From: Streptomyces sp. V3I8
GTDB taxonomy: Bacteria > Actinomycetota > Actinomycetes > Streptomycetales > Streptomycetaceae
Reading direction: 5' to 3'
Assembly: GCF_030817535.1 (NCBI RefSeq)
Contig: NZ_JAUSZL010000003.1
Location: 1 to 64,000, forward strand
Length of the DNA stretch: 64,000 nt
The notes under the pieces were generated by a model that was given only the letters and a program-made list of their open reading frames with translations, was not told the origin of the DNA and ran no database searches. A program made the translations under genes and the position numbers. Below, piece by piece: positions 1-64,000 of the stretch. How positions within the stretch are numbered: the stretch's first letter is position 1; every line of letters begins with the position of its first letter.

Positions 1-2
1 AC

Positions 3-3000
3 GCCCGGCACACCCACCCGATGCCCACCCTGACCCAGGTGGGCAAGCCGACTGCGCCGCTCGACGTCAACGGCCAGCGCATCATCAACGGCTCCCCCGG
101 CATCGCCGCGAGCGACCTGGCCACCGTCGGACAGCTGGGGCAGTCCCTGCTGGGCTGGCTCAACGTCAGGGACTCGGCGTACGGCGCCACGGGCAACGGC
201 ACGACGGACGACCGGGCCGCGATCCAGGCCGCCATCGACGCGGCTCCCGACGGCGGCCTGGTCTACATGCCCGAGGGCGTGTACGCCCTGGGGGCGCCGC
301 TGGTGCCCCGGCCGGGAGTCACCCTGCGCGGGCCCCGGGCGTCCATGATGGACGTCGCCGACATCACCGACCCGCTGTGCTTCCTGCAGCCGCTGCCGTC
401 CTTCGTCGGCTCGGCGCTCCTCCTCTTCAAGGACCAGGCCTCCGGCGGGTACGCCAGCATCCCGGCCGAGCACCGCCTTGAGAACGTGATGCTGGAGGGC
501 TCGACCCTCGACGGCACGAAGCCGGTCGACGGGATCTTCGCGGCGGGCAACATCCAGAACATCCGGCTGGCCAACGTCACGATCCGCCGCATGTCAAACA
601 ACGGCATCGTCACCGGCGGCGTCGGCGACGTCTTCCCGTACTCGTGGCGCATGACGAACGTCATGCTCGACAACTGCCGGGCCAACGGCATGCTCGTCAC
701 GCGGATGACCGACCTGACGATGATCGAGTGCCAGGCCATCGGCAACTGGGGCCGGGGCCTGGTCCTGTCGAACATCGCCAACAGCCAGATCGTCGGCGGC
801 CGGGCGGAGTGGAACGGCAGCCACGGCGTGCACATCACCGGCGCCTGGGGCAACGGCACCGGCTCCGGCGGCATGCAGGCGACGTCCTTCTCCACCGACC
901 GCAACGGCGGCCACGGCGTCCTGGTCGACGCCACCGGCAACGCGCCCATCAGCATCAGCAACCTCGCCACCCGGCGCGACGGCCGCAACGGCGGCTCCGG
1001 CGGCGGCGGCCTCGCGGGCCTGGCCGTCATCGGCGCGACCATCCCGGTCATCGCCAACACGGTCACCTGCTACCCGGGCGTGGACGACGACGGCTCCGGC
1101 ACCAACTCGCCCGACTACGGCGTGCACGTGTCCGGCTCGGCCAGCGTCCAGCTCGACGGCATGTACCTGCACGCCGCGATCGAGGGCCTGCACGACGACG
1201 GCACCAGCACGATCATGAGCGTGGGCCCCACCCTCGTCACGGCGACCGGGCCCACGACCTCCACCGGCCGCACCGTCGACTCCCGCTACGCCTCCGCGCT
1301 GCGCCTGACCGGCTCGCCGGGCGTCACCTACGTGGTGTCCTCCCAGGCGCCTCCGGCCGAGCAGGGCCGCGCGGACTACATCTGCGACGGCGTCGCCGAC
1401 GACGTGCAGATCCAGGCCGCGATCGACGCCGTCCTGACCCAGGGGCGCGGTGAGGTGCTGCTGAGCGCGGGCACCTTCAACCTGGCGGCCCCCATCCGGC
1501 TGGAGGGATCCGACGACGTCAACGCCGAGGCCGACGCCCGGCTGCGCGGCATGGGCCCGAAGAACACCACGCTGTACGTCAACAACGGCGTGGCGTCGGG
1601 CCTGAACCTGACGAAGGTCGTGCGCGCCCACGTCTCCGATCTGGGCCTGAACATCCGGGGTGCGAGCCACGGTGTGGCGTCCTCGACGACCAACGGCGTG
1701 AACAGCGGCCACCGCAGCTTCTGGCACTCCAGCTTCAAGAACATGCAGGTCGTGGGCCCGTGGAACGGCACCCACACCGGGTGGGCATTCCACCTCGGCT
1801 CCCCGTTCCGCTCCGTGATGGAGAACATCGAGGTCGGCGGCACCGGCAACGGCATCCGGCAGTTCTCCGAGCACGCCGACTTCAACCCCGGCGACTGCCA
1901 GTGGACACGCGTGTTCGTCGAGATCTACGGCAACAACGGCTGCGCCTACGAGATCGACTCGGCCGTCTCCGGCGGCTCGATGAACCAGATCGAGTTCTCC
2001 ATGGTGGAGGCCATCGCCAACGGCACCGGCTGCACCGGCATCCGCCTCAAGGGCCTCACCTCCACCGCGCACTGCCACTTCCGTGGCGTCAACCTGGAGC
2101 AGTTCGACACGCTCCTGGACATCCCGCGCGGCACCGGCAACACCTTCCGCTTCAACTACATCGAGCTGCGCGCGGGCGCGGCGGGCCTGACGGCGTTCAA
2201 CTTCGCCGCGCCGTCGTACAACAACGCGGTGCTCTCGACCGGCCTGCTGTACGCCTCGACCTCGTGCAAATTGTTCACCGACGCCAACACCGCGCTGCCC
2301 GGCCAGCCCAACCGGGTCGAGAACGTCCGCTTGTTCGCCGAGACCGGCGCGAACGTCACCTCCACGGAGAACCCGGCCTACACCACCGTGCGCTCCAACA
2401 TCGTCGGCACCGGCGGCGTCGCCACGCCTCCCAAGCGCGGCATCATCGTGCCGGACGGCTGGGGCCGGTACTGGAGGCCCAAGCGCAACGCGGCGGCCAC
2501 CGGCGGCAAGGCCCGCATCGTTGTCGTCGGCGGCTCCTCCAGCCAGGGCTTCTACGCCTCCAACCTGCACACCGGCGGCTGGGTGGGCAACATGCGCACC
2601 GCGCTGCAGGCGAAGTACGGCAACGGCGGCTCCGGTTTCTTCTCCACCTCCCGCTCGGCGCAGAAGCTGAATGGCGCGGGCGACGCGGCGGCCCTGGCGG
2701 CCTGGACGACCGCCGGGTGCATCGCCACCTCGACCGGCACCTGGACACTGGGCGGGTCCCTGTTCGGGCCGGGCTTCACCTACCTGTTCGCGGACACCAC
2801 CGGCGCGAGCCTGACCTTCAAGGTCACCGGCACCATCGTGAAGATCTACACGGTCTCCGGCAACGGCGCCCGCCCGGCCTTCACGTACAAGATCGACGCC
2901 GCCGCTGCCGTCAGCGTCCCCGACAGCGGCATCTCGGCCTCCAACATCCAGGTGACCACGGTGGCCGGGCTGGCCAACACCGAGCACACCGTGGTGCTCA

Positions 3001-3599
3001 CCTGGAACGGCACCGCGACCGGTACCGGGCAGAACTTCTCCGTGTGCGGCGTGGCGGGCGAGAACACGACCGGCATCGTCGTCGACAACAACGCCAAGGC
3101 CGGGGCCTCCTCGGGCAGCTTCGTCACCGGCGCCACGACCGGCGCCAGCACCCCGCTCGGCGCGGCCTGGAACGGCGGCGAGGCCAACCCGTGCGACCTG
3201 CTGATCTACACCGCCGGGCCGAACGACGCGGCCAACAACGTCGCCCCGGACGTGTGGATGGCGAACGTCGCGAAGTTCATGAAGGCCGTCAAGGACACCG
3301 GCGTCCAGACCGGCAACACCGACATCATGATCGTCGTCCCGCACCTGGGCGTCCACGACGTGACCAACTTCGTCTACGCCGAGTACGCGAACCGGGCCGC
3401 CGCGATCGCCGACACCTACGGCGCGGCCGTCGTGAACCTGTGGCGCCTGGGCGAGAACAGCTGGAAGTACTGGTCCGACCTCGGGTACTGGGGCGACGCG
3501 AACAGCCCCGGGGCCGCCGTCGGCACCGACTCCGTCCACCCCAACGACGCCGGATACGCCCACATCACCGGGCACATCCTGTCCGTCGTCGACTCCTGA
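3..3599 (+). CDS. Tail fibre/spike with pectate-lyase-like beta-helix and C-terminal SGNH hydrolase domain
   Basis: Probably a virion adsorption/depolymerase protein. An N-terminal collar-like segment (PTAPLDVNGQRI) is followed by a pectate_lyase_3-like start (YGATGNGTTDDRAAIQAAID) and a second similar block (DGVADDVQIQAAIDAVL) near residue 460, suggesting two right-handed beta-helix regions. From about residue 830 there is an SGNH/GDSL-type esterase domain: block I VVVGGSSSQG, block III-like GPNDAANN, and block V DSVHPNDAGY with the expected Asp and His. The first ATG is at 21, but the frame stays open to the window edge and no ribosome site precedes that ATG, so the 5' end may lie upstream. 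It is followed by the lysis genes. The substrate (cell-wall glycan or capsule) is not knowable from sequence. Confidence 0.8.
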   Translation, partial: ARHTHPMPTLTQVGKPTAPLDVNGQRIINGSPGIAASDLATVGQLGQSLLGWLNVRDSAYGATGNGTTDDRAAIQAAIDAAPDGGLVYMPEGVYALGAPLVPRPGVTLRGPRASMMDVADITDPLCFLQPLPSFVGSALLLFKDQASGGYASIPAEHRLENVMLEGSTLDGTKPVDGIFAAGNIQNIRLANVTIRRMSNNGIVTGGVGDVFPYSWRMTNVMLDNCRANGMLVTRMTDLTMIECQAIGNWGRGLVLSNIANSQIVGGRAEWNGSHGVHITGAWGNGTGSGGMQATSFSTDRNGGHGVLVDATGNAPISISNLATRRDGRNGGSGGGGLAGLAVIGATIPVIANTVTCYPGVDDDGSGTNSPDYGVHVSGSASVQLDGMYLHAAIEGLHDDGTSTIMSVGPTLVTATGPTTSTGRTVDSRYASALRLTGSPGVTYVVSSQAPPAEQGRADYICDGVADDVQIQAAIDAVLTQGRGEVLLSAGTFNLAAPIRLEGSDDVNAEADARLRGMGPKNTTLYVNNGVASGLNLTKVVRAHVSDLGLNIRGASHGVASSTTNGVNSGHRSFWHSSFKNMQVVGPWNGTHTGWAFHLGSPFRSVMENIEVGGTGNGIRQFSEHADFNPGDCQWTRVFVEIYGNNGCAYEIDSAVSGGSMNQIEFSMVEAIANGTGCTGIRLKGLTSTAHCHFRGVNLEQFDTLLDIPRGTGNTFRFNYIELRAGAAGLTAFNFAAPSYNNAVLSTGLLYASTSCKLFTDANTALPGQPNRVENVRLFAETGANVTSTENPAYTTVRSNIVGTGGVATPPKRGIIVPDGWGRYWRPKRNAAATGGKARIVVVGGSSSQGFYASNLHTGGWVGNMRTALQAKYGNGGSGFFSTSRSAQKLNGAGDAAALAAWTTAGCIATSTGTWTLGGSLFGPGFTYLFADTTGASLTFKVTGTIVKIYTVSGNGARPAFTYKIDAAAAVSVPDSGISASNIQVTTVAGLANTEHTVVLTWNGTATGTGQNFSVCGVAGENTTGIVVDNNAKAGASSGSFVTGATTGASTPLGAAWNGGEANPCDLLIYTAGPNDAANNVAPDVWMANVAKFMKAVKDTGVQTGNTDIMIVVPHLGVHDVTNFVYAEYANRAAAIADTYGAAVVNLWRLGENSWKYWSDLGYWGDANSPGAAVGTDSVHPNDAGYAHITGHILSVVDS

Positions 3600-3620
3600 T
3601 GCTGTCCCTGGACGCCTGAC

Positions 3621-3655
3621 CCTCCCAAGGGGTGAGATCTCGACCCCTGGGGAGG
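3621..3655 (+). promoter_or_regulatory. Start-associated AAGGGGTGA hairpin element upstream of the endolysin
   Basis: CCAAGGGGTGA lies at 3625-3635 inside the left arm of an inverted repeat (3621-3633 with 3643-3655, one mismatch). The right arm ends in GGAGG, the Shine-Dalgarno of the ATG at 3661, so the stem would occlude it. Confidence 0.6.
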
Positions 3656-3660
3656 AACCC

Positions 3661-4509
3661 ATGACAGCAACTCCCGACTGGCGCCGCCTGACCGACATCG
3701 TGATGGCCGTCCCGGAGCGCATCTACGAGGGCTGGAACTCCAAGGTCGGCTACAACAACCTCACCATCTTCGGCAAGCAGTACGGCTGGGACGGCGTCGC
3801 CTGGTGCGTCATGTACGACTGGTGCATGTACGAGGACGCCAAGCTGGAGAAGATCGTCCCGAAGGTCGCCTCCGTCTCCGTCTTCACCGACTGGGCGAAG
3901 AGGAACAAGCAGTGGTCGGCGTACCCCTCCGTCGGCGCCTGGGTGAACTTCTCCAACGGCGGCCACACCGAGCTGGTCATCGGCTTCGACGAGACGTACG
4001 TCTACACCAAGGGCGGCAACTCGATCGTGGCCGGGGCCGCCGACGCCGGGCAGGGCAACGGCGTCTGGACCCACAAGACCGAGCGCCGCGCGGCCCGGAT
4101 CGTGGGCTACTTCGCCCCGAAGTTCCCCGACGGCGTCTGCCCGCCCACCGCTGACCCGGCGGACCCTCGCGGCGGCAAGGCCGTGAAGTCCTGGCGCTAC
4201 AGCAAGGCGGCTACCACGCCGTCCACCGGCACCCCGAAGCCGACCCTGCCCGCCTTCCCCGGCCGCTCGTACTTCCTCCTCGGAGCGAAGAACAGCCACG
4301 CCAAGCAGCTGCAGACGTGGCTGGCCAAGGGGAAGTTCGGCCCGGCGTACAAGGTCGGCCCGTCCGAGACCATGTCGCAGATCGACATCGACAAGGTCAA
4401 GGCCCTGCAGAAGCACTTCGTGTCCGCGCTCGGCCCGGCCGACGGCCTCTGCGGCCCGAAGACCTGGCAGTACGCGTTCGAGGTGGCGAACGGCCTGCGC
4501 AAGAAGTAA
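3661..4509 (+). CDS. Endolysin: CHAP-like amidase/peptidase plus peptidoglycan-binding domain
   Basis: Predicted peptidoglycan hydrolase for host lysis, 282 aa. The N-terminal ~170 residues look like a CHAP/NlpC-type cysteine peptidase: candidate catalytic Cys49 in WDGVAWCVMYDWC and His102 in NGGHTELVIGF. After a Pro/Thr-rich linker (about 180-195), the last ~80 residues resemble a PG_binding_1 repeat (AKQLQTWLAKGKFGP, KVKALQKHF, DGLCGPKTW). The ATG is preceded by GGAGG with five-base spacing. No signal peptide is visible, so export probably depends on a holin; the coiled-coil/one-TM protein immediately downstream is the candidate. A strong hairpin follows the stop. Confidence 0.85.
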   Translation: MTATPDWRRLTDIVMAVPERIYEGWNSKVGYNNLTIFGKQYGWDGVAWCVMYDWCMYEDAKLEKIVPKVASVSVFTDWAKRNKQWSAYPSVGAWVNFSNGGHTELVIGFDETYVYTKGGNSIVAGAADAGQGNGVWTHKTERRAARIVGYFAPKFPDGVCPPTADPADPRGGKAVKSWRYSKAATTPSTGTPKPTLPAFPGRSYFLLGAKNSHAKQLQTWLAKGKFGPAYKVGPSETMSQIDIDKVKALQKHFVSALGPADGLCGPKTWQYAFEVANGLRKK

Positions 4510-4521
4510 CCCACCGTGACG

Positions 4522-4556
4522 GCCCCGGATTGCGACCTTTCGCCAATCCGGGGCTT
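4522..4556 (+). terminator. Hairpin terminator after endolysin
   Basis: A perfect 11-bp stem (4522-4532 with 4544-4554, GCCCCGGATTG/CAATCCGGGGC) is followed by CTTTCGC. Confidence 0.7.
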
Positions 4557-4586
4557 TCGCGCTGTCGCGGGCCGAGTCACCACAGT

Positions 4587-4616
4587 CCAAGGGGTGAAGG
4601 ACATATCACCGAGGAG
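4587..4616 (+). promoter_or_regulatory. Start-associated AAGGGGTGA element upstream of the holin-like gene
   Basis: CCAAGGGGTGA at 4587-4597 is flanked by short complementary arms (GTCC/GGAC and GGTGA/TCACC). Shine-Dalgarno GAGGAG at 4611-4616 serves the ATG at 4623. Confidence 0.55.
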
Positions 4617-4622
4617 TTGCGC

Positions 4623-4952
4623 ATGAATCAGCCTGACCCCACGAGTCTGGGCGACCTGTGGACCATGATCCAGCGTGACTCGCAGCTCACCCGTGACGCC
4701 GTGAAAAGAGAACTGGACGACGTAAAGAAGCGTCTGGACACCTTCGTCACGAAGGACCACTTCGAGGCCGAGAAGCGCCTGCTGGAAGCCCGTATCCAGC
4801 ACGCCGAGCAGGCCCTGGCCACCCTGGAGCGAGAAGCCCGGGAGCGCGCCCAGGGCCGGGCGCAGAGCCGCCGGGAGTTCGTCTACAAGGGGATCATCCC
4901 GGCCCTCGCGCTGCTCGTCGCCGTGATCTCCATCATCGTCGCCGCGAAGTAG
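4623..4952 (+). CDS. Holin-like small membrane protein (coiled coil plus C-terminal TM)
   Basis: 109 aa. Residues ~20-90 are highly charged and heptad-like (VKRELDDVKKRLDTF, EKRLLEARIQHAEQALATLE), predicting a coiled coil. The C-terminus is one hydrophobic segment (GIIPALALLVAVISIIVAA). This layout, directly after the endolysin, fits a phage holin or holin accessory of the actinophage lysis cassette. The frame is open upstream, but the ATG at 4623 has GAGGAG at good spacing and lies beyond the endolysin terminator. It could instead be a spanin-like or superinfection membrane protein. Confidence 0.65.
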   Translation: MNQPDPTSLGDLWTMIQRDSQLTRDAVKRELDDVKKRLDTFVTKDHFEAEKRLLEARIQHAEQALATLEREARERAQGRAQSRREFVYKGIIPALALLVAVISIIVAAK

Positions 4953-4979
4953 CCCCTGTCCGCCGGGCCCTGACGAGGG

Positions 4980-5009
4980 CCAAGGGGCGAAGAGAACCCC
5001 CGAGGAGGA
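4980..5009 (+). promoter_or_regulatory. Start-associated AAGGGGCGA element upstream of the SWIM-domain gene
   Basis: CCAAGGGGCGA at 4980-4990. Shine-Dalgarno GAGGAGGA at 5002-5009 serves the GTG start at 5015. Confidence 0.5.
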
Positions 5010-5014
5010 CCACA

Positions 5015-7051
5015 GTGGGCATCCAGCCTGACATCCCGCAGCGTCGCACACACCAGACGCTGGGCGTGCAGCGCCTGGCCGTCCACGCCGAGGACTGGTG
5101 GGACTTCAAGCCGGGCCAGGCGGTCCAGACGACCGACGGCCTGCCGGGCACGGTCAAGGCGGTCCTCGACGGCCCCTTCCCGGGCTCCGAGGAGTACCAG
5201 GTCGAGCTGGACCGGGGCATGGGCGGCGGCGCCTACACGGCCAGCCAGCTGAGCCCCGCGTCGGTCGCCACGGCAGCCCTGGAGCAGACGGCGGCGGCGG
5301 ACTATCCCGAGCTGGCCCAGATCCTCACCGAGCGGCCGGACCCGGCCGGGGTGCAGGTCTACGCCGCCAAGGGCAACCCCTTCGCCGACAAGGACGACTC
5401 GGACGACGAAGAGCCCGAGGACGACGGCGGCGACGACGACAAGGACGACTCGGACTCCGATGACGATGACGAGGAGGAGGACGACTCCGACGACAAGGAC
5501 GACGACTCCCCGCCGTGGGTGAAGAAGGACGCCGCCTCCGTCTTCGCCTCCCTCATCGTCACGGCGGCGGCCGACGCGGACTTCCGCTTCCAGGTCACCT
5601 CCGCCTGGAAGGACGTCGTCACCAAGGCCAAGCGGATCCGCGCCGAGGGCGGCGTCCGCGTCACCCTCGCCTCCGACGGCCTGGTCTTCGCCGAGGTCAA
5701 GGGCGACACCGAGGTCTACGAGGCAGGCCTGCAGCGCCTGCCGAACAAGCAGGCCGTGCACTCCTGGTCGTGCGGCTGCAAGTGGGGCGCCTACCACTGG
5801 GGCGCCGACGACGACTTCAGCAAGTTCTCCGGCCGCATGTGCTCCCACGCGCTGGCCCTGCAGTACGAGGCCCAGTCCCGGGGTATGTTCGGCCGCAACG
5901 TCGGCATCGACGAGACCCGCCCTCACTGGGTCCCCCGCAAGGTCGTCGTCCGCTACGACATCGACGCCGACCAGCACCGCCTCGCACCGTCCACGGCCGC
6001 TCGGCGCGAGGCGGCGGTCAACCCCCACGGCATCTACCTGCGGTTCGGCGACTGGTCGCATGACGAGCGGTCCAACAACAACCTCACGGGCGGCAAGGAG
6101 GACGGGGTCAGCGTCTACGACCTCGACCACAGAGGCAACCCGATGGACCCCGACCCCGAAAATGAGACCGACCACTGGCCGAAGGAGGACATGCACGGCC
6201 GGATAGGGAAGGCTCAGGCTGACAGAAAGTGGGGCGATGACCGGCCCCACCAGCGTGCCCACCTCGTCACTGGCGACCACGTGGGATTTGGCGCAGACAA
6301 CGAGCCCCTTCTGCAGAACGTAGAGCGCGTCGGCGACTGGATGGACCACAGGCACCACTTCATCCCAGAAGCCAACCCGCACCCCCTCGCCCGCAGCGAG
6401 GACCACGAAGACTACGAGCCGCCGGAGGTGCCTCCCAGGCATACCCACGTAGCGATCCTGGCGTCACCCCCACTCGACATCGCAGCCCACTCAACCGTGG
6501 CGGCCGGTGAGACTCGGGAGGAGGTCGAGCTGGCGCTGGGCGCGATTGGGGTGACTGCCTCGGTCGACAGCCCCTTCGGGGAGCCGTCCGGCACCGCCTA
6601 TCAGCTGCCGAAGGCGCCGGGTGCGACGTCGCCGAAGTTCCCCTGGGAGAACCCCGCCTCGGCCGGTCCGCTTGCGGCGGCCGACCCGGTGGGCTGGAAC
6701 CGGCGGCTGCCGCTGGAGTCGTTCGCGGCGCTGGACGACCAGCACTCGATTTTCGAGCCCGGCGGCACGGAGGCCGAGCTGAACGAGGAGCCGGAGGGCG
6801 CGCTGCCGTCCACGGACGGCGTGCAGCTCCCCTCCGACGACGAGGCACTGTCGCCGTCCATCGTGGCCGGGGCCGGTCTGCAGCGCCACGCGCTGAAGGA
6901 CTTCACTCTCGCCCAGCGCGAGGAACTCATCAACGAGGGAGAGGGGGTCCGGGCCGCCAACCTGGACCTGCTGAAGATCGAGGGCACCCACTACGCCGAC
7001 CTGGAGAGCATCCTGGCGGCACAGGAGGACGACACCACATGGCTGAGCTGA
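5015..7051 (+). CDS. SWIM zinc-finger virion-type protein with an atypical internal domain
   Basis: 678 aa, function not recognised. Visible parts: an N-terminal domain; a very acidic Asp/Glu run at ~128-166; a SWIM-type zinc finger (CGC at 253-255, then MCSH at ~276-278); a block (~345-490) beginning GIYLRFGDWSHDERS that reads like an inserted domain; and a Pro/acid-rich C-terminus ending with IEGTHYADLES. Codon choice in 6040-6470 (CTT, AGG, GTA, ATA, AGA) differs from the flanks, supporting insertion. The GTG start has GAGGAGGA seven bases upstream. SWIM fingers bind DNA or protein. The position between lysis genes and the capsid block suggests a head-associated or injected protein, but this is inference. 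Confidence 0.6.
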   Translation: MGIQPDIPQRRTHQTLGVQRLAVHAEDWWDFKPGQAVQTTDGLPGTVKAVLDGPFPGSEEYQVELDRGMGGGAYTASQLSPASVATAALEQTAAADYPELAQILTERPDPAGVQVYAAKGNPFADKDDSDDEEPEDDGGDDDKDDSDSDDDDEEEDDSDDKDDDSPPWVKKDAASVFASLIVTAAADADFRFQVTSAWKDVVTKAKRIRAEGGVRVTLASDGLVFAEVKGDTEVYEAGLQRLPNKQAVHSWSCGCKWGAYHWGADDDFSKFSGRMCSHALALQYEAQSRGMFGRNVGIDETRPHWVPRKVVVRYDIDADQHRLAPSTAARREAAVNPHGIYLRFGDWSHDERSNNNLTGGKEDGVSVYDLDHRGNPMDPDPENETDHWPKEDMHGRIGKAQADRKWGDDRPHQRAHLVTGDHVGFGADNEPLLQNVERVGDWMDHRHHFIPEANPHPLARSEDHEDYEPPEVPPRHTHVAILASPPLDIAAHSTVAAGETREEVELALGAIGVTASVDSPFGEPSGTAYQLPKAPGATSPKFPWENPASAGPLAAADPVGWNRRLPLESFAALDDQHSIFEPGGTEAELNEEPEGALPSTDGVQLPSDDEALSPSIVAGAGLQRHALKDFTLAQREELINEGEGVRAANLDLLKIEGTHYADLESILAAQEDDTTWLS

Positions 7052-7458
7052 TCGCGGGCGACGACATCCCCCAGGAGGCCGTCCGGCCCGGCTCCATCGA
7101 CCCCTTCGGCGGCGACAGCCAGACCTTCACCTGGGGCCGCGACGTCCAGGTCGGCCAGCTGCAGGCGGAGCTGGACGCGGAGGTCGGGCCGGAGGTACGG
7201 ATCGTCGTGGCGTTCCCGAGGGACGGTGAGGGCGAGGTGGTCGCGGTCGACGCGCAGAACCCGCTGACCGTGTACGTCACGCCGTCCTCGGCCGACGTGG
7301 CGGCGGTGCGCCAGCTGATGGGCGCGCACAAGCCTGACCCGTACTTCGGCATGTCCGACGAGGAGCGCCAGGACGCGCAGCTGCGTGAGAAGATCGCGGC
7401 CGGACAGGATCTGACGCAGCAGGAGATGCAGCGGGCGTTCCGCCTGCTCGTCGCCTGA
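7039..7458 (+). CDS. Hypothetical phage protein
   Basis: 139 aa, not recognised. It starts inside the end of the SWIM-domain gene (13-base overlap), indicating translational coupling. Acidic overall, with a possible alpha/beta core (VRIVVAFPRD, VVAVDAQNPLTVYV) and a helical C-terminus (SDEERQDAQLREKIAAGQDLTQQEMQRAF). It ends just before a strong bidirectional terminator that separates it from the convergent minus-strand operon. Confidence 0.65.
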   Translation: MAELIAGDDIPQEAVRPGSIDPFGGDSQTFTWGRDVQVGQLQAELDAEVGPEVRIVVAFPRDGEGEVVAVDAQNPLTVYVTPSSADVAAVRQLMGAHKPDPYFGMSDEERQDAQLREKIAAGQDLTQQEMQRAFRLLVA

Positions 7459-7465
7459 CCCGAAC

Positions 7466-7508
7466 ACGACGAAGGCCCTCCCCATCGGATGGGGAGGGCC
7501 TTCGTCGT
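7466..7508. terminator. Bidirectional terminator between convergent operons
   Basis: A perfect 21-bp inverted repeat (7466-7486 with 7488-7508) with almost no loop sits between a plus-strand stop at 7458 and a minus-strand stop at 7513. Arms carry the GAAGGCCC/GGGCCTTC core typical of actinobacterial terminators. Confidence 0.85.
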
Positions 7509-7512
7509 ACGG

Positions 7513-8808
7513 TCAGGCCGTCACGCGGCTGCGCCGGTTGAACTTGCCCATGACCACGGGGTCCCGGAGCGTCTTGCAGATCGGCAGGAAGATCCGTGTG
7601 GTCGCCAGCGGGTCGTCGGCCGGGGTGAGGATCGGGCAGCCCGGGTTCTCGGAGTGCGGCTTGCTGCCGCTGCGCTTGTAGTAGATGGCCATGTGCAGCA
7701 TGTAGGCAGGGACGGCGTACTCGGGCAGCCCCAGCTCCCGGGCGGTCGCGGTGGCTTCGTTGCGCAGCTCTTCCGGGAGGTAGGAACGAAGGTGTATGGC
7801 GGCGTCGCAGATCTCGGTGACGCGGCGGTCCAGCCGGTGGTCCAGCCGCCTCCAGTTCCAGACGTCGGAGGTGTGGCGGTACAGCCGGTCGATCAGCCTG
7901 AAGAGTCTAGGGAAGCGCGGCAGCAGGTGGTCGACGGCCCACTGCTCTCGCCGGTTGAGGTAGATCACGGTGGGCACGGCGTAGGTGAGGGTTCGCCACA
8001 TCGGCCGCAGGTCGTTCATGGCCTCGTGCATCCTGACCCTCAGGGACATCCGCTCCCACAGCGGGACGGTGACGCCGAACAGGGTGAGGAGGACGAAGCC
8101 GGAGAGCGCGAAGGCGGAGGCGACCTCGACGAAGACGTCGCCGCCGAGGAACGGCTTGTCGAACAGCCGCACGACCAGATATCCGATACGCAGCAGAGCA
8201 TAGGTGGTGCAGAACAGGCAGCCGACCGCCATGGCCTTCATGCCGCGCACGAAGGCGTTGCTGACGTGCGTGGCGCGGCTGGCGGAGGAGAACATCGCGG
8301 CGGCACAGATCGTGCCGAAGACCTGGTACGAGTAGAACAGGATCAGGTGCATCGAGCCGCCGAGGTGACCGGCCTGCAGGAAGAGGACGTTCTCACTCTC
8401 GCCGGGGACCCGGATGGTGTACGGAAACAGGACGATGCTGGCCAGGATGACCAGCGCGGTCACCACGCGCCGGAGGCGGCTGGTGATGAGCCTGCGGTAG
8501 AGGGGCTCAGGCTTGCCGTCCATGCGACCCGGAACCACGGTGGAGACCCACCGGAGCATGAGGGAGATGGTGCACAGGCCCAGGATCCGTTTGACCAGCA
8601 AGGTCCCGTCGTCGAGGTGGGTTGCCTGGTCGACGAAGGTCTCGACGTAGCTGATGCGCAGCGCCATGGTGGCGTCCAGGGTGAGCAGGAAGAACCACAG
8701 GGAGCGGCTCTTGCTGTTGCGGACGGCGGCGGGCAGGCGTCGCAGGACTTCGAGGCTCAGCGGGACGACGGAGATGAAGGAGACAAGGTCAGGTGGTGTG
8801 GCGGTCAC
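7513..8808 (-). CDS. Multi-pass membrane protein of the DUF6545/MAB_1171c type
   Basis: 431 aa with about seven or eight hydrophobic segments in the first two thirds (for example VVTALVILASIVLFPYTI, AFALSGFVLLTLFGVTVPL) and a soluble C-terminal part with RREQW, WNWRRLDHRL and CDAAIHLR. This resembles the actinobacterial family annotated as MAB_1171c putative transporter/DUF6545, which is often encoded with an ImmA-like peptidase and an XRE regulator, exactly the neighbours here. The GTG start overlaps the peptidase stop as GTGA, so translation is coupled. The open frame extends upstream, but that part is a shadow of the peptidase. Transport, toxin or sensor roles are all unproven. Confidence 0.75.
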   Translation of the reverse strand: MTATPPDLVSFISVVPLSLEVLRRLPAAVRNSKSRSLWFFLLTLDATMALRISYVETFVDQATHLDDGTLLVKRILGLCTISLMLRWVSTVVPGRMDGKPEPLYRRLITSRLRRVVTALVILASIVLFPYTIRVPGESENVLFLQAGHLGGSMHLILFYSYQVFGTICAAAMFSSASRATHVSNAFVRGMKAMAVGCLFCTTYALLRIGYLVVRLFDKPFLGGDVFVEVASAFALSGFVLLTLFGVTVPLWERMSLRVRMHEAMNDLRPMWRTLTYAVPTVIYLNRREQWAVDHLLPRFPRLFRLIDRLYRHTSDVWNWRRLDHRLDRRVTEICDAAIHLRSYLPEELRNEATATARELGLPEYAVPAYMLHMAIYYKRSGSKPHSENPGCPILTPADDPLATTRIFLPICKTLRDPVVMGKFNRRSRVTA

Positions 8809-9341
8809 CAGTACTCGTTTCGGGTGTCGAGGCTCTCTTGCAGATTGCCGATCAGGCTGGCGCCCGGAGGGAGAGTCCGCGACAGCCAGTCTTCCGCGTA
8901 GTAGCTGAAGGCCTCCGCATGCTGTTCTCGCGGATCGCTGAAGTCGGTGCGGCACATCGCGTCCGCCCACAGCCCGGAGGTCTCGCTGGCGGGGCAGACG
9001 CTCTGGAACAGCCGGACCATGTCCTTGAGGCCGATCGGGTCCGGGTTGTCCCCGTTGACCATGTGGCCCAGCTCGTGCGCAACTATCCGGCGCTCGTGCA
9101 TGCCGGACGCGCCGGGATGGATCCAGACAAGGTCCACGCCGTCGGCGGTGAGCCACATGCCGCTCGGGCCGAAGGGAGAGACGACGTTAGCGTCGCGCTG
9201 GAGAACGAGACGTTTCCCTCGCACTTGACGGGTGTACTCGCGCAACAGCAGCTCAGGGGTCCTGGGTTGGGCTGGAAGGACGAGGCCCTGGAGAGCCTTG
9301 TCCCAAACGTTCTTCTTGTCCCGGCCCAGCCTGAACTTCAC
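8805..9341 (-). CDS. ImmA/IrrE-like zinc metallopeptidase
   Basis: 178 aa. Contains the zincin motif HELGH (His89, Glu90, His93) in RRIVAHELGHMVNGDNP, with a likely third ligand in the downstream EQHAEAFSYYAEDW helix. ImmA-type enzymes cleave or inactivate the XRE repressor encoded beside them; here the XRE gene is immediately upstream. GTG start with AGGGGG five bases upstream. It is co-transcribed and coupled (GTGA) with the membrane protein. Likely role: derepression of the cassette, or of the phage lytic programme, on a signal. The substrate is inferred. Confidence 0.8.
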   Translation of the reverse strand: MKFRLGRDKKNVWDKALQGLVLPAQPRTPELLLREYTRQVRGKRLVLQRDANVVSPFGPSGMWLTADGVDLVWIHPGASGMHERRIVAHELGHMVNGDNPDPIGLKDMVRLFQSVCPASETSGLWADAMCRTDFSDPREQHAEAFSYYAEDWLSRTLPPGASLIGNLQESLDTRNEYW

Positions 9342-9417
9342 AGCGCCCCCTCGTGTCTCAATCCCGCCCTTGCCATATTCGGCCTCCAGCGTATGCCAAG
9401 GGGCTGACAGTGGCGGC

Positions 9418-9924
9418 TCAGGAAGCGGAATTTCCCTTGGCGCGCTTGATGACCTCCAACTGCATGAGGATCATGCCCCTGGCCTCCCTCGGGTCCATCT
9501 CGCTGGCTCCCCGCATGAGGGCCATAGCCAGTTGCGGAGCGTCCTCCTGCCCGGCCTCCTTCATCGTCCTGACGAGCTGGGCGACGACGACCATCAGCTC
9601 GACCTCGTCCTCAAGGACCGACGTCTCCGGGGTTCGCTCGTCGCCCTCGAAGAAGTAGGCGGGACTGATCTTGAAAAAGAGAGCGAGGTACTGCAGGACG
9701 TTCTTGGTCGGGTTGCGCCGCCGACCGTTGAGCATGTCGTTCAGGTACTGGCGGTTCAGCACCGGCCGCTCAGATTGATGCCTCTCGGCGTACAACCTTG
9801 AGACGCCCTCGGCGATCTCACCAATGTCGTACTGCTTTTTGTCTTCCCGGAGCTTGAGGTACCTCAGCATCCGGAGTTTGTTGGCGAGCGGGCCAAGCTC
9901 GGGCTCGTACACGGGCGGCTGCAT
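9418..9924 (-). CDS. XRE-family helix-turn-helix transcriptional regulator
   Basis: 168 aa. The N-terminal third resembles an XRE/Cro helix-turn-helix of the long-loop actinobacterial type (IGEIAEGVSRLYAER, LNRQYLNDMLNGRRRNPTKNVLQYLALFF, then ISPAYFFEG). The C-terminal helical region (VAQLVRTMKEAG, LAMALMRGA) probably mediates dimerisation or peptidase contact. The ATG at 9924 is chosen because GGAGG sits just upstream; an ATG at 9942 is in frame. First gene of the three-gene minus operon. The upstream region holds a perfect 12-bp palindrome and a direct repeat that could be its operators, so autorepression is likely. Confidence 0.75.
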   Translation of the reverse strand: MQPPVYEPELGPLANKLRMLRYLKLREDKKQYDIGEIAEGVSRLYAERHQSERPVLNRQYLNDMLNGRRRNPTKNVLQYLALFFKISPAYFFEGDERTPETSVLEDEVELMVVVAQLVRTMKEAGQEDAPQLAMALMRGASEMDPREARGMILMQLEVIKRAKGNSAS

Positions 9925-9971
9925 CAGTCGCCCTCCCCTCATTTAAAAAAGTTGCCCCCACGGATGTCTTA

Positions 9972-10068
9972 AGTATAGCGGCGATGTCGACATCAGCGGC
10001 ACGACCCCCCAGAAGTTGAACTTTCTCGCGTCTGAAGTTGACACGGACGGAGGTGCGGGACGTACGAT
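9972..10068. promoter_or_regulatory. Divergent promoter/operator region of the XRE operon
   Basis: Minus strand: -10-like TATACT (complement of 9972-9977). Plus strand: TTGACA at 10038-10043 and TACGAT at 10063-10068 (19-bp spacer). Between them are the perfect palindrome GATGTCGACATC (9983-9994) and a direct repeat GAAGTTGA (about 10012 and 10035). These are candidate repressor sites for a genetic switch. Confidence 0.45.
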
Positions 10069-10215
10069 TCCGTTCACTGGCAGGAAGCAGACAGACGGAC
10101 GGATGGGGGCAGGGTGACGGTCGCGACGCATGAGGCGGACACCTCTCCGTTCCTGTCCAGGAGCGGAGTTGCGACGGCAGGGAGTGAGACCACTCACTCG
10201 GCCCGAGGAGCACTC

Positions 10216-10539
10216 GTGGTGCAGACCCCCGCAGTCGTCCGTACGATCACCCCCGTCATCGCGGGTGGGATCATCTCCTTCTTCGCCGCCCGTGGCGTCC
10301 AGGTCGACGGCATCGGCCGCGACTACCTGGCGTCCGGCCTCACGATCGTGATCACGGCCGCGTACTACCTGATCCCGCTCGTGCTCGAATCTCGCTGGCC
10401 CAAGATCGGCGTCCTGCTCGGCTCCACCGCCAGGCCGATGTACCCAGGACGACACCGTAGGGCCAGCCCCAGTCCGGCGACCGCCACGTCGGACAGCTCC
10501 GGAAGAACAGCCGTAGACCGCCAACTGCCGCTGAAGTAG
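10216..10539 (+). CDS. Small two-TM membrane protein
   Basis: About 107 aa, not firmly recognised. After QTPAVVRTITPVIAG there are two hydrophobic stretches (TPVIAGGIISFFAARG; YLASGLTIVITAAYYLIPLVL) followed by a basic, Ser/Pro-rich tail. Chosen start GTG 10216 (or 10219) because GAGGAG lies just upstream; the frame opens at GTG 10114, whose leader shows no conservation-like features. It is divergent from the XRE gene and possibly under the TTGACA promoter. Such proteins in actinophages are sometimes called holin-like, but a superinfection-exclusion role is equally possible. Confidence 0.55.
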   Translation: MVQTPAVVRTITPVIAGGIISFFAARGVQVDGIGRDYLASGLTIVITAAYYLIPLVLESRWPKIGVLLGSTARPMYPGRHRRASPSPATATSDSSGRTAVDRQLPLK

Positions 10540-10548
10540 ACCGGAGGT

Positions 10549-10599
10549 AGGACCCCGGCCGACCACACTTCCCTACCCAGGAAGGTCGGCCGGGGTCCT
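10549..10599 (+). terminator. Terminator after the small membrane protein
   Basis: A perfect 16-bp stem (10549-10564 with 10584-10599) starts ten bases after the stop codon, with CTC following. Confidence 0.8.
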
Positions 10600-10837
10600 C
10601 TCATGTGCAGCGGGAGAGGGCTGCTCTCGTCTCGATAACGGCGCCGGGGCCGAGAGGTAGCGGCTTCTTCGCTGCAGATTCTCGACGGGATGTCCGGTGG
10701 CCGGATCAGGCCCGCCAATACGTTAACACCGGCCTTACGTAATTCCCCGAGGGGCTCCGTCCTCTCCACGGCTCCTACACAAACCACGTCTGCCCTCAAT
10801 ACGCAGATGCATGCCGTCCTGTTCAGAACCGTTTGAA
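10600..10837. other. Gene-free stretch before the prohead protease
   Basis: No supported gene. Less GC-rich than its surroundings, with ACGTTAACACC and TTACGTAATTCC patches that could hold the late promoter for the capsid block. A minus-strand open frame crosses it but lacks a credible start and runs through the terminator hairpin. Confidence 0.4.
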
Positions 10838-10887
10838 CCTCCTCAAGGGGCGAGGGCGCACCATGCGCCGCCGCCCGCTCAGGAGGA
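10838..10887 (+). promoter_or_regulatory. Start-associated AAGGGGCGA hairpin element upstream of the prohead protease
   Basis: TCAAGGGGCGA at 10843-10853. CCTCCT (10838-10843) can pair with the Shine-Dalgarno AGGAGG (10881-10886) seven bases before the GTG start at 10894. Confidence 0.55.
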
Positions 10888-10893
10888 CCCGGT

Positions 10894-13800
10894 GTGCTGA
10901 AGTTCGCCACGGCCCAGATCATCGCCGCCAGCCTCGGCGACCAGCAGCGTGTCACCAAGGCGGCTCACCGGGCCGTCTTCCAGTACGACGCGCGGCCGGG
11001 CTACCTGTACGTGCGCTCTCGGGCGATCTCCTCGCGGTGCAACGACAACTGGGACGAGTTCCCCGCCGACGAGATCGCGGCGTCCTACCGGACGTTCGTC
11101 GGCAAGCCGGTCTTCGTGAACCACAAGAACGACAACCACCGCAGGTCGCGCGGCGTGATCATCGACGCGGCCCTCCACGAGGACAAGAACCCCGACGGCT
11201 CGGCCGACACCTGGGCTGAAGTCCTGATGGAGATCGACGCCAAGAACTTCCCCAAGCTGGCCAAGGCGATCCTCAAGGGCGAGATCGACCGCACGTCGAT
11301 GGGCTGCGACGTCGAGCGCTCCGTGTGCTCCGCCTGCGGCAACGTGGCGACGACCCCGGCCGAGTACTGCGCCCACATCCCCGGGCTGAAGGGCAAGCGG
11401 ATCTTCCGGCACACCGCGTCCGGCCAGCGGGTCGGCGAGCTGGTGCGAGAGACCTGCTACGGGCTCAGCTTCTTCGAGAACTCGGTCCTCGTCGAGCCCC
11501 CGGCCGACCCCACCGCACACTTCCTCGGCGTGGACTCCTCCGGCCTGGGCAAGGCCGCGTCGAAGGCCGCCGCGATCGATTTCAGCGAGTTCGACCACGA
11601 GGACGATCTGAAGGAGGAGCCGGACGAGGAGGAGAACAAGGCGCACACCCCCACGCCTGCCTCCCAGCCCGCCCAGCACCCGGCACCGGCCGCGCCGCGC
11701 GTCCCGAACGAGGGCACCGCGCACGACACTCAGCGACGTCGTGACGTCGTGACCCAGTCGAAGCCATTCGAGCCGCTCAAGCCGAGCCTGAACACCCTGC
11801 AGGCCGAGGCGGGAAGCTACAGGGTCGACCACGAAGCCCCCACCGCCGAGACTGGGCACCCGCTCCACGAAGTCAGCGAGCACGCCCCTGACGACCATGT
11901 CAGCATCTACCGCGCAGTCCCCCAGCACATCTCCGAGATCAACCAGGGCGACTGGGTCTCCACGCACGGAAACTGGACACAGGAGCGCGCCGACTCCAGC
12001 AAGGGGTGGCACGTCCTGCACGCACGCGTCCCAGCCCGGCACGTCCACGTAGACCGCACGAGCAAGGACACCGACGAGGCTGGCTACCAGGGCCCTTCCT
12101 TGCGCGGCCCCGGCGTTGGCCGCTCTACCCACGGAGGCGAGTGGGACCAGGGGCGTCTCTTCGAGGGGAGTCGAAAGACGGCGGCCGGGCCGCAGTTCGA
12201 GAACCCGGCCGATCACCCGTGGTTCAAGCAGGCCAAGCTGAGCCATGAGCACGTCCTGAACCACTGGAACCAGGCCACCGACGAGGAGAAGAAGCAGGGC
12301 GCCCGCTGGTACTCCGATGCACACCACGTCGCCAGGTCGATCGCGAAGCTGAACCCGGACATCACCGACGACAAGGAGGCCGCGCACAAGGGCGCCGGTG
12401 TCCTGTCGGCGTACAGCCCGCAGCAGAACTGGTGGGCCAACCAGCACAACGCGGCGAGGAGCTTTGTCGATAAGAAGGCTGTCGGCAAGGGGGAGGGGTT
12501 GATGGTCATGTCCTCTCACGCCAACGCCGCTCAGCGGATTATGGACGGCGAGGACCATCAGAAGGTCCTCAAGGGTCCCAAGACGGCTGATTTCGCGCAC
12601 CTGATCGAGCACGCCGGGAACAAGCCCCAGGGCGACGAGGACGCCGCAGCGGGCAAGCCCCGCGAGCACTCCGACAAGGTGGTCGTCGACCGGCACGCCT
12701 TGTCGGTCGCGGCCGGGCGGCGCCTCAGCGCGGACGACTCCAAGGGGTTTCCGTCCGGCAACCGGCACTACTACGAGCACGCGGCCTCGCACTTCCGCAC
12801 GGCCGCAGCCGTCATCTCCGACCGCGAGGGGCGCAAGGTGGCGCCGCACGAGGTGCAGGCGACTACCTGGCTGACCCGCCAGCGTCTGAACGCGTCCGAG
12901 GACGAGAACTCACCGGGCGGCAAGGGGCGCCAGACCGTGCAGCGCAACCAGCGCGAGCAGTGGAGGGGCCTGGCCGGTGAACACACCCCGCATCTGCAGG
13001 ATGAAGGGAACTCCCACGTGGCCACAGTCATTGACGCCACGTGCATCGACCACGACGGCACGATCCGTGCCGAGGCGTACGGGGAGGTCAAGGCGCCGCA
13101 GGACGTGGACACGCTGCGCGAGGAGAACTGCCCCGTCTGCGGCGACAAGGACACCTACGACGGTCAGTCCTGCCAGATCTGCGGGTTCATCAGCCCGCCC
13201 GCCCAGTTCCGCGACCCGGACCTGGACATGGCCAAGCGCCTGGACCTGCGCAAGCAGGTCGTCGATCCCTCCCTCGTCGACAACAACGGGGAGCTGCAGC
13301 GCGTGGACGAGGGCGGCGACGCCATGCCGCAGGACGGGCAGGACCCGAACGCGCCCGTCGACCCCAACGACCCCACCGCGCAGGGCGACCCCAACGACCC
13401 GAACTCGCAGTTGATGGATCCCGACCAGCTCGACGAGAACGGCCTGCCGCCGTCCCCGTACGGCGACCAGGCCCTGGACGGCACGCAGCAGGGCCCGGCG
13501 GTCTCCGACCGCAACGGCGACGGCATGATCCAGCCCCACGAGATCGACATGGACGGCAACGCCAACGTCCAGCAGGACGTGGTGGACCCGGGCCAGGGCG
13601 GGCAGGCCGGGCCGCGCGAGCTGCCGGGCTGGGGCAAGGACCGCACCGGCGACTCCTTCACCCCCGGACCGGACATGCCCTACCGGCCCGACGACCCGTC
13701 CAACCCGAACGACACCCTGGGCCAGGACGACGACGACCGCGACCAGATGGGCATGCCGACCTCGCCGATGATGGGTCGGCCCGGCGACGGCATCGCGGAC

Positions 13801-14001
13801 CTGATGTGCGGCAGCTGCGGCTTCGCGGCCGACGCCACCCCGCCCCAGAGCCAGAACATGGGCGACCCCATGGCGTCCACCGACGGCGTGGTCGACGGCG
13901 ACGTCTGCCCCAGCTGCCAGCGCGGCCAGCTGCTGACCCCCGGCGAAGTCAACTCGACCTATTCCCAGGCTCCTGCTGTTGAGCGTCCCGCCTACAGCTG
14001 A
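10894..14001 (+). CDS. Prohead/capsid maturation protease with inserted ADP-ribosyltransferase-like and DUF7178-like domains
   Basis: 1035 aa, far larger than a plain prohead protease. Residues 1-210 look like a serine-type capsid protease: His in KPVFVNHKNDN, Ser in IDRTSMGCDVE, and a CSACGN...YCAHI metal site. A Glu/Pro linker follows. Residues ~325-430 (VSIYRAVPQHI, INQGDWVSTHGNWTQERA, WHVLHARVPARHVHVD) resemble phage-borne ADP-ribosyltransferase-like domains. Residues ~435-690 (WYSDAHHVARSI, GAGVLSAYSPQQNWWANQ, VVVDRHALSVAAGRR) resemble DUF7178. The C-terminal third is acidic/Pro-rich with zinc ribbons (CPVCGDKD...CQICGF; CGSCGF...CPSCQRG). It sits directly upstream of scaffold-like and capsid genes. 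GTG start with AGGAGGA. Assignments of the inserts are by pattern only. Confidence 0.7.
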   Translation: MLKFATAQIIAASLGDQQRVTKAAHRAVFQYDARPGYLYVRSRAISSRCNDNWDEFPADEIAASYRTFVGKPVFVNHKNDNHRRSRGVIIDAALHEDKNPDGSADTWAEVLMEIDAKNFPKLAKAILKGEIDRTSMGCDVERSVCSACGNVATTPAEYCAHIPGLKGKRIFRHTASGQRVGELVRETCYGLSFFENSVLVEPPADPTAHFLGVDSSGLGKAASKAAAIDFSEFDHEDDLKEEPDEEENKAHTPTPASQPAQHPAPAAPRVPNEGTAHDTQRRRDVVTQSKPFEPLKPSLNTLQAEAGSYRVDHEAPTAETGHPLHEVSEHAPDDHVSIYRAVPQHISEINQGDWVSTHGNWTQERADSSKGWHVLHARVPARHVHVDRTSKDTDEAGYQGPSLRGPGVGRSTHGGEWDQGRLFEGSRKTAAGPQFENPADHPWFKQAKLSHEHVLNHWNQATDEEKKQGARWYSDAHHVARSIAKLNPDITDDKEAAHKGAGVLSAYSPQQNWWANQHNAARSFVDKKAVGKGEGLMVMSSHANAAQRIMDGEDHQKVLKGPKTADFAHLIEHAGNKPQGDEDAAAGKPREHSDKVVVDRHALSVAAGRRLSADDSKGFPSGNRHYYEHAASHFRTAAAVISDREGRKVAPHEVQATTWLTRQRLNASEDENSPGGKGRQTVQRNQREQWRGLAGEHTPHLQDEGNSHVATVIDATCIDHDGTIRAEAYGEVKAPQDVDTLREENCPVCGDKDTYDGQSCQICGFISPPAQFRDPDLDMAKRLDLRKQVVDPSLVDNNGELQRVDEGGDAMPQDGQDPNAPVDPNDPTAQGDPNDPNSQLMDPDQLDENGLPPSPYGDQALDGTQQGPAVSDRNGDGMIQPHEIDMDGNANVQQDVVDPGQGGQAGPRELPGWGKDRTGDSFTPGPDMPYRPDDPSNPNDTLGQDDDDRDQMGMPTSPMMGRPGDGIADLMCGSCGFAADATPPQSQNMGDPMASTDGVVDGDVCPSCQRGQLLTPGEVNSTYSQAPAVERPAYS

Positions 14002-14056
14002 CAAGGGGTGAAGACCGCCCACGGTGCCCGCCGTGAGCGCCCGTCTCAGAAGGAGA
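14000..14056 (+). promoter_or_regulatory. Start-associated AAGGGGTGA element upstream of the scaffold-like gene
   Basis: GACAAGGGGTGA at 14000-14011 overlaps the protease stop region. Shine-Dalgarno AAGGAG near 14050-14055 serves the ATG at 14062. Confidence 0.5.
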
Positions 14057-14061
14057 TCAGT

Positions 14062-14919
14062 ATGAGCCGACCGCTCATGGCAGCTCTGCAGGCGCAGCAG
14101 TCCGTCATCGACGAGCTGCGTGCCAACAACGCCATCCTGGGTCAGCAGATCGCGCTCATCGCGCGTCTGGCCGGTGTCAGCACCGAGGTCAACGCGATCG
14201 GTGCCAAGACGGCCGACATCGCCAACCCGGCCCAGCCGATCCCGGACCCGGGCGAGCAGGCGCCCTCCGAGACCACGGAACAGGCCGCCACTCCCGAGAC
14301 CAACGACGACGTGCGCAGCCCGGGTCAGACCGGCAACTCCACGCAGGGCGTCCCGGCCGCGTCCACGGACACCGCGCTCACCCCCGGCGGTACGCTCCCG
14401 GCCGAGCCGTACGGCAACCTGCAGGACGTCACCGCGCCGGTCTCCGGTACCAACACCGGCGAGCTGAGCCCCGAGCAGACCCGCATCGAGACCGACGTCC
14501 GCGTCGACAACCCGATGGTGCCCGACGTCGCGTTCCCCTGGACCATCTCGGACAACCAGTCCAACAGCAACCCGCCGAGCACCGGCGAGATGAGCCACAC
14601 CAGCAGCGGATCCCCCAGCCGCACCCACGCCTGCCTGCGGCTGGCCCGCCTGAAGGTCCAGGCCGGTATCGCCACCGGCGACGACCTCACCCTGGCCGCC
14701 TCCCTGGAGGCCGACACCGGCCTCACCGACCAGCTCATCAACCACGAGATCAGCATCCTGACCGGTGTCGTGCGCACCGCGACCAGGACGGTCGCCCCGG
14801 ACGCCCCGGCCCCGCGCACGGTGCGCTCGGCCGCCCGCGTCGCGCCGTCCCTGGCCTCCCAGTCCACGGCCACCAGCACCGCCCGGGAGCACATCGCCGA
14901 CGGCGACATGTTCCTGTAA
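14062..14919 (+). CDS. Probable scaffold/capsid assembly protein
   Basis: 285 aa, no strong family recognised. The N-terminus is helical (LMAALQAQQSVIDELRANNAILGQQIALIARLAG), consistent with a short coiled coil. A long low-complexity Thr/Pro/Glu middle follows, then a more ordered C-terminal half (HACLRLARLKVQAGIATGDDLTLAASLEADTGLTDQLINHEISILTGVV). The position between the maturation protease and the major capsid protein suggests a scaffold or internal head protein. The ATG at 14062 follows AAGGAGA; the frame is open a little upstream but without a ribosome site. Confidence 0.55.
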   Translation: MSRPLMAALQAQQSVIDELRANNAILGQQIALIARLAGVSTEVNAIGAKTADIANPAQPIPDPGEQAPSETTEQAATPETNDDVRSPGQTGNSTQGVPAASTDTALTPGGTLPAEPYGNLQDVTAPVSGTNTGELSPEQTRIETDVRVDNPMVPDVAFPWTISDNQSNSNPPSTGEMSHTSSGSPSRTHACLRLARLKVQAGIATGDDLTLAASLEADTGLTDQLINHEISILTGVVRTATRTVAPDAPAPRTVRSAARVAPSLASQSTATSTAREHIADGDMFL

Positions 14920-14929
14920 GCCCCCCATG

Positions 14930-14964
14930 GCAACGGGCCCGGCCACAACGGCTGGGCCCGTTGC
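14930..14964 (+). terminator. Hairpin after the scaffold-like gene
   Basis: A perfect 11-bp stem (14930-14940 with 14954-14964, GCAACGGGCCC/GGGCCCGTTGC) lies ten bases after the stop. Confidence 0.7.
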
Positions 14965-15022
14965 TGTACCCGGCGCAGAAAATTCCTTGCCAACTCTCCC
15001 TGTCTCGTACCCATCAGCCGCC

Positions 15023-15076
15023 CGTAGGGGGTGAAAGCGGCCTGCCGGTCCTGGCAGCCAGCCGAGACACAGGAGG
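15023..15076 (+). promoter_or_regulatory. Start-associated AGGGGGTGA element upstream of the decoration-like gene
   Basis: CGTAGGGGGTGA at 15023-15034, then a small CTGCC/GGCAG hairpin and Shine-Dalgarno AGGAGGG before the ATG at 15085. Confidence 0.5.
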
Positions 15077-15084
15077 GCTCGCAC

Positions 15085-15585
15085 ATGATCCGCGTCCGGG
15101 CGGCCAACGCCCACATCAAGCGCACGTTCCGCCCGACCTACGCATGGACGCAGGCGACCCCGAAGGCGGCCTTCCTCGACCCGGCCTGGGACCGCAGCGT
15201 CCTGATCTACCCGGGCATGGTCCTCATGCGCAAGGGGGGCGAGCTGGTCAGCCTGATCGACGGCACCGGCCTCCCCTACGGCTTCGCGGCCGACTACGTC
15301 GGTGGTGACGGCTTCGACCCGCTGCTCGACGTCGGCGTGAACGCCACGGCGGTCTGGGTCTTCGGTGCGGACGCCGAGGCCGAGATCCTCGCCCCCGCGT
15401 TCGACTCGACCCTCACCTGGACCGACCCGACCAACGGCACCGAGCTGCTCGTTCACGCGCAGACCACCGGTGCCAACCGAGGCAAGCTCGTGCCCGCCGG
15501 AACCTCCGGCGCCTCCTCGCAGCCGGTGGCACGCCTGCTCAAGGTCAACAGCCCCAGCAAGATCACCATCGGCGGCCTGCGCTAA
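15085..15585 (+). CDS. Putative head decoration/capsid-associated protein
   Basis: 166 aa, unrecognised by name. It reads as a compact beta-rich protein (VLIYPGMVLMRKGGELVSLIDG, ATAVWVFGADAEAEILAP, TELLVHAQTTGANRGKLVPAG, SKITIGGLR), resembling the lambda gpD-like/head-stabilising proteins commonly encoded just upstream of the major capsid gene. ATG 15085 has AGGAGGG eight bases upstream; the frame is open from 15031 through the regulatory element. It is followed 39 bases later by the major capsid gene and probably co-transcribed. Confidence 0.6.
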   Translation: MIRVRAANAHIKRTFRPTYAWTQATPKAAFLDPAWDRSVLIYPGMVLMRKGGELVSLIDGTGLPYGFAADYVGGDGFDPLLDVGVNATAVWVFGADAEAEILAPAFDSTLTWTDPTNGTELLVHAQTTGANRGKLVPAGTSGASSQPVARLLKVNSPSKITIGGLR

Positions 15586-15624
15586 GCGCGCCCGAGAGCC
15601 GAGCGAGAGGAACGAGAAAACACC

Positions 15625-16614
15625 ATGACCGCAGCGCTCCACGCTGGGCACAAGGGCGGCGTCACCGCCAAGAAGAGCGACGACTACGTCAGCGACATCA
15701 TCAGCCGCCGCGAGAGCCAGGGCAACGCCCCCCTCTCCACGCAGGCCAAGATGCAGCGCCTCCAGTCCGTCGTCTCCGACCAGACCAACGGCATCAAGCG
15801 CCTGGGCGTCGGCATGATCGGCCCCATCCAGCTCAAGCTGCGCTACCAGGGCATCACCCGCAACGTCCTGGTCGAGGACCCCTGCACCCCGGGGACCCCC
15901 GTCGAATACGACGTGTGGGATGACCTCGGCCAGGCGTACATGATGTCCGGTACCGAGGGCGAAGTCCGCATCACGCCGTTCGAAGGCAAGCGGATCCAGG
16001 TGCGGTTCTTCCGCATCGCCTCGCGCCCGGCGATCCGCAAGGAGGACCTCCTCTACCTGCGGATCAACGCGGTCGAGCAGGCCCAGGACGAGACGAAGCA
16101 GGCGATTCTCAAGCAGGAGGACTCGCGCCTCGTCACGATCCTTCAGGCGGCCATCGCGGACTACACGGGCCGCGCCGACCACACGGTCACGCCGAACCAC
16201 GTCGTGACCGAGGCGAGCGGCTACCTGACCCCGGGCTCGCTCTACTCGGCGGTCTCCCTGACCGACATGCACGAGCTGCAGTCCAGCCGCATCCTGATCA
16301 ACCCGATGGACTACCGGGACATGTACCGGTGGGACATCAACCAGACCGGCTGGGCTTTCAAGGACCGCGTCGTCGCGGGCGAGACGATCACCTCGTTCGG
16401 CGAGTTCCAGATCCAGCGCTCGATCGTCATCCCCCAGGGCGAGACGTTCCTGACGCCGGACCCGCAGTTCCTGGGCGTCTTCCCGGTCCTGTACTCCCTG
16501 GACGTCGAGGAGAACCACCGCGTCGAGTCCTTCTGGAAGGGCTGGGTCTTCGACGAGATGATCTCCATGCTCATCCTCAACCCGCGCGGCCTGGCCAAGA
16601 TCGTCAAGTCGTAA
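15625..16614 (+). CDS. Major capsid protein (HK97-like fold)
   Basis: 329 aa. Coat-protein-like architecture: a polar N-arm (KSDDYVSDIISRRES), an alpha/beta middle with typical virion-shell segments (VRFFRIASRPAIRKEDLLYLR, VEQAQDETKQAILKQEDSRLV) and a P-domain-like end (ILINPMDYRDMYRW, SIVIPQGETFLTP, LILNPRGLAKIV). Position after protease, scaffold-like and decoration-like genes and before a very strong terminator is classic for the capsid gene. ATG start preceded by GAGAGGAACGAG. No long scaffold-type delta domain is evident at its own N-terminus, consistent with a separate scaffold. Confidence 0.85.
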   Translation: MTAALHAGHKGGVTAKKSDDYVSDIISRRESQGNAPLSTQAKMQRLQSVVSDQTNGIKRLGVGMIGPIQLKLRYQGITRNVLVEDPCTPGTPVEYDVWDDLGQAYMMSGTEGEVRITPFEGKRIQVRFFRIASRPAIRKEDLLYLRINAVEQAQDETKQAILKQEDSRLVTILQAAIADYTGRADHTVTPNHVVTEASGYLTPGSLYSAVSLTDMHELQSSRILINPMDYRDMYRWDINQTGWAFKDRVVAGETITSFGEFQIQRSIVIPQGETFLTPDPQFLGVFPVLYSLDVEENHRVESFWKGWVFDEMISMLILNPRGLAKIVKS

Positions 16615-16628
16615 CGGCCGATGCAGGA

Positions 16629-16664
16629 CCAGACGCCCCGGGGAGAGATCCCCGGGGCGTCTGG
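16629..16664 (+). terminator. Strong terminator after the major capsid gene
   Basis: A perfect 15-bp stem (16629-16643 with 16650-16664), six-base loop, almost entirely G/C. Confidence 0.85.
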
Positions 16665-16676
16665 CATGATCGAACA

Positions 16677-16719
16677 GCAGAGGCCCCTCTCTCATCAACA
16701 GTGAGAGAGGAGCCTCTGC
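16677..16719 (+). terminator. Second tandem hairpin after the capsid gene
   Basis: 17 base pairs interrupted by one C/A mismatch (GCAGAGGC...CCTCTCTCA with TGAGAGAGG...GCCTCTGC) and a seven-base loop, 12 bases after the first hairpin. Confidence 0.7.
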
Positions 16720-17093
16720 GTGCCTGCCATACCTTGGGGGTGGGCCGCCACGGTTAGCTCGGGGTCTTCGTCTGTGCAGGCGGACGGACGAACCTCGCGA
16801 GCCCCTCACCCCCGAGGGGGTAAGGGGATCACTCGATGGCGCGCTGTGGGCTGGTCATCTCGGCGGGTGACATGTTTTCACTCTGACACATTCGCAGCAC
16901 GATGTGTAGTCGATCTCTCCATTTTAGTAGCCCTGCGATTGTTTTTAGCCAACCTGCTGTCCCCGGGCGCGTCGCCCGCCTTAGGGGGTGAGGGTTTGTG
17001 GTGGGCCCTCGTGCGGCTCCGTTCTCCGGCCGCCCACTCAACCCCCGGACTCCCTTCCGGGGGTTGAGTGCTGTCCGGGGGCCGGTGGCGCCA
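16720..17093. other. Gene-free region between the capsid and neck modules
   Basis: No supported gene across about 430 bases. It holds degenerate copies of the start-associated motif (TAAGGGGATCA near 16820 beside an ACCCCC/GGGGGT hairpin; TTAGGGGGTGA at 16981-16991) without a long following gene, an unusually A+T-rich stretch (about 16860-16950) and a terminator-like hairpin at 17036-17069. It may be the scar of lost genes plus a promoter. Confidence 0.45.
17036..17069 (+). terminator. Perfect 14-bp hairpin ahead of the neck operon
   Basis: 17036-17049 pairs exactly with 17056-17069 (ACTCAACCCCCGGA/TCCGGGGGTTGAGT), loop CTCCCT. Confidence 0.65.
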
Positions 17094-17104
17094 CCAAGGG
17101 GTGA
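17094..17104 (+). promoter_or_regulatory. Start-associated AAGGGGTGA element upstream of the first neck gene
   Basis: CCAAGGGGTGA directly follows the palindrome GGTGGCGCCACC. The ATG at 17147 has its own GGAGG at 17137-17141. Confidence 0.5.
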
Positions 17105-17146
17105 CGGATGGCTTCGTGTCCTCATCCCCTAGTTCTGGAGGCAGTC

Positions 17147-17533
17147 ATGCAGGTGCAGCGGATCCAGGTCAGCAACCCCTCCCCGGAGGTGGTCGTCCTC
17201 ACGCCGGACCCCGAGAAGCCCAAGTCGTACCTCCGTTTCGACGGCAAGGGCGATGTCGAGGGCGGTGACGTGCAGTTCCTTGCGCGCGACACCGTGCTGC
17301 AGACGCCGGTCATCAAGGCGGTCAAGCGGGGTGTGCTGACGATCGACACCGATCTCGGCGGCGACGAGGAACTGGAGCTGCTGCTGCGCGTGACGCCCGG
17401 CGCGAGGGTCGACCGTACGCCGAGGGCCCTGACGGCCACGCGCGTGGTCTACCAGTACGACGACGAGGCCGAGGTCTACAACCGCGTCGAGAAGGACATC
17501 CCCGTCATCGTCGAGCCTCTCGTAAGGGTGTGA
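17147..17533 (+). CDS. Hypothetical structural-module protein
   Basis: 128 aa, not recognised. Beta-rich: VQRIQVSNPSPEVVVLTPD, SYLRFDGKGDVEGGDVQFL, GVLTIDTDLGGDEELELLLRV, IPVIVEPLVRV. The ATG at 17147 is chosen for GGAGG five bases upstream; an in-frame ATG at 17108 follows the regulatory motif closely and cannot be excluded. First of a three-gene run before the Fn3 protein. Likely a capsid-surface or head-completion protein by position only. Confidence 0.6.
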   Translation: MQVQRIQVSNPSPEVVVLTPDPEKPKSYLRFDGKGDVEGGDVQFLARDTVLQTPVIKAVKRGVLTIDTDLGGDEELELLLRVTPGARVDRTPRALTATRVVYQYDDEAEVYNRVEKDIPVIVEPLVRV

Positions 17534-17540
17534 CCCACGC

Positions 17541-17855
17541 ATGAGCATGAGTGACAACGAGCGGCGGCTGCTGTTCTCGGGAACCCTGGACACCTCGGGC
17601 ATCGGCGGCGGCCCGCACGAGTTCCTGGCCGAGGTCTCGGAGGCCTGGGGCGAGCCGGGCCTGGAGCCCGAGGTGGAGCCTGAACCTGAGATTCCCGGCT
17701 GGTCGGATGCGACGCCGGACGGCAGCGAGCACCGAGTGCCCGAGAAGCCTGCAGAGCCCGCCGCGCCTGCGGTCAAGCAGACGGCGGCGCAGAAGCGCGC
17801 GGCGGCCAAGAAGGCCGCATCCACGGAGCAGGCGCCCGCGCCTGCTGACAGCTAA
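17541..17855 (+). CDS. Hypothetical acidic/Ala-rich protein
   Basis: 104 aa, not recognised. A polar N-terminus (NERRLLFSGTLDTSGIGGGPHEFLAEVSEAWGE) is followed by a Glu/Pro low-complexity segment and a Lys/Ala tail (AAQKRAAAKKAAS) typical of flexible phage head or tail linkers. It lies seven bases after the previous stop and 14 bases before the Fn3 gene, so it belongs to the same transcript. Confidence 0.6.
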   Translation: MSMSDNERRLLFSGTLDTSGIGGGPHEFLAEVSEAWGEPGLEPEVEPEPEIPGWSDATPDGSEHRVPEKPAEPAAPAVKQTAAQKRAAAKKAASTEQAPAPADS

Positions 17856-17869
17856 GAGAGGGGGCTGCG

Positions 17870-18883
17870 ATGGCCGCGACGGATCAGAGCAGCACGTACG
17901 AGACTGACGGTGCCATCGGCACCAAGGGCGCTCCGGTCCCGGCTCCGGTCCCGGTCACGCAGCCCGACACCAGCGGTGTGGGCCTGGTGAACAGCAACGG
18001 CTGGGCCCCGGCCAACACGGGCCTGACGGAGTCGCCGGAGACCCTGGCGTCGACCGTCGTGAGCGTGGAGCCGCCTTACAAGGCGCCTCCCGGCCCGGTG
18101 CCCGGCGGCAACAAGGACACGACGCTCACGGACAGCCCGGTCGGCAACGGTACGGACGGCAACGCGCTGAACGCGGCGCTGGCCCTGACCGGAACCCAGG
18201 AGACTGGCTCGTTCGGGGCGGTCCCGGCCGGATCCGCGCTACTGCCGGTCGCTCCGGCCGCGCCGACGCTCATCTCCGGGGACCGCTTCGTACGGGTCTC
18301 CTGGGCGGCCGTGGCCGACCCGCACGCCTCCGCCAAGGTCACGCAGTACGTCGTCGAGGGCGACACCGGCGGCCACACGTACGCGCCGCGCGCGGCCAGC
18401 CCGACGGTGAAGGTCGAGAACGTCACCGGCGGCCGTCCGCAGAAGTACCGGGTGGCGGCCGTGAACAAGAACGGCCACGGCCCCTTCGGTCCGTGGTCGG
18501 TGGCGTCGGTGTCGCCGACGAACGAGGACCTGGTGCGGCCCACGTCGCTGGCGGCCGACAACGCGGTGAACCCGATCTACCGCCAGGACGGCACGATCGT
18601 GCCGGGCTCGTACGGGCGCCCCACCGCCCCGGGCAAGCCGACGGTGGCGGCCGGTGCGACGACCACGGCCAACGTGACATGGACGGCGCCGACGTCCGGG
18701 CAGCCGTCGGGCGGCTACGACGTCAAGGCGTCGTCGGGCCAGACGGTCCACGTCGGTCCGGCCCTGCTCACGGCGAACGTGCCGGGCCTGACGCTCGCGG
18801 CGTCGGTGACGTTCACCGTGACGGCCGTGGGTCAGCTGGCCTCGACGGTGTCTCCCGCGTCGAACGCGTTCACCGTGGTTTAG
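17870..18883 (+). CDS. Fibronectin type III domain virion protein
   Basis: 337 aa. The N-terminal ~120 residues are low complexity. Two Fn3-like domains follow: ~125-225 (APTLISGDRFVRVSWAAV, KVTQYVVEGDT, QKYRVAAVNKNGHGPFG) and ~245-337 (GKPTVAAGATTTANVTWTAP, GGYDVKASSG, SVTFTVTAVG). Fn3/Ig-like domains are common on phage capsid decoration and tail proteins, where they may contact cell-surface carbohydrate. Its place in the head/neck operon favours a capsid decoration role. A strong hairpin follows. Confidence 0.75.
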   Translation: MAATDQSSTYETDGAIGTKGAPVPAPVPVTQPDTSGVGLVNSNGWAPANTGLTESPETLASTVVSVEPPYKAPPGPVPGGNKDTTLTDSPVGNGTDGNALNAALALTGTQETGSFGAVPAGSALLPVAPAAPTLISGDRFVRVSWAAVADPHASAKVTQYVVEGDTGGHTYAPRAASPTVKVENVTGGRPQKYRVAAVNKNGHGPFGPWSVASVSPTNEDLVRPTSLAADNAVNPIYRQDGTIVPGSYGRPTAPGKPTVAAGATTTANVTWTAPTSGQPSGGYDVKASSGQTVHVGPALLTANVPGLTLAASVTFTVTAVGQLASTVSPASNAFTVV

Positions 18884-18962
18884 GCGGTGTCCGGGCCCGG
18901 AATTACCGCCCGGACCAGAGCGCCAGAGTGAATCCGGATACAAGAGCCCTGACCGCGACAGA

Positions 18963-18994
18963 CAGCCCCGCTCCATGACTCCGGAGCGGGGCTG
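18963..18994 (+). terminator. Hairpin after the Fn3 gene
   Basis: A perfect 12-bp stem (18963-18974 with 18983-18994, CAGCCCCGCTCC/GGAGCGGGGCTG). Confidence 0.75.
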
Positions 18995-19020
18995 CTTGCT
19001 GTTCAGGCGCCGCCTGCTGG

Positions 19021-19031
19021 CCGAAGGGGCG
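19021..19031 (+). promoter_or_regulatory. Start-associated AAGGGGCG element (variant)
   Basis: CCGAAGGGGCG lies 25 bases before the ATG at 19057, the same distance as in the endolysin and holin elements. Confidence 0.4.
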
Positions 19032-19056
19032 GAAGGCGACCGCGAGGAGACAAGGC

Positions 19057-19719
19057 ATGTCCGGTACGACACCCAGGCTCGGCCTGAAGACGTTCGATCA
19101 GTCCGACCCGTTCCTGCGGGGGGACTTCAACGACAACTCGTCCCGCATGGACGCCTATCCGGGCGCCTTCATCTGCACGTCGGCGTCGCGCCCGGCCTGG
19201 GGTCCGGCCCAGTCGGGCATGCGGATCTACGAGACCGACACCCGGCGCGAGATGGTGTGGACGGGCACGGCCTGGCGTGAGCCCCTGCCCGCGCCGCCGC
19301 TGTGGCCGGGGTACGTGCAGCCCGAGATCTCCATGGGCCACGACACGCACGTCTACTACAAGCTCGCCACCTTCAACGTGAACCGGCCGGGCGCTCTGTA
19401 CGTCGACATGTCGGTGACGTTCCAGGTGCAGTCGCTCTACACCATGAACGCCCACATGCGCCCCCAGGTGGACGGCAACGACTGCTCGCTGGGCTCCGGC
19501 ACGGCGTCCTTCATGCGCGTGCCGCAGACCAACACCTCGGGCACCGGCTGGTCGCGGCAGTGGACGGTGCCGGTCCAGGGCCTGCGCGCGGTCGGCGTTG
19601 GCTCCCACAACTTCGGCCTGCACTTCTTCACCACCCCGACCTCCGTCACCAAGCAGGGCTCCCTGCGCCTGGTGAGCGCGCGCGGTGTCGCCCAGCTGGT
19701 CAACAGCTCGGACACGTGA
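19057..19719 (+). CDS. Minor structural protein, beta-sandwich-like
   Basis: 220 aa, no named family. The N-terminus (TPRLGLKTFDQSDPFLRGDFNDNSSRMDAYPGAFICTS) resembles the start of phage fibre/appendage proteins in which a short peptide docks to the virion, and MRIYETDTRREMVWTGTAWRE is typical of phage appendage proteins. The rest (LATFNVNRPGALYVDMSVTFQV, FGLHFFTTPTSVT) looks like a jelly-roll/beta-sandwich head. Possibly a head fibre. The stop overlaps the next start by one base (TGATG). Confidence 0.6.
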   Translation: MSGTTPRLGLKTFDQSDPFLRGDFNDNSSRMDAYPGAFICTSASRPAWGPAQSGMRIYETDTRREMVWTGTAWREPLPAPPLWPGYVQPEISMGHDTHVYYKLATFNVNRPGALYVDMSVTFQVQSLYTMNAHMRPQVDGNDCSLGSGTASFMRVPQTNTSGTGWSRQWTVPVQGLRAVGVGSHNFGLHFFTTPTSVTKQGSLRLVSARGVAQLVNSSDT

Positions 19720-20588
19720 TGGACGAATACACGGACAGGGCGTACGTATCGCGGTACAGCGCGGCCGAGTTCGGCCTGCGGGTCATGCGCCAGGGCGTGC
19801 CGGGCGACGCGGACGGCACGGTCACGGCAACGCTGGTGCACGACAACACGGCGGCCACGGAGGTCTTCTCGCGGGAGCCCGACCACCCGGCGACCGGCGA
19901 GTACACCGTGCGCCTGACGTCCAAGGAGACAGCCACCGTCGGCCCGTACATCCTGGTGTGGGAGTACCAGGTCGACGGCACCGCCGAGGAGTGGCGGGTC
20001 TGGCTGGAGGTCGGCAAGTCGGCCCCCGAGTACGACCCTCTGGTCGAGGACATGAAGGGGATCATCGAGACGACGTGGAACCGGTTCAGCGACCTGTTCG
20101 ATTTCGCGACCGAGGGCCCTCACCTGCAGACGTACATCCAGTCGAACTTCGGGCGCAACCGGCTCGCGCAGCTGCTGCGGATCGCGGTCGGCCGCCTCAA
20201 CACGGTGGCGCAGCCCTTCCAGTCCTACACGATCGACGGTGACGGCGGCGCCTCGTTCCCGGTCGCCCGCTGGGGCTCGCTGCTGGAGTCGGCGCTGTAC
20301 GTGGAGTGCCTGCGGCACCTGATGCGCTCCTACGTGGAGCAGCCCGAGGTGCAGTCCGGCTCCGGAGTGTCCCGGCTCGACCGGCGGGACTACCTGGACC
20401 GCTGGGGGATCATCCTGCAGGGCGAGGAGGCAATCCTCAAGCAGCAGCTGGACCACTTCAAGATCGCGAACATGGGGCTCGGCCGCGCCCGGGTCCTCGT
20501 CTCCGGCGGAGTCTGGGGCCGCTGGGGTCCGACCCGCATGCCGCTGTCCGCCGCCGCCCGGCCGCGCTGGCTCACCCGGATGTACTGA
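19719..20588 (+). CDS. Neck/head-tail connector-type protein
   Basis: 289 aa, not recognised by name. The N-terminal half is beta-rich (GTVTATLVHDN, GEYTVRLTSKETATVGPYILVWEYQVDGT), the C-terminal half helical (DLVEDMKGIIETTWNRFSDLFDF-type segments, LLESALYVECLRHLMRSYVE, GEEAILKQQLDHFKIA). The ATG at 19719 shares one base with the previous stop; the longer open frame upstream is only a shadow. Gene order (capsid, decoration, this, zinc protein, gp10-like, terminator-like, sheath) places it among head-completion proteins. Confidence 0.6.
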   Translation: MDEYTDRAYVSRYSAAEFGLRVMRQGVPGDADGTVTATLVHDNTAATEVFSREPDHPATGEYTVRLTSKETATVGPYILVWEYQVDGTAEEWRVWLEVGKSAPEYDPLVEDMKGIIETTWNRFSDLFDFATEGPHLQTYIQSNFGRNRLAQLLRIAVGRLNTVAQPFQSYTIDGDGGASFPVARWGSLLESALYVECLRHLMRSYVEQPEVQSGSGVSRLDRRDYLDRWGIILQGEEAILKQQLDHFKIANMGLGRARVLVSGGVWGRWGPTRMPLSAAARPRWLTRMY

Positions 20589-20600
20589 GAGGGAAATCTG

Positions 20601-20777
20601 ATGGCTTATACCGTCGTCATCAAGGCGGGGCTGACGAACGTGGTCCTGCCCAACGGCACCATGTACCAGGCCGGTGACACCGTCATTCTGACCGACGAGC
20701 AGTTCGGCGTGATGCCCGCTGCCACGAAGACGGCTGTGCTGCAGTCCTCGGTGATCGTCGCCGTCCCGGCGAGCTGA
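20601..20777 (+). CDS. Small 58-aa protein between neck genes
   Basis: Begins MAYTVVIKAGLTNVVLPNG and ends VIVAVPAS. It reads as a tiny beta-rich domain (TVILTDEQFGVMP), common in phages as a head-tail joining or capsid-surface peptide. ATG with GAGG upstream; the stop overlaps the next ATG by one base (TGATG), supporting a real coupled gene. Confidence 0.65.
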   Translation: MAYTVVIKAGLTNVVLPNGTMYQAGDTVILTDEQFGVMPAATKTAVLQSSVIVAVPAS

Positions 20778-21442
20778 TGTCTTACGTGCGCGGGCGCTAC
20801 GTCCGCAGCCAGCAGAACTGGGCGGTCGAGCAGGAGCGGCTGCGTCACGAGCAGGCGCTGTGGTCGCTCGGCGAGAACGTCCTCTTCTGCCTGCTGTGGA
20901 CGGCCCGGGACCACGACGAGGGCCTGGTCGGCCTGTGCCCTACGTGCGCCAACGACCGCGTCTCCAAGGCCTACGGGCAGCCGTCGCGGAACAAATGCCC
21001 GGACTGCTTCGGCACGCGCTTCGAGGGCGGCTTCCGAGCACTGATCGTGCGCCCGGCCATCTTCACCGACGCCGACGACAGCCAGTCCTTCACCGCGCGC
21101 GGCGTCGTGGCGCCGCAGGAGGTCCACCTGGAGACCACCTCGGACTTCCGGGCACACTCCGGGGACTACGCGATGCGGGCCACCGGCGAGCGCCTGCAGC
21201 TGCGCGCGCCGCAGCGCACCACCCTGCGCACCGGCTTCGGCACACCCCTGCAGAGCGAGGACGGCACCGCCTACAACCTGTCGCGCGCGGCCGTCGAGGA
21301 CTCCACATCGGTGGCCTACGACATCCCGCCGGACACCGACTCCCTCGTGACGATCCTGTCCCGATCCGGGGCGGTACCGCCCACTTTCGGCGATGTGGAA
21401 GTAATTCGGGCTCCGCTAATTCCGCTGTACGAGCGAGACTGA
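20777..21442 (+). CDS. Head-tail adaptor-like protein with zinc ribbon
   Basis: 221 aa. Contains a treble-clef/ribbon motif CPTC (N-side) and CPDC about 20 residues later (LCPTCANDRVSKAYG, NKCPDCFGTRFEGG), then a beta-rich domain (EVHLETTSDFRAHSGDYAMRATGERLQLR). Such zinc ribbon plus beta layouts occur in phage head-closure proteins. ATG overlaps the preceding stop; 38 bases separate it from thyX. Confidence 0.6.
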   Translation: MSYVRGRYVRSQQNWAVEQERLRHEQALWSLGENVLFCLLWTARDHDEGLVGLCPTCANDRVSKAYGQPSRNKCPDCFGTRFEGGFRALIVRPAIFTDADDSQSFTARGVVAPQEVHLETTSDFRAHSGDYAMRATGERLQLRAPQRTTLRTGFGTPLQSEDGTAYNLSRAAVEDSTSVAYDIPPDTDSLVTILSRSGAVPPTFGDVEVIRAPLIPLYERD

Positions 21443-21480
21443 GCGGCGTACCCGCCAAGAATCCACCATGTGAGGCCCCG

Positions 21481-22194
21481 TTGACCCAGATCACCATCCG
21501 CAACGACGTCACCGCCGAACTGGTCAAGCACGCCGCCGAGGACACCGACGTCACCTTCGCCGCCCGCGTCTCCACCATCGGTGGAGAGAGTCGCTTCAAC
21601 GAGGCGACCGAGGAGGACAGCGGCCTGATCAACTACCTGATGCGCGACCGGCACGGCAGCCCCTTCGAGCACAACTCGATGACCTTCTACGTCGAGGCGC
21701 CGATCTTCGTCTTCCGCGAGTTCATGCGCCACAGGGTCGGATTCTCGTACAACGAGGAGAGCGGCAGGTACAGGAAGCTGGAGCCGGTCTTCTACGTCCC
21801 TGCGCCGGACCGCAAGCTCGTCCAGAAGGGCAAGCCGGGCCGGTACGAGATGGTCGAGGGCACGGAGGAACAGTTCCTCATGACCCGGGACCTGCTGGCC
21901 GAGAACTCGTACGAGTGCTACCACATGTACCTGACGCTCCTGGAGGCGGGCGTCGCGCGCGAGGTCGCCCGTGTGGTGCTGCCGCTCAACACCTTCAGCT
22001 CGATGTACGTCACCTGCAACGCGCGGTCGCTGATGCACTTCCTGGGCCTGCGCACGACGCACCCCGACGCGAAGGTGCCGTCCTTCCCCCAGCGGGAGAT
22101 CGAGATGGTGGCCGAGCTGATGGAGGCCAAGTGGGCCAAGCTGATGCCGCTCACCTACGAGGCCTTCAACAAGAACGGCCGCATCGCACCGTAG
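21481..22194 (+). CDS. thyX: FAD-dependent thymidylate synthase ThyX
   Basis: 237 aa. Makes dTMP from dUMP with methylene-tetrahydrofolate and reduced FAD, supplying nucleotides for phage replication. The ThyX signature region is clear: FMRHR (81-85) followed by NEESGRY, preceded by the substrate-site segment SPFEHNSMTFYVEAPIFVFRE, with LPLNTFSSMYVTCNARSLMHFLGLR near the C-terminus. The spacing in the RHR...S motif appears one residue longer than the textbook RHRX7S. The TTG start at 21481 is preceded by GTGAGG; the longer open frame upstream is a shadow of the neck gene. It lies unusually inside the head-tail module. Confidence 0.92.
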   Translation: MTQITIRNDVTAELVKHAAEDTDVTFAARVSTIGGESRFNEATEEDSGLINYLMRDRHGSPFEHNSMTFYVEAPIFVFREFMRHRVGFSYNEESGRYRKLEPVFYVPAPDRKLVQKGKPGRYEMVEGTEEQFLMTRDLLAENSYECYHMYLTLLEAGVAREVARVVLPLNTFSSMYVTCNARSLMHFLGLRTTHPDAKVPSFPQREIEMVAELMEAKWAKLMPLTYEAFNKNGRIAP

Positions 22195-22202
22195 ACACAC
22201 CG

Positions 22203-22252
22203 AAGGGCACATCCGTCTTTGACCCTTGGGAAGAGGCTCCGGATGTGCCCTT
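22203..22252 (+). terminator. Terminator after thyX
   Basis: A perfect 13-bp stem (22203-22215 with 22240-22252) beginning AAGGGCACATCCG, ending in CTT. Confidence 0.75.
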
Positions 22253-22303
22253 GGAGGACGTGCCCCATCCCTGAGACACGTTCGGAGCCTAGCACTGTCC
22301 ATG

Positions 22304-22336
22304 CCCTCCCGGTCGCCCGAAGAGGTGACGGGAGGG
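22304..22336 (+). promoter_or_regulatory. Start-associated hairpin (AGAGGTGA variant)
   Basis: CCCTCCC (22304-22310) pairs with GGGAGGG (22330-22336). The loop carries CCGAAGAGGTGA, a variant of the motif. The right arm is the Shine-Dalgarno for the ATG at 22344. Confidence 0.5.
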
Positions 22337-22343
22337 CGTTGTC

Positions 22344-23072
22344 ATGCCGCAGGCTGAAGTCGCCGAGGTGCACCTGGTCACGCACCCGGACCGCATGATC
22401 ATGATCGAGAAGGACCTGCGCCCCAACCAGGCGCGCGCGGCGGCCCGGGATGCAGTGCGTCTGGCCCGGCGGGCGATGCCGAAGATGTCGGGCGCGGCGG
22501 CGCGCGGAATGCAGCCGCTGTACGGCAAGGGGTACTTCGGGATCTCATGGTCGACCGAGATCGTCTGGTACCAGGACCACGGCACGAAGCCGTTCACCAT
22601 GCGGAGCCTGGCCGGGAAGGTCATCCCGATGTGGATCGACGACCCGACCGGCCAGGAGCGGCGCGACAACCCGAAGGCGAAGACCCGGGTCACGGAGTCC
22701 GGCAAGATGCAGGTGCTGATCTTCCGGCGGGCGGCGCTGATCGGCCAGCGCAAGAAGGTCTACAAGCGCGACCCGAAGACCGGCCTGAAGGTCCTGGTGT
22801 CCGACAAGCCCGCCTCGTACCCGGGCGCCCCTGGCCGGATCGCGTGGCGGGAGGCGTCGCGGCCGTGGACCCGGACCGGCAAGCGGCCGGGCGCGATCCA
22901 CCCGGGCAACGTCGGCGTCCGCTGGCGCCACCCGGGGCTCAAGCCGCGCAGCTTCCTGAACACGTCGATGACGGCCGCCGCGCAGAAGGCGGACATGCTG
23001 CCGTCGCGGGTCTACATCGCCGACAAGGGATGGCGGAACTACGTCCGCCTCCATGGTGAGGAGTTCAAGTGA
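22344..23072 (+). CDS. HK97 gp10-like head-tail/tail-completion protein
   Basis: 242 aa. Very basic. ARAAARDAVRLARRAMPKMSG followed by VWYQDHGTKPFTM matches the pattern of HK97 gp10-like tail-completion proteins (helix, then an EfGt-like turn). The C-terminal segment HPGLKPRSFLNTSMTAAAQ is also typical of the end of this family. It is longer than the usual ~130-150 aa, with an insert of charged residues (VTESGKMQVLIFRRAALIG). ATG follows the GGGAGGG arm. Confidence 0.7.
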   Translation: MPQAEVAEVHLVTHPDRMIMIEKDLRPNQARAAARDAVRLARRAMPKMSGAAARGMQPLYGKGYFGISWSTEIVWYQDHGTKPFTMRSLAGKVIPMWIDDPTGQERRDNPKAKTRVTESGKMQVLIFRRAALIGQRKKVYKRDPKTGLKVLVSDKPASYPGAPGRIAWREASRPWTRTGKRPGAIHPGNVGVRWRHPGLKPRSFLNTSMTAAAQKADMLPSRVYIADKGWRNYVRLHGEEFK

Positions 23073-23233
23073 GGGTGTTGGGGACTTTTTGGCGAGCCGT
23101 ACCCTAACGCTTCGCTGTCGCCCGGCGGACCGAGAGGTGGGCGGCTGCGTCCGTTGGCCGTGAGTCCCACTGCGCGGCTGAAGGTGCCCCAACTGCGGCT
23201 AAGCACCGGCAGGCTACCACGCGTGAGCCTGTC

Positions 23234-23275
23234 CGCCCCTTCTCCCGCGCCCCAAGGGGTGACGGAGGAGAGGCG
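23234..23275 (+). promoter_or_regulatory. Start-associated AAGGGGTGA hairpin upstream of the tail-terminator-like gene
   Basis: A 12-position stem (23234-23245 with 23264-23275, eleven pairs including one G-U) surrounds the loop containing CCCAAGGGGTGA (23251-23262). The right arm is the GGAGGAG ribosome site for the GTG at 23279. Confidence 0.6.
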
Positions 23276-23278
23276 CAC

Positions 23279-23914
23279 GTGTATGTGACCAGGGTCAAGA
23301 CGCTGCCGATCGAGGCGCTGCACGCGGCGTTCGACGATCAGTACCCCGTGGCGGAGTTCCGGGGGCTGCACTGCAGCCTGGAGTATCCCGTGCGGGCGGT
23401 GAACCTGCCCGAGGTGTGGGTGCGCTACTCCGACTCGGCGCCGCTGCGGCAGTCCGGCGTCGCGCACGTCGAGGACGAGCACCCGGTCTCCGGCGGGAAG
23501 ATCGAGCCGTACACCCGCTGGCGTTTCGAGGGCTCGTGGGAGTTCGTGGTGGTGGCGCTCTCCAGCGTCGAGCGGGACCGGGTCTACGACGAGCTGATCT
23601 CGACCATCGCCTGGAGCGGCTTCGACACGGTGCGCGGCCGGTTCCGCAAGTACCTGGAGACCAACGACCTGATCGACCTGACCGTGCGTACGGACCAGAT
23701 CGAGTCGACCGGCGAGAACGCGGAGCCCGGCACGCCGTGGGGTACGGACGAGGTGCTGTACGAGCGGACGCTGAACGTTGACCTGATCGGCGACTTCGTG
23801 CCGAACCCGCAGACCGGCGTCATCGTGCCCCTGTCCAGGATCCAGGTCGTGCCGACGGCGGACCTCTCTCTCGACACCGAGGCGCGCGGCGAGGGCTTCG
23901 ACGCCTGGCACTAG
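23279..23914 (+). CDS. Tail terminator-like protein
   Basis: 211 aa, assigned by position and texture. An N-terminal PIEALHAAFDDQYP and alternating strands (VWVRYSDSAPLR, RWRFEGSWEFVVVALSSVERDRVYDELISTIAW) resemble phage tail-completion/tube-terminator proteins that lie between gp10-like and sheath genes. GTG start with GGAGGAG. Its stop codon shares the tetranucleotide CTAG (23911-23914) with the stop of the convergent minus-strand gene. Confidence 0.6.
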   Translation: MYVTRVKTLPIEALHAAFDDQYPVAEFRGLHCSLEYPVRAVNLPEVWVRYSDSAPLRQSGVAHVEDEHPVSGGKIEPYTRWRFEGSWEFVVVALSSVERDRVYDELISTIAWSGFDTVRGRFRKYLETNDLIDLTVRTDQIESTGENAEPGTPWGTDEVLYERTLNVDLIGDFVPNPQTGVIVPLSRIQVVPTADLSLDTEARGEGFDAWH

Positions 23915-24429
23915 GGCCAGAGCATGGGCGCTTCCTCCAGCAGCTGGCGCTTGAGCGCCGGATTGACGATGGAGATGATCATTTCGATGCTCGCGGAGCT
24001 GGCAGCAGGCCACAGGATGGAGCGGGCCTTCGCATACTTCGCCTCCAAGCGCTCGCGCTGTGCTGGGGAGAGCGCTCGGACTCGGTCAGGACGGCTGTTG
24101 TGGGCGTTGTCGGCGATCTTCACCAGCGTGGCGTCACGGTCGGTCGCGATCCGCTTCAGCTTCTCTGTGTAGGACCTGTCGTCGTTCGTGACGAACTCGA
24201 CGATCCTGACGACGGAGGCCGGAACGCCACGCTGCAGGAGCCGCTCGAAGGTCCAGGGGGTGTCTTCGACGATGTCGTGCAGGAGCCCGGCCATCTGCAG
24301 CTCCCAGCCGAAGGGGGCAAGACCGGCGGCCACCGCGCGGACGTGCTCGATGTACGGGACGCCGATCTTGTCGGTCTGGCCAAGGTGGGCCTCTGCGGCA
24401 AAGCCGTCTGCTTCTTCGAGGGTAATCAC
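23911..24429 (-). CDS. HD-domain (p)ppGpp hydrolase-like small alarmone hydrolase
   Basis: 172 aa, the length of single-domain small alarmone hydrolases (MESH1 type). Key motifs: HLGQTDKIGVPYIEHV (His15, His29), GLLHDIVEDT (His51-Asp52, Glu55-Asp56) and LVKIADNAHNSRPDR (Asp107, Asn111), matching the manganese HD site and ED pair of SpoT-family hydrolases. There is no synthetase or regulatory domain. The likely activity is removal of (p)ppGpp or a related nucleotide, countering host starvation signalling. It lies on the minus strand between tail genes with its own upstream repeats. GTG start with GAGG. Confidence 0.82.
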   Translation of the reverse strand: MITLEEADGFAAEAHLGQTDKIGVPYIEHVRAVAAGLAPFGWELQMAGLLHDIVEDTPWTFERLLQRGVPASVVRIVEFVTNDDRSYTEKLKRIATDRDATLVKIADNAHNSRPDRVRALSPAQRERLEAKYAKARSILWPAASSASIEMIISIVNPALKRQLLEEAPMLWP

Positions 24430-24438
24430 ACCTCATTG

Positions 24439-24478
24439 AACTACCAGAACTACCAGCTCAACTACCAGGAATTACCAG
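24439..24478. repeat. Four iteron-like direct repeats upstream of the alarmone hydrolase gene
   Basis: AACTACCAG at 24439, 24448 and 24460, and AATTACCAG at 24470, spaced 9, 12 and 10 bases. Transcribed from the minus strand they read CTGGTARTT just ahead of the GTG start. Candidate operator sites or plasmid-type iterons. Confidence 0.6.
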
Positions 24479-24495
24479 ATTAGTAGTTGAACCCC

Positions 24496-24546
24496 GAAAG
24501 CCCTCCCCGGGCCGCCAAGCACTGGGGAGGGCTTTCTCTGAACAGA
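24496..24546. terminator. Hairpin ahead of the sheath transcription unit
   Basis: A perfect 13-bp stem (24496-24508 with 24534-24546, GAAAGCCCTCCCC/GGGGAGGGCTTTC). Confidence 0.7.
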
Positions 24547-24620
24547 GGCCGCCAAGCACTCCGTTCACCATCGTTGTGGGCCAAAACTAGCAGGGGTTGC
24601 TGTCCGTCAGGACCACTTCG

Positions 24621-24633
24621 CCCCAAGGGGTGA
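24621..24633 (+). promoter_or_regulatory. Start-associated AAGGGGTGA element upstream of the tail sheath
   Basis: CCCCAAGGGGTGA at 24621-24633. GCTGTC near 24599 can pair with GACAGC at 24632-24637. ATG 24662 is 28 bases downstream. Confidence 0.55.
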
Positions 24634-24661
24634 CAGCTGACCGACGCGACTGGTGGGTGGC

Positions 24662-26191
24662 ATGCCCGACATCTCTTCCTCGACGTACACGCCGCCTGGC
24701 GTCTACGTCAGCGACGAATCGACTCCGGCGGTCACCCCTCGGTCGGTAGCGACCTCCACGGTGACCATCATCGGCCCGGCCCTGGGCTACGAGACCTTCT
24801 CCGAGGTCGTGTCCGTTTTCTCGGCCTCGTCCACGGCGCTGGCGCAGCAGGGCATCTACGCCACGGCGGTGACGGGGCCTCCGGCCATCGCGGCGCCGGT
24901 GGTGCGCAACCTGGCTGGCCTGCTCATGGTGTACGGGGACGACTACACGTTCGAGGTCGTGGCGGGCTCCGGCTCGGCCTCGGCGGCCATCACGCGGATC
25001 AAGCGCCTGTCCGGCGACGAGGATGACCTGACGGCGCCTTCGCCGAACGGCCTGGTGGACGGTGCGCAGGTGCGGGTCACCTACGCGTTCACCAACCCGT
25101 CCTACTACGAGCCGACGCTGCACGAGGACTACGACCAGATCGTGTCCATGTACGGCCCGGCTCTGGTGTCGACGGCGCCTGCCAGCCCGACGGCCTCCCA
25201 GGTCGCCTCGGCGCTGACCCTGGCGGCGAAGATCGCGCTGGAGAACGGTGCCGCGTCGGTCCTGTGCGTGCCGACGAACCCGGCCGCCGGTGACTACCGG
25301 GTACAGCTGGGCACGGCGTACAAGAAGATCGAGGTCGACTACCGGGCGCAGATCCTGGTGCCGCTCTTCGTGGACGGCGCGTACGACACCAGCACGGGCG
25401 CGAACATGGCCAACCTGCTGGCGGACGTGAAGCTGCACTGCGAGACGGCGGCGGCCGACGGGTACGGCCGGATCGCGTTCACCGGCGCACCCGCGAACTT
25501 CGACAACGTCGTCGGGCACGACGCGATGGCCATTCAGCAGGCCAGCAGGCGCCTGGTGCTGGTGTACCCGAACCGGCTCCTGACCTTCAACAGCGCGGTC
25601 AACGCCAGCACGGAGATCGACGGGTTCTACCTGGCCGCCGCTCAGGCCGGTCGGCTCGCCCGCAACCCGGTGGCTCGCGGGCTGACGCGGCAGTCGCTGA
25701 CCTCGTTCACCGGCCTGCCCGCCACGGTGGCGCAGGCGATGACGAGGACCTTCCGCAACAACCTGTCTCGCGCTGGCGTCTCCGTCGCGGAGATCACGCA
25801 GGCGAACCAGCTGGTGGTGCGCCACGGCCTGTCGACCAACATGCAGGCGGTCCTGACCCAGGAGATCTCGCTGACCCGGGTGGGCGACACGCTCCTGCAG
25901 ATGGTCCAGACGGGCATGGAGAACTCGGGTCTGATCGGTGAGCCGATCAACGCCGAGATGACCACGAACGTGAAGTCGGCGCTGCTGGGCCTGCTGGAGC
26001 AGGCGGTCGGCGACGCGGTCATCGTCTCCTACGCCAACGTGCTGGTGCGTCAGCTGAGCGCCGACCCCTCGATCATCGAGGCGACGTTCAGCTACAAGCC
26101 TGCGATCCCGATGAACTACATCGTCGTGAAGTTCTCCGTCGACCTGACGACGGGCGACACGACGGCCGAGGAGCAGACCGCGACTCCGTGA
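24662..26191 (+). CDS. Contractile tail sheath protein
   Basis: 509 aa. Start YTPPGVYVSDESTPAVTPRSVATSTVTIIGPA is the hallmark N-terminus of phage sheath proteins (PGVyv...). The C-terminal domain (VNASTEIDGFYLAAAQAGRLARNP, SLTRVGDTLLQMVQTGMENSGLIGEP, IEATFSYKPAIPMNYIVVKFSVDL) is also sheath-like. It proves a contractile tail. ATG 24662 follows a GGTGGGTGG run; an in-frame GTG at 24653 has no ribosome site. Followed by a strong terminator, so sheath mRNA is probably monocistronic and abundant. Confidence 0.93.
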   Translation: MPDISSSTYTPPGVYVSDESTPAVTPRSVATSTVTIIGPALGYETFSEVVSVFSASSTALAQQGIYATAVTGPPAIAAPVVRNLAGLLMVYGDDYTFEVVAGSGSASAAITRIKRLSGDEDDLTAPSPNGLVDGAQVRVTYAFTNPSYYEPTLHEDYDQIVSMYGPALVSTAPASPTASQVASALTLAAKIALENGAASVLCVPTNPAAGDYRVQLGTAYKKIEVDYRAQILVPLFVDGAYDTSTGANMANLLADVKLHCETAAADGYGRIAFTGAPANFDNVVGHDAMAIQQASRRLVLVYPNRLLTFNSAVNASTEIDGFYLAAAQAGRLARNPVARGLTRQSLTSFTGLPATVAQAMTRTFRNNLSRAGVSVAEITQANQLVVRHGLSTNMQAVLTQEISLTRVGDTLLQMVQTGMENSGLIGEPINAEMTTNVKSALLGLLEQAVGDAVIVSYANVLVRQLSADPSIIEATFSYKPAIPMNYIVVKFSVDLTTGDTTAEEQTATP

Positions 26192-26234
26192 GCCACGCGC
26201 GGCGGGCGCTGACGGGCCGCCTGCCGCGCTTTCG

Positions 26235-26268
26235 AGAGGACCCCGGGGTGAGGGCCCCGGGGTCCTCT
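26235..26268 (+). terminator. Terminator after the sheath gene
   Basis: A perfect 14-bp stem (26235-26248 with 26255-26268, AGAGGACCCCGGGG/CCCCGGGGTCCTCT), loop TGAGGG. Confidence 0.85.
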
Positions 26269-26291
26269 GCTGTCCGCTGCCGCGCTGCCCG

Positions 26292-26313
26292 CCGTAGGGG
26301 GTGAGACCTACGG
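26292..26313 (+). promoter_or_regulatory. Start-associated AGGGGGTGA hairpin upstream of the tail tube
   Basis: CCGTAGG (26292-26298) pairs perfectly with CCTACGG (26307-26313). The motif GTAGGGGGTGA spans stem and loop. The ATG at 26328 follows a GGGGTGGTG ribosome site. Confidence 0.6.
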
Positions 26314-26327
26314 ATGGGGTGGTGAGC

Positions 26328-26831
26328 ATGCCTGCGGGCAAGGCACGCGTTACCGGCTCCGGCTACAGCACGTTCGTGTACGCCGGTAAGCCGATCGCAT
26401 ATCTGATCAGCGTGGAGGATGCGGGCCAGCGGGCCTGGTCCGACAAGGGGCAGGCGTACTCGTTCATCCACCCCATGGGCAGCAGGACGCCGACCGAGAT
26501 CGCGACGTCGCGCGTGCTCTCCGGCGGGACGCTGCAGCTGACGATCCAGGAGCTGTGGGACCAGGCGCACTGGGAGCACATGGCGGGGATGGCGGGGACG
26601 AACAACGTCGTCGAAATTTTCGAGCGGCTGTCCCGGACGGCGAACTACGTGACGGCGCAGACGATCATCAAGCCGCCGGGGACGGAGTCGAACCCGTCCA
26701 AGTGGCGCGGCAAGATCTACCACAACGTCACGATCGTCGACATCATGGACGGCGACACCCTGACGGTCGGCGGCCTCGACGTCGCCAAGCCGGTGGTCTG
26801 CGCGTTCACCCACACCTCAAGGCTGCGGTGA
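26328..26831 (+). CDS. Tail tube protein
   Basis: 167 aa, usual size for contractile-tail tube proteins. Features: SGYSTFVYAGKPIAYLISVEDAGQ, a positional equivalent of the tube beta-barrel; IHPMGSRTPTEIATSRVLSGGTLQLTI; and a central IYHNVTIVDIMDGDTL. It directly follows the sheath gene and precedes the G/GT chaperones, the conserved order sheath-tube-chaperone-tape measure. Start ATG 26328 (GTG 26322 is an alternative). Confidence 0.82.
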   Translation: MPAGKARVTGSGYSTFVYAGKPIAYLISVEDAGQRAWSDKGQAYSFIHPMGSRTPTEIATSRVLSGGTLQLTIQELWDQAHWEHMAGMAGTNNVVEIFERLSRTANYVTAQTIIKPPGTESNPSKWRGKIYHNVTIVDIMDGDTLTVGGLDVAKPVVCAFTHTSRLR

Positions 26832-26835
26832 CGGC

Positions 26836-27366
26836 ATGACCGATACCCACGGCACCTACGACCCCGCCGACCGGCCGGGGCGCAAGGCCGCCACGCCGGA
26901 GGGGTCCACGCTGAAGGCGGAGGACGGCACCGAGCTGCCGTCCTTCGACCGGCGCTACGAGGAGGACTTCAAGGGGCTGCTCTACATCGGGTCCCTGACG
27001 GACCGGTTCAGCTGGCTGGGGCACGAGTTCGTGATCCGGACGCTGGGGGTCGACGAGCAGCTGGCCATCGCGCAGGTGCTCAAGCCGTACGTGGGCACCG
27101 GTGGCGGCGAGCAGCTGGCGTATGCCACGGCGCTGGTGTCGCTGTGCGTGGTGTCGGTGGACGGCGAGGAGCTGCCCACGCCGATCGCGGAGGACATCAA
27201 GCTCGCCGAGTGGGCCCAGCGGCGGTTCTCGTACGTCAAGGACAACTGGTACCAGTACACGATCAACGAGGTCTTCAACCGCTATCTGAAGCTGGAAGAC
27301 ACGGCTTCTCAGGTGGTGGAGGCGATGGGAAAAGCCTTCGCGCCGACGGCCTCGACCCCTGGGTAG
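26836..27366 (+). CDS. Tail assembly chaperone, gpG-like (upstream frame of G/GT)
   Basis: 176 aa. Acidic N-terminus, then SFDRRYEEDFKGLLYIGSLTDRFSWLGHEFVIRTLGVDEQLAI and TALVSLCVVSVDGEELP, typical of the tail chaperone family that coats the tape measure protein. The last codons include ATG GGA AAA, a slippery site that lets some ribosomes enter the -1 frame. Position between tube and tape measure is exact for gpG. Starts five bases after the tube gene. Confidence 0.8.
   Translation: MTDTHGTYDPADRPGRKAATPEGSTLKAEDGTELPSFDRRYEEDFKGLLYIGSLTDRFSWLGHEFVIRTLGVDEQLAIAQVLKPYVGTGGGEQLAYATALVSLCVVSVDGEELPTPIAEDIKLAEWAQRRFSYVKDNWYQYTINEVFNRYLKLEDTASQVVEAMGKAFAPTASTPG
27327..27333 (+). promoter_or_regulatory. 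Programmed -1 frameshift slippery heptamer (GGGAAAA)
   Basis: In the gpG frame it reads G GGA AAA, the classic X XXY YYZ form. A -1 slip enters an open frame that continues to 27779 and otherwise has no convincing start. Confidence 0.85.
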
Positions 27367-27779
27367 AGCGGCAGCTGCGGCTGGCCGAGCGCCGGGGCGT
27401 GCTGCAGCAGCGGCACCTGTCCAAGGTCCAGGACCTCGGCCTGCAACTGCTGATCCTCCTCGACGGCTGGGCGGCGAGCGACGCGAAGGCGAAGCAGCGC
27501 AACGAGCAGCTGCGGCTGGCGCTCGTGGCAGCCGGGATGTCGCCGGAGGACGTGTACGAGGACCAGGACGTCGAGACGGACCCGGCCAAGTACGACGCCT
27601 ACGACGAGGCCGACGACGACTACTCGGCCGTGGACTGGACCGAGAGCGCGTCGCCGGACGACTGGGCCCTGCTGCAGCAGCAGCTGGACTCCACCCGCGT
27701 GTCGGTGGAGGGCAGCGCGGGGGCCGAGGAATCCGCCCCTGACCTGCCGGACGTGGACTTCGATCGGGAGTGGCAATGA
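27333..27779 (+). CDS. gpT-like frameshift extension of the tail assembly chaperone (G/GT product 26836-27779)
   Basis: Coding after -1 frameshift at 27327-27333. The extension begins SLRADGLDPWVERQLRLAE and ends DFDREWQ, rich in Asp/Glu and helices (SKVQDLGLQLLILLDGW, AKQRNEQLRLALVAAGMSPEDVY). The full GT product would be about 314 aa (166 codons plus 148). In lambda-like and contractile phages, GT recruits tube subunits to the tape measure while G binds the tape. The open frame upstream of 27333 is a shadow; no start codon with a ribosome site is present. Confidence 0.8.
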   Translation, partial: SLRADGLDPWVERQLRLAERRGVLQQRHLSKVQDLGLQLLILLDGWAASDAKAKQRNEQLRLALVAAGMSPEDVYEDQDVETDPAKYDAYDEADDDYSAVDWTESASPDDWALLQQQLDSTRVSVEGSAGAEESAPDLPDVDFDREWQ

Positions 27780-29983
27780 CGACGCCTTCGCCTGGCGGCG
27801 GGCCCCAGAACATCACGGGGGCCCTGCGTCAGCTGACGATGCAGCTGCAGGCGATGCTGCACCAGAACCAGACGATGAACAACCTGCCGTCCAGCGCCCG
27901 GCAGTACCTGCAGCAGGCGCGTCAGCAGATCGCCAACCCTGCGGCGCTGCTGGGCGGGCAGGTGCCGGTCCCGCAGGCGCCGACGGCGCAGTGGCTGAAC
28001 CAGGCGGCGGCCTCGTTCCTGAGCCAGGTCGTGCTCAACCAGCCCAACCGGGGCACGTCTGGCCAGGGGCCCCGGCCTCCGGCGCCGGGGCCCACGCCGC
28101 CGACCACGCCTGCGGCCCCGAACCCGCCGCAGCTGCCCAACCCGTGGATGTACGGCTACCCGGGCTTCATGCCGCAGGGCGGCGGCGGCGCGGGCTACAA
28201 CGGGCCGCAGCCGGGGCCCTTCGCGGGCCCGCTGGTGGCCCCGCACCACTCCGGGGTGGGCGGAGGCAACGGCGGCGCGTCCACGGGCATCGGCTCCTGG
28301 GCCCGCTCCAGCGCGCCGATGATCGGTGCGCGGATCGCTGGCCCCTGGGGAGCTGTTGCTGGCGCGGCCGTCGCGGCGGCCACGCAGATCCCCGCAGAGG
28401 TCCGCTCGCAGCGCGACAAGAACGCGTACTACCAGTCGATCGAGGGCGGGTCGAACTTCGACGGCTTCGCCGAGCGCGCGCACGAGGAGGCGTACCGCTG
28501 GACCACGTTCGGCGTGCTCAGCAGCGACGAGTCCCGCAAGGCCTTCAAGGGCGTCACGAAGCTGGGCTACAACAGCAAGGTCGAGGGCGGCCCCGGCCGC
28601 CAGGACGCGCTGGACTTCGTCTACCACGGCAAGACCCGTCGCGGTGCTTCGGTGGATGAGTCCCTCCAGACCCTGCAGGTGAACTCCAAGAACGCCCTGG
28701 GCAGCCTGAACGACCTGAACGACGCCCTCAACGAGGTGTCCGACAGCGCGGGCAAGGCGGGCATCAACTCGCAGATGGCGCGCGCGGAGTTCACCCAGCT
28801 CATGGACCAGGCCATCAAGCAGGGCTACGGCTCGTCCTCGTCCGGCGTGGCCGCGCTGGAGCAGAACGTCAAGTCCTCCTACGGCCGCTCCTTCCAGGAC
28901 GTGGACGCCTCCGGCCGCCTGGGCGTCAACCGCGCCTACCTGGCCGCGTCCATGACCGGCACGAGCGTCTCCGACTACATGACGGCCGGGCCGACGGCCA
29001 AGGGCCGGGCCGACGCCGTCACCGACGCCGCCGTGGCGAAGATCGGTCTCAAGCCGGGCGTCGAGGCGTGGATCAAGACGCAGATCGCCAAGTCCGGCGG
29101 CAACGTCACCGAGGACGTCGAGCAGCAGATCGCCGAGGAGATGCTGCAGAAGTTCTACCCGAACGACCCCATGGCGCTGGCCGCCGTGGTGGGCAGCCTG
29201 TCGGGCTACCCGGACATGGCCTCGAACCCGGTCCTGGCGGCGGCCTGGATCGTCAAGCAGTACAACGGCAAGGGCGCCGGGGCCGAGGTCAAGGAGCTGA
29301 CGTCTGCGCAGAAGAAGAGGCAGCAGGCGGCCAGCAAGAGGAACTCGGTGTCCACTGGCGTCGGCGACAACCTGCGCGAGCCCGTGGCCAGCGACTCCTC
29401 CTCCGCGAACATCCCGCTGGGCCGGGTCCTGGATACCGAGAAGTCCGGCACCACGCTGGGTTTCGGCGGCCACAACTCCAAGGCGGTCGACGCCTACAAC
29501 GACTGGCACGACAAGAAGGGCGGCCAGGAGGACCCGGTCGTCTACGCGCTGCTCAACGCGATCGAGGGCGACGACAAGTCCAAGGTCGCGGTGAGCACGA
29601 AGGACGGCAAGAAGGTCGTCTCCCTGGCCGACGCGATCAAGCGCCACCGCAACGAGCTGGCGTCGGGCAAGGCCGTCGTCGTCGAGGGCGACCAGGCGGG
29701 CAAGTCCGTCAAGGACATCCTGGGCGAGAAGGGCGTCGACCCGCTGCGGGACTTCTCCAAGGAGGCCTCCAAGTCGGAGAAGGCGGGCAAGTCCTACCAG
29801 ACGTGGGAGAAGGACCACACCAAGAAGGACAAGAAGGGCGGCGAGAAGCTCACGATCGGCCTCACGGCCGACGCGCGGCGCCTGCTGACCGTCCTGGACT
29901 CCACAGGTGTCAACGGGGCCTCAGCGACCGGCTCAGCGCCTTTGAGCCCGTACGCCGAGAACCCGAGTTACGGCGGGGAGTAG
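27776..29983 (+). CDS. Tape measure protein
   Basis: 735 aa. The Pro/Gln-rich N-terminal part (~1-170, QQARQQIANPAALLGGQ, PTPPTTPAAPNPPQLPNP) is followed by a small-residue hydrophobic stretch (MIGARIAGPWGAVAGAAVAAAT) and long helical regions with Lys-rich C-terminus. It directly follows the G/GT pair, the invariant place of the tape measure gene. The length would imply a fairly short tail for this genome size. ATG 27776 (GGGAG five bases upstream) overlaps the GT stop; GTG 27770 is possible. Confidence 0.78.
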   Translation: MTTPSPGGGPQNITGALRQLTMQLQAMLHQNQTMNNLPSSARQYLQQARQQIANPAALLGGQVPVPQAPTAQWLNQAAASFLSQVVLNQPNRGTSGQGPRPPAPGPTPPTTPAAPNPPQLPNPWMYGYPGFMPQGGGGAGYNGPQPGPFAGPLVAPHHSGVGGGNGGASTGIGSWARSSAPMIGARIAGPWGAVAGAAVAAATQIPAEVRSQRDKNAYYQSIEGGSNFDGFAERAHEEAYRWTTFGVLSSDESRKAFKGVTKLGYNSKVEGGPGRQDALDFVYHGKTRRGASVDESLQTLQVNSKNALGSLNDLNDALNEVSDSAGKAGINSQMARAEFTQLMDQAIKQGYGSSSSGVAALEQNVKSSYGRSFQDVDASGRLGVNRAYLAASMTGTSVSDYMTAGPTAKGRADAVTDAAVAKIGLKPGVEAWIKTQIAKSGGNVTEDVEQQIAEEMLQKFYPNDPMALAAVVGSLSGYPDMASNPVLAAAWIVKQYNGKGAGAEVKELTSAQKKRQQAASKRNSVSTGVGDNLREPVASDSSSANIPLGRVLDTEKSGTTLGFGGHNSKAVDAYNDWHDKKGGQEDPVVYALLNAIEGDDKSKVAVSTKDGKKVVSLADAIKRHRNELASGKAVVVEGDQAGKSVKDILGEKGVDPLRDFSKEASKSEKAGKSYQTWEKDHTKKDKKGGEKLTIGLTADARRLLTVLDSTGVNGASATGSAPLSPYAENPSYGGE

Positions 29984-29986
29984 GCC

Positions 29987-30646
29987 ATGGCTCTGGCATC
30001 TCTCGGGTTCGCGGGCGGACCCCAGCTGACCTTCCGAATCAACCCCAGCAGCATCGACTGGGGCTTCGACATCCACAGCAGCGTCACGCCGACGGTCGGC
30101 GGCCGGGTCGTGCAGATCACCGGCGCGACGCTGCGGGACCTGACGGTCACCGGCTACCTCGGGGAGGACCGCCGGGCGGGCGCCTCCCCGGACGGCCTGG
30201 CCGACCACGCGGGCGCGAGCTGGCGCCTGCACGAGGTCTTCATGCGCCGGTGCCGCCAGATCATGGATCACCAGTCCCGGGACGCCAGCCGCGCGGGCAT
30301 GATGCACGCCCCGGCGATCTTCAACTACCCGGACCGGGACTGGCGCTGGCAGGTCTACCTCAAGAGCGTCGAGGATCTCGACGGCTCGGCCAGCATCGAG
30401 CACCGCACGGGCAAGTACTCCCACGGCTACAAGCTGACGCTGTTCATCGTCCAGTCCGGCTCGGCCAGCCTCGTCACCGCAGGCCAGAACAGCAGCGAGA
30501 TCGACGGCGCGCAGGCCAAGGCCATCGCGGCGTACATCGAGCGCATCAGCGAGGGCATCGGCTGGCGGCAGAGCCAGTACAACGGCGGCCTCTCCGACGC
30601 CGACAGCCAGAAGGAGACCGACAAGGGCCAGCAGGAGGACGAATAG
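29987..30646 (+). CDS. Baseplate/tail-tip protein
   Basis: 219 aa, not named. LASLGFAGGPQLTFRINPSSIDWGF, VVQITGATLRDLTVTGYLGEDRR and WRWQVYLKSVEDLDGSASIEH suggest a beta-barrel protein like those following the tape measure in myophages, where a LysM/gp53-like or distal tube protein connects tape, tube and hub. It starts three bases after the tape measure stop; its stop overlaps the next GTG. Confidence 0.6.
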   Translation: MALASLGFAGGPQLTFRINPSSIDWGFDIHSSVTPTVGGRVVQITGATLRDLTVTGYLGEDRRAGASPDGLADHAGASWRLHEVFMRRCRQIMDHQSRDASRAGMMHAPAIFNYPDRDWRWQVYLKSVEDLDGSASIEHRTGKYSHGYKLTLFIVQSGSASLVTAGQNSSEIDGAQAKAIAAYIERISEGIGWRQSQYNGGLSDADSQKETDKGQQEDE

Positions 30647-30903
30647 TGGCAGACCAGTGGGGCTCCGACGCGCCCGTCTCCATGCCCGAGCCGCTGCCGC
30701 ACGGCCTGACCGGCCCCACCGTGGCGATGGGCGGCTTCGTCATGACGGAGAACGGCCTCTTCCACGACCTGTCGGCCGCCGACCACGAGCGCATCTCGCG
30801 GCCGACGTTCGCGCCGTACGACCCGATGAACCGGCAGGACGAGTCCGTCCCCGACCCCGCCGACGACGAGGAGGACTGGTGGCAGACACAAGGAAGGGGC
30901 TGA
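30646..30903 (+). CDS. Small 85-aa baseplate-region protein
   Basis: Not recognised. A GTG at 30646 overlaps the preceding TAG by one base and has GGAGG seven bases upstream. Sequence is Pro/Met-rich then acidic (EPLPHGLTGPTVAMGGFVMTE, DPADDEEDWW). Its end overlaps the next gene. Likely a small baseplate linker or assembly factor. Confidence 0.6.
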   Translation: MADQWGSDAPVSMPEPLPHGLTGPTVAMGGFVMTENGLFHDLSAADHERISRPTFAPYDPMNRQDESVPDPADDEEDWWQTQGRG

Positions 30904-31532
30904 ACTGCACCCTGACCTACCCCGTCGGCGGGGCCAACCGGCAGATGCGCGTGCGCGTCGACATGGTCGGCCACGGCATCACGATGGTCGCCGACGAGTC
31001 CAGCGCCCGGAACTCGCGCGCCTACTACCCCCACCGCGTCGCCCCGGCCCGCTTCTACATCCGGGTCCTGCTCAAGGGGTACGGCGAGCGCAAGGCGTTC
31101 TCGGACTGGATGCAGCGCTACGCCGACCACGTCATGAACCCGGGCCTGGCCGTCGGCAAGAAGTTCCCCGACATGCGGGTCCTGCTGCCGTCGCGGAACT
31201 TCGACCGCGAGGGCGTGCCGCTGACCGGCTTCGAGTGGGGCGACACCATCGGCGCGATCCTGTGGACGCCCACGATCACCTTCGAGACGACCGCCGAGCC
31301 CCAGGACACCGAGTCCTGGACCACGAGCACGTTCGTGGACGCGGCGGACCCGGACATGAAGTACTTCTGGCCAGCCGGGACGCAGCTCGGCGGCAACGCG
31401 GTGCCCTCCGGCAGCTACCAGAACGTCATCGACGGCTCGGACGGCGGCTCCGACTCGGGCCAGACGCCGCCCTCAACCCCCATGCCCAACGAGGGGCAGC
31501 TGCCGAGCGACCGGTACGACTACGGAGACTAA
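30879..31532 (+). CDS. Baseplate/tail protein
   Basis: 217 aa, not named. GTG 30879 has GGAGGA just upstream, and the gene overlaps the preceding one by 25 bases. Beta-rich core (RQMRVRVDMVGHGITMVADES, RFYIRVLLKGYGERKAFSDWM, GAILWTPTITFETTAEPQD) with a low-complexity Ser/Gly/Pro tail. RVLLKGY...FSDWMQRYADHVM resembles baseplate proteins found near gp27-like hubs. A terminator follows. Confidence 0.6.
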   Translation: MADTRKGLNCTLTYPVGGANRQMRVRVDMVGHGITMVADESSARNSRAYYPHRVAPARFYIRVLLKGYGERKAFSDWMQRYADHVMNPGLAVGKKFPDMRVLLPSRNFDREGVPLTGFEWGDTIGAILWTPTITFETTAEPQDTESWTTSTFVDAADPDMKYFWPAGTQLGGNAVPSGSYQNVIDGSDGGSDSGQTPPSTPMPNEGQLPSDRYDYGD

Positions 31533-31570
31533 AAAAGCCCGCCCCTGGCGCTGGGCCTGGGGCGGGTCTT
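31531..31570 (+). terminator. Terminator before the baseplate hub
   Basis: An A-run then CCCGCCCC (31538-31545) pairing with GGGGCGGG (31559-31566) and TCTT. Confidence 0.75.
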
Positions 31571-31666
31571 CGGTCCTCTCATGCTTCGCGGGCCCGAGGA
31601 GACCAGTTGGATTCACCAGCAAGGTAAGAATCCGCTGCAAACCTATCAGCGCCTGTGTTTCAGCGT

Positions 31667-31695
31667 CCACCTCCGACCCCAAGGGGCGGAGGTGG
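31667..31695 (+). promoter_or_regulatory. Start-associated AAGGGGCGGA hairpin at the hub gene start
   Basis: A perfect 9-bp stem CCACCTCCG (31667-31675) / CGGAGGTGG (31687-31695). The loop is ACCCCAAGGGG, whose CCCC/GGGG can extend the stem. The right arm holds the GGAGG sequence and an in-frame GTG. Confidence 0.65.
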
Positions 31696-34187
31696 TCCCC
31701 ATTCCGAACTTCGTGATGGCGCCGGGCGTGAAGGTCTACATCGCGACCGAGCGCAACGGGATCATCGACGTCTCGGACGACCTGGTCGACGGCGAGATGA
31801 TCCGCCGCTCGGACGGCGTGAGCAGCTTCCGTTTCAGCCTGCAGAACGTGCGCCGGAAGTACGACGGCATCCTGAGCCCGAACGACCGCGTCGCCGTGCA
31901 GATGAAGCGGCTGAAGTGGGTGCAGGTCTACACCGGCTACCTCAACAAGGTGCCCCTGGTCACCGCGTGGCCGCGCGTGGTGCACCTGACGTCCTCGTGC
32001 TCGCTCAAGCGCCTGCAGTACTGGTACTGGGACAGCCACGCCGAGGCCTCGCAGATGATGGTCAGGCAGGCCCTGGAGGACGCGGGCAAGGAGTCCGGCG
32101 TCTCGGACGGCGGCATGACCAACGTGGCGCTGACGGTCCTGAAGAAGGTCGTCGGCTGGCCTGCCTCGAAGGTCCACATCACCAAGATCCCCGGCAACTG
32201 GTACGGCGTGGTCGAGACGCTGGCCAAGCAGATCGACGCGGAGCTGGACGAGGCCGACAAGGTCGCCCGCGCGCTGTACGACTCGCTGGGTCCGGCCTCG
32301 GTCGGCTCCGGCGGCGCCGGTGGGGACGCGTCGTCCCTGACGGGCAAGTACGGCGGATTCAACAGCAGTGAGCAGAAGTCCAACGCGGCGACGATCTACA
32401 CCGTCGGCAAGCAGAAGGGCGGCTCGACCAGGGACTGCATCATCGCGATCATGACCGCGATGCAGGAGTCCGGGCTGAACAACCTGGACCACGGCGACCG
32501 GGACTCGGTCGGCCTGTTCCAGCAGCGGCCGAGCCAGGGCTGGGGCACCAGGGCCGAGATCATGACGCCCTCGTACGCGGCGGGCAAGTTCTTCGAGGCG
32601 CTCTTCAAGATCAAGGGCCGCAACTCGATGGAGCTGTGGGAGGTCTGCCAGGCCGTGCAGCGCTCGGGCCACCCGCGCGCGTACGAGAAGCACGAGAAGC
32701 CCGCCACGGCGATGGTGAAGGACCTGGAGAAGGGCGGCGGCTCGGAGGCGGAGGGCGCCAGCCTGGACTCCAAGCCGCAGGGCACGTCCAGCGGTCTGGC
32801 TTTTGCGCAGATGGGTGTGAATTTCTGCAAGAAGTACCCGAATATTCCGTATACGCAGAAGTATGGCGGCACGCAGATGGCCGTGCTGTCGAAGAACCCT
32901 CCGCCGGGGCTGGACTGCTCCTCGTTCGTGCAGTCCATGTACCTGCGGACCATGGGCAGCCTCTACAACGTGCCCCGGGTGGCGTCGGCCCAGTACGCGT
33001 TCTGCAAGCCGGTGTCGGTCGCCAAGGCCCTCAAGACGCCCGGCGCGCTCGTCTTCAAGGGCGGCTCGCCCGGCAGCATCCACCACGTCGAGGTGTCCCT
33101 GGGGGACGGCAAGAACACGGTGGGCGCGCACAGCTCGCGGGCCAACCCGCAGGTCGGTGTCGGCCCGGCGCTGCCCGCGAGCTACTGGGACTACGGCGGC
33201 TTCCTGCCACGCCTGGCGTACACCACCGGCGCGGGCAGCGTCATCTTCGAGGGCACCGACGGCACCGAGGGCGCTCTGCCGTCCGACATCCAGGTCGTCG
33301 AGCTGGTGACCGGCGCGGACGCGCCCGGCTACAACCCGAAGGACCCGTTCGACAAGATGTTCGGCGACAACGCCTGGCTGCCGATCTCGACGGCCGAGAA
33401 CGACCCGAACTACGCGATGGCGCAGATGCTGGCCGGGCCGCGCGCGCTGCTGAACGACCAGCCGCTGCTGCCCTACCTCAAGAACCTCTTCAACAGCACC
33501 ATGCGGAGCTTCTGCAGCGCGCCGAACGGGGACCTGATCGCCTGGTACCCGGACTACTACGGCATGTGGGGCGCCGCAGCCAAGATGGTCATCCAGCCGA
33601 TCGAGGTGCAGGACTTCGAGGTGTCCTGGTCGGACGACTACATGGTCACGCACCAGTACGTCGTGACGAGCCCGCAGGGGTCGACGAACACCTTCGACCC
33701 GTCGACCGGCACCGCGCAGTCGATCACCCAGGACTACCTGGCGACGGCCGCGATCTTCACGACCGGCGTGGTGTCGATCGACTTCCCCGGGGTCTGGAAG
33801 GCGCTCTTCGGCATGGATATGACGGAGAAGCAGGCCAAGAAGTACGCCGACGACATCAAGAAGCGCTTCGGCGCCCGGCCGGACTACCAGCAGCTCCCGG
33901 GGCTCGTCGGCCCGAAGGCGGCCTTGTTCGCCGCGATCTTCCTCTTCATGCGGCAGTTCGCCTACCAGTACCAGGCGTCGGTGCCGCTGACGTTCATGCC
34001 CGAGCTGTACCCCGGCATGATCATCCAGATCCCCGAGTTCAACTTCCAGGCGTACGTCACGACCGTGACGCACAGCTTCAAGTTCGGCCCCGACGGCTAT
34101 TTCAACACGTCCGTACAGATCGCGGCTCCGGCTCGCCTCACCGGCGACAAGAAGCTGCTCGGCCTCCCGATGGCAGGTGGAGCGTGA
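31692..34187 (+). CDS. Baseplate hub with lytic transglycosylase-like and NlpC/P60-like domains
   Basis: About 831 aa. N-terminus (VMAPGVKVYIATERNG, FRFSLQNVRRKYDG) and C-terminus (PELYPGMIIQIPEFNFQAYVTTVTHSFKFG) are hub/gp27-like. Inserted between them are a transglycosylase-like module (IIAIMTAMQESGLNNLDHGDRDSVGLFQQRPSQGWG, Glu in MQESG) and an NlpC/P60-like peptidase (PPPGLDCSSFVQSMYLRTMG, candidate Cys; IHHVEVSLGDG, candidate His). These would locally open peptidoglycan when the tail contracts. The start is uncertain: GTG 31692, GTG 31713 and ATG 31716 are all in frame; ATG at 31581 lies before the hairpin and is unlikely. Confidence 0.78.
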   Translation: MVPIPNFVMAPGVKVYIATERNGIIDVSDDLVDGEMIRRSDGVSSFRFSLQNVRRKYDGILSPNDRVAVQMKRLKWVQVYTGYLNKVPLVTAWPRVVHLTSSCSLKRLQYWYWDSHAEASQMMVRQALEDAGKESGVSDGGMTNVALTVLKKVVGWPASKVHITKIPGNWYGVVETLAKQIDAELDEADKVARALYDSLGPASVGSGGAGGDASSLTGKYGGFNSSEQKSNAATIYTVGKQKGGSTRDCIIAIMTAMQESGLNNLDHGDRDSVGLFQQRPSQGWGTRAEIMTPSYAAGKFFEALFKIKGRNSMELWEVCQAVQRSGHPRAYEKHEKPATAMVKDLEKGGGSEAEGASLDSKPQGTSSGLAFAQMGVNFCKKYPNIPYTQKYGGTQMAVLSKNPPPGLDCSSFVQSMYLRTMGSLYNVPRVASAQYAFCKPVSVAKALKTPGALVFKGGSPGSIHHVEVSLGDGKNTVGAHSSRANPQVGVGPALPASYWDYGGFLPRLAYTTGAGSVIFEGTDGTEGALPSDIQVVELVTGADAPGYNPKDPFDKMFGDNAWLPISTAENDPNYAMAQMLAGPRALLNDQPLLPYLKNLFNSTMRSFCSAPNGDLIAWYPDYYGMWGAAAKMVIQPIEVQDFEVSWSDDYMVTHQYVVTSPQGSTNTFDPSTGTAQSITQDYLATAAIFTTGVVSIDFPGVWKALFGMDMTEKQAKKYADDIKKRFGARPDYQQLPGLVGPKAALFAAIFLFMRQFAYQYQASVPLTFMPELYPGMIIQIPEFNFQAYVTTVTHSFKFGPDGYFNTSVQIAAPARLTGDKKLLGLPMAGGA

Positions 34188-34771
34188 TCCGCAGCGCCGC
34201 GACGAGAGGGCTCGCCTGGACGTACAAGCAGGTCCAGGTCAGGGAGATCCTCCCGGCCAAGCGGATCGCGCTCTGCGTCGACACCGAGGGGCTGTACGTC
34301 GAGGTGTCGACGCTGTTCCGCCGCAGCGACGCGGCTCCGGCCGTGGGGCAGATCTGGATCGTCGACCGCGAGCTGGGAGGGTGGGCGTTCGCCGCCCGGG
34401 TGGACATCGCGCCGCCGGACGCCACCGGCGGGCAGTGGACGCCCCTGGTGCTGAAGAACGGCTGGGTCGTGTCCGCCGGAGCGGGGGACCCCGCGCCGCA
34501 GGCCCGGCTGAGCGACGGGTGGATCGAGCTGAGCGGCGTCATCTCCGGCGGCACCGTACCCGCGCTCGGCCTGGACCTGGTGGCCGCCTCACTGCCCGAG
34601 GGATTCCCGGCCCGGCTGCGGGGCAACGCGGTCCTGGCCAGCGCCCTCCCGGGCACCAACGGCTACATACGCGGGGCGCTGGCGGTGAACGGCGATGTCA
34701 CCATCCGCGTGTCCGCCACATACGCACCCGCGTGGATCGACCTGACCGGCCTGAAGGCCCGGGTGACATGA
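34184..34771 (+). CDS. Baseplate spike/OB-fold-like protein
   Basis: 195 aa, not named. GTG 34184 overlaps the hub stop as GTGA. The N-terminal half resembles an OB-like barrel (VQVREILPAKRIALCVDTEGLYVEVSTLFRR, GQIWIVDRELGGWAFAARVD) such as in gp5/gpV spikes that sit on the hub. The C-terminus is beta-rich. Position after the hub supports a spike or hub accessory. Stop codon is the first base of a palindromic terminator. Confidence 0.55.
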   Translation: MIRSAATRGLAWTYKQVQVREILPAKRIALCVDTEGLYVEVSTLFRRSDAAPAVGQIWIVDRELGGWAFAARVDIAPPDATGGQWTPLVLKNGWVVSAGAGDPAPQARLSDGWIELSGVISGGTVPALGLDLVAASLPEGFPARLRGNAVLASALPGTNGYIRGALAVNGDVTIRVSATYAPAWIDLTGLKARVT

Positions 34772-34800
34772 AAAAGTGAGACCCATGGGTCTCACTTTTT
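34771..34800. terminator. 30-bp perfect palindrome (bidirectional terminator-like), copy 1
   Basis: Perfect inverted repeat around CCATGG with core GAGACCCATGGGTCTC, A5 on one side and T5 on the other. It sits between convergent genes ending at 34771 (+) and 34837 (-). Confidence 0.75.
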
Positions 34801-34808
34801 CGGCCTCG

Positions 34809-34836
34809 AACTGAGACCCATGGGTCTCAGTTTTGG
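34809..34836. terminator. Palindromic terminator-like repeat, copy 2
   Basis: A perfect 24-bp palindrome (34809-34832) with the same GAGACCCATGGGTCTC core as copy 1, followed by T-rich sequence. Preceded by CCTCGA. Confidence 0.7.
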
Positions 34837-35793
34837 CTACCCGACAATTTCAGCCGCAGCCTCGTAGGCGCGCTTCAGATCCTCGACGTACTGCTGCACG
34901 GCCTCCGGGTCCTTCTCCTTCGCGTCCCTGAGCACCTCCAGGGGGAGGATCCGGTTCGTCCGGCGAGCCTTGGCCAGCTGATCTGCCGCTCCTGGCCCCG
35001 AGTCAGCGCCGGGCTCGGGCTCGATGGCCTCGGTGTCCCTGCCGAGCATCAGGACCCTGCGGGCAGCGACTGCCCCCGCCGAGGTGATTTTACCCATCCT
35101 CTTCATCTCGGCGAACTGGTCGCGCAGAAGCTGCTGTCGCTCCGGGGAGACGTTGGGCTCCCCGTCGGCCGTAACGGGAATCTCCCCCTTCTCGTCCACG
35201 ATGGTCGAGTACAGCTCACGGTAGGTGCGTTCGTTGAGGGCGCCCTCGATCATGTCCCCGATGATCCTGTGCACGGGGACTGCACGACGAAGGCGATAGA
35301 CGTCCTGGGTGGTCAGTCCGAGGGGCTCGGCGAACTTGGCAACGGATTTGAACCCTGCCGCCTTCAGCCGGGTCCCCTGAGTGACCCACCACAGATACTC
35401 GCCCGCCGAGGTGACGTACCCCCGCTGCAGTCGTCCGAGGCCGTTCTCCAGTGCCCGGTTGGCCTGCGCGATTCCGCGTCTGGCCATGCCGACCTGTTCC
35501 AGGGCGTCCAAATCCTGGGGCGGCTTGACGAACTCGAAGGAAGCGTCGTCCCTCTCTGAGGCTTTCACCACGTCGTCCTGATGCGGCACGTGAACGGCAC
35601 TCTCGGCCTGGTGAGGAACAGCGGCCTGGGGCTCCTCGGCCGGGGCGCTCACGGCTGCCTCAGCGGCCGAGACGAGGTCGTCGTCCTCTCCTCGTCGGGC
35701 CTGGGCGGTGACGGCGCTGGACGCCTCCAGCGCGGCCTGGGCGCGTTTCTGAGCGGCGGTCGGCTTCTTCGAGGGGACGGTAACGCGGGCCAT
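34837..35793 (-). CDS. ParB-like partition/DNA-binding protein
   Basis: 318 aa. The N-terminal ~100 residues are Ala/Glu-rich and disordered. A helical core follows with a helix-turn-helix-like segment (SVAKFAEPLGLTTQDVYRLRRAVPVH) and VGMARRGIAQANRALENGLGRL. The canonical ParB CTPase motifs are not visible, so it is a ParB functional analogue at best (KorB/adaptor type). Its ATG overlaps the parA stop by one base, the standard par operon layout. Expected role: bind a centromere and link it to ParA during prophage or plasmid segregation. Confidence 0.65.
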   Translation of the reverse strand: MARVTVPSKKPTAAQKRAQAALEASSAVTAQARRGEDDDLVSAAEAAVSAPAEEPQAAVPHQAESAVHVPHQDDVVKASERDDASFEFVKPPQDLDALEQVGMARRGIAQANRALENGLGRLQRGYVTSAGEYLWWVTQGTRLKAAGFKSVAKFAEPLGLTTQDVYRLRRAVPVHRIIGDMIEGALNERTYRELYSTIVDEKGEIPVTADGEPNVSPERQQLLRDQFAEMKRMGKITSAGAVAARRVLMLGRDTEAIEPEPGADSGPGAADQLAKARRTNRILPLEVLRDAKEKDPEAVQQYVEDLKRAYEAAAEIVG

Positions 35794-36557
35794 CAGGCGA
35801 CGATTCCCTTCATCAGGTGGCGGAACAGGTGACCGAACTCTTCGAGGTGCGGTCGCTTCGGGGTGGTCTCCCAGGAGCGGATGTAGTCCGGGGAGCCGCT
35901 GATCTGGAACTCCTCAGGCACCAGAGACACCTGCACCTTGGCGGGATCTTCTGCGCTGACGATGGCCTGAAGGACCGGCCTCTGCTCCTCGGCGAGGGTG
36001 TTGTTGCCGGAGCACCTCACCAGGTAGACGGAGACGCGAAGGGCGGAGTTTGCCTTGGTGCCCTTGGATGCCTGGCGGAGCGAGGCCTTGATGCGGGAGA
36101 TCTCGAAGCCGGACGGAGCAACGGGCAGGACCAGCATGTTGGCGACCTTGCACATCTCCCAGTAGGCCTCCTTGCCCGCGCCGCCGCTGTCGACGATGAC
36201 GACCTGGTACTCCTCCTTGAGGGCCTCGATGACGTCGTCGAGGTCGGAACCCTCTTCATCCTTGGGGTCGTAGGAGACGATGTCGAAGGCGACCTTCTCG
36301 TCCCGCTGTTCCCTGATCCGGTACCAGTTGTCGACGGTCTGGGAGTTGTCGTCCGTGTCGACCACGACGACCTTGAGGCCGAGCATGACGGCCAGATAGA
36401 GCGCGAAGAAGATCGCACTGGTCGTCTTGCCGGTGCCTCCCTTGAGGACGCCGACGGCGATGACGAGGCAGCCGTTTTCGTCGATCCAGGCCAGGATTTC
36501 TTCTCGTGTGGCCATGAACGTCTTGAGGCGCTGCCGGGGCAGCGTAGAGGTCTTCAC
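35793..36557 (-). CDS. parA: ParA-type partition ATPase
   Basis: 254 aa from GTG 36557 (GGAAGGGA upstream); ATG 36515 is an alternative start. Deviant Walker A KGGTGKTT at residues 39-46, VVVDTDDNSQ (A'/switch region) and VVIVDSGGAGKE (Walker B region) identify a ParA/MinD-family P-loop ATPase. These oscillate or pattern on nucleoid DNA to position plasmids. It forms an operon with the ParB-like gene. It lies on the minus strand inside the tail module, implying expression in the prophage state rather than late infection. Confidence 0.85.
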   Translation of the reverse strand: MKTSTLPRQRLKTFMATREEILAWIDENGCLVIAVGVLKGGTGKTTSAIFFALYLAVMLGLKVVVVDTDDNSQTVDNWYRIREQRDEKVAFDIVSYDPKDEEGSDLDDVIEALKEEYQVVIVDSGGAGKEAYWEMCKVANMLVLPVAPSGFEISRIKASLRQASKGTKANSALRVSVYLVRCSGNNTLAEEQRPVLQAIVSAEDPAKVQVSLVPEEFQISGSPDYIRSWETTPKRPHLEEFGHLFRHLMKGIVA

Positions 36558-36658
36558 GATGGTCCCTTCCTTGGCGGGCTCGTTGTGCTGCCCCATCCTG
36601 CCGCAAGATCTGGCTCCATAGGTGCAGCTGCTCATGTCTCGGCCCGCCGTCGCGTCCT

Positions 36659-36669
36659 TCAAGGGGCGA
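36659..36669 (+). promoter_or_regulatory. Start-associated AAGGGGCGA element upstream of gp25
   Basis: TCAAGGGGCGA is followed at once by GGAGG and the ATG at 36681. CCGCC (about 36643) and GGCGG (about 36676) flank it as a possible stem. Confidence 0.5.
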
Positions 36670-36680
36670 GGAGGTGGCGG

Positions 36681-37109
36681 ATGAAGACTCTGGCGCTCGT
36701 GGGCGGCGACCTGGCCCCCGGGGATGGCGGATACCGGTTTCTGACCGGTGCCCCACGGCTGCGGCAGGACCTGGCGCTCGCGCTGGCGGAGCCGTACGGC
36801 CATGACCCGTACCACCCCGAGTACGGGTCGGTGCTGGCGTCGTACATCGGTGAGCCGTTGACGGCTGAGCTGGAGTTGCTCGTGCGCGCCGAGGTGGTGC
36901 GGGTGGTACAGCAGTACGTCGCGGCGCAGCAGGCGAGCATCGCGGCCGACTCCCTGTCGGGCTCGCGCTCGCGCTACTCCTTCCAGGACGTCGTGAAGAA
37001 CGTCAGGTCCATCACGACCGAGATCAAGTACGACGTGCTCAAGGTCGCAGTCTCGCTCACCACGGAGTCCGGGGCGACGGTCAAAATCCTGCGGACGGTG
37101 GACGTGTAA
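36681..37109 (+). CDS. gp25-like baseplate wedge protein
   Basis: 142 aa, usual gp25/GPW size. Features include LRQDLALALAEPYGHDPYHPEYGS, the typical 'fl...GtrpyhPeyGs' segment of gp25-like proteins, then LEVLVRAEVVRVVQQYV-type helix and a C-terminal beta strand pair (YDVLKVAVSLTTESGATVKI). ATG 36681 with GAGGAGG. It overlaps the J-like gene start by one base (TAATG), as in many myophages and contractile particles. Confidence 0.82.
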   Translation: MKTLALVGGDLAPGDGGYRFLTGAPRLRQDLALALAEPYGHDPYHPEYGSVLASYIGEPLTAELELLVRAEVVRVVQQYVAAQQASIAADSLSGSRSRYSFQDVVKNVRSITTEIKYDVLKVAVSLTTESGATVKILRTVDV

Positions 37110-38959
37110 TGGCAGTCTCTCGCGACGACATCGTCACCCAGCTGCGGGACGCGCTGCTGATCTCCGATCCAGAGATCGACACCTCCGTCGGCACGCCCCT
37201 GCGCAAGATCATGGACGCGTTCTCCGCCTCCCTGGCCGACGCGTACATCGAGAACCACCTGCTGTCGTACGCGTACGACATCGACTCGAAGAGCGACGCG
37301 GATCTGGATGCGTTCACGTCCCTCTTCGGCATCTCTCGGATCCCGTCCCGGCGGGCGTTCGGCACGGTGACGTTCTCCCGGACCGGAGACCTGACGCCGA
37401 CCGTCTTCATCCCGGTCGGGACCGAGGTCGCCTCGTCCTCGGACACGGCGCTGATCGTGCAGCTGGTGACCGGGGCGACGATGATGCCCGGGTCGGCGTC
37501 GGTCACGGTGCCGGTGCAGGCGGTGGCGGCCGGGCCGGAGGGGAACCTGGGGGCTGGTGTGGCTACGGTCGTCACCTCGCCGATCCAGGGGGTCAACTCG
37601 GTGGTCAACACCGCCGCGCTGACCGGCGGCACGAGCCGGGAGACGGACACCGAGCTGCGGGCCCGGTGGAAGGCTACGGTCTTCCGGTCCATGGCCGGGA
37701 CGGAGCAGATGTACCTGGGCGTCGCGCTGGACGACACCGACTGCTACGCGGCCCAGGTGGTCGGCTCCTCGAAGACCCGCTCGGAGATCCTGCAGGTGCC
37801 GCTCAGCGGCGCCACGCCCGCGCAGATCACCGACGCGAAGTACGTCTACAGCAACCCGGTGAACGTGGCGAAGGCGGACGGCACTCCGCTGGTGAAGGAC
37901 TACGACTACACGTGGATCCCGAGCAACCCGCCGCAGCTGACCGGGCTGTCCACGGCGTTCCCGGCCGCCGGTGAGCTGCTGACCGTCGAGTACCAGTACC
38001 TGCCGGTGGTCAGCCGCAACGACCCGGCGGCGAACATCACCAACCGGGTGGACCTGTTCACCGGCGGCACCCGGGCCCAGGCCGCCCAGGCCAGCCTGAT
38101 CTTCAAGCAGGACAAGAAGTGGCAGACGGTCTCCAGCGTGGACCTCTACACGGGGCACTGGCTGCGCGCGGACCAGACGCGGCCGGAGGCGCTGAACGTC
38201 TTCATCCCGCTGCCGTTCGGGCCCATCCTGACAGTGCCCACGACCATCACCATCGGGGCGACGACGTACGGCCGGGCGACGAAGGCGAACCCGCTGGGGA
38301 CGGTGACGAGCGGCATCACGTACGCGTACCAGATCGTCCACGAGGACACCGTGGACGGCTGGACGCCGACGAGCCGGTTCGGGCTGGAGTGGCACCGCAA
38401 CTACCTGCCCGCCAACGGCACGGCGTTCGTGGTCGGCGGGAACGGCGACTACACCTACAACGAGGTCCCGGCCTCGGTGCAGGACGCCGTCAACCGGTGG
38501 CGGCTGGCGGGCATCGACGCAAAGGTGCACCAGGCCAAGCAGCGCTGGCTGCGGTTCGCGCTGGGTGTGATGTACACGGCGTCGTCCACCGGCGCGGTCG
38601 CCAGCGTGCAGGACGCCATCCGTACGGCACTGAGCGACTACCTGAACCGGATGGGCTTCAACTCGAACATCCAGATCAGCGACGTCCTGGCGGTCGTCCA
38701 TCAGGTGCCCGGGGTGGACAACTGCCGCCTGCTGCACGGCAGCGACGTGATCGGCTACAGCTCGGCGAACCCGAGCGCGTCCATCGTCGGTATGCAGCAG
38801 ATCGCGCCGGACAGCGCCCCCGAGTCCGGCGCGCTGACGTCGTACGTCGAGGCCGCCACCGGCCGGGCGAAGGACATCTACTTCCAGGACGATGAGCTGC
38901 CGGTCCTGGGCGCCGTGGTCTTCAAGACCCTGGCCCGCAACTCCTTCGGGGTGCTGTGA
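37109..38959 (+). CDS. Baseplate J-like protein (wedge)
   Basis: 616 aa. N-terminal DTSVGTPLRKIMDAFSASLADAYIE and ADLDAFTSLFGISRIPSRRAFGTVTFSR match the gpJ/gp6 family; VPVQAVAAGPEGNLGAGVATVV and SRETDTELRARWKATVF are core family signatures. The C-terminal part includes a repeated helical segment (VASVQDAIRTALSDYLNRMGF) and is longer than P2 gpJ. Wedge proteins join the baseplate ring and trigger contraction. Coupled to gp25 and to the next gene by one-base overlaps. Confidence 0.85.
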   Translation: MAVSRDDIVTQLRDALLISDPEIDTSVGTPLRKIMDAFSASLADAYIENHLLSYAYDIDSKSDADLDAFTSLFGISRIPSRRAFGTVTFSRTGDLTPTVFIPVGTEVASSSDTALIVQLVTGATMMPGSASVTVPVQAVAAGPEGNLGAGVATVVTSPIQGVNSVVNTAALTGGTSRETDTELRARWKATVFRSMAGTEQMYLGVALDDTDCYAAQVVGSSKTRSEILQVPLSGATPAQITDAKYVYSNPVNVAKADGTPLVKDYDYTWIPSNPPQLTGLSTAFPAAGELLTVEYQYLPVVSRNDPAANITNRVDLFTGGTRAQAAQASLIFKQDKKWQTVSSVDLYTGHWLRADQTRPEALNVFIPLPFGPILTVPTTITIGATTYGRATKANPLGTVTSGITYAYQIVHEDTVDGWTPTSRFGLEWHRNYLPANGTAFVVGGNGDYTYNEVPASVQDAVNRWRLAGIDAKVHQAKQRWLRFALGVMYTASSTGAVASVQDAIRTALSDYLNRMGFNSNIQISDVLAVVHQVPGVDNCRLLHGSDVIGYSSANPSASIVGMQQIAPDSAPESGALTSYVEAATGRAKDIYFQDDELPVLGAVVFKTLARNSFGVL

Positions 38960-40293
38960 TGACGACTCCTCTCCACCAGGGCTCCAGCCTCTACACCGGT
39001 GACGTCGTCTCCGGCGGCCTGATGCCGCTGCAGGCCGACGTCACGGTGCCGCAGTCGACGTCGCTGGCGAGCGCAACCGGCATGCTCGTGGCGGACGTCG
39101 CCATCGCCGAGCAGATGCGGCACTTCCCCGAGGAGGTGTACGACCTGCGGCCGACCTCCCACCTGGTGCGGCTGATGCAGGTCCTGCTCGGGGAGTCCGG
39201 TGTCGGCCAGCTGAGGAAGCGGCTCCTGCTCGCGCAGCTGCAGACCCTGTCGTCCTCGGGCGCGCGGTTCTTCGACCTTGACCGGTTCTACGGAGCGTTG
39301 TTCGGGGCAACCCGGTCAAGTGCCGAGCAACTGGCGATCAATCCCATGGAGACGGCGACGGCAACGGCCGCCGAGTGGGAGTCAATCGAGGCGGCCGACG
39401 CGTCGTTCCGGGACCGGATGACCGCGCTGGCCCAGTCAATCGCCATGGGCGGCACCATGCCGGGCCTGACGGCGGCGGCCGAGGCGATCACCGGCGCCGA
39501 GTGCGACGTCTTCGAGTCCTGGGCGCTGCTGGAGGCCGTCGAGGATCCGGAGGAGGCCGGGCATACGTGGGAGTGGATGGGCGGCGCCCCGTGGTCGGAG
39601 TACGAGGGGCAGATCTGGGGTGCGCTGGAGGGCACGCCGTTCTACGGCCGTTCCGGGGTGTTGACCCGGTCCGAGGTGCTGGTGCGGGTCAACCGGGACT
39701 ACCCGGCGACGGCATCGGGCCGGGCCCAGCGGGCGAGCGACGAGTGGGCGTTGGTGCGGGTGCTGGAGCGGCTCAAGCCCGCGCACATCCTTCTCACGGT
39801 CGACACGCAGGGCACCTCCGCGCTGTTGCCCCGGGGCATCTCGGCGGTCAGCGCCGACAGCGAGCACTGGGAGATCGCGACCCGGGTGACCCCGGGCGGG
39901 CAGGTGCCGTTGGGGTCAACTCCGTACCCGCTGTCGCCGCAGCAGGAGGCGGATGGTGTTGACCCGGGGTCGCCTCGGGTGTTGCCCCGGCCGCCGCTGG
40001 TCACCAAGGTCGGTGACGAGTGGGCGTACGGGTCACAGATTCCGACCTGCCGTACGTACGCGGTCATGCCGACGGACGACGTCGACTTCACCGAGCCGGG
40101 GCCGGTGGCGGACCTGGGCGGCGAGGCAATTGACCAGTCGGTTGTCTGGCGTGACGGGGCAACCACGGTCTACCGGGCCACGCTCGGGGCGATGGACCCG
40201 CTGCTGAGCCAGGCGGCGCGGGCGGGTGCCGACGGAGTGCTGGTGGCCAACCCCTACAGCGGTGACCGGCGGATGGTCCTGCCGACCGACTGA
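38959..40293 (+). CDS. Baseplate protein (gpI/wedge-associated position)
   Basis: 444 aa, not named. ATG 38959 overlaps the previous stop (TGATG); GTG 38956 is also in frame. Helical middle (ADVAIAEQMRHFPEEVYDL, LVRLMQVLLGESGVGQLRKRLLLAQLQTL), FYGALFG, RDRMTALAQSIAMGGTMPGLTAAAEAITGAECDVFESW resembling tail-protein I/gp53-like organisation. From about 39270 on, codon choice shifts (TTG, CAA, GCA, TCA, AAT), unlike the first 300 bases. Probably connects wedge to tail fibres. Confidence 0.62.
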   Translation: MTTPLHQGSSLYTGDVVSGGLMPLQADVTVPQSTSLASATGMLVADVAIAEQMRHFPEEVYDLRPTSHLVRLMQVLLGESGVGQLRKRLLLAQLQTLSSSGARFFDLDRFYGALFGATRSSAEQLAINPMETATATAAEWESIEAADASFRDRMTALAQSIAMGGTMPGLTAAAEAITGAECDVFESWALLEAVEDPEEAGHTWEWMGGAPWSEYEGQIWGALEGTPFYGRSGVLTRSEVLVRVNRDYPATASGRAQRASDEWALVRVLERLKPAHILLTVDTQGTSALLPRGISAVSADSEHWEIATRVTPGGQVPLGSTPYPLSPQQEADGVDPGSPRVLPRPPLVTKVGDEWAYGSQIPTCRTYAVMPTDDVDFTEPGPVADLGGEAIDQSVVWRDGATTVYRATLGAMDPLLSQAARAGADGVLVANPYSGDRRMVLPTD

Positions 40294-40309
40294 GTACTGT
40301 CCGTGTCCT

Positions 40310-40340
40310 CTCCTCGGCCTGCAAGGGGTGAGCCGAGGAG
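40310..40340 (+). promoter_or_regulatory. Start-associated AAGGGGTGA hairpin upstream of the giant tail protein
   Basis: A perfect 9-bp stem CTCCTCGGC (40310-40318) / GCCGAGGAG (40332-40340) encloses the 13-base loop CTGCAAGGGGTGA. The right arm overlaps GGAGG, the ribosome site of GTG 40347. Confidence 0.7.
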
Positions 40341-40346
40341 GAACCC

Positions 40347-43300
40347 GTGGCAGACCTGTATCCGAACTACGCTGCTCTGGCCGCTGCCCGCCAGATCGGT
40401 GTGGACTACCGGCTGCTGGTCCGCACCCCGGCGGGCTCGCGGCTGGCGCATCTGGCCATCCACGGTGGCGGCATTGAGCCGGGCACCACTGAGGTCGCGG
40501 ACTACCTGGCCGGGTCGGCCAGCCGCTTCTACAGCTTCGACGCGATGCTCGCCTCGGGCAACGCCGACCTGCACCTGGCCAGCACTGCTTTCGACGAGCC
40601 GCAGGCCCTGGAGCTGGTCTTCGCCAGCGACTTCGTCATCTCCTGGCACGGCGCGGCCGGGGACGAGCCGATCACCTACATCGGCGGCCTGGATACCGAT
40701 ACGGGCACGCGGATCAAGGAGACGCTGGAGCAGGCCGGGTTCGCGGTCGGGGCGACGCCGACGGAGATCGGCGGGAGCAGCCCGGACAACATCGCCAACC
40801 GGGGCGCCCGCGCGGTGGGCGTACAGATCGAGATGACGGCCGCTCTGCGCCAGTCGTTCTTCGAGGACTTCACCCGCGTGGGCCGGGACAGCGGGGCCCG
40901 GACGTCAGATTTTTACACCTATACGACGGCGATACGGACCGCGCTCAACGGGCTGGATGTCCCGGGCAAGGCCCTGGGGGCCGTGTGGCGTGACCGGATT
41001 GCCCGGCCGGTCAAGGGCACGGGCTCGGTCTCCGGCGACTTCGGGATCCCGGCTCTTGCCCCGCTGACCGTGGACGGCATGCCCCTGGACGCGGTCAAGG
41101 ACGCTCTGCGCCTGCAGGTCAACAACCGGCAGGTCAACAGCAGCAGCGGAGAACGGTTCTGGTCGAGCGAGCCACGGGCCAACGGTGACCGGCTGCGTGA
41201 GGTGTACGAGTTCAGCTTGACCTCGGAGAGGCCGGTCAACCGCCTGTCATTCTCTCTGGCGCGGTTCCCTCAGCGGGCCTGGGTGCAGTGGCGTGACCGG
41301 GACGGGGTGTGGCATCCGCTCACGCATGCCCGGACGCGGGCGCCGGTGATGCTGAGCATCATCGACTCGTTGCCCGCGATCATCCCGACCGGCGTGCCGG
41401 ATGACTCCAAGCTGCACCCGCAGCACTTCGGGGCCGGGCACTGGATGCCCCAGCTGGTCGATGTTGCCCCGGTCAACTCCTCCCGGTTCCGGATCATCAT
41501 GACCCGGTTGCCCTCCTCGTCGGCGCCGGTGGGCACGGACGGGCAGCCGGTGCCCTACTCGCTGGGAGTCAGGGACGCGCAGGTGTCCTACCGTGCGGCG
41601 TCCCTGAACGACCTGCCGTGGCTGCCCCAGACGGATGCCGAGTACACCGCGCCGATCACCGGGTCAACCGACCTGCTGGGCTCGCAGATCGAGTACACGG
41701 TGCGGCGCAACCGGGCCTCGAACCTGCTGCCTCCGGCCCAGGGGGTGTGGCGCTGCGCTCCGCAGCCGGTCCCCAACGCCGTGGTCAGCCTGCACCTCGA
41801 TCTGCGGAACGCGGCGGGAAAGCCGCAGGTGATTGACCGGCTGTACGTGGACCCGGTGACCTCGGGCCCCTCGGTCAACCTCTACTACACGGACGACACG
41901 ACTGTCCCCGAGAGATTCGCGCCGTCAAGCACGGCGTTGACCCTGCCGCTGGTGCGCCCGTCGGCCGAGTTGCCCGTGGCGGACGGCGAGGGCGTGCTGT
42001 TTGACCACGTGCGCTCCTACCTGGACGTGGACAACCGGGCCTGCCAGTTCACCCCGTCCAGGGCGTTCCTGCTGGCCATGGTGGTCCACCCGCAGTTCAC
42101 CTCCGACGACCCGGGTCAACACACGGTCCTGGACGCCGGGCAACTGTCGGTCACGTTCTCCGGCGGCCTGCTGATTGTCCGTCTCGGTGACCGTCAGGTC
42201 GAGATGGACCCGGTCACCTTCGGGGTCAACGCCGCAGTTCCCCTGGCAATCGCGTACGACGGCACCCTGTTGACCGTGCGGACGCCGTGGGGGCGCCGGG
42301 AGCAGCAGGACATCCACCTGCCGCTGGACCCGCCGGGGACGCTGCGCCTGGGCGGGCCGCTGACGGGCGAGGGCGGGGCACTGCGGATCCGGAGCCTGCT
42401 CCTGGCCCAGGGCCGGGCGGCCGACGTCGAGACGATCGAGGCGTACTGGGACGACCCGGCCGGGTACGCGATGCCGCCGGGGCTGGATGGCGACGAGACG
42501 CAGCACACGAGCGCCAGCGCGATCCTGCGGATGGACCCCAGCCTGATCACGCCCGGCGTGGAGTCGGTGTGCCCGTGGGGGCTCATCGGCGGCCCGGCGA
42601 TCTGTTACGACACGCAGGTGTGGACGCCGGTGCCGGGCGACTTCACGCTGCGCAAGGGGCTCTTCAAGTTCCGGCCGATCAAGGCCGCGCACGTGAAGAT
42701 GGAGTTCACCAACCTCGCGCCGATCGTGCTGACGCCGTCCCAGGCGATCCCGATCGTGAGGACGAAGCTGTACCCGGCGGACTCCGGCCGGGGGAACATC
42801 GTGGCCCGGTCGGCGGGCGAGGAGTCCGGGGCGCTGCCGACGGGGGCCCGGGTCGCCACGGAGCAGGGGGCGGTGTACCGGTACGTCGATGCCAGGAACG
42901 TGACGGAGGCCGGGCCGTCGGCGGCGTACCTGCCTACGGAGGCGCTGTACGCGCCGGATCCGCTGGACGCGCAGGTGCTGCGCCGCTCGGGCCAGCGCTT
43001 CCCGTATCAGCCGCTGCCGGGTACGACGGCGCCGCGTTTCACGAGCACGGGCGTGCACCACTACCGGGTGGCCGAGCTGGCCATGGACACCAAGGTCGGC
43101 TACACCGTGGCGCTGGCCCAGGTACTCGCCTACGCCTCCGACCCGATCGCGCAGCGGGACACAGAGCAGTACGTGGATCTCTTCCACGACACGGCCTACC
43201 TGTCGGGGTACTCGGACAGCGACCCGAACGGCTGGCGGCACAACGGCGAGGCGATGGTGACGCACGAGCAGCCGCCGTGGCTGGGTACGCGGATCATGTC

Positions 43301-44525
43301 GAAGACACTCGTGTCCAAGCGCCGGGTGCTCGCCGTGCAGTTCGCGGCGCAGGCCTCCGATCCCAAGCAGCTGGCGCGCGACCCCGATTTCGACGACGAG
43401 TCCCTGCACTTCTGGCGGCCGGTGGGCGATGCGACGATCGAGTCGTCGTCGCGGTACTCGGCCTCCATCGGCCGCATGGCCCAGGTGACCCGGGGCCATG
43501 CGTCGTCCTCCTGGGGTGCGCTGGAGCAGCAGTTCCCGACGTGGGGCGACATCGAGGAGTCGGACCCGCTGCCGAACCGGCCGCTGTGGTACGAGGTGGA
43601 GAACTCCACCGTCGAGGCCAGCAACGGCGGCATCGAGTCTCTGCGGCCGGTGACCCCGGCGCCGGGCGGGCGGCTGTACGCGGCGGCCCGCGTCTACACC
43701 GAGGGCCCGCTGGCGCAGCCGCTGCGGCTGCAGCTCGTCAACGGCGACGGCCGGATCCTCGCGGAGGCCGAGCAGGTCATCGACTCGGCGCAGGTCGTGG
43801 AGTGGTACGTCGGCGCGACGATCCGCACCGGCAACCCGGTCGGCATGCCCTCATGGACTTCGGTCGAGGCGCTGGGCTCCTGGGCGCAGGTGGAGGCCGT
43901 CGGCTCCTGGGGCGATGTCTCCCAGGACTGGGGCATCGACAACGTCTACGACGTCCGGGTCCGGCTCGTCCAGGAGGGCACGGCCGGGACCGGGCAGTGG
44001 CTCACGGACTCCCTGGCGATCTACAACGACCCGCTGGTGTGGGAGGTCTCCAGGGACGGCGGCCTGACCTGGCACGAGATGGTCTCGATCCGCAACAACC
44101 CGCGCGGCGTCTTCACGTTTCCTGACCTGGAGCCGACGGACCGCACCGGCGGCACGCAGCTGCGCTGGCGGGTGACCGGCTACTCGGCCGGGCTGTCGAT
44201 CTCCTCCATGGTGCTGCGGCCCTGGTACGCGACGCTCTCGGGCGCGGTGCCCTACCTGGACACGCTGCAGGCGGCCGGGGCGGCGACGTCGCTGGCGGAC
44301 TACTACCCGGCGATCGAGTCCGACCCGCTGTTCCAGGGGTGGCAGCACCCGATCCCGCAGGAGTGGTGGCTGGCGGCCCGCCAGTGGCTCCAACAGACCT
44401 ACCCGCCCACCGGCCCGCTGCCCCCGATCACACTGCCGGAGGCCGTGGCCGAGGGCACCGACGAGGGCAGCCCGCCGTCGGCCGCGCGGCACACCCTGCC
44501 GAACGCCTTCGTCCTCAACCGCTAA
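40347..44525 (+). CDS. Giant tail protein with N-terminal poly-gamma-glutamate hydrolase domain
   Basis: 1392 aa. The first ~190 residues match phage poly-gamma-glutamate hydrolases (PF05908): LYPNYAALAAARQIGVDYRL, IHGGGIEPGT (His39, Glu44), NADLHLASTAFDEP (His76), ISWHGAAGDEP (His101), TYIGGLDTDTG. These zinc enzymes degrade gamma-PGA capsule. The rest contains beta-sandwich modules, including a LamG/concanavalin-like region near 550-700 (FLLAMVVHPQF, IAYDGTLLTVRTPWG). GTG start with GGAGG. Word and codon use up to about 42280 is unlike the remainder. Likely a tail-borne depolymerase/adhesin. Confidence 0.75.
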   Translation: MADLYPNYAALAAARQIGVDYRLLVRTPAGSRLAHLAIHGGGIEPGTTEVADYLAGSASRFYSFDAMLASGNADLHLASTAFDEPQALELVFASDFVISWHGAAGDEPITYIGGLDTDTGTRIKETLEQAGFAVGATPTEIGGSSPDNIANRGARAVGVQIEMTAALRQSFFEDFTRVGRDSGARTSDFYTYTTAIRTALNGLDVPGKALGAVWRDRIARPVKGTGSVSGDFGIPALAPLTVDGMPLDAVKDALRLQVNNRQVNSSSGERFWSSEPRANGDRLREVYEFSLTSERPVNRLSFSLARFPQRAWVQWRDRDGVWHPLTHARTRAPVMLSIIDSLPAIIPTGVPDDSKLHPQHFGAGHWMPQLVDVAPVNSSRFRIIMTRLPSSSAPVGTDGQPVPYSLGVRDAQVSYRAASLNDLPWLPQTDAEYTAPITGSTDLLGSQIEYTVRRNRASNLLPPAQGVWRCAPQPVPNAVVSLHLDLRNAAGKPQVIDRLYVDPVTSGPSVNLYYTDDTTVPERFAPSSTALTLPLVRPSAELPVADGEGVLFDHVRSYLDVDNRACQFTPSRAFLLAMVVHPQFTSDDPGQHTVLDAGQLSVTFSGGLLIVRLGDRQVEMDPVTFGVNAAVPLAIAYDGTLLTVRTPWGRREQQDIHLPLDPPGTLRLGGPLTGEGGALRIRSLLLAQGRAADVETIEAYWDDPAGYAMPPGLDGDETQHTSASAILRMDPSLITPGVESVCPWGLIGGPAICYDTQVWTPVPGDFTLRKGLFKFRPIKAAHVKMEFTNLAPIVLTPSQAIPIVRTKLYPADSGRGNIVARSAGEESGALPTGARVATEQGAVYRYVDARNVTEAGPSAAYLPTEALYAPDPLDAQVLRRSGQRFPYQPLPGTTAPRFTSTGVHHYRVAELAMDTKVGYTVALAQVLAYASDPIAQRDTEQYVDLFHDTAYLSGYSDSDPNGWRHNGEAMVTHEQPPWLGTRIMSKTLVSKRRVLAVQFAAQASDPKQLARDPDFDDESLHFWRPVGDATIESSSRYSASIGRMAQVTRGHASSSWGALEQQFPTWGDIEESDPLPNRPLWYEVENSTVEASNGGIESLRPVTPAPGGRLYAAARVYTEGPLAQPLRLQLVNGDGRILAEAEQVIDSAQVVEWYVGATIRTGNPVGMPSWTSVEALGSWAQVEAVGSWGDVSQDWGIDNVYDVRVRLVQEGTAGTGQWLTDSLAIYNDPLVWEVSRDGGLTWHEMVSIRNNPRGVFTFPDLEPTDRTGGTQLRWRVTGYSAGLSISSMVLRPWYATLSGAVPYLDTLQAAGAATSLADYYPAIESDPLFQGWQHPIPQEWWLAARQWLQQTYPPTGPLPPITLPEAVAEGTDEGSPPSAARHTLPNAFVLNR

Positions 44526-44534
44526 GGAGCACCC

Positions 44535-45317
44535 GTGCGCGCGCACTTCAACCGCCCTCTGACCGACCGGGAGGGCAACCAGATCGACGAGGCCGTGGTG
44601 CGCCTCCTGGTGACGGGCAGCACCACGGAGCTGATCTCCGACATCGTCTACTCCCAGGCGACGGGAAGCCTGACCCGCACCAACCCGTGGAACATCACCA
44701 ACGGCGAGGTCGACTTCTTCCTGGACGCCCCGGCCCGGCTGCAGATCGGGGTGAAGGTCGGCGCCGACCCGGAGGAGTTCTGGGACAACGTCGACGTGCT
44801 CGCGGTGGCCGCCGAGTCGACGCACCCGGGCACCGGGGAGGGCTCCATGTCGATCGGCACCGGCGCCGTGGCCTCCGGCACCGGTGCCATGGCGCTGGGA
44901 GCGGCGACGCTGGCGGACGCGGACGCGGTGACCGTCATCGGATATCAGGCCTCGGGCTCCCAGGCGGGCTCTACGGCCATCGGGGCGCAGGCCTCGTCCA
45001 CGGAGGCCGGAGGGCTGGCGGTCGGCCAGTCAGCGCTCGCCCAGGGCCTGCAGGCGGCTGCTCTGGGCAGCGGTGCGCAGTCCGTGTGGGACCAGGCCAC
45101 CGCCGTTGGCGCGGGCGCCCAGACGACCCGGCCGAACCAGGTAGTCCTGGGCACCGATGTCGACCTGGTCGACATCCCCGGTGCGGCCGTCCTGCACAGC
45201 CCGGACGGGACTCCGTTCCTGCTGCAGGTCGCCGACGACGGCACCCTGTTCACTCAGCAGCTGGCGCCCTACGTGGTCGAGGAGCTGCCGGACGGGCCGC
45301 CGGACGAGATCCTGTAG
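44535..45317 (+). CDS. Tail fibre protein with YadA-head-like repeats (short paralogue)
   Basis: 260 aa. The N-terminal ~95 residues (NRPLTDREGNQIDEAVVRLLV, VDFFLDAPARLQIGVKVG) form a beta domain shared in pattern with the next tail proteins. Residues ~105-205 are tandem YadA-head-like units (MSIGTGAVASGTGAMALG, STAIGAQASSTEAGGLAVG, ATAVGAGAQ), which build left-handed beta-rolls in trimeric adhesins. GTG start nine bases after the previous stop, with GGAG. Likely an adsorption fibre segment. Confidence 0.7.
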   Translation: MRAHFNRPLTDREGNQIDEAVVRLLVTGSTTELISDIVYSQATGSLTRTNPWNITNGEVDFFLDAPARLQIGVKVGADPEEFWDNVDVLAVAAESTHPGTGEGSMSIGTGAVASGTGAMALGAATLADADAVTVIGYQASGSQAGSTAIGAQASSTEAGGLAVGQSALAQGLQAAALGSGAQSVWDQATAVGAGAQTTRPNQVVLGTDVDLVDIPGAAVLHSPDGTPFLLQVADDGTLFTQQLAPYVVEELPDGPPDEIL

Positions 45318-45325
45318 CCACCTCG

Positions 45326-45350
45326 AACTGAGACCCATGGGTCTCACTTT
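45326..45350 (+). terminator. Palindromic terminator-like repeat, copy 3 (hybrid)
   Basis: Same GAGACCCATGGGTCTC core (45330-45345). The left flank CCTCGAACT matches copy 2 at 34.8 kb, the right flank ACTTTT matches copy 1. Nine bases after a stop codon. Confidence 0.7.
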
Positions 45351-45352
45351 TG

Positions 45353-45407
45353 CTGTGCCTGCCTCTCTCTGCGCCGCCAAGGGGTGACGAGAGGGAGGTA
45401 GGCACAG
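45353..45407 (+). promoter_or_regulatory. 18-bp start-associated hairpin sequestering the ribosome site
   Basis: 45353-45370 pairs with 45390-45407 (16 Watson-Crick and two G-U pairs). The 19-base loop holds CCAAGGGGTGA (45377-45387). The right arm contains GGGAGG and touches the GTG start at 45407. Confidence 0.75.
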
Positions 45408-47020
45408 TGGCGCGAGCACACGTGATGCGGCCGATCATCGGCGAGAACGGCGACCTGCTGTACGGGGCCACGGTCACTGTGCGCGAGGCCGGTCTGTCGG
45501 TGCGGCTGGCCCAGGCGCTGTACGCCGGACCGACAGGGGCCGCGCAGCTGTCCAACCCTCACGTCGCCACCAGCGGCTTGATCGACTTCTGGGTCGAGGT
45601 GCCCCAGCGAGTCTCGGTTCTGGTGCAGCGCGATCAGCACTCCGACATCCTGGTCTATCTGGATGCGGGGGCTCCGCCTGAGGAGACCGCCCGCACCGAC
45701 ACCCCGCTGCTCATCACGGGCAGCCAGGTGCCGGGCAACGTGCTCATGGCGGGCAACACCCCAGGTCAGGCCGTGTGGGGGGCGCCGACGATCAACGCGG
45801 GTGTGACCCCGCTGGTGACCGTCCTGAGCGAGGCCTTCGCCCTGGCCCGCGACCCGGCGGGCTGGACGTTCACGCAGGCCGCGAACTCCGCGCGCGACTA
45901 CACCGACGCCGTCCCCGAGGGGCAGGGCTACACGAAGTCGCTGCGCGCCCGGCACACCGGCAACTCTGGCAACTTCGCAGCTGTTTCTCCGGGATTCACC
46001 CTGACCGAGCCGGGCTTCGTCTCGATGTGGCTGCGCCCGAGCCTGACCACCGGCGAGAGTGCCGTCATCGCGGTGACGAACCAGGCCAACGTCAAGACGG
46101 TCCTGCAGACCATCACCACGACCCGGGACTGGGGCTTCTACCGCTTCCCGCTGGCGGCCGGTACGTACAAGTCGGTCTCGGTGGAGTTCCCCGGGGCCGC
46201 GATCTTCACCGGCAGCACCGGGCACGAGATCTGGGTGACCGGCCTCAAGGCCCAGTACGGCGGCTTGGTGCCCGCGCACACCCACTCCGGCGCGGGCGCC
46301 AACTCGGTCCTGCTCGGCCCGGCCGCCGCAGCGGCCGGTGTCAACGCGGTCGCCGTGGGCAGCGCGGCCACCGCCTCCGGCCTCAACTCGGTTGCGTTCG
46401 GCCGCCAGAGCCAGGCGACCGCCGAGGACGCCACGGCGATCGGCCCCGAGGCAAAGGCGGTCGCGGAGGACGCGGTGGCAGTCGGCGTACGGGCGACCGG
46501 CTCGCTGGCCTCCACCGGCTGGACGGCCGTGGGCGCCGAGGCCTACGCCGACGCCAACGAATCCACGGCCATCGGCCACAACGCCAGGGCGTACGGCCTG
46601 CGCAGCGCGGCCGTCGGAGCAAACGCCTACGTCGGCCCCGGCGCGGACAACGCCCTGGCGCTCGGCCAGAACGCGCAGGCCCTGGCGGGCGCCGCCGTGG
46701 CGATCGGCATCAACTCCGTCGTCGCGGCCGGACACACGGCTTCAACAGCCATCGGCGAGTCCGCCTCGACCACCGGCGCGGGCCAGATCATGCTCGGCAG
46801 CGCGAACACCGCCTACCGCATGGTCATCGCGCTCGGGCGTCTCTACGCCGTGGGAGCCGTGAACCTGGGCACCGACGCCACCTCCCGCCTCGGCTTCTAC
46901 GGCAGCGAGGGGACGATCAAGCCCGTGGTGACCGGCTCCGACGGCGGCAACATCGCGCTGCGCAACCTGCTGGCCGCGCTGGCCGGGCTCGGCCTGATCA
47001 CCAACAGCACCACTACCTGA
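45407..47020 (+). CDS. Tail fibre protein with YadA-head-like repeats (long paralogue)
   Basis: 537 aa. N-terminal domain resembles the preceding fibre (MRPIIGENGDLLYGATVTVRE, GLIDFWVEVPQRVSVLV). A beta-sandwich middle (FTLTEPGFVSMWLRP, GFYRFPLAAGTYKSVSVEF) is followed by about ten YadA-head-like units between residues ~310 and 480 (NAVAVGSAATASGLNSVAFG, DATAIGPEAKAVAEDAVAVG). GTG 45407 is chosen because the hairpin and GGGAGG end there; the frame extends upstream. Likely trimeric receptor-binding fibre. Confidence 0.75.
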   Translation: MARAHVMRPIIGENGDLLYGATVTVREAGLSVRLAQALYAGPTGAAQLSNPHVATSGLIDFWVEVPQRVSVLVQRDQHSDILVYLDAGAPPEETARTDTPLLITGSQVPGNVLMAGNTPGQAVWGAPTINAGVTPLVTVLSEAFALARDPAGWTFTQAANSARDYTDAVPEGQGYTKSLRARHTGNSGNFAAVSPGFTLTEPGFVSMWLRPSLTTGESAVIAVTNQANVKTVLQTITTTRDWGFYRFPLAAGTYKSVSVEFPGAAIFTGSTGHEIWVTGLKAQYGGLVPAHTHSGAGANSVLLGPAAAAAGVNAVAVGSAATASGLNSVAFGRQSQATAEDATAIGPEAKAVAEDAVAVGVRATGSLASTGWTAVGAEAYADANESTAIGHNARAYGLRSAAVGANAYVGPGADNALALGQNAQALAGAAVAIGINSVVAAGHTASTAIGESASTTGAGQIMLGSANTAYRMVIALGRLYAVGAVNLGTDATSRLGFYGSEGTIKPVVTGSDGGNIALRNLLAALAGLGLITNSTTT

Positions 47021-47030
47021 GCGGGCGACC

Positions 47031-48344
47031 ATGGGACTGACCTCTGTGCCCGGCCAGGTCTCGGCCGGACCGATCGACGGATACCTGCGCGACGACGCCG
47101 GGGACGGCACCCTGGGCCTGCCCGACCTGTCCCAGGTGCCGTACACGTACGCGCCGCTGCTCGGCGAGGTCGACGCCGGGGCCTCCTGGTCCGTGGACAA
47201 GTTCCGGCTGGGCGGGTTCGCCGCTTTCAAGGGCAGTCCGGACGGGTACGGCGCGCTGCGCTCGGCGGGCGGGCCCCGGGGCGGTGCAGGTATCGCGGTC
47301 AACCCGGCGCCCACCGGGACCAGGGCCACCAGCCCGGACGGCAGCCGGGGCGCGGACTACACCTGGGGGCCGCGCGACTTCGCCATCGCGGTACGCCACC
47401 CGGGTACCGAGGCCTGGGCGCCGGGCAACATCCGGGCCTACGTGGCCTTCACGCAGTCCACGAACAGCGCCGGGATGCGCCTGACCACGGCGGAAGCCGA
47501 GGGGCCCTGGGACGCGGAGCTGGCCGACTCGGCCGCCGTCTCCCTGACCGGTCGGGTCAACCTCTGGGACGGCGCCCCGCACACCTTCCACGTGGCGACG
47601 TTCGGCCAGAACGTGTTCCTCCTGATCGATGAAGTGGTCGGGATCCCGTTCCGGGCGCCGAGGGCCTACAAACGCAACGCGAACGGCACGACCAACCCGG
47701 CCGTCTTCGCCACGATGCCCACCACCGGCGACTACATCGGCTACGACTGCCGGGGCGCGGACAATGCCCTGTGGTCCTGGCAGGCCCTGCAGCCCGCCAG
47801 CGGAGATTTTTTCTACTACGACATGGGCGCGACCGCCGTTCAGACGCCGCCCGTGACGACCAACGGCCTGACCGTGACCTCCTCCGGCGAGGCCTGGACC
47901 GTCTCCGGCACCGCGACGGCGTCCAAGGACGGCGTGCTGCTGGCGGCCAGCGCGATGGCCACCTTCAACGTCGCCCACCCCTACGGGATCCTGGCCACCC
48001 GGTGGGGCACCTCCACCACCGAGGGCGGCCTGGTGTTCCGGCGCCAGGATGCGAACAACTATTTCATGGTGACCGCGAACGGCCTCTGGCGATCCGTCGG
48101 CGGCGTGCTGGGCCGCTTCCAGACCTTCCCCACCCTGCTGGTCCCCGGCGACCATGTGACGGTCCGCAACTGGGCCGACCGGGTCCGAGTCTGGATCAAC
48201 GGGGTGTCCGTGGCCTACTTCCTGGCCTCCGACTTCCCCACCGCCGCAGGCGTCGGCTTCCGCGCGTCCCCTTCCGGCACCAGCCAGTGGCGCTACATCG
48301 CCTACCAGCCCATGGTCTCCGACCCTGTCCTGCCCACCACCTGA
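47031..48344 (+). CDS. Tail adsorption protein with concanavalin/LamG-like domains
   Basis: 437 aa, not named. Two beta-sandwich modules: residues ~60-230 (DFAIAVRHPG, GNIRAYVAFTQSTNS, TFHVATFGQNVFLLIDEVVGIPF) and ~265-430 (GLTVTSSGEAWTVSGTA, GGLVFRRQDANNYFMVTANG, VTVRNWADRVRVWINGVSVAYF), both LamG/concanavalin-like carbohydrate-binding folds. It lies between two YadA-repeat fibres, in the same transcript (10-base gap). Likely host-surface glycan recognition. Confidence 0.65.
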   Translation: MGLTSVPGQVSAGPIDGYLRDDAGDGTLGLPDLSQVPYTYAPLLGEVDAGASWSVDKFRLGGFAAFKGSPDGYGALRSAGGPRGGAGIAVNPAPTGTRATSPDGSRGADYTWGPRDFAIAVRHPGTEAWAPGNIRAYVAFTQSTNSAGMRLTTAEAEGPWDAELADSAAVSLTGRVNLWDGAPHTFHVATFGQNVFLLIDEVVGIPFRAPRAYKRNANGTTNPAVFATMPTTGDYIGYDCRGADNALWSWQALQPASGDFFYYDMGATAVQTPPVTTNGLTVTSSGEAWTVSGTATASKDGVLLAASAMATFNVAHPYGILATRWGTSTTEGGLVFRRQDANNYFMVTANGLWRSVGGVLGRFQTFPTLLVPGDHVTVRNWADRVRVWINGVSVAYFLASDFPTAAGVGFRASPSGTSQWRYIAYQPMVSDPVLPTT

Positions 48345-48353
48345 GAGGCCGTC

Positions 48354-51300
48354 GTGGACCGCTGCCACCTGTACCTGCCGTTGATCGATTCCTCTGGCGT
48401 GACCTATCAGTTTGCCGAGGTGACGCTGCTCGATCCCGAGACCAGCACGCCGATCGACACGCAGGTCTTCCTGGAGCCGAACGGCGGCGCGCCGCAGGAG
48501 TGGCCGGTCCTCTTCGACCCGGCCGTCATCGACCTGTGGCTGGACACGCCGCAGAGGGTCACGGTCCTGGCGCTGCTGCCGGGCGGCTCGACCCTGACCC
48601 GGACGGGCGTGGACGTCTCTCCTGCCCCGGCCGCCACCGTCCGGACGGAGGCGCCCCTGCACATCGGGTCGGCCGAGGGGCTCAGCAGCCAGGCCGTGCT
48701 GGCGGTCTCCCCGGACGGCTCGGCCGTGTGGCAGTCGCTGGACGTGCTGCGCGACCACCGGCACGAGGGGGACTCACCCGACTCGACCGTGCTGGGGATG
48801 CTGGACCTGCAGGACATCTACCCGGGCCAGACCTGGCTGGGCCCGGCCATCAGCGGCGAGCAGGGGCCCGACGCCGCCGCAATGGGCTACCAGGCGCACC
48901 CCGGCGGCGCGGAGGCAACCGCCGTCGGCCGAGCGGCGGGCGCCGGGGCCCGGGGCACCGCGCTCGGCGCAGACTCCAGCGCGGGCGCCGAAGCAACAGC
49001 GCTCGGCGCCAACTCCAGCGCGGGACACCAGGAGCAGGTGGTGGCCGGGCGCAACACCAGCGCGGCGGCCGGGCCGCCGGGCGCCGTCGTTCTGGGAGCC
49101 CAGCTCAACGCCGAGGCGCTGGCCTCCGTCCGAACACCGGGGGTGCGGGTGTACGAGGACGGCCGGGTGGTCCTGGGCCAGGGCGTCCTGCCGGACATGA
49201 GCTGGGCCGACGAGGCGTACACCGCGATCCTCGGCTCGGCCGTCGTGCCTAAGTTCTTCGGCGCCCGCAACGACGCCACGATGGCGGGCCGCGCGCAGAC
49301 GCTGGGGTTCTTCGGCGCATCCGGGCAGACGGTCCCGCTGCTGAGCACCTCCAGCGTCGCCGTCGGCACGCCCGGCCGGGACGCGCTGCTGTCGCTGATG
49401 TCCGCGCTGGACCGCATGGAGCTGATCCACCTCACGGACGGGGCCATCGACGACGAGCTGGCCGACTTCACCAAGTCCTTCGCGCACAACGCCAACGCTG
49501 TCATCGAGACCGGCGCGGACAACGGCACGAAGCCGGGCGAGACCAGCCTGGTCAAGCGCAACGCGGCCGGGCCCGCCACTCTCACCTACCGGATCGCGAA
49601 CGGCATCCGCGACTTCCGCTCCCGGGTCTTCGTCTGGTCGACGACCGGCAGCCCAGCCTCTCCGACCACCGAGCTGGTGGCCGACGTCTCGCCCGACAAC
49701 ACGACCTGGACCCGGGTGCCGCTGTCGTGGCAGCCGCTGATCCCCACCACCGACTCCTGGAACCAGTGCTGGGCGGCCAACCAGAACCCTCTGCCCGCCG
49801 GAACGCAGTACCTGCGCCTGACCCTGGACAACAACCCCGCCATCTTCACCCCGATGATCGGCCGGGTCATCGTGCGCCCGATCGGGGACCCGGTCCTGAC
49901 GACAACCGTGCTGGCCAACCCCAGCCGCCTGCAGGTGTCCGACAACACGGGAGTCCTCGCCACCCTCACGGTCGGTGCGAAGACCGTGGCGATGCGCGGG
50001 CCGCAGCGGACGTTCACAGAGAGCAAGCGGCCGTTCACGGATCCCTTCGACCGCACCACCAGCGACGGCTGGGGAGTGTCTCCCGAGGGCGGCACCTGGT
50101 CGCACGCCAACGGCGCCGATACCGACTACAGCGTGTCAGGCGGGCTCGGCCGGATCCTCGTGACCGATGTCAACGCCTCCCGTCACACCTCGCTGGTCGA
50201 CAACGTCACCGACGTCGATGCACGCCTGTCCTGGTCCCTCAGCGCGATGCCCACCGGTAACGCCTCCTCCCTGGGGCTGTCGTTCGGGTACACCTCGTCC
50301 ACGAGCCACTACCGCGCCCGCATGTCCGTGCTCACCTCGGGCAGCGTGCAGCTCGCCCTGGAGTGCCAGACCTCCGGCGGCACCACCACGCTGGGCGCGC
50401 TCACCACCATCGGCACCGGCTACGTGGTCGGCGACGTCTGGCACATCCGCGCCCAGCGCACCGGTACCAGCTTGCGCTGCCGGGCCTGGAAGGACGGCAC
50501 GGCCGAGCCGTCCACGTGGACGCACCAGGTCTCGGACGCCACGCTGGGCGCGGGCCGCGTCGGACTCCGGGCCCTCGCCTCGACGGGCTCCACGGCGGTC
50601 CCGTTCACCTTCAATGTGCACGACGTCCAGGTGTACTCCGGCACGTGGCCGGACCCGCCCTCCGTCACCCACACCACCTGGGTCCGTACGCTGGCCCAGC
50701 CGTTCAGCGGGACCTGGACTCCGGCTCTCGCCGCGCAGATCCTCGCCTGGGGCGCCGACACCAGCGCCGACGCCCTGGCCTTCGCGATGCGGTACATCAC
50801 CGGGGCGCCGGTCATCACGAGTCCGGGCCTGGGCGGCGCGCAGGTCGCCGGGCAGGCCAAGTACGGGCCCGACGCGGCCGACGGAACCCGCATCGAGGGC
50901 GCGGACTTCCACGACTACATGGCCAGGGACTGGACGTTCCCCAACGGCGAGACGCTGGCGGCGAACCCGGCCGAGCCCCTCTGCATGGACTGCTCGGGCT
51001 ACGTCCGCATGGTCTACGGCTACAACATGGGCATCCCCATGGTCCGCACCGCGAATCTCAACGGCACGAACCTGCCGCGCATGACCAAGGACATCGGGCC
51101 GAGCGGGCCGGGCATCATCGTGGCCCAGGCCACCAACGCGCCCCCGTCGCTGACCTCCCTGCAGATCGGCGATGTCCCGCACTTCGACGCCGACACATCA
51201 GACCTGGTCGCCGGGCAGATGGACCACAACGGCATCTACCTCGGCCTCGACAACCACGGCGTACCCCGCTTCATCAACTCCCGAAAGACGCCCAACGGGC

Positions 51301-51386
51301 CGACCTTCGGCGACCTGGGCGGCACGTCCACCCTGACCGGCGAAGGCCTCTACGCCACCAGCCTGCGCATCATCAGGCGCTTCTGA
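48354..51386 (+). CDS. Tail fibre with YadA-like repeats and C-terminal NlpC/P60-like peptidase
   Basis: 1010 aa. N-terminal domain akin to the two earlier fibres (DRCHLYLPLIDSSGVTYQFAEVTLLD, AVIDLWLDTPQRVTVLALLP). A short YadA-like repeat run follows (DAAAMGYQAHPGGAEATAVG, GTALGADSSAGAEATALG). Further beta domains include a LamG-like unit near 590-750 (GRILVTDVNASRHTSLVD, YRARMSVLTSGSVQLALE). The last ~190 residues look like NlpC/P60: CMDCSGYVRMVYG (candidate Cys) and QMDHNGIYLG (candidate His). A cell-wall peptidase at the fibre end may aid penetration. GTG start 48354. Confidence 0.7.
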   Translation: MDRCHLYLPLIDSSGVTYQFAEVTLLDPETSTPIDTQVFLEPNGGAPQEWPVLFDPAVIDLWLDTPQRVTVLALLPGGSTLTRTGVDVSPAPAATVRTEAPLHIGSAEGLSSQAVLAVSPDGSAVWQSLDVLRDHRHEGDSPDSTVLGMLDLQDIYPGQTWLGPAISGEQGPDAAAMGYQAHPGGAEATAVGRAAGAGARGTALGADSSAGAEATALGANSSAGHQEQVVAGRNTSAAAGPPGAVVLGAQLNAEALASVRTPGVRVYEDGRVVLGQGVLPDMSWADEAYTAILGSAVVPKFFGARNDATMAGRAQTLGFFGASGQTVPLLSTSSVAVGTPGRDALLSLMSALDRMELIHLTDGAIDDELADFTKSFAHNANAVIETGADNGTKPGETSLVKRNAAGPATLTYRIANGIRDFRSRVFVWSTTGSPASPTTELVADVSPDNTTWTRVPLSWQPLIPTTDSWNQCWAANQNPLPAGTQYLRLTLDNNPAIFTPMIGRVIVRPIGDPVLTTTVLANPSRLQVSDNTGVLATLTVGAKTVAMRGPQRTFTESKRPFTDPFDRTTSDGWGVSPEGGTWSHANGADTDYSVSGGLGRILVTDVNASRHTSLVDNVTDVDARLSWSLSAMPTGNASSLGLSFGYTSSTSHYRARMSVLTSGSVQLALECQTSGGTTTLGALTTIGTGYVVGDVWHIRAQRTGTSLRCRAWKDGTAEPSTWTHQVSDATLGAGRVGLRALASTGSTAVPFTFNVHDVQVYSGTWPDPPSVTHTTWVRTLAQPFSGTWTPALAAQILAWGADTSADALAFAMRYITGAPVITSPGLGGAQVAGQAKYGPDAADGTRIEGADFHDYMARDWTFPNGETLAANPAEPLCMDCSGYVRMVYGYNMGIPMVRTANLNGTNLPRMTKDIGPSGPGIIVAQATNAPPSLTSLQIGDVPHFDADTSDLVAGQMDHNGIYLGLDNHGVPRFINSRKTPNGPTFGDLGGTSTLTGEGLYATSLRIIRRF

Positions 51387-51387
51387 G

Positions 51388-52938
51388 ATGGCCCCCACCT
51401 TCAGCAGCCCGCACGGCCTCTTCCCCTGCCAGCAGGAAGGGGTCGGCTTCGCCTATCTCCAGCGCTCGGGCCTGATGGTCGCGGACACGGGGATCGGCAA
51501 GTCGGTCATGGCGCTGGCGCTCGGCGCTCTCCTCTCGGACGAGGGCGGCGAGGACCTGGTGCTGCTGGTGTGCAAGACGAACAAACTCTCCGAGTGGGCC
51601 GAGGACTTCGCCGCGTTCACCACGCTCTCCCACCGTGTCCACCACGGCCCCAACCGGCACAAGCAGCTCGCCAGGCACGGTCTGCCCCACGCCCTGATCT
51701 CCACCTTCGAGACGCTGCGCACGGACCTGGTGGACTTCGGGGTGAAGCCGGGCAAGCGGGCCACCACGGCCTCGGACGCCCCCCTGCTGCAGGCGCTCCT
51801 GCAGGCGCAGGCCGACGGCCGCCGAGTCCTGGTGGTCTACGACGAGATCTCCGACAAGCTGCGCAACCGCTCCAGCCGCATGTACAAGGCCCACTGGTAC
51901 GCCCTGAACCGGCTGCGCAAGGCCCAGCCGGACATGCGGGCCATCGGGCTCACCGCGACGCCCATGGCGAAGAGCTACGAGGACGGCTTCAACCTGCTGC
52001 GCCTGCTGGTCCCGGACGCCATGCCGACGGTGAAGGAGTTCGAGGGCGTCGTCATCAAGAGCCGGGACGACTACGGGCGCCCGCGCTACGACCAGCTGGG
52101 CGTGAGCTGGTTCGTGGAGCTGGCCCAGCAGCACATGTGGCGCAAGCGCAAGACCGACCCGGACGTGCGCGGGCTGTTCCCGGCGCGCATCGAGGAGTTC
52201 CGCACGCTGCAGATGAACCGCGATCAGCAGCATCTGTACGACGTCGTGACGTCTCTGCAGGACGGAATCGACACTCCGGTGCCCGGTCTGTGGACCGCTC
52301 TGCGCCAGATCGCGGCGCATCCGGCCGCGCTCATCCATTCCGCAACGCACGGGGAGTCCCAGATGGCCCGTGCCCTGGTGGGGCAGCTGGGGGAGGAGTA
52401 CCTGCGGTCGGTGTCGTCGCGGAAGACCGAAGAACTTGTCGAGTACCTGTCACCCATCATCCATGGGCAGGGCGACAAGGCCGTCGTGTTCTCCCAGTTC
52501 GGCCCCTCCGTGCTGCCGCTGCTGGCCGCAGCACTTCTCAAGGAGGGCATCCGCAGCTACCTGTACGTCGGCTCCATGAACACCGCCGAGCGCGAGCGCG
52601 CCCGCCAGGCCTTCCGCGCCGATGGCTCCCCGTGCGTGTTCCTGACCAGCGACGCGGGCAAGGACGGCATCAACCTGCCCGAGGCCACCTACCTGGTCGA
52701 GTACGAGTCCGCGCTGACCTACGAGACGCGCACGCAGCGTCTGGGCCGCATCGACCGGATCTCCTCCACGGCCGCGTCCATCACCTGCACCACGTTCGTC
52801 CTGCAGGGCACCGTCGAGAACGGCATCGTGGACACCATGCTGGAGCGCAACGAGATGGCCGACCGGTTCCTCGGCGACACCGGCGCCGAGGGCCACGTGG
52901 GGGCCGTACAGCGCCGCGCCAGCCTGCTCTTCGCCTGA
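51388..52938 (+). CDS. SNF2/DEAD-like helicase
   Basis: 516 aa. Superfamily 2 ATPase: CQQEGVGFAYL (Q-like), Walker A ADTGIGKSV (33-39), motif II VVYDEISDK (about residue 152), motif III GLTATPMAK, and a C-terminal RecA domain (KAVVFSQFG, VFLTSDAGKDGINLPEA, RTQRLGRIDRISS). Resembles short SNF2 proteins of phages that remodel or unwind DNA at replication or recombination. It begins one base after the fibre gene stop, marking the start of the DNA-metabolism block. Confidence 0.85.
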   Translation: MAPTFSSPHGLFPCQQEGVGFAYLQRSGLMVADTGIGKSVMALALGALLSDEGGEDLVLLVCKTNKLSEWAEDFAAFTTLSHRVHHGPNRHKQLARHGLPHALISTFETLRTDLVDFGVKPGKRATTASDAPLLQALLQAQADGRRVLVVYDEISDKLRNRSSRMYKAHWYALNRLRKAQPDMRAIGLTATPMAKSYEDGFNLLRLLVPDAMPTVKEFEGVVIKSRDDYGRPRYDQLGVSWFVELAQQHMWRKRKTDPDVRGLFPARIEEFRTLQMNRDQQHLYDVVTSLQDGIDTPVPGLWTALRQIAAHPAALIHSATHGESQMARALVGQLGEEYLRSVSSRKTEELVEYLSPIIHGQGDKAVVFSQFGPSVLPLLAAALLKEGIRSYLYVGSMNTAERERARQAFRADGSPCVFLTSDAGKDGINLPEATYLVEYESALTYETRTQRLGRIDRISSTAASITCTTFVLQGTVENGIVDTMLERNEMADRFLGDTGAEGHVGAVQRRASLLFA

Positions 52939-53149
52939 ACGGCCAAGGGCCCCGGGTCGTGACTCCCAGGGCCCCGCGTCAGCTCCAGCAGGTCATGCTG
53001 TTGCTGTGTGGTATCGGCCTGCTTGGACAACCCCCTCTGCGCCCCCACGACGCAGGCGTGTTACTCGTTGTCCACCGATACCCGACTTGCCGCGCAGCGA
53101 TCACACCAGGTCCCCTCGGCCATGACAAGTGTGCACAGATGAAAAACTG
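52939..53149. other. Non-coding gap after the helicase
   Basis: About 210 bases between convergent genes. GGGCCCCGGG and GGGGCCC partial palindromes near 52946-52975 could terminate the helicase transcript. Otherwise nothing recognised. Confidence 0.3.
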
Positions 53150-53623
53150 TCATCGGCCAGAAGATGGCCTGTTCCCGTCCCGGTGACGTTCACGGGCCGG
53201 GCGGCAGCGCTCCAGATATTTCCGCTGGTCAGAGGCTAGTTTCTCCAGGAACTCACAGAACTCCACAGCTTCGGCTCTGCGTTCCTCCTGCACGCGCACC
53301 GCGTCTTCACGAAGCTCCCGCTTCCGCTCCGGCGCCAACGCTGCCTGCCAGGCCATCATCTCGCGCAGTCTCTTGGTTCCCCGTGCTTCATCAGCGATGT
53401 CTTCCTCCGACATCTTGCCGCTCAGTTCGTCCTTGACGAACTGAGCGGTCTGTTCCCGCGTCGGTTCCTTGCTCGCAATCTCGTGCCACTTCGCCAGGAC
53501 CGCAGAGATCGTCTCCTCATTGGTCGCCATGAGGGCACTCCACGCGATCGGCACGAGCGACGGAGACAGCGTCTGCAGGACCGTCCTCAGGTCTCGTGGC
53601 AGGTCTGGGTTTCCGAGTTCCAT
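53150..53623 (-). CDS. Hypothetical charged helical protein
   Basis: 157 aa, not recognised. Predicted all-helical and very charged (ETISAVLAKWHEIASKEPT, MMAWQAALAPERKRELREDAVRVQEERRAEAVEFCEFLEKL). ATG 53623 with GGGAG nine bases upstream. It is the last of three minus-strand genes following the Rep-like gene; the 70-base inverted element lies just upstream of it. Possibly a replication or partition accessory. Confidence 0.5.
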   Translation of the reverse strand: MELGNPDLPRDLRTVLQTLSPSLVPIAWSALMATNEETISAVLAKWHEIASKEPTREQTAQFVKDELSGKMSEEDIADEARGTKRLREMMAWQAALAPERKRELREDAVRVQEERRAEAVEFCEFLEKLASDQRKYLERCRPARERHRDGNRPSSGR

Positions 53624-53662
53624 GACGGCATGCTCCCAGTTTTGACCTGTTGCCCACCGGCT

Positions 53663-53733
53663 TTCTCAGCAACGACTCATCCCCAGAGGGGCGCAGCCTG
53701 GGGGGGCTCATTGAATGTGTCAAACCTGAGAAT
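53663..53733 (+). repeat. ~70-bp dispersed inverted repeat, copy A
   Basis: About 82% identical, by eye, to the minus strand at 54573-54644. Both start TTCTCAGCA, share GGGGCGCAGCCTGGGGGGGC, and end CCTGAGAA, so each copy has 7-bp terminal inverted repeats. Confidence 0.6.
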
Positions 53734-53759
53734 CTGCAGCTCAAAAGGGGTTTACGAAT

Positions 53760-53957
53760 CTACTGAGCCTCGAATCGAAGGCAGTCCCGGCAGTTGAGGC
53801 ACCTCTTGCCCAGGCTCATGGAGTCCGCGTGGCCCAGCTCAGGATGTCCGCACCGGCACAGGACGGGCTGGGGACGTTCGGGGATGAGTGCGACGACGTA
53901 CGGATGCTCTCGACGGCGCTGAAGAGCTGCGTTGATCAGGGAGTTCAGGTCTTCCAC
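53760..53957 (-). CDS. Small zinc-finger-like protein
   Basis: 65 aa. GTG 53957 has GGAG a few bases upstream; the longer open frame overlaps the Rep-like gene and is a shadow. The C-terminal half carries a likely zinc-binding cluster CRCGHPELGHADS...CLNCRDC. It lies 26 bases downstream of the Rep-like gene stop, so probably in the same minus-strand operon. Function unknown; DNA-binding accessory is a guess. Confidence 0.5.
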   Translation of the reverse strand: MEDLNSLINAALQRRREHPYVVALIPERPQPVLCRCGHPELGHADSMSLGKRCLNCRDCLRFEAQ

Positions 53958-53983
53958 GGTCTCTCCAGGGACAATCTTGCAGG

Positions 53984-55381
53984 TCAGGCGGCCTGTGCGA
54001 GCTGATTCATCCGGACCAACTCCTCGTACGAGGGCTCCTCGTCGATCACCAGCAACCTGCCGTCCGAGGCGACCACCATGTCCGTGACGATCTCGCCGGT
54101 GGCCGGGTCGATGATCTCGTTGCCCCACCGGAAGCGCTGGTCGACCTCGTCGCCCCGCACGGGCTTCACGTCGGCCGTACGGCGCTGACGCAGGCGGGGA
54201 AGAGTGATCTGGTGCCACACGAGGCGCTGGGCCCTGTGAAGCTCCAGGCGGCGCTGGGAGACACCTTCGGTGCCCTCGTGGGTTGCGATGCCGTCCCAGC
54301 CCTCCCAGGCGCCAGAGAGGGCCTCCTGGGCTGTCTCAGTGAGCGTCCACAGGCTGTCCTCGCGGGTCACCAGGTTGTGCTCGGCAAGGCGGCTGAGGTG
54401 GCGGTATGCCGTGGCGGTGCTCACCATGGCGCTCTCGGTCAGCTCGGCGGCCGTCTGGCGGTCCTGCTTGCGCAGGGCGGCCAGCAGCTTCAAGGAGGAG
54501 GCTCCAAGGCCCCGGTGGGCGAAGGCGTCGTGGGACATCAGCTGAGTGATCACAGCCCCGTCCAGGTCACCGTTTCTCAGGTTCGACACACTCGACTGTG
54601 CCCCCCCAGGCTGCGCCCCCTTGAGGCTGTGTCGCTGCTGAGAACGGTCTTCGAACAGCATCCATTCGGAACCCTTCTCGCCCGAGCCGGACTCCATCAG
54701 CCGCACCCAGTTCTTCAGGCGCTGCGTGGTGGCGATGTAGGCAGTCCTGGCGGTGCACCCGGCCATCTCGGCGGCCTCGCGGAAGGACAGCGTGTAGACA
54801 CGGCCTCCGGCGCGGTAGGCGGCCTTCCAGTGGGCCATGAGCACGCGCAGGGCGGTCGAGCCGGAGGTGCCGCGCCATGAGGAGCTGGCGATCTTGTCCC
54901 GCAGGGCGATGAGGTCGATGATCGCGTCCTGGCGGGCGCCGATGACCAGGCCGCTGCCGACGCACTTGCGGGCCCGCTCCCAGACCCGGTCGATGTACTT
55001 GTGGGCCGACGGCATGCTCATGTTGCGCACGTGGTTGCCGCCGAGGGACGGCCAGTCGATGAGGGCCTCGGTGAGCTGGTTCTTCGTCCACCCGAAGCGC
55101 ACGCACCCGGCGGCGAGGGCGGAGGTGACAGCGTGCCCGTGGGCCGTCTTCGCGGACTGAAGGCTGGAGGAGCCGGTCGCGCCGTAGCGGGCCTCGGCGT
55201 CGCCGTCGATCATGAGTGCGGCCATGCGGGGGGAGAGCGCGGGGAAGGTCCGTGACCAGTGGTTCTTCTGCAGCTCGCGCGGAGATGAGGCCAGGAGTGA
55301 CGAAGTCGTCGAAACTCCTGCGAGATTCACGTCACTTTCGGCGTGCGACGGGCTCGCCGAGAGATTAAAATAGCCAGGCAC
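53984..55381 (-). CDS. Winged-helix replication initiator/regulator-like protein
   Basis: 465 aa. The N-terminal half (AHGHAVTSALAAGCVRFGWTKNQLTEALIDWP, ARKCVGSGLVIGARQD, STALRVLMAHWKAAYRAGGRVYTLSFREAAEMAGCTARTAYIATTQRL) resembles actinobacterial plasmid/ICE replication-associated helix-turn-helix proteins. The second half has a MarR/winged-helix segment (SSLKLLAALRKQDRQTAAELTESAMVSTATAYRHLSRL). The linker (SLKGAQPGGAQSSVSNLR) is encoded by the inverted-repeat element. Start uncertain: GTG 55381 or GTG 55330; a TATTTTAAT stretch near 55365 could be its -10, favouring the shorter. Likely Rep or copy-number regulator. Confidence 0.6.
   Translation of the reverse strand: MPGYFNLSASPSHAESDVNLAGVSTTSSLLASSPRELQKNHWSRTFPALSPRMAALMIDGDAEARYGATGSSSLQSAKTAHGHAVTSALAAGCVRFGWTKNQLTEALIDWPSLGGNHVRNMSMPSAHKYIDRVWERARKCVGSGLVIGARQDAIIDLIALRDKIASSSWRGTSGSTALRVLMAHWKAAYRAGGRVYTLSFREAAEMAGCTARTAYIATTQRLKNWVRLMESGSGEKGSEWMLFEDRSQQRHSLKGAQPGGAQSSVSNLRNGDLDGAVITQLMSHDAFAHRGLGASSLKLLAALRKQDRQTAAELTESAMVSTATAYRHLSRLAEHNLVTREDSLWTLTETAQEALSGAWEGWDGIATHEGTEGVSQRRLELHRAQRLVWHQITLPRLRQRRTADVKPVRGDEVDQRFRWGNEIIDPATGEIVTDMVVASDGRLLVIDEEPSYEELVRMNQLAQAA
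54573..54644 (-). repeat. ~70-bp dispersed inverted repeat, copy B (inside the Rep-like CDS)
   Basis: Minus-strand reading is homologous to copy A at 53663-53733. It encodes the peptide around GAQPGGAQSSVSNLR in the Rep-like protein. Confidence 0.6.
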
Positions 55382-55443
55382 GGATGTTCGCGCCTTCCTG
55401 TTCTGAAGTCCAGTGAAGGTCCGGCAACCGTGAGGGCGATCGT

Positions 55444-55509
55444 CAGACCGACGAGGTCGGGTCGCCTGGTGAGGGATTTGAGGAAGTCCCTCCCACCCCG
55501 CTCGGTCTG
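55444..55509 (+). ncRNA. Candidate structured RNA or origin fold
   Basis: CAGACCGA (55444-55451) pairs with TCGGTCTG (55502-55509), enclosing an inner hairpin GGTGAGGGA/TCCCTCCCACC with one bulge. There is no T-loop or anticodon arm, so not a tRNA. Role unknown. Confidence 0.3.
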
Positions 55510-55564
55510 CTTGGCGGCTTTACCGAGTCGGATGAGACCTCCAGGCGGAGGTCGAGCTGTACGT

Positions 55565-55610
55565 GAGGGGCGCGGAACCTGTGGCGGGTTCTAGCGCCCC
55601 TCCAGCTTTT
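55565..55610 (+). terminator. Terminator-like nested hairpin
   Basis: GAGGGGCGC (55565-55573) pairs with GCGCCCCTC (55594-55602), with inner GAACC/GGGTTC pairing, followed by CAGCTTTT. Confidence 0.5.
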
Positions 55611-55887
55611 CCTACGTGGAATCCATGATCGAAATCTCCCTTGGCGGGTGCTGATCAGCGTGCTGACCAGCGAGAAGTGATGGTGGGCCGTGTGATGGCG
55701 GGTACGGGCCCAGGGCCATTGAACATCATCCGGAGCCCGGATGGGGAGTCGAGTGCCGAATCCCACCCCGCAGGCGTGTCGGCCCGGCGGATCCGATCGA
55801 CGAGTTTCGTGAGATGTGGCGACGCCTTGGGTAGCGTGCGAAATCCGCCAAGATAACCGCCACCGCGTTGCCTAGGGGCCCATCACC

Positions 55888-57957
55888 ATGTCTTCAGCCC
55901 TCCCCGGAACCTTCCTGTCCTCCCAGGCCGTCCTGGCCGAGTCGCTGCCGTACTACCGGCGCCGCCCGCAGCAGGAGAAGTTGGCCGAGCGCATCGAGTC
56001 CACCTTCGCCGAGCGCCCCGAAGAGGAAGCGGACGAGCTGCCGCACATCCTCATGGCCGAGGCGGGCACCGGCACCGGCAAGTCGCTGGCCGCGATGATC
56101 CCGCTCGTGCACGCCAGCCGCCGGGGCGGCCGGTACATCGTCGCCACCGCCACGATCGCCCTGATGAACCAGTACATCCGCAGCGACCTGCCGATGCTGC
56201 AGCGCGAACTGGGAGCGGCGGGCGTCGACTTCACCTGGGCCCCGCTCAAGGGCGTCAGCAACTTCCTGTGCAAGGTCAAGCTCGCCGAGGGCCCTGCCAT
56301 CCCGGGCCTGCGCGCGCTGCTGGAGGAGATCAAGCCGGACGACGAGGGCAACGAGACCCACACCGGCGACAAGGACGACATCCAGACCCCCATCGACCAC
56401 CGCACCGAGTGGTCCCTGCTGTCGGCGTCCTCCGACGAGTGCCCCGGCCGCTCGAAGTGCGGCATGGGCGACGCCTGCTTCGCGATGAGGCACAAGGACG
56501 CCGCGATGGAGGCGGGCATCGTCGTCACCAACACGGCCGTCCTCATGCTCGACACCAAGCTGCACCGCCAGACCCGCCTGTCCAGCGCCAGCGGCGAGGG
56601 CATGCACATCCTGCTTGGCGACTACGACGGCCTGGTCGTGGACGAGGCACACGAGCTGGAGTCCACCGCGACCAGTCACCTCGGCTTCGACGTCCGCCAG
56701 GGCGGCCTCATGCGCTACGCCGACCAGGTGGTCAGCTTCGTTCAGACCCACGGCGACGACACGGCCGCCGGGGCCGAGATGCAGCAGCAGAAGGTCCTCG
56801 ACCACCTCGACGAGGTCGGCAAGGCCATCCTCGCCACCCTCGGCAAGGAGAAGCAGGCCACCCTCGGCTCCGACTTCATTACCGAGCACTTCCCCGCCTT
56901 CGAGAGCCTGTTCGTCGAGCTGATGGAGCTGGTGGCCCAGCTGCGCAAGGTCAAGATCGTGCGCGGCGCGGCCGAGCGCTACGAGGACATCAAGGACCGC
57001 CTGTCCACCCAGGGCAGCAACTACCTCCAGCACCTCAAGGAGATCCTCCTGGCCGAGCCCCACAAGGTCGTGCGCTGGGCGGAGGTCTACGGCGAGCGCA
57101 ACCGCTGGATCATCAAGACCGCCCCCATCGAGGTCGGCGACTACCTGCGCGAGGAACTGTGGGACCGCGTCCCCTCCGTGCTCATGTCCGCCACGCTGAG
57201 CGCCGGGATCGGCCAGTCCCGCTACGACTACGTCCAGCGCTCCCTGGGCCTGCAGGGCGCCGAGGTCCTCGACGTCGGCACCCCCTTCGACTACCCGACC
57301 CAGGCCCTGCTCTACGTCCCTGAGTCCGGCGTGCCCTCCCCGTCGCCCTCCAGCCGCGCCGCCTGGGAGACCTGGGCCCGAGAGGCGACCTACGAGCTGG
57401 TCCGCATGGCCGGGGGCGGCGCCATGCTCCTCTACACCTCCCGCAAGGCCATGAACGACGCCCACGGCGCGCTGTCCGGCCGCCTGGCCGACATCGGCTG
57501 CACCTCGTTCATCCAGGGCGCCGACCTGACCAACAAGGAGATCGCCGCCCGTTTCCGCGACGACGAGGACTCCGTCCTGTTCGGCCTGCGGTCCTTCATG
57601 ACCGGCATGGACTTCCCCGGCCGCACGAACCGGCTCGTCGTGATCGACAAGCTGCCCTTCGCCGTGCCGACCGACCCGATCAACATGGCCCGCGAGGACG
57701 CCATCTCCAGCCGTGGAGGGAACCCCTTCGTCGACCTGGCCCTGCCCACCATGACCCTCGTCCTGGAGCAGGCGTTCGGCCGCCTCATCCGCAGCTCGGA
57801 CGACCGGGGCACCGTCGCGATCCTCGACTCGCGGCTGTCGGCGACCTGGTGGGGCCAGAAGATCCAGGCGGCCCTGCCGCCCGCCCGCCGCACCACGGAC
57901 TTCGCCGACGTCGCCGAGTTCTACGCCCGCCACGGCGCGCACGAACTCGCCAGCTGA
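55888..57957 (+). CDS. DinG/XPD-family iron-sulphur helicase
   Basis: 689 aa. Superfamily 2 XPD/DinG type: Q-like RRPQQEKLAERI, Walker A AEAGTGTGKS (57-66), DEAH at ~251-254, MSATLSAGIG, and C-terminal LLYTSRKAMNDAHGAL, FGLRSFMTGMDFPG and LEQAFGRLIRSSDD. Four cysteines that could ligate the 4Fe-4S cluster lie in NFLCKVK (about 128) and DECPGRSKCGMGDACFA (about 185-198). 5'-3' helicase for replication or repair. ATG 55888 ends the long non-coding region. Confidence 0.88.
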   Translation: MSSALPGTFLSSQAVLAESLPYYRRRPQQEKLAERIESTFAERPEEEADELPHILMAEAGTGTGKSLAAMIPLVHASRRGGRYIVATATIALMNQYIRSDLPMLQRELGAAGVDFTWAPLKGVSNFLCKVKLAEGPAIPGLRALLEEIKPDDEGNETHTGDKDDIQTPIDHRTEWSLLSASSDECPGRSKCGMGDACFAMRHKDAAMEAGIVVTNTAVLMLDTKLHRQTRLSSASGEGMHILLGDYDGLVVDEAHELESTATSHLGFDVRQGGLMRYADQVVSFVQTHGDDTAAGAEMQQQKVLDHLDEVGKAILATLGKEKQATLGSDFITEHFPAFESLFVELMELVAQLRKVKIVRGAAERYEDIKDRLSTQGSNYLQHLKEILLAEPHKVVRWAEVYGERNRWIIKTAPIEVGDYLREELWDRVPSVLMSATLSAGIGQSRYDYVQRSLGLQGAEVLDVGTPFDYPTQALLYVPESGVPSPSPSSRAAWETWAREATYELVRMAGGGAMLLYTSRKAMNDAHGALSGRLADIGCTSFIQGADLTNKEIAARFRDDEDSVLFGLRSFMTGMDFPGRTNRLVVIDKLPFAVPTDPINMAREDAISSRGGNPFVDLALPTMTLVLEQAFGRLIRSSDDRGTVAILDSRLSATWWGQKIQAALPPARRTTDFADVAEFYARHGAHELAS

Positions 57958-57962
57958 ATCCG

Positions 57963-57992
57963 TTGATCGCTACCCCAACTTTGGGGTAGAGT
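57963..57992 (+). promoter_or_regulatory. Promoter with operator-like palindrome
   Basis: TTGATC (57963-57968), 18-bp spacer, TAGAGT (57987-57992). The spacer contains a perfect 8-bp hairpin CTACCCCA-ACTT-TGGGGTAG overlapping the -10. Confidence 0.45.
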
Positions 57993-58037
57993 TGGCCTCA
58001 CGCCAAGACAGACCCGCCACAGCACAGGAGCATCAAC

Positions 58038-58799
58038 GTGACGACTTCCGCTGCCCTCACCAAGGCGCTCGTTCCCGCCTACGACTTCGATCAGGTCACC
58101 GCCTCCCTCAAGGCCGACCCGGGCACCGACCTCGCATCCCTGCTCAACGACCTGGCCAAGATCCCCACCCCGGAGATCACCAAGCCGGTCGCCAAGAAGA
58201 CCAAACTGGCCGTCGCCGAGCAGCTCAACGCGCAGATGGCGCACTCGATCGAGGCCCTTCCCCAGGTCTTCGGCAAGACCCCGCTCCCGGCCACCCGCCG
58301 GACGCTGCGCAAGAACGAACTGGCGGCCTTCACGGACGAGAAGGAGGAGATCGTCACCGCGAAGGCCGCCCTCACCAAGCGCGAGGAGCAGATCACCCGC
58401 GCAGTCTCCACGCACTTCGACGTCGTCGCCGAGCGCGAAGGCCGCGCCTCGATCGACAAGACGCCGGTCGACAAGAACGGCCACTACCTGATCGGCGGCA
58501 GCGGCAAGGGCACGCGAATGGAAGCCCCCGTCCCCGGCCGAGAGAAGTTCTTTGTTCGCGAGCGCAGCCAGGACAGGTCCGAACTGAACTTCGAGATGCT
58601 TTTTGACCTCTACGAGCAGGGCAGGGTCTCCCGCGCGGAGTTCCTCTACTACACCAAGGAGGTCCGGTACCGCGTGCTCGACGGCGCGAAGTTCAGCAAG
58701 GGCCTCCTGTCCCGGGCGCGCCGCAGCCGGACCCAGGAGATCATGACCATGATCAGCAGGGTCACCTACGGCACGCTGAGCATCAAGCTCCGCAGTTAG
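58038..58799 (+). CDS. Hypothetical phage DNA-metabolism protein
   Basis: 253 aa, not recognised. Mostly helical and lysine-rich in the first half (TKALVPAYDFDQVTASLKAD, KKTKLAVAEQLNAQMAHSIE, LTKREEQITRAVSTHFDVVAERE), then a basic C-terminus (EVRYRVLDGAKFSKGLLSRARRSRTQE). GTG start with AGGAG upstream. It has its own promoter-like site and is followed by a 12-bp hairpin. Placed in the replication block; a single-strand-binding or replication accessory role is only a guess. Confidence 0.6.
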   Translation: MTTSAALTKALVPAYDFDQVTASLKADPGTDLASLLNDLAKIPTPEITKPVAKKTKLAVAEQLNAQMAHSIEALPQVFGKTPLPATRRTLRKNELAAFTDEKEEIVTAKAALTKREEQITRAVSTHFDVVAEREGRASIDKTPVDKNGHYLIGGSGKGTRMEAPVPGREKFFVRERSQDRSELNFEMLFDLYEQGRVSRAEFLYYTKEVRYRVLDGAKFSKGLLSRARRSRTQEIMTMISRVTYGTLSIKLRS

Positions 58800-58836
58800 C
58801 AAGATCCCCTCCACCGGAGGGACGTACATAATGCCC

Positions 58837-58864
58837 ACCTCCGCCCGTATACACGGGCGGAGGT
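58837..58864 (+). terminator. Hairpin between replication-module genes
   Basis: A perfect 12-bp stem ACCTCCGCCCGT (58837-58848) / ACGGGCGGAGGT (58853-58864), four-base loop. The right arm's GGAGG is too far upstream to be the ribosome site of ATG 58886. Confidence 0.6.
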
Positions 58865-58885
58865 AGCGGTATATGAGAGGTCACC

Positions 58886-59350
58886 ATGACTGACGACGAC
58901 ACGAACCCCATCATCATCGAGCCCTACGTCGACACCCGAAAGGCCGACCCGAAGAAGAACATCTTCATCCTCTACGACGAGGACTTCCTGGAGGAAACCG
59001 ACCCCAGGCGGCAATCAACCGACCCGGACAGGCCGCTGCGCCAGCCGCACTTCTCCATCGGAGAGATCGGCCCCTGGGTCTTCGGCCGGAACGTCCACTG
59101 GCTGCGCAACGAGACGAAGAACCACCCTCTCATGCTGAACGGCAAGCGACTCGTCTTCCGCTTCACCACGGGCGGCCGGGGAGGGGGCGAGCGCCGCCTG
59201 ACCCTGCCCGACATCGAACGCCTGGCCTGGGCCCTGTTCCAGGGCAAAAGGATCGACGGAGTCGTACTCCAGCGCGCGACACAGATTCTCTCCTCCGTCG
59301 CCCACCAGCACGGCGCACTCCGAGACAAGAACGGAAAGCGGATCCGGTGA
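58886..59350 (+). CDS. Hypothetical replication-module protein
   Basis: 154 aa, not recognised. Acidic N-terminus (DDDTNPIIIEPYVDTR), then NIFILYDEDFLEE and SIGEIGPWVFGRNVHWLRNETKNHPLMLNGKRLVFRFTTGGRGGGERRLTLPDIERLA. The Gly-rich basic loop could contact nucleic acid. ATG with GAGAGG. Its last codons overlap the FEN gene start (GTGA), so the two are coupled. Confidence 0.6.
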   Translation: MTDDDTNPIIIEPYVDTRKADPKKNIFILYDEDFLEETDPRRQSTDPDRPLRQPHFSIGEIGPWVFGRNVHWLRNETKNHPLMLNGKRLVFRFTTGGRGGGERRLTLPDIERLAWALFQGKRIDGVVLQRATQILSSVAHQHGALRDKNGKRIR

Positions 59351-60231
59351 CACGCCCCACCCTGCTGGTCGACGGCAACAACCTGCTCTACCGCGCGGTC
59401 GAGGCCACCCGCCGCTCGGCCATGAACGCCCCCGACGGCACGAGCACCAGCGCCCTGGTGGTCTTCACCTCCACCCTCTCCCGCTACATCCGCGAGGAGA
59501 AGCCCTACCGCGTCATGATCTGCTGGGACGCGGGCTACGGCTGGCGCACCCGCCTGCACCCGGGCTACAAGGCCGCCCGGCCCCAGCACACCGACGACTA
59601 CCGCAGCACCTCCCGGGACCTCGTCACCGGCTTCCTGCAGCGCTGCCGCATCCCCCAGGCCAGAGTCGACGGCTTCGAGGCCGACGACCTGATCGCCGCC
59701 TACTGGCGCGCCCTGGACGCCCCCATCACCATCCTGTCCAACGACAAGGACATGCTCCAGATGGTGGGCCCCAACCCGGCCGGGCAGCCCTGCGAGCAGA
59801 TCCGCATCTCCTCGGCCGACACCCCGACCGACCGCTGGGACGAGGCGAAGGTCATCGAGCACTTCGGCTGCACACCCGCCCAGCTGCCGATCGCCATGTC
59901 GCTGGCCGGAGACCCCGGAGACGGCGTTCCCGGAGTCTCCGGCATCGGTATGAAAACGGCCGTCAAGCACCTCGCGAAGGCCGACTGGGACCTCAGCGCC
60001 ATCACCCACCCGGGCATCGCCGCCGCCCGCGACAGCGGAGAGATAGAGGTCTACCGCCAGCTCGTCGACCTGCGCGACACCCCCACCCCCGTGGTCCTGC
60101 CCCTGTCGGTGGCCCCCTTCATCCCCGTCACCCCCGGCCCGGACGACGCCTGGAGGGATCTCTACGGCTTCCTCAGCCGCTACGGCATGACCCGGACCAT
60201 CAACCGCCTGGCCAGCGGCGAACTCTGGTAG
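59347..60231 (+). CDS. 5'-3' exonuclease / flap endonuclease (FEN)
   Basis: 294 aa, typical of phage T5/T7-type FENs and the PolA 5'-exonuclease domain. Metal site residues: TLLVDGNNLLYRAV (Asp9), CWDAGYGWRTRLHPGYKAAR (helical arch basics), FEADDLIAAYWR, SNDKDMLQMV. The helix-3-turn-helix segment is LAGDPGDGVPGVSGIGMKTAVKHL. Removes 5' flaps and RNA primers during replication. GTG start overlaps the preceding stop by four bases. Confidence 0.9.
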   Translation: MTRPTLLVDGNNLLYRAVEATRRSAMNAPDGTSTSALVVFTSTLSRYIREEKPYRVMICWDAGYGWRTRLHPGYKAARPQHTDDYRSTSRDLVTGFLQRCRIPQARVDGFEADDLIAAYWRALDAPITILSNDKDMLQMVGPNPAGQPCEQIRISSADTPTDRWDEAKVIEHFGCTPAQLPIAMSLAGDPGDGVPGVSGIGMKTAVKHLAKADWDLSAITHPGIAAARDSGEIEVYRQLVDLRDTPTPVVLPLSVAPFIPVTPGPDDAWRDLYGFLSRYGMTRTINRLASGELW

Positions 60232-60356
60232 GGCATTTTCTTGCCCCCGGCCGAGCGCCGGGATAGCTTCAAGGAGCCTCCCCGCCAAGGGGCATCACCC
60301 ACGGCATGCACCACCGATTTGCCGTGCCCAGCCACCGCCAGGTTGGAGCTATCAAC

Positions 60357-60761
60357 TTGATCAACTTCGCCCCCACCGCCCCGTACGGAAAGCCCGCCAC
60401 GACGGCCGAAGCGCCCCCCGTGACCGCGCGCCCCGCCGGAGCCCCGGGCCCCGTCTCCATGGCCGCCACGGACCTCCTGGACTCCCCGGCGGACTGGTCC
60501 TGGGAGCAGCTGCGCGACTACGTCACGAGGTCCATCGCCGAGCGCCACGGGCCCCAGCCTCGGCACGAGTCCGTCAAGGTCAACTCGGTCTTCAAGTCCT
60601 TCGCCGCCCGCTGGGGCAACCAGGCCGGACCGATCGCGCGCTTCGCCTTCGAGGACCAGGACGGCTTCTGGCGCTCGGGCCCGGTCACCCTCACCCGGTT
60701 CATGAAGGGCAACGACGCCCACTTTGCGGGCCCCATCTCGGAGCGCCTTGCCAATGTCTAA
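60357..60761 (+). CDS. Hypothetical protein
   Basis: About 134 aa. TTG 60357 chosen because TTGGAGC lies eight bases upstream, giving LINFAPTAPYGKPA; an ATG at 60306 is in frame. The second half WSWEQLRDYVTRSIAERHGPQ and SVFKSFAARWGNQAGPIARFAFEDQDGFWRSGPVTLTRF resembles uncharacterised Streptomyces/phage proteins of replication clusters. The end overlaps the next ATG. Function unknown. Confidence 0.55.
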   Translation: MINFAPTAPYGKPATTAEAPPVTARPAGAPGPVSMAATDLLDSPADWSWEQLRDYVTRSIAERHGPQPRHESVKVNSVFKSFAARWGNQAGPIARFAFEDQDGFWRSGPVTLTRFMKGNDAHFAGPISERLANV

Positions 60762-61038
60762 GGCTCTCGACGCCATCCCCTGGGGCGAGCCGCCCTGCTG
60801 CCCGGACTTCTTCATCTGCTGCTGCCACGGCAACTTGTCCATCGAGTGCACCAGGCATCACGAGAACCCCTGCACGCGAAGCGAGGGGCACTCCTCGGTC
60901 ACCCGGGAGCAGTGGCACGACTGGGCGGAGAGGTGGGAACGGGAACTGCTCGACCGCCACATCACCGCCCACCAGGTCCTGGAGGCCTTCGGTCTCCCCG
61001 ACTGGTGGAACACCAGAGCCCTGAACGCCCTCATCTGA
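60754..61038 (+). CDS. Cysteine-rich small protein
   Basis: 94 aa. ATG 60754 overlaps the previous stop. Cys/His cluster PCCPDFFICCCHGN...CTRHHENPC suggests a zinc-binding knuckle. The helical C-terminus is REQWHDWAERWERELLDRHITAHQVLEAFGLPDWW. Probably a DNA- or protein-binding accessory in the replication operon. Confidence 0.6.
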   Translation: MSKALDAIPWGEPPCCPDFFICCCHGNLSIECTRHHENPCTRSEGHSSVTREQWHDWAERWERELLDRHITAHQVLEAFGLPDWWNTRALNALI

Positions 61039-61084
61039 TCCACACGGCCCGACCGCCACGGGCCCCTCATCAAGGACCGCCACC

Positions 61085-61921
61085 TTGAAACCGCCACCGA
61101 AACCCGCCGCCTGCATGCCGCTGTCCAACGCGGACTTCGAGCGCCTGAGGGCCGCCCGTCCCAAGCTGTGGGGCGACCCCCAGCGCGAGTGCAAGGTCTG
61201 CCTGAAGGAGAACGGCAACACCTACCGCTGGTGGGCCGACTCCTCGCGAACCGAGATCGCCACATACGAGTGCAATTGCACCGACCAGTGGCTGATGCAC
61301 ATGTGGTTCCTCAACGCAGGCATCGGAGCCAACTACCAGCGCCTGACCTGGGACGACGTCGCCAGTGTGGACCCAGCCATCGTCGAGCAGATCATGGCCT
61401 ACGTCCTGAACGCCAAGCGCAACGTCGCCGACGGCCGCAACCTCGTGCTGTGGTCGCAGTCCCCGGGCACCGGCAAGACGCTCCTGCTCAGCCTGCTGCT
61501 CAAGGCCCTCATGGTCCAGGGCTTCCAGGCCCACCTCGCCCAGTTCAACGAGATCATCGACCTCTTCACGAACTCCTGGCGGGACAAAGCCGAGCGCGAG
61601 CAGTGGAACCGCCGCGTACGCAACGTCCACATCCTCGGCATGGACGACATGGGCAAGGAGAGCAAGGGCCGCCTGGAGATGGTCGAGGCCATGGTCGATC
61701 AGATCGTCCGCGCCCGCGTCTCCGACTCCCTGCCGGTGGCCATCACCACCAACCTCACACCCCAGCAGATGCAGGAGGGGTACGGAGGCGGCGTCATGAG
61801 CCTGCTGTCCGAGCAGGCCGACTTCATCGAGGTCACCGGCACCGACTACCGGCCCCGCCGACGAGAACTCACAGCCCAGGAGGCCCGCCTGGGCCTCGTC
61901 CGACCGATTGCAGCGGTGTGA
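61085..61921 (+). CDS. DnaC/IstB-like AAA+ helicase loader
   Basis: 278 aa. N-terminal zinc-ribbon-like CKVC...CNC segment; Walker A WSQSPGTGKTLLL (about 125-135), Walker B HILGMDDMGKES (about 183), sensor-like VAITTNLTPQQM. Matches phage DnaC-like loaders that place the DnaB-like helicase on the origin; a helicase gene follows two genes downstream. TTG start 61085 after AAGGACC. Coupled tightly with the next genes. Confidence 0.82.
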   Translation: MKPPPKPAACMPLSNADFERLRAARPKLWGDPQRECKVCLKENGNTYRWWADSSRTEIATYECNCTDQWLMHMWFLNAGIGANYQRLTWDDVASVDPAIVEQIMAYVLNAKRNVADGRNLVLWSQSPGTGKTLLLSLLLKALMVQGFQAHLAQFNEIIDLFTNSWRDKAEREQWNRRVRNVHILGMDDMGKESKGRLEMVEAMVDQIVRARVSDSLPVAITTNLTPQQMQEGYGGGVMSLLSEQADFIEVTGTDYRPRRRELTAQEARLGLVRPIAAV

Positions 61922-61923
61922 CC

Positions 61924-62511
61924 ATGAGCAACGACGACATGTACCTCGGCACGGACATCTGGACCGCGAACCCTGCGGCGCAGCCTGCGCGCCTCCCCGT
62001 CCCCAAGGTCAAAAGCCTCCTTGGCGCGGAGGACCGCCATCGGCTTGCCCCGCGCCCCGTCGCCTACGCCAACGCGAGCACGACGGCGGCCGTCGCGGAG
62101 GTCGAGGCCGAGCTGAACAAGCTCCGTACCGGCCTCAAGGGGTTCTCCGACAAGTTTGTCGAGCTGGACATGACCACCACCCGCATGGTTGCCGCCCTGC
62201 GGGCGCCGGACGGCGAACTCGCCGAGGCGAGGGACACGATTGCAGCCCTGGAGAAACGGGTCGGGGCTCTGATCAAGGAGGCGCAGCGGCAGAAGCGCCG
62301 CGCCGAGCGCGCCGAGATCACGCCGGAGGAGATCGAGGCGAGCAAGCCGGGCGAGGTCGCCTTCCTGCGCCGGACCCCGGGTGACGCAATCAGGTACCTC
62401 GCCGCCGAGGTCATGAAGCACGCCGAAGCCGACGTCAACGCCTTCCTGATGGGCGCCGCCATGGGCCTGCGCATGATCGCCGATGACGTGGATCGGCTGC
62501 CGCAGGGATGA
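61924..62511 (+). CDS. Coiled-coil replication accessory protein
   Basis: 195 aa, not named. ATG 61924 lies two bases after the loader stop. Long heptad-like stretch (VEAELNKLRTGLKGFSDKFVELDMTTTRMVAALRAPDGELAEARDTIAALEKRVGALIKEAQRQKRRAERAE) predicts a coiled coil; the C-terminal helix is IRYLAAEVMKHAEADVNAFLMGAAMGL. The gene overlaps the helicase start (ATGA). Likely bridges loader and helicase; inferred from position. Confidence 0.6.
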   Translation: MSNDDMYLGTDIWTANPAAQPARLPVPKVKSLLGAEDRHRLAPRPVAYANASTTAAVAEVEAELNKLRTGLKGFSDKFVELDMTTTRMVAALRAPDGELAEARDTIAALEKRVGALIKEAQRQKRRAERAEITPEEIEASKPGEVAFLRRTPGDAIRYLAAEVMKHAEADVNAFLMGAAMGLRMIADDVDRLPQG

Positions 62512-63812
62512 CCACGAACGCCGAGGCGACCCTGTACGCCTCCCTCACCGACGTGGACGCGCTGGAGCAGCTGGCCGACACCGGCCTGGCCGCCGAGTGC
62601 ATCCCGACGGAGGGCATGCGCGAGGTCGTCGCCTACTGCGTGGCGTACTTCCACCGTTCCGGCCGAACCAAGGCGCCCTCCCGCGAGCTGCTGCAGGAAC
62701 AGTGGGGCACACGCCTGGAGCAGTGCCAGGTCATCCTCCCCGAAGCCGACCTGCAGGCCGACGAGATCTGGGCGGCCGTGGAGTACCTGCGCTCCCAGCA
62801 CGTCCTGGCCGAGTCCCAGCGCCTCCAGCGCGACATCGCCGTGAAGATCGCCGAGGCCGGGGTCCACGAACGCGTCGAGGTCATCCACGAGGCCGCCCAG
62901 GCCTTCCACGGCCTGTCCATGTCCGTACGCGACCGCTCGGCCGAGGTCGAGGGCATCACCGGCCTGCGCGACTCCCTGGCCCGCTACGACCAGCGCGCCG
63001 CCGCCCCCAAGGTCATCTCCGGCATGTCGCTGGGTATGAGCGCCGTGGACGAGCACTGCCTGGGCATCCACGACGGCGAGATCTGCACCTGGGCCGCCCC
63101 GCCCAAGGGCGCGAAGTCCTGGACCTCCACCCACGTCGCCCACACCGAGTGGAAGCGCGGCCGGGAAACCGTCCTCTACACGCTGGAGAACGGCGTGAAG
63201 ATGTCCTACGACCGGCTCGCCTGCCAGATCTGCTGCGTGGACTACCGCCAGTACCAGAAGGGCACCTGCACCCCCGAGGACGTCGACCGCGTACGCACCT
63301 GGCTGGACGAGAACGAAGCCGAGCTGGCCGACGGACTGCACATCCTCTCCCCGGACGACGGCCGCCGCACCCCGGCCGCCCTCATCCGCCAGGCCCAGTC
63401 CTACGGCGCCAAGAGCGTCATCGTCGACCAGCTCTCCCACATCGAGCACCCCAGCCCCGACTCCCGCCGCGCCCAGCACCAGAAGATCGCCGACATCATG
63501 GACGAACTGTCCAAGATCATCACCACCGGCCACCAGATGCTGCCGCTGTTCCTCAACGCCCAGATCAACCGCGAAGGCGTGGCCGCCGCGAGCAAGGCCG
63601 GACGGCTGGAGCTGCAGCACCTCGCGGAGTCGGCCGCCATCGAGCGCTACAGCAGCTGGGTGTTCGGCCTGATCCGCTCCGAGACCGAGGTCGTGGCCGG
63701 GATGGCCACGCTGCAGATGCTCGCCTCCCGGCGCATGGACCTGAAGAACTGGCGCATGGCCTGGGAGCCCTGGTACGGCACTCAGCACAGCCTCGGCGAG
63801 GTGTCCCTGTGA
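62508..63812 (+). CDS. DnaB-like replicative helicase (atypical P-loop)
   Basis: 434 aa. C-terminal RecA-like domain with ISGMSLGMSAVDEHCLGIHDGEICTWAAPPKGAKSW: the P-loop reads APPKGAKS rather than GxxGxGKS/T. VIVDQLSHIEHP is the Walker B/H2 region and LFLNAQINREG, LEQLHLAESAAIE-like LQHLAESAAIERYS matches DnaB motif H3-H4 texture. The N-terminal domain is helical. Overlaps the coiled-coil gene by four bases. Replication fork helicase is likely, pending confirmation that the altered P-loop is functional. Confidence 0.75.
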   Translation: MTTNAEATLYASLTDVDALEQLADTGLAAECIPTEGMREVVAYCVAYFHRSGRTKAPSRELLQEQWGTRLEQCQVILPEADLQADEIWAAVEYLRSQHVLAESQRLQRDIAVKIAEAGVHERVEVIHEAAQAFHGLSMSVRDRSAEVEGITGLRDSLARYDQRAAAPKVISGMSLGMSAVDEHCLGIHDGEICTWAAPPKGAKSWTSTHVAHTEWKRGRETVLYTLENGVKMSYDRLACQICCVDYRQYQKGTCTPEDVDRVRTWLDENEAELADGLHILSPDDGRRTPAALIRQAQSYGAKSVIVDQLSHIEHPSPDSRRAQHQKIADIMDELSKIITTGHQMLPLFLNAQINREGVAAASKAGRLELQHLAESAAIERYSSWVFGLIRSETEVVAGMATLQMLASRRMDLKNWRMAWEPWYGTQHSLGEVSL

Positions 63813-64000
63813 GTACGACAGTCAAGATCACCCATGTCATCGAGTACCCGCTGACTCTCGTCAGGGACGACCCCGAAGAATTCGCGCGAGGCATGGTGCG
63901 GATCTACGCCCTGCAGGCCCTCTGCCGCGCATACCCCTGCACCAGCACGACCGACGACCTTCAGATCACCGTCGCGACGGCGCGGACGACGGACCCCTTC
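63809..64000 (+). CDS. Hypothetical protein, cut by window end
   Basis: GTG 63809 overlaps the helicase stop (GTGA). 64 codons are open to the edge: starts STTVKITHVIEYPLTLVRDDPEE and continues RMVRIYALQALCRAYP-like. No recognisable domain in the visible part. It continues the replication operon. Confidence 0.5.
   Translation, partial: MSTTVKITHVIEYPLTLVRDDPEEFARGMVRIYALQALCRAYPCTSTTDDLQITVATARTTDPF

What the first reader, a model, noticed from the sequence alone, without database searches (positions are those of the whole stretch)
3621..45407. Recurring CCAAGGGG(T/C)GA start-associated element, often in a Shine-Dalgarno-sequestering hairpin, marks the late genes
At least fifteen copies of CCAAGGGGTGA or close variants (cores near 3625, 4587, 4980, 10843, 14000, 15023, 17094, 19021, 22316, 23251, 24621, 26293, 31677, 36659, 40320, 45377) lie about 10-50 bases before start codons of late genes that follow an intergenic gap. 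In several (3621, 22304, 23234, 26292, 31667, 40310, 45353) the motif sits in or beside an inverted repeat whose 3' arm includes or abuts the real GGAGG. None was seen before the minus-strand cassettes, and only a weak match (CCAAGGGGC near 60285) in the replication block. The motif resembles an anti-SD complement missing two bases (AAGGAGGTGA). It is analogous in concept to start-associated sequences of cluster K mycobacteriophages, but the sequence differs. Translational control or a late regulator site are both possible.
Basis: partly seen in the sequence, partly recalled or inferred. Interest (0 to 1): 0.78.

Follow-up and report, generated by a model that had tools for sequence, protein, structure and literature searches.

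The report
Late-gene promoter hidden inside RNA hairpins
The repeated motif is one half of a two-box switch that most likely turns on the virus's late (structural and lysis) genes, and at several of those genes it sits inside a hairpin that should keep the gene silent on any RNA made too early, as phage T4 does for its lysis gene.

Summary
Of 13 exact CAAGGGGYGA copies on the 157,951-bp element that holds the window (all + strand), 12 carry CTGT starting 24-26 nt upstream. In 80 related viral loci the distance CTGTY to AAGGGG peaks at 26 nt (25/26/27 nt = 9/116/9; every other distance from 5 to 60 nt at most 4, on either strand). Spacers differ. A matrix trained only on relatives finds 26 sites at score 14 or more, all + strand, against 0.9 expected; the best minus-strand score is 11.0. 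This is the anatomy of a promoter, CTGTCy-N18-20-CAAGGGGTGA, not of a ribosome-binding element. Phage T4 does this for its lysozyme gene e (PMC3014915, passages). A small sigma-region-4-like protein encoded with the replication genes, with positional counterparts in Rhodococcus phage E3 and Mycobacterium phage Myrna, is the candidate reader. Not shown: transcript starts, the factor, the lock itself. Beyond Streptomyces elements the promoter evidence is suggestive only.

The parts
3602..3635 (+). late promoter (box A CTGTCC to box B AAGGGGTGA) of the endolysin gene 3661-4509
   Evidence: endolysin phrog_9589 E 3.8e-26; 4 of 7 orthologs
3621..3655 (+). hairpin CCTCCC/GGGGAGG; 5' arm at the end of the promoter spacer, 3' arm holds the SD of the endolysin gene
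   Evidence: SD unpaired 0.00 in read-through, 0.23 in predicted own transcript (0.79 with a shorter coding part); fold z only -1.5
4562..4597 (+). late promoter of gene 4623-4952
   Evidence: promoter before 6 of 7 deduplicated orthologs
4956..4990 (+). late promoter of gene 5015-7051
   Evidence: 5 of 5 orthologs
   Evidence: score 17.7; 8 of 10 orthologs
10819..10853 (+). late promoter of gene 10894-14001 (head maturation protease match, phrog_18299)
   Evidence: 25 of 33 orthologs
13976..14011 (+). late promoter of gene 14062-14919
   Evidence: 14 of 53 orthologs
15000..15034 (+). late promoter of gene 15085-15585, upstream of the major head protein gene (variant TAGGGG core)
   Evidence: score 18.7; 13 of 58 orthologs
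   Evidence: score 18.2
17071..17104 (+). late promoter of gene 17147-17533
   Evidence: 18 of 19 orthologs
18999..19032 (+). late promoter of gene 19057-19719
   Evidence: 17 of 20 orthologs
22295..22328 (+). late promoter of gene 22344-23072 (core AAGAGG)
   Evidence: score 22.4; 5 of 10 orthologs
22303..22337 (+). hairpin GCCCTCCCG/CGGGAGGGC around box B; relatives have a different stem in the same place
   Evidence: SD unpaired 0.00 in read-through, 0.79 own
23229..23262 (+). late promoter of gene 23285-23914
   Evidence: 3 of 9 orthologs
23231..23279 (+). hairpin around box B covering the SD
   Evidence: SD unpaired 0.00 in read-through, 0.96 own; arm-swap test negative (p 0.68, n 4)
24600..24633 (+). 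late promoter of tail sheath gene 24662-26191
   Evidence: 8 of 9 orthologs
26270..26304 (+). late promoter of gene 26319-26831 (variant TAGGGG core)
   Evidence: score 18.0; 0 of 2 orthologs
31655..31689 (+). late promoter of gene 31692-34187 (virion structural protein match); box A is GTGT, start codon uncertain; 8-bp stem CCACCTCC/GGAGGTGG
   Evidence: score 15.7; phrog_2810; fold z -5.8 and -4.3; 1 of 9 orthologs by the strict pattern, others show AAGGGGCGGAGG with GTGTC-like box A by eye in part
36634..36669 (+). late promoter of baseplate gene 36681-37109 (box A ATGT)
   Evidence: score 17.0; baseplate phrog_2669; 1 of 13 orthologs by the strict pattern
40297..40331 (+). late promoter of gene 40347-44525 (minor tail protein match)
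   Evidence: 4 of 8 orthologs
40310..40340 (+). hairpin CTCCTCGGC/GCCGAGGAG with box B in the loop; L126 has CTCAGC/GCTGAG at the inner end
   Evidence: own vs swapped arms p 0.007; SD unpaired 0.02 in read-through, 0.56 own
45353..45387 (+). late promoter of gene 45407-47020
   Evidence: 5 of 5 orthologs
45355..45405 (+). long imperfect hairpin GTGCCTGCCTCTCTC/GAGAGGGAGGTAGGCAC with box B at its tip
   Evidence: fold z -7.8 and -7.7; own vs swapped p 0.009; SD unpaired 0.00 in read-through, 0.88 own

Best explanation
The element is the downstream half of a two-box late promoter, gCTGTCy - 18 to 20 nt - (C/G)AAGGGGTGA, of a circa 150-160-kb myovirus-like element of Streptomyces. It drives head, tail, baseplate, packaging and lysis genes, each with a short leader and, nearly always, its own Shine-Dalgarno. 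Box A takes the place of a -35 element and box B lies around -10, so transcription should start a few bases beyond AAGGGGTGA. At a subset of genes, endolysin included, the spacer between the boxes is complementary to the SD region just downstream of box B. RNA that reads through from upstream would fold and hide the SD; RNA that starts at the promoter lacks the 5' arm and can be translated. That is a transcription-linked early/late translational lock, as for T4 gene e. Shown by sequence: the bipartite motif, fixed spacing, strand, gene placement, conservation, and arm complementarity in a subset. Inferred: that it is a promoter, where transcription starts, which factor reads it, and that the hairpins act.
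For: 12 of 13 sites defined by box B alone have CTGT at -24 to -26 (nominal binomial 3e-25). Spacing peak 9/116/9 at 25/26/27 nt in 80 relatives, + strand only. Boxes conserved while spacers are not. The strict pattern precedes at least one deduplicated ortholog of 16 of 17 promoter genes, and at least half of the orthologs of 11 of 17; seven non-promoter genes give 1/46, 0/25, 0/18, 0/8, 0/5, 0/3 and 0/3, two others 6/9 and 2/7 for reasons given in the report. The matrix trained on relatives gives 26 + strand sites at 14 or more against 0.9 expected, none on minus. G573:C8, from another genus of the family but partly represented in the training set as L043, gives 17 sites at 13 or more in 60 kb, all on its late-gene strand. 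Targets include genes matching endolysin, tail sheath, baseplate, protease, terminase and portal. Arms pair better within than between sites (0 of 5000 permutations, 107 sites); gene-specific support at 5 of 16 gene sets. SD hidden (0.03 or less) in read-through at 8 of 20 scored genes, 0.23-0.96 unpaired in the predicted own transcript. Leaders of 23 promoter genes are more folded than those of 56 others (rank test p 0.008). Sigma-4-like protein: Sigma70_r4_2 E 4.8e-5, collinear with E3 gp160, which is related to Myrna gp201; 74 proteins in its family. T4 precedent: PMC3014915, passages.
Against: No transcript data. 12 of 20 scored late genes show no clear lock, and at 4 of them (10216, 17147, 24662, 99553) the SD is less exposed in the predicted own transcript than in read-through. 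At 150049 a shuffled spacer hides the SD almost as well (0.06). Pooled arm test over 16 gene sets p 0.096, several sets leaning the other way. Pair counting on one set of 6 is inconclusive. Strongly folded leaders (z below -2): 7 of 23 promoter genes vs 8 of 56 others, Fisher p 0.12. The endolysin SD is only 0.23 unpaired in the predicted own transcript. Genes 14062, 15085, 31692, 36681 and 26319 keep the strict pattern in about a quarter or fewer of their orthologs. The matrix used sites picked by pattern, and its relatives include close ones (L024, 96% head protein identity).
Confidence: 0.74

Rival explanations
1. It is a late promoter, but read by host RNA polymerase with a host sigma factor plus a phage activator that binds box A (a MotA-like or WhiB-like arrangement), box B being a degenerate -10; the sigma-4-like protein does something else.
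For: Box B variants TAGGGG occur at 15026, 16983, 26296 and 153863, closer to a TAnnnT -10. The element encodes a WhiB-domain protein at C3:64356-65009 (PF02467 E 9.3e-8), and E3 has an annotated WhiB-like gp75. MotA acting at T4 middle promoters and WhiB proteins acting through the primary sigma's region 4 are recalled, not looked up.
Against: The same element's other promoter class has TAGACA/TTGCAA-like and TAGGTT boxes, so host-type promoters look different here; box B lacks both conserved T positions in most copies (matrix).
Confidence: 0.3
2. It is an RNA element: box B in a hairpin loop is bound by a translational regulator, or acts as a ribosome standby site, and box A is part of the same RNA.
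For: Box B lies in or near the loop in the hairpin genes, and AAGGGGTGA resembles AAGGAGGTGA.
Against: 12 of 20 scored sites have no clear SD-hiding fold, yet box A keeps its 25-27 nt distance there too. Distance to the start varies from 11 to 59 nt. A separate SD follows the motif at 20 of 21 sites checked.
Confidence: 0.07
3. Chance or composition: a GC-rich genome gives G-runs and pyrimidine/purine arms by itself.
For: Loose matches to the half-motif are no more frequent than in shuffles; mean arm energies of several gene sets equal shuffled spacers.
Against: Exact copies 7 vs 0.12, spacing peak, strand exclusivity and ortholog placement, own-vs-swapped arms.
Confidence: 0.02

Closest known systems
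Phage T4 gene e (lysozyme) and I-TevI: late promoters inside RBS-sequestering hairpins (PMC3014915, passages seen)
   Same: Late promoter located over the 5' arm of a hairpin that hides the ribosome binding site on longer early transcripts; endolysin gene among the users
   Different: Unrelated promoter sequence (TATAAATA in T4; here two boxes, GC-rich), different phages and hosts, several structural genes use it here; not tested experimentally here
T4 late sigma gp55 with gp33 on host RNA polymerase (roles as in PMC3014915, passage; gp33 as a sigma-4-like protein is recalled)
   Same: A small phage sigma-region-4-like protein encoded with the replication genes
   Different: No region-2 partner seen in Pfam scans of 39 of about 185 called proteins; a box A exists for region 4 to read, which T4 late promoters lack (recalled)
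Start-associated sequences (SAS/ESAS) of cluster K mycobacteriophages (PMC3203893, passages seen)
   Same: Short asymmetric repeat, mostly one orientation, upstream of starts, about half with inverted repeats
   Different: SAS sits 3-7 bp from the start in the RBS position and in the non-structural half; here 11-59 nt away, separate SD, late genes, second box at fixed distance
18-bp intergenic repeats of Microbacterium cluster EC phages, which also encode a sigma factor (PMC7302621, passages seen)
   Same: Same-orientation repeats 21-30 bp upstream of starts in an actinobacterial phage with a sigma gene
   Different: Different sequence (TAGaCTCTaGGTgTaAgC, one contiguous box); 7 of 12 copies among non-structural genes; no hairpin lock mentioned in the passages seen

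Membership tests
Host primary-sigma (HrdB/SigA type) promoters | -10 hexamer of TAnnnT type (recalled) | tested here: not met
   core AAGGGG in the matrix from 160 relative sites; TAGGGG only in a few copies; contrast with TAGGTT in the element's other promoter class
Host primary-sigma (HrdB/SigA type) promoters | -35 hexamer TTGAC-like (recalled) | tested here: not met
   box A is CTGTCy
T4-type late promoter inside an RBS-hiding hairpin | promoter overlaps the 5' arm, 3' arm holds the RBS | tested here: met
   predicted at 8 of 20 scored C3 late genes, not at the other 12; arm complementarity 0 of 5000 permutations
T4-type late promoter inside an RBS-hiding hairpin | own transcript starts 3' of the 5' arm and is well translated | not testable with these tools
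   start site only predicted; needs 5'-end mapping and translation assays
T4-type late promoter inside an RBS-hiding hairpin | lysis gene under this control | tested here: met
   by prediction only: endolysin 3661-4509, SD unpaired 0.00 in read-through, 0.23 own; E3 gp98 endolysin 0.00 and 0.14
T4-type late promoter inside an RBS-hiding hairpin | T4 late promoter sequence TATAAATA | tested here: not met
   consensus is CTGTCy-N18-20-SAAGGGGTGA
Start-associated sequences of cluster K | 13-bp GGGATAGGAGCCC within 3-7 bp of the start, at the RBS | tested here: not met
   different sequence, 11-59 nt from the start; definition from PMC3203893 passages
Sigma-70 region 4 proteins | Sigma70_r4 domain over the curated cut-off | tested here: inconclusive
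   C3 protein 23.4 bits vs 25.7; 49 of the 74 family members listed carry PF08281 in the database's own annotation
Sigma-70 region 4 proteins | binds the -35 box and the polymerase flap (recalled) | not testable with these tools

The most novel reading that the evidence does not exclude
A late-promoter class not found described in the papers searched here, read through a phage sigma-region-4-like protein whose relatives occur in 207 phage records and in the Streptomyces elements, is shared by cluster-C-like myoviruses of Streptomyces, Rhodococcus, Mycobacterium and Gordonia. These phages independently evolved T4's trick of burying late promoters in SD-hiding hairpins, and use it not for one gene but as a general early/late lock over endolysin, packaging, capsid and tail genes.
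Probability: 0.4. Interest if true: 0.82.

Novelty: new variant of a known kind. Interest (0 to 1): 0.7.

Why it matters
Late transcription of large actinobacterial myoviruses is little known: a 2022 review says few mycobacteriophage late promoters have been characterized (PMC9262239, passage). Here is a concrete two-box promoter with 18 candidate sites in the window, a candidate protein reader, and a prediction for each gene of where transcription starts and whether read-through RNA is silent. If true, it would be an apparently independent case of late promoters built into RBS-hiding hairpins, again guarding a lysis gene, and could give a late promoter for Streptomyces tools.

Tried and rejected
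Anti-SD or standby reading: rejected on spacing. Full-length sigma factor on the element: PF04542 (57 matches) and PF04545 (81 matches, but only 150 of 361 candidates scored) match only other contigs of the genome at E 0.001; one search also missed the region-4-like protein, which sees only weakly. Single-subunit RNA polymerase: the PF00940 search found nothing, but its controls found nothing either, so it is uninformative. Region-2 partner: not seen in Pfam scans of 39 C3 proteins out of about 185 called. Cluster-C-like phages: a pooled unsupervised motif search on four of them gave no clean motif; a relaxed two-box pattern gave 22 + and 8 - strand hits over seven stretches, few of them before genes; an unsupervised search on E3 alone did bring up TCAATAGG-like sites among others. 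So the extension rests on single sites. Unsupervised search on 20 more distant IMG/VR loci (L074 gave no gene calls) returned GAAggg.tga at 111 of 168 leaders, many weak, with CTGTC upstream at some by eye. More hosts: the genome-contig scan gave one relative; 392 genomes of the genus and 394 of the family (overlapping samples, E 1e-30) gave only one further one, the same element as L043 judging by its length. My first tally of folded leaders (8 of 19 vs 11 of 59, p 0.06) had moved only the strongly folded late genes out of the 'other' group; it was lopsided and is replaced. Literature: none of the listings shows a title or abstract opening that describes this promoter; I looked into five papers only (passages of PMC10986025, PMC9262239, PMC3014915, PMC3203893, PMC7302621), and the library lacks most subscription journals. 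PMC10986025 turned out to be about an unrelated cluster CA phage.
Full report
WHERE IT IS. The window is bases 1-64000 of contig C3 (157,951 bp) of a 9.32-Mb genome. Its major head protein (15625-16614; phrog_2522) is about 59-61% identical to those of Myrna, Bxz1-type phages, Rhodococcus phage E3 and Gordonia phage Skog. The nearest named relatives seen are Streptomyces: the circular 154-kb plasmid pRLB1-9.1 and a 152.5-kb contig of Streptomyces sp. A0642. So this is a phage-like, probably plasmid-state element of a Streptomyces host (host genus and state inferred).

THE OBSERVATION. Exact CCAAGGGGYGA occurs 7 times in the window, all on +, against 0.12 expected. Loose versions are not enriched. 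Reading the flanks showed a second box. Taking the 13 exact CAAGGGGYGA sites of C3 (11 in the window, plus 150022 and 155226), 12 have CTGT starting at -24 to -26, and 9 have CTGTYC (CTGT base rate 0.0024 per base). CTGTYC-N16-20-AAGGGG occurs 9 times on C3 and 9 times in the remaining 9.16 Mb, a 58-fold higher density.

CONSERVATION. In 80 IMG/VR loci around the head protein gene (1.02 Mb; 62 groups after collapsing those that share over 30% of 21-mers), CTGTY to AAGGGG is at 25, 26 and 27 nt in 9, 116 and 9 cases on the + strand. No other distance from 5 to 60 nt, on either strand, exceeds 4. Relatives are partly redundant, so these are not 134 independent events, and many of the more distant loci lack the strict pattern. 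Upstream of orthologs (deduplicated), genes with a C3 promoter: 17147 18/19, 19057 17/20, 10894 25/33, 24662 8/9, 10216 8/10, 4623 6/7, 5015 5/5, 45407 5/5, 3661 4/7, 22344 5/10, 40347 4/8, 23285 3/9, 14062 14/53, 15085 13/58, 31692 1/9, 36681 1/13, 26319 0/2. Genes without one: 15625 1/46, 19719 0/25, 20777 0/18, 21481 0/8, 29987 0/5, 27399 0/3, 44535 0/3, and two exceptions. 37109 gave 6/9: there the relatives have the promoter one gene further on. 48354 gave 2/7, from two hits of 32-33% identity that show the 45407 promoter. The low counts at 31692 and 36681 come largely from GTGT or other changes in box A, with box B still seen by eye in most.

FULL MAP. A two-box matrix trained on 160 sites of relatives, none from C3, scored C3: 26 distinct sites at 14 or more (29 rows before merging neighbours), all +, against 0.9 per genome in simulated sequence; best minus-strand score 11.0. 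The training sites were picked by pattern and include close relatives. Of the 26, 18 lie in the window and 23 lie between genes within 60 nt of a start (exceptions 66675, inside a gene; 16983; 99245). Outside the window they include the genes homologous to the E3 terminase (85154) and portal (155261). Element G573:C8, from another genus of the same family, has 17 sites at 13 or more in 60 kb, all on the strand of its late genes. By its length it is the contig of L043, parts of which were in the training set, so it is not fully independent.

WHY A PROMOTER. Box A to box B is 25-27 nt (sd 0.7, though the matrix allows only 24-28), box B to start 11-59 nt (sd 12; 22 of the 26 sites). The spacing is close to that of -35/-10 elements. 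The element's other promoter class, before about 17 genes at 91-141 kb, has TAGACA/TTGCAA-like boxes, an 18-nt palindrome gcgcACTGATCAGTGCgc as spacer, and TAGGTT. That looks like host-type promoters with an operator, so the late class is a different specificity. Early and late are inferred from gene content; no timing data exist.

HAIRPINS. Over 107 deduplicated sites, the spacer pairs better with its own downstream region than with that of other sites (mean stem 5.15 vs 4.51; 0 of 5000 permutations; 17 of 107 with stems of 7 or more). Swapping arms only among orthologs of one gene supports covariation at 19057 (p 0.005), 40347 (0.007), 45407 (0.009), 22344 (0.024) and 24662 (0.031), uncorrected; 11 of 16 gene sets show none and the pooled p is 0.096. 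A pair count on six 22344 sequences found 3 pairs changed on both sides, which 53 of 500 shuffles also reached, partly because C3's stem is in another register. Folding read-through RNA against RNA starting 13 nt after the core's first base: the SD is hidden (0.03 or less) in read-through at 8 of 20 scored C3 genes, namely 3661, 10894, 22344, 23285, 40347, 45407, 85154 and 150049, with own-transcript values of 0.23, 0.44, 0.79, 0.96, 0.56, 0.88, 0.57 and 0.60 and shuffled-spacer values of 0.06-0.25 (26319 had no recognisable SD; 31692 and 146688 were not entered). At 10216, 17147, 24662 and 99553 the own transcript exposes the SD less than read-through. In the larger ortholog set, genes chosen as hairpin genes after one search gave read-through 0.19, shuffled spacer 0.29, own 0.61 (n 55), and the others 0.33, 0.34, 0.43 (n 90); that choice was made on related data. 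Leaders of the 23 promoter genes are more folded than those of 56 other genes (mean z -1.58 vs -0.49, rank test p 0.008), but the share with z below -2 does not differ clearly (7 of 23 vs 8 of 56, p 0.12).

MECHANISM. If box B is at -10, the 5' arm is untranscribed in late mRNA, and only longer RNA folds. For T4 gene e the review says just this: long early transcripts form the inhibitory structure, and transcripts from late promoters lack its 5' portion and are well translated (PMC3014915, passages). The gene at 3661 is an endolysin by profile match (phrog_9589). In E3, the annotated endolysin gp98 has a 13-bp stem with TCAATTCGTGA inside it, with SD unpaired 0.00 in read-through and 0.14 in the predicted own transcript.

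WHO READS IT. C3:80792-81175 (127 aa) matches Sigma70_r4_2 at E 4.8e-5, under the cut-off. It is a weak homolog of E3 gp160, annotated 'putative RNA polymerase sigma-70 factor, region 4' (25.6%, E 2e-5 in a search of the 185 called proteins), within a run of collinear neighbours. Myrna gp201 is related to gp160 (42.6%). A gp160 search finds 207 phage records; of the 40 listed, 37 name it only hypothetical. The C3 protein itself finds no phage record directly. Its protein search lists 74 members, itself included, of which 20 have a longest contig of 150-158 kb; the names given point to Streptomyces. In the same genus, 10 of 199 sampled genomes matched, but only G000 strongly; the other nine are 34-40% matches over the region-4 part.

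BEYOND STREPTOMYCES. E3 has six TCAAWWGG, all + and all shortly before annotated genes; two have TGTC at 24 nt. Myrna has CTGTGG and CTGCCA 25 nt before GAAGAGG at two genes. Of seven genes that I picked from E3, Myrna, LinStu and Skog for their stems, six hide the SD in read-through (0.00-0.01) and Skog 165 does not; their own-transcript values are 0.05-0.59. Unsupervised pooling did not give a clean motif. I rate this suggestive.

Noticed in passing
L018-L020 (C3 about 91533-141100): About 17 copies of a second promoter class: TAGACA/TTGCAA-like box, an 18-nt palindrome gcgcACTGATCAGTGCgc filling the spacer, and TAGGTT; looks like host-type early promoters with a shared operator.
   Followed up: partly
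L017:16792-17175 (C3:80792-81175): Small sigma-region-4-like protein in the replication block, collinear with E3 gp160; candidate late regulator.
   Followed up: yes
L017:356-1009 (C3:64356-65009): 217-aa protein with an N-terminal WhiB domain (PF02467, E 9.3e-8); E3 has an annotated WhiB-like gp75. A second candidate regulator.
   Followed up: no
window 37109; L126, L129, L130, L137, L139, L125: In these relatives the late promoter with a long SD-hiding hairpin sits directly before the baseplate wedge gene, where the window has none and only has the promoter one gene earlier (36634).
   Followed up: partly
window 58886 and C3:149174: Strongly folded leaders (z about -6 and -7) at genes without a late promoter; not examined, could be terminators.
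   Followed up: no
window 21481-22194: ThyX-type thymidylate synthase inside the late block, called with a TTG start; 49% identical to Myrna gp92.
   Followed up: no
L017:12810-13238: Short protein with a partial NMN-transporter (PnuC-like) match among recombination genes.
   Followed up: no
L018:11196-12029 and 17134-18162: Two tyrosine-recombinase-like genes on the minus strand near 95-102 kb, although a relative is a circular plasmid.
   Followed up: no
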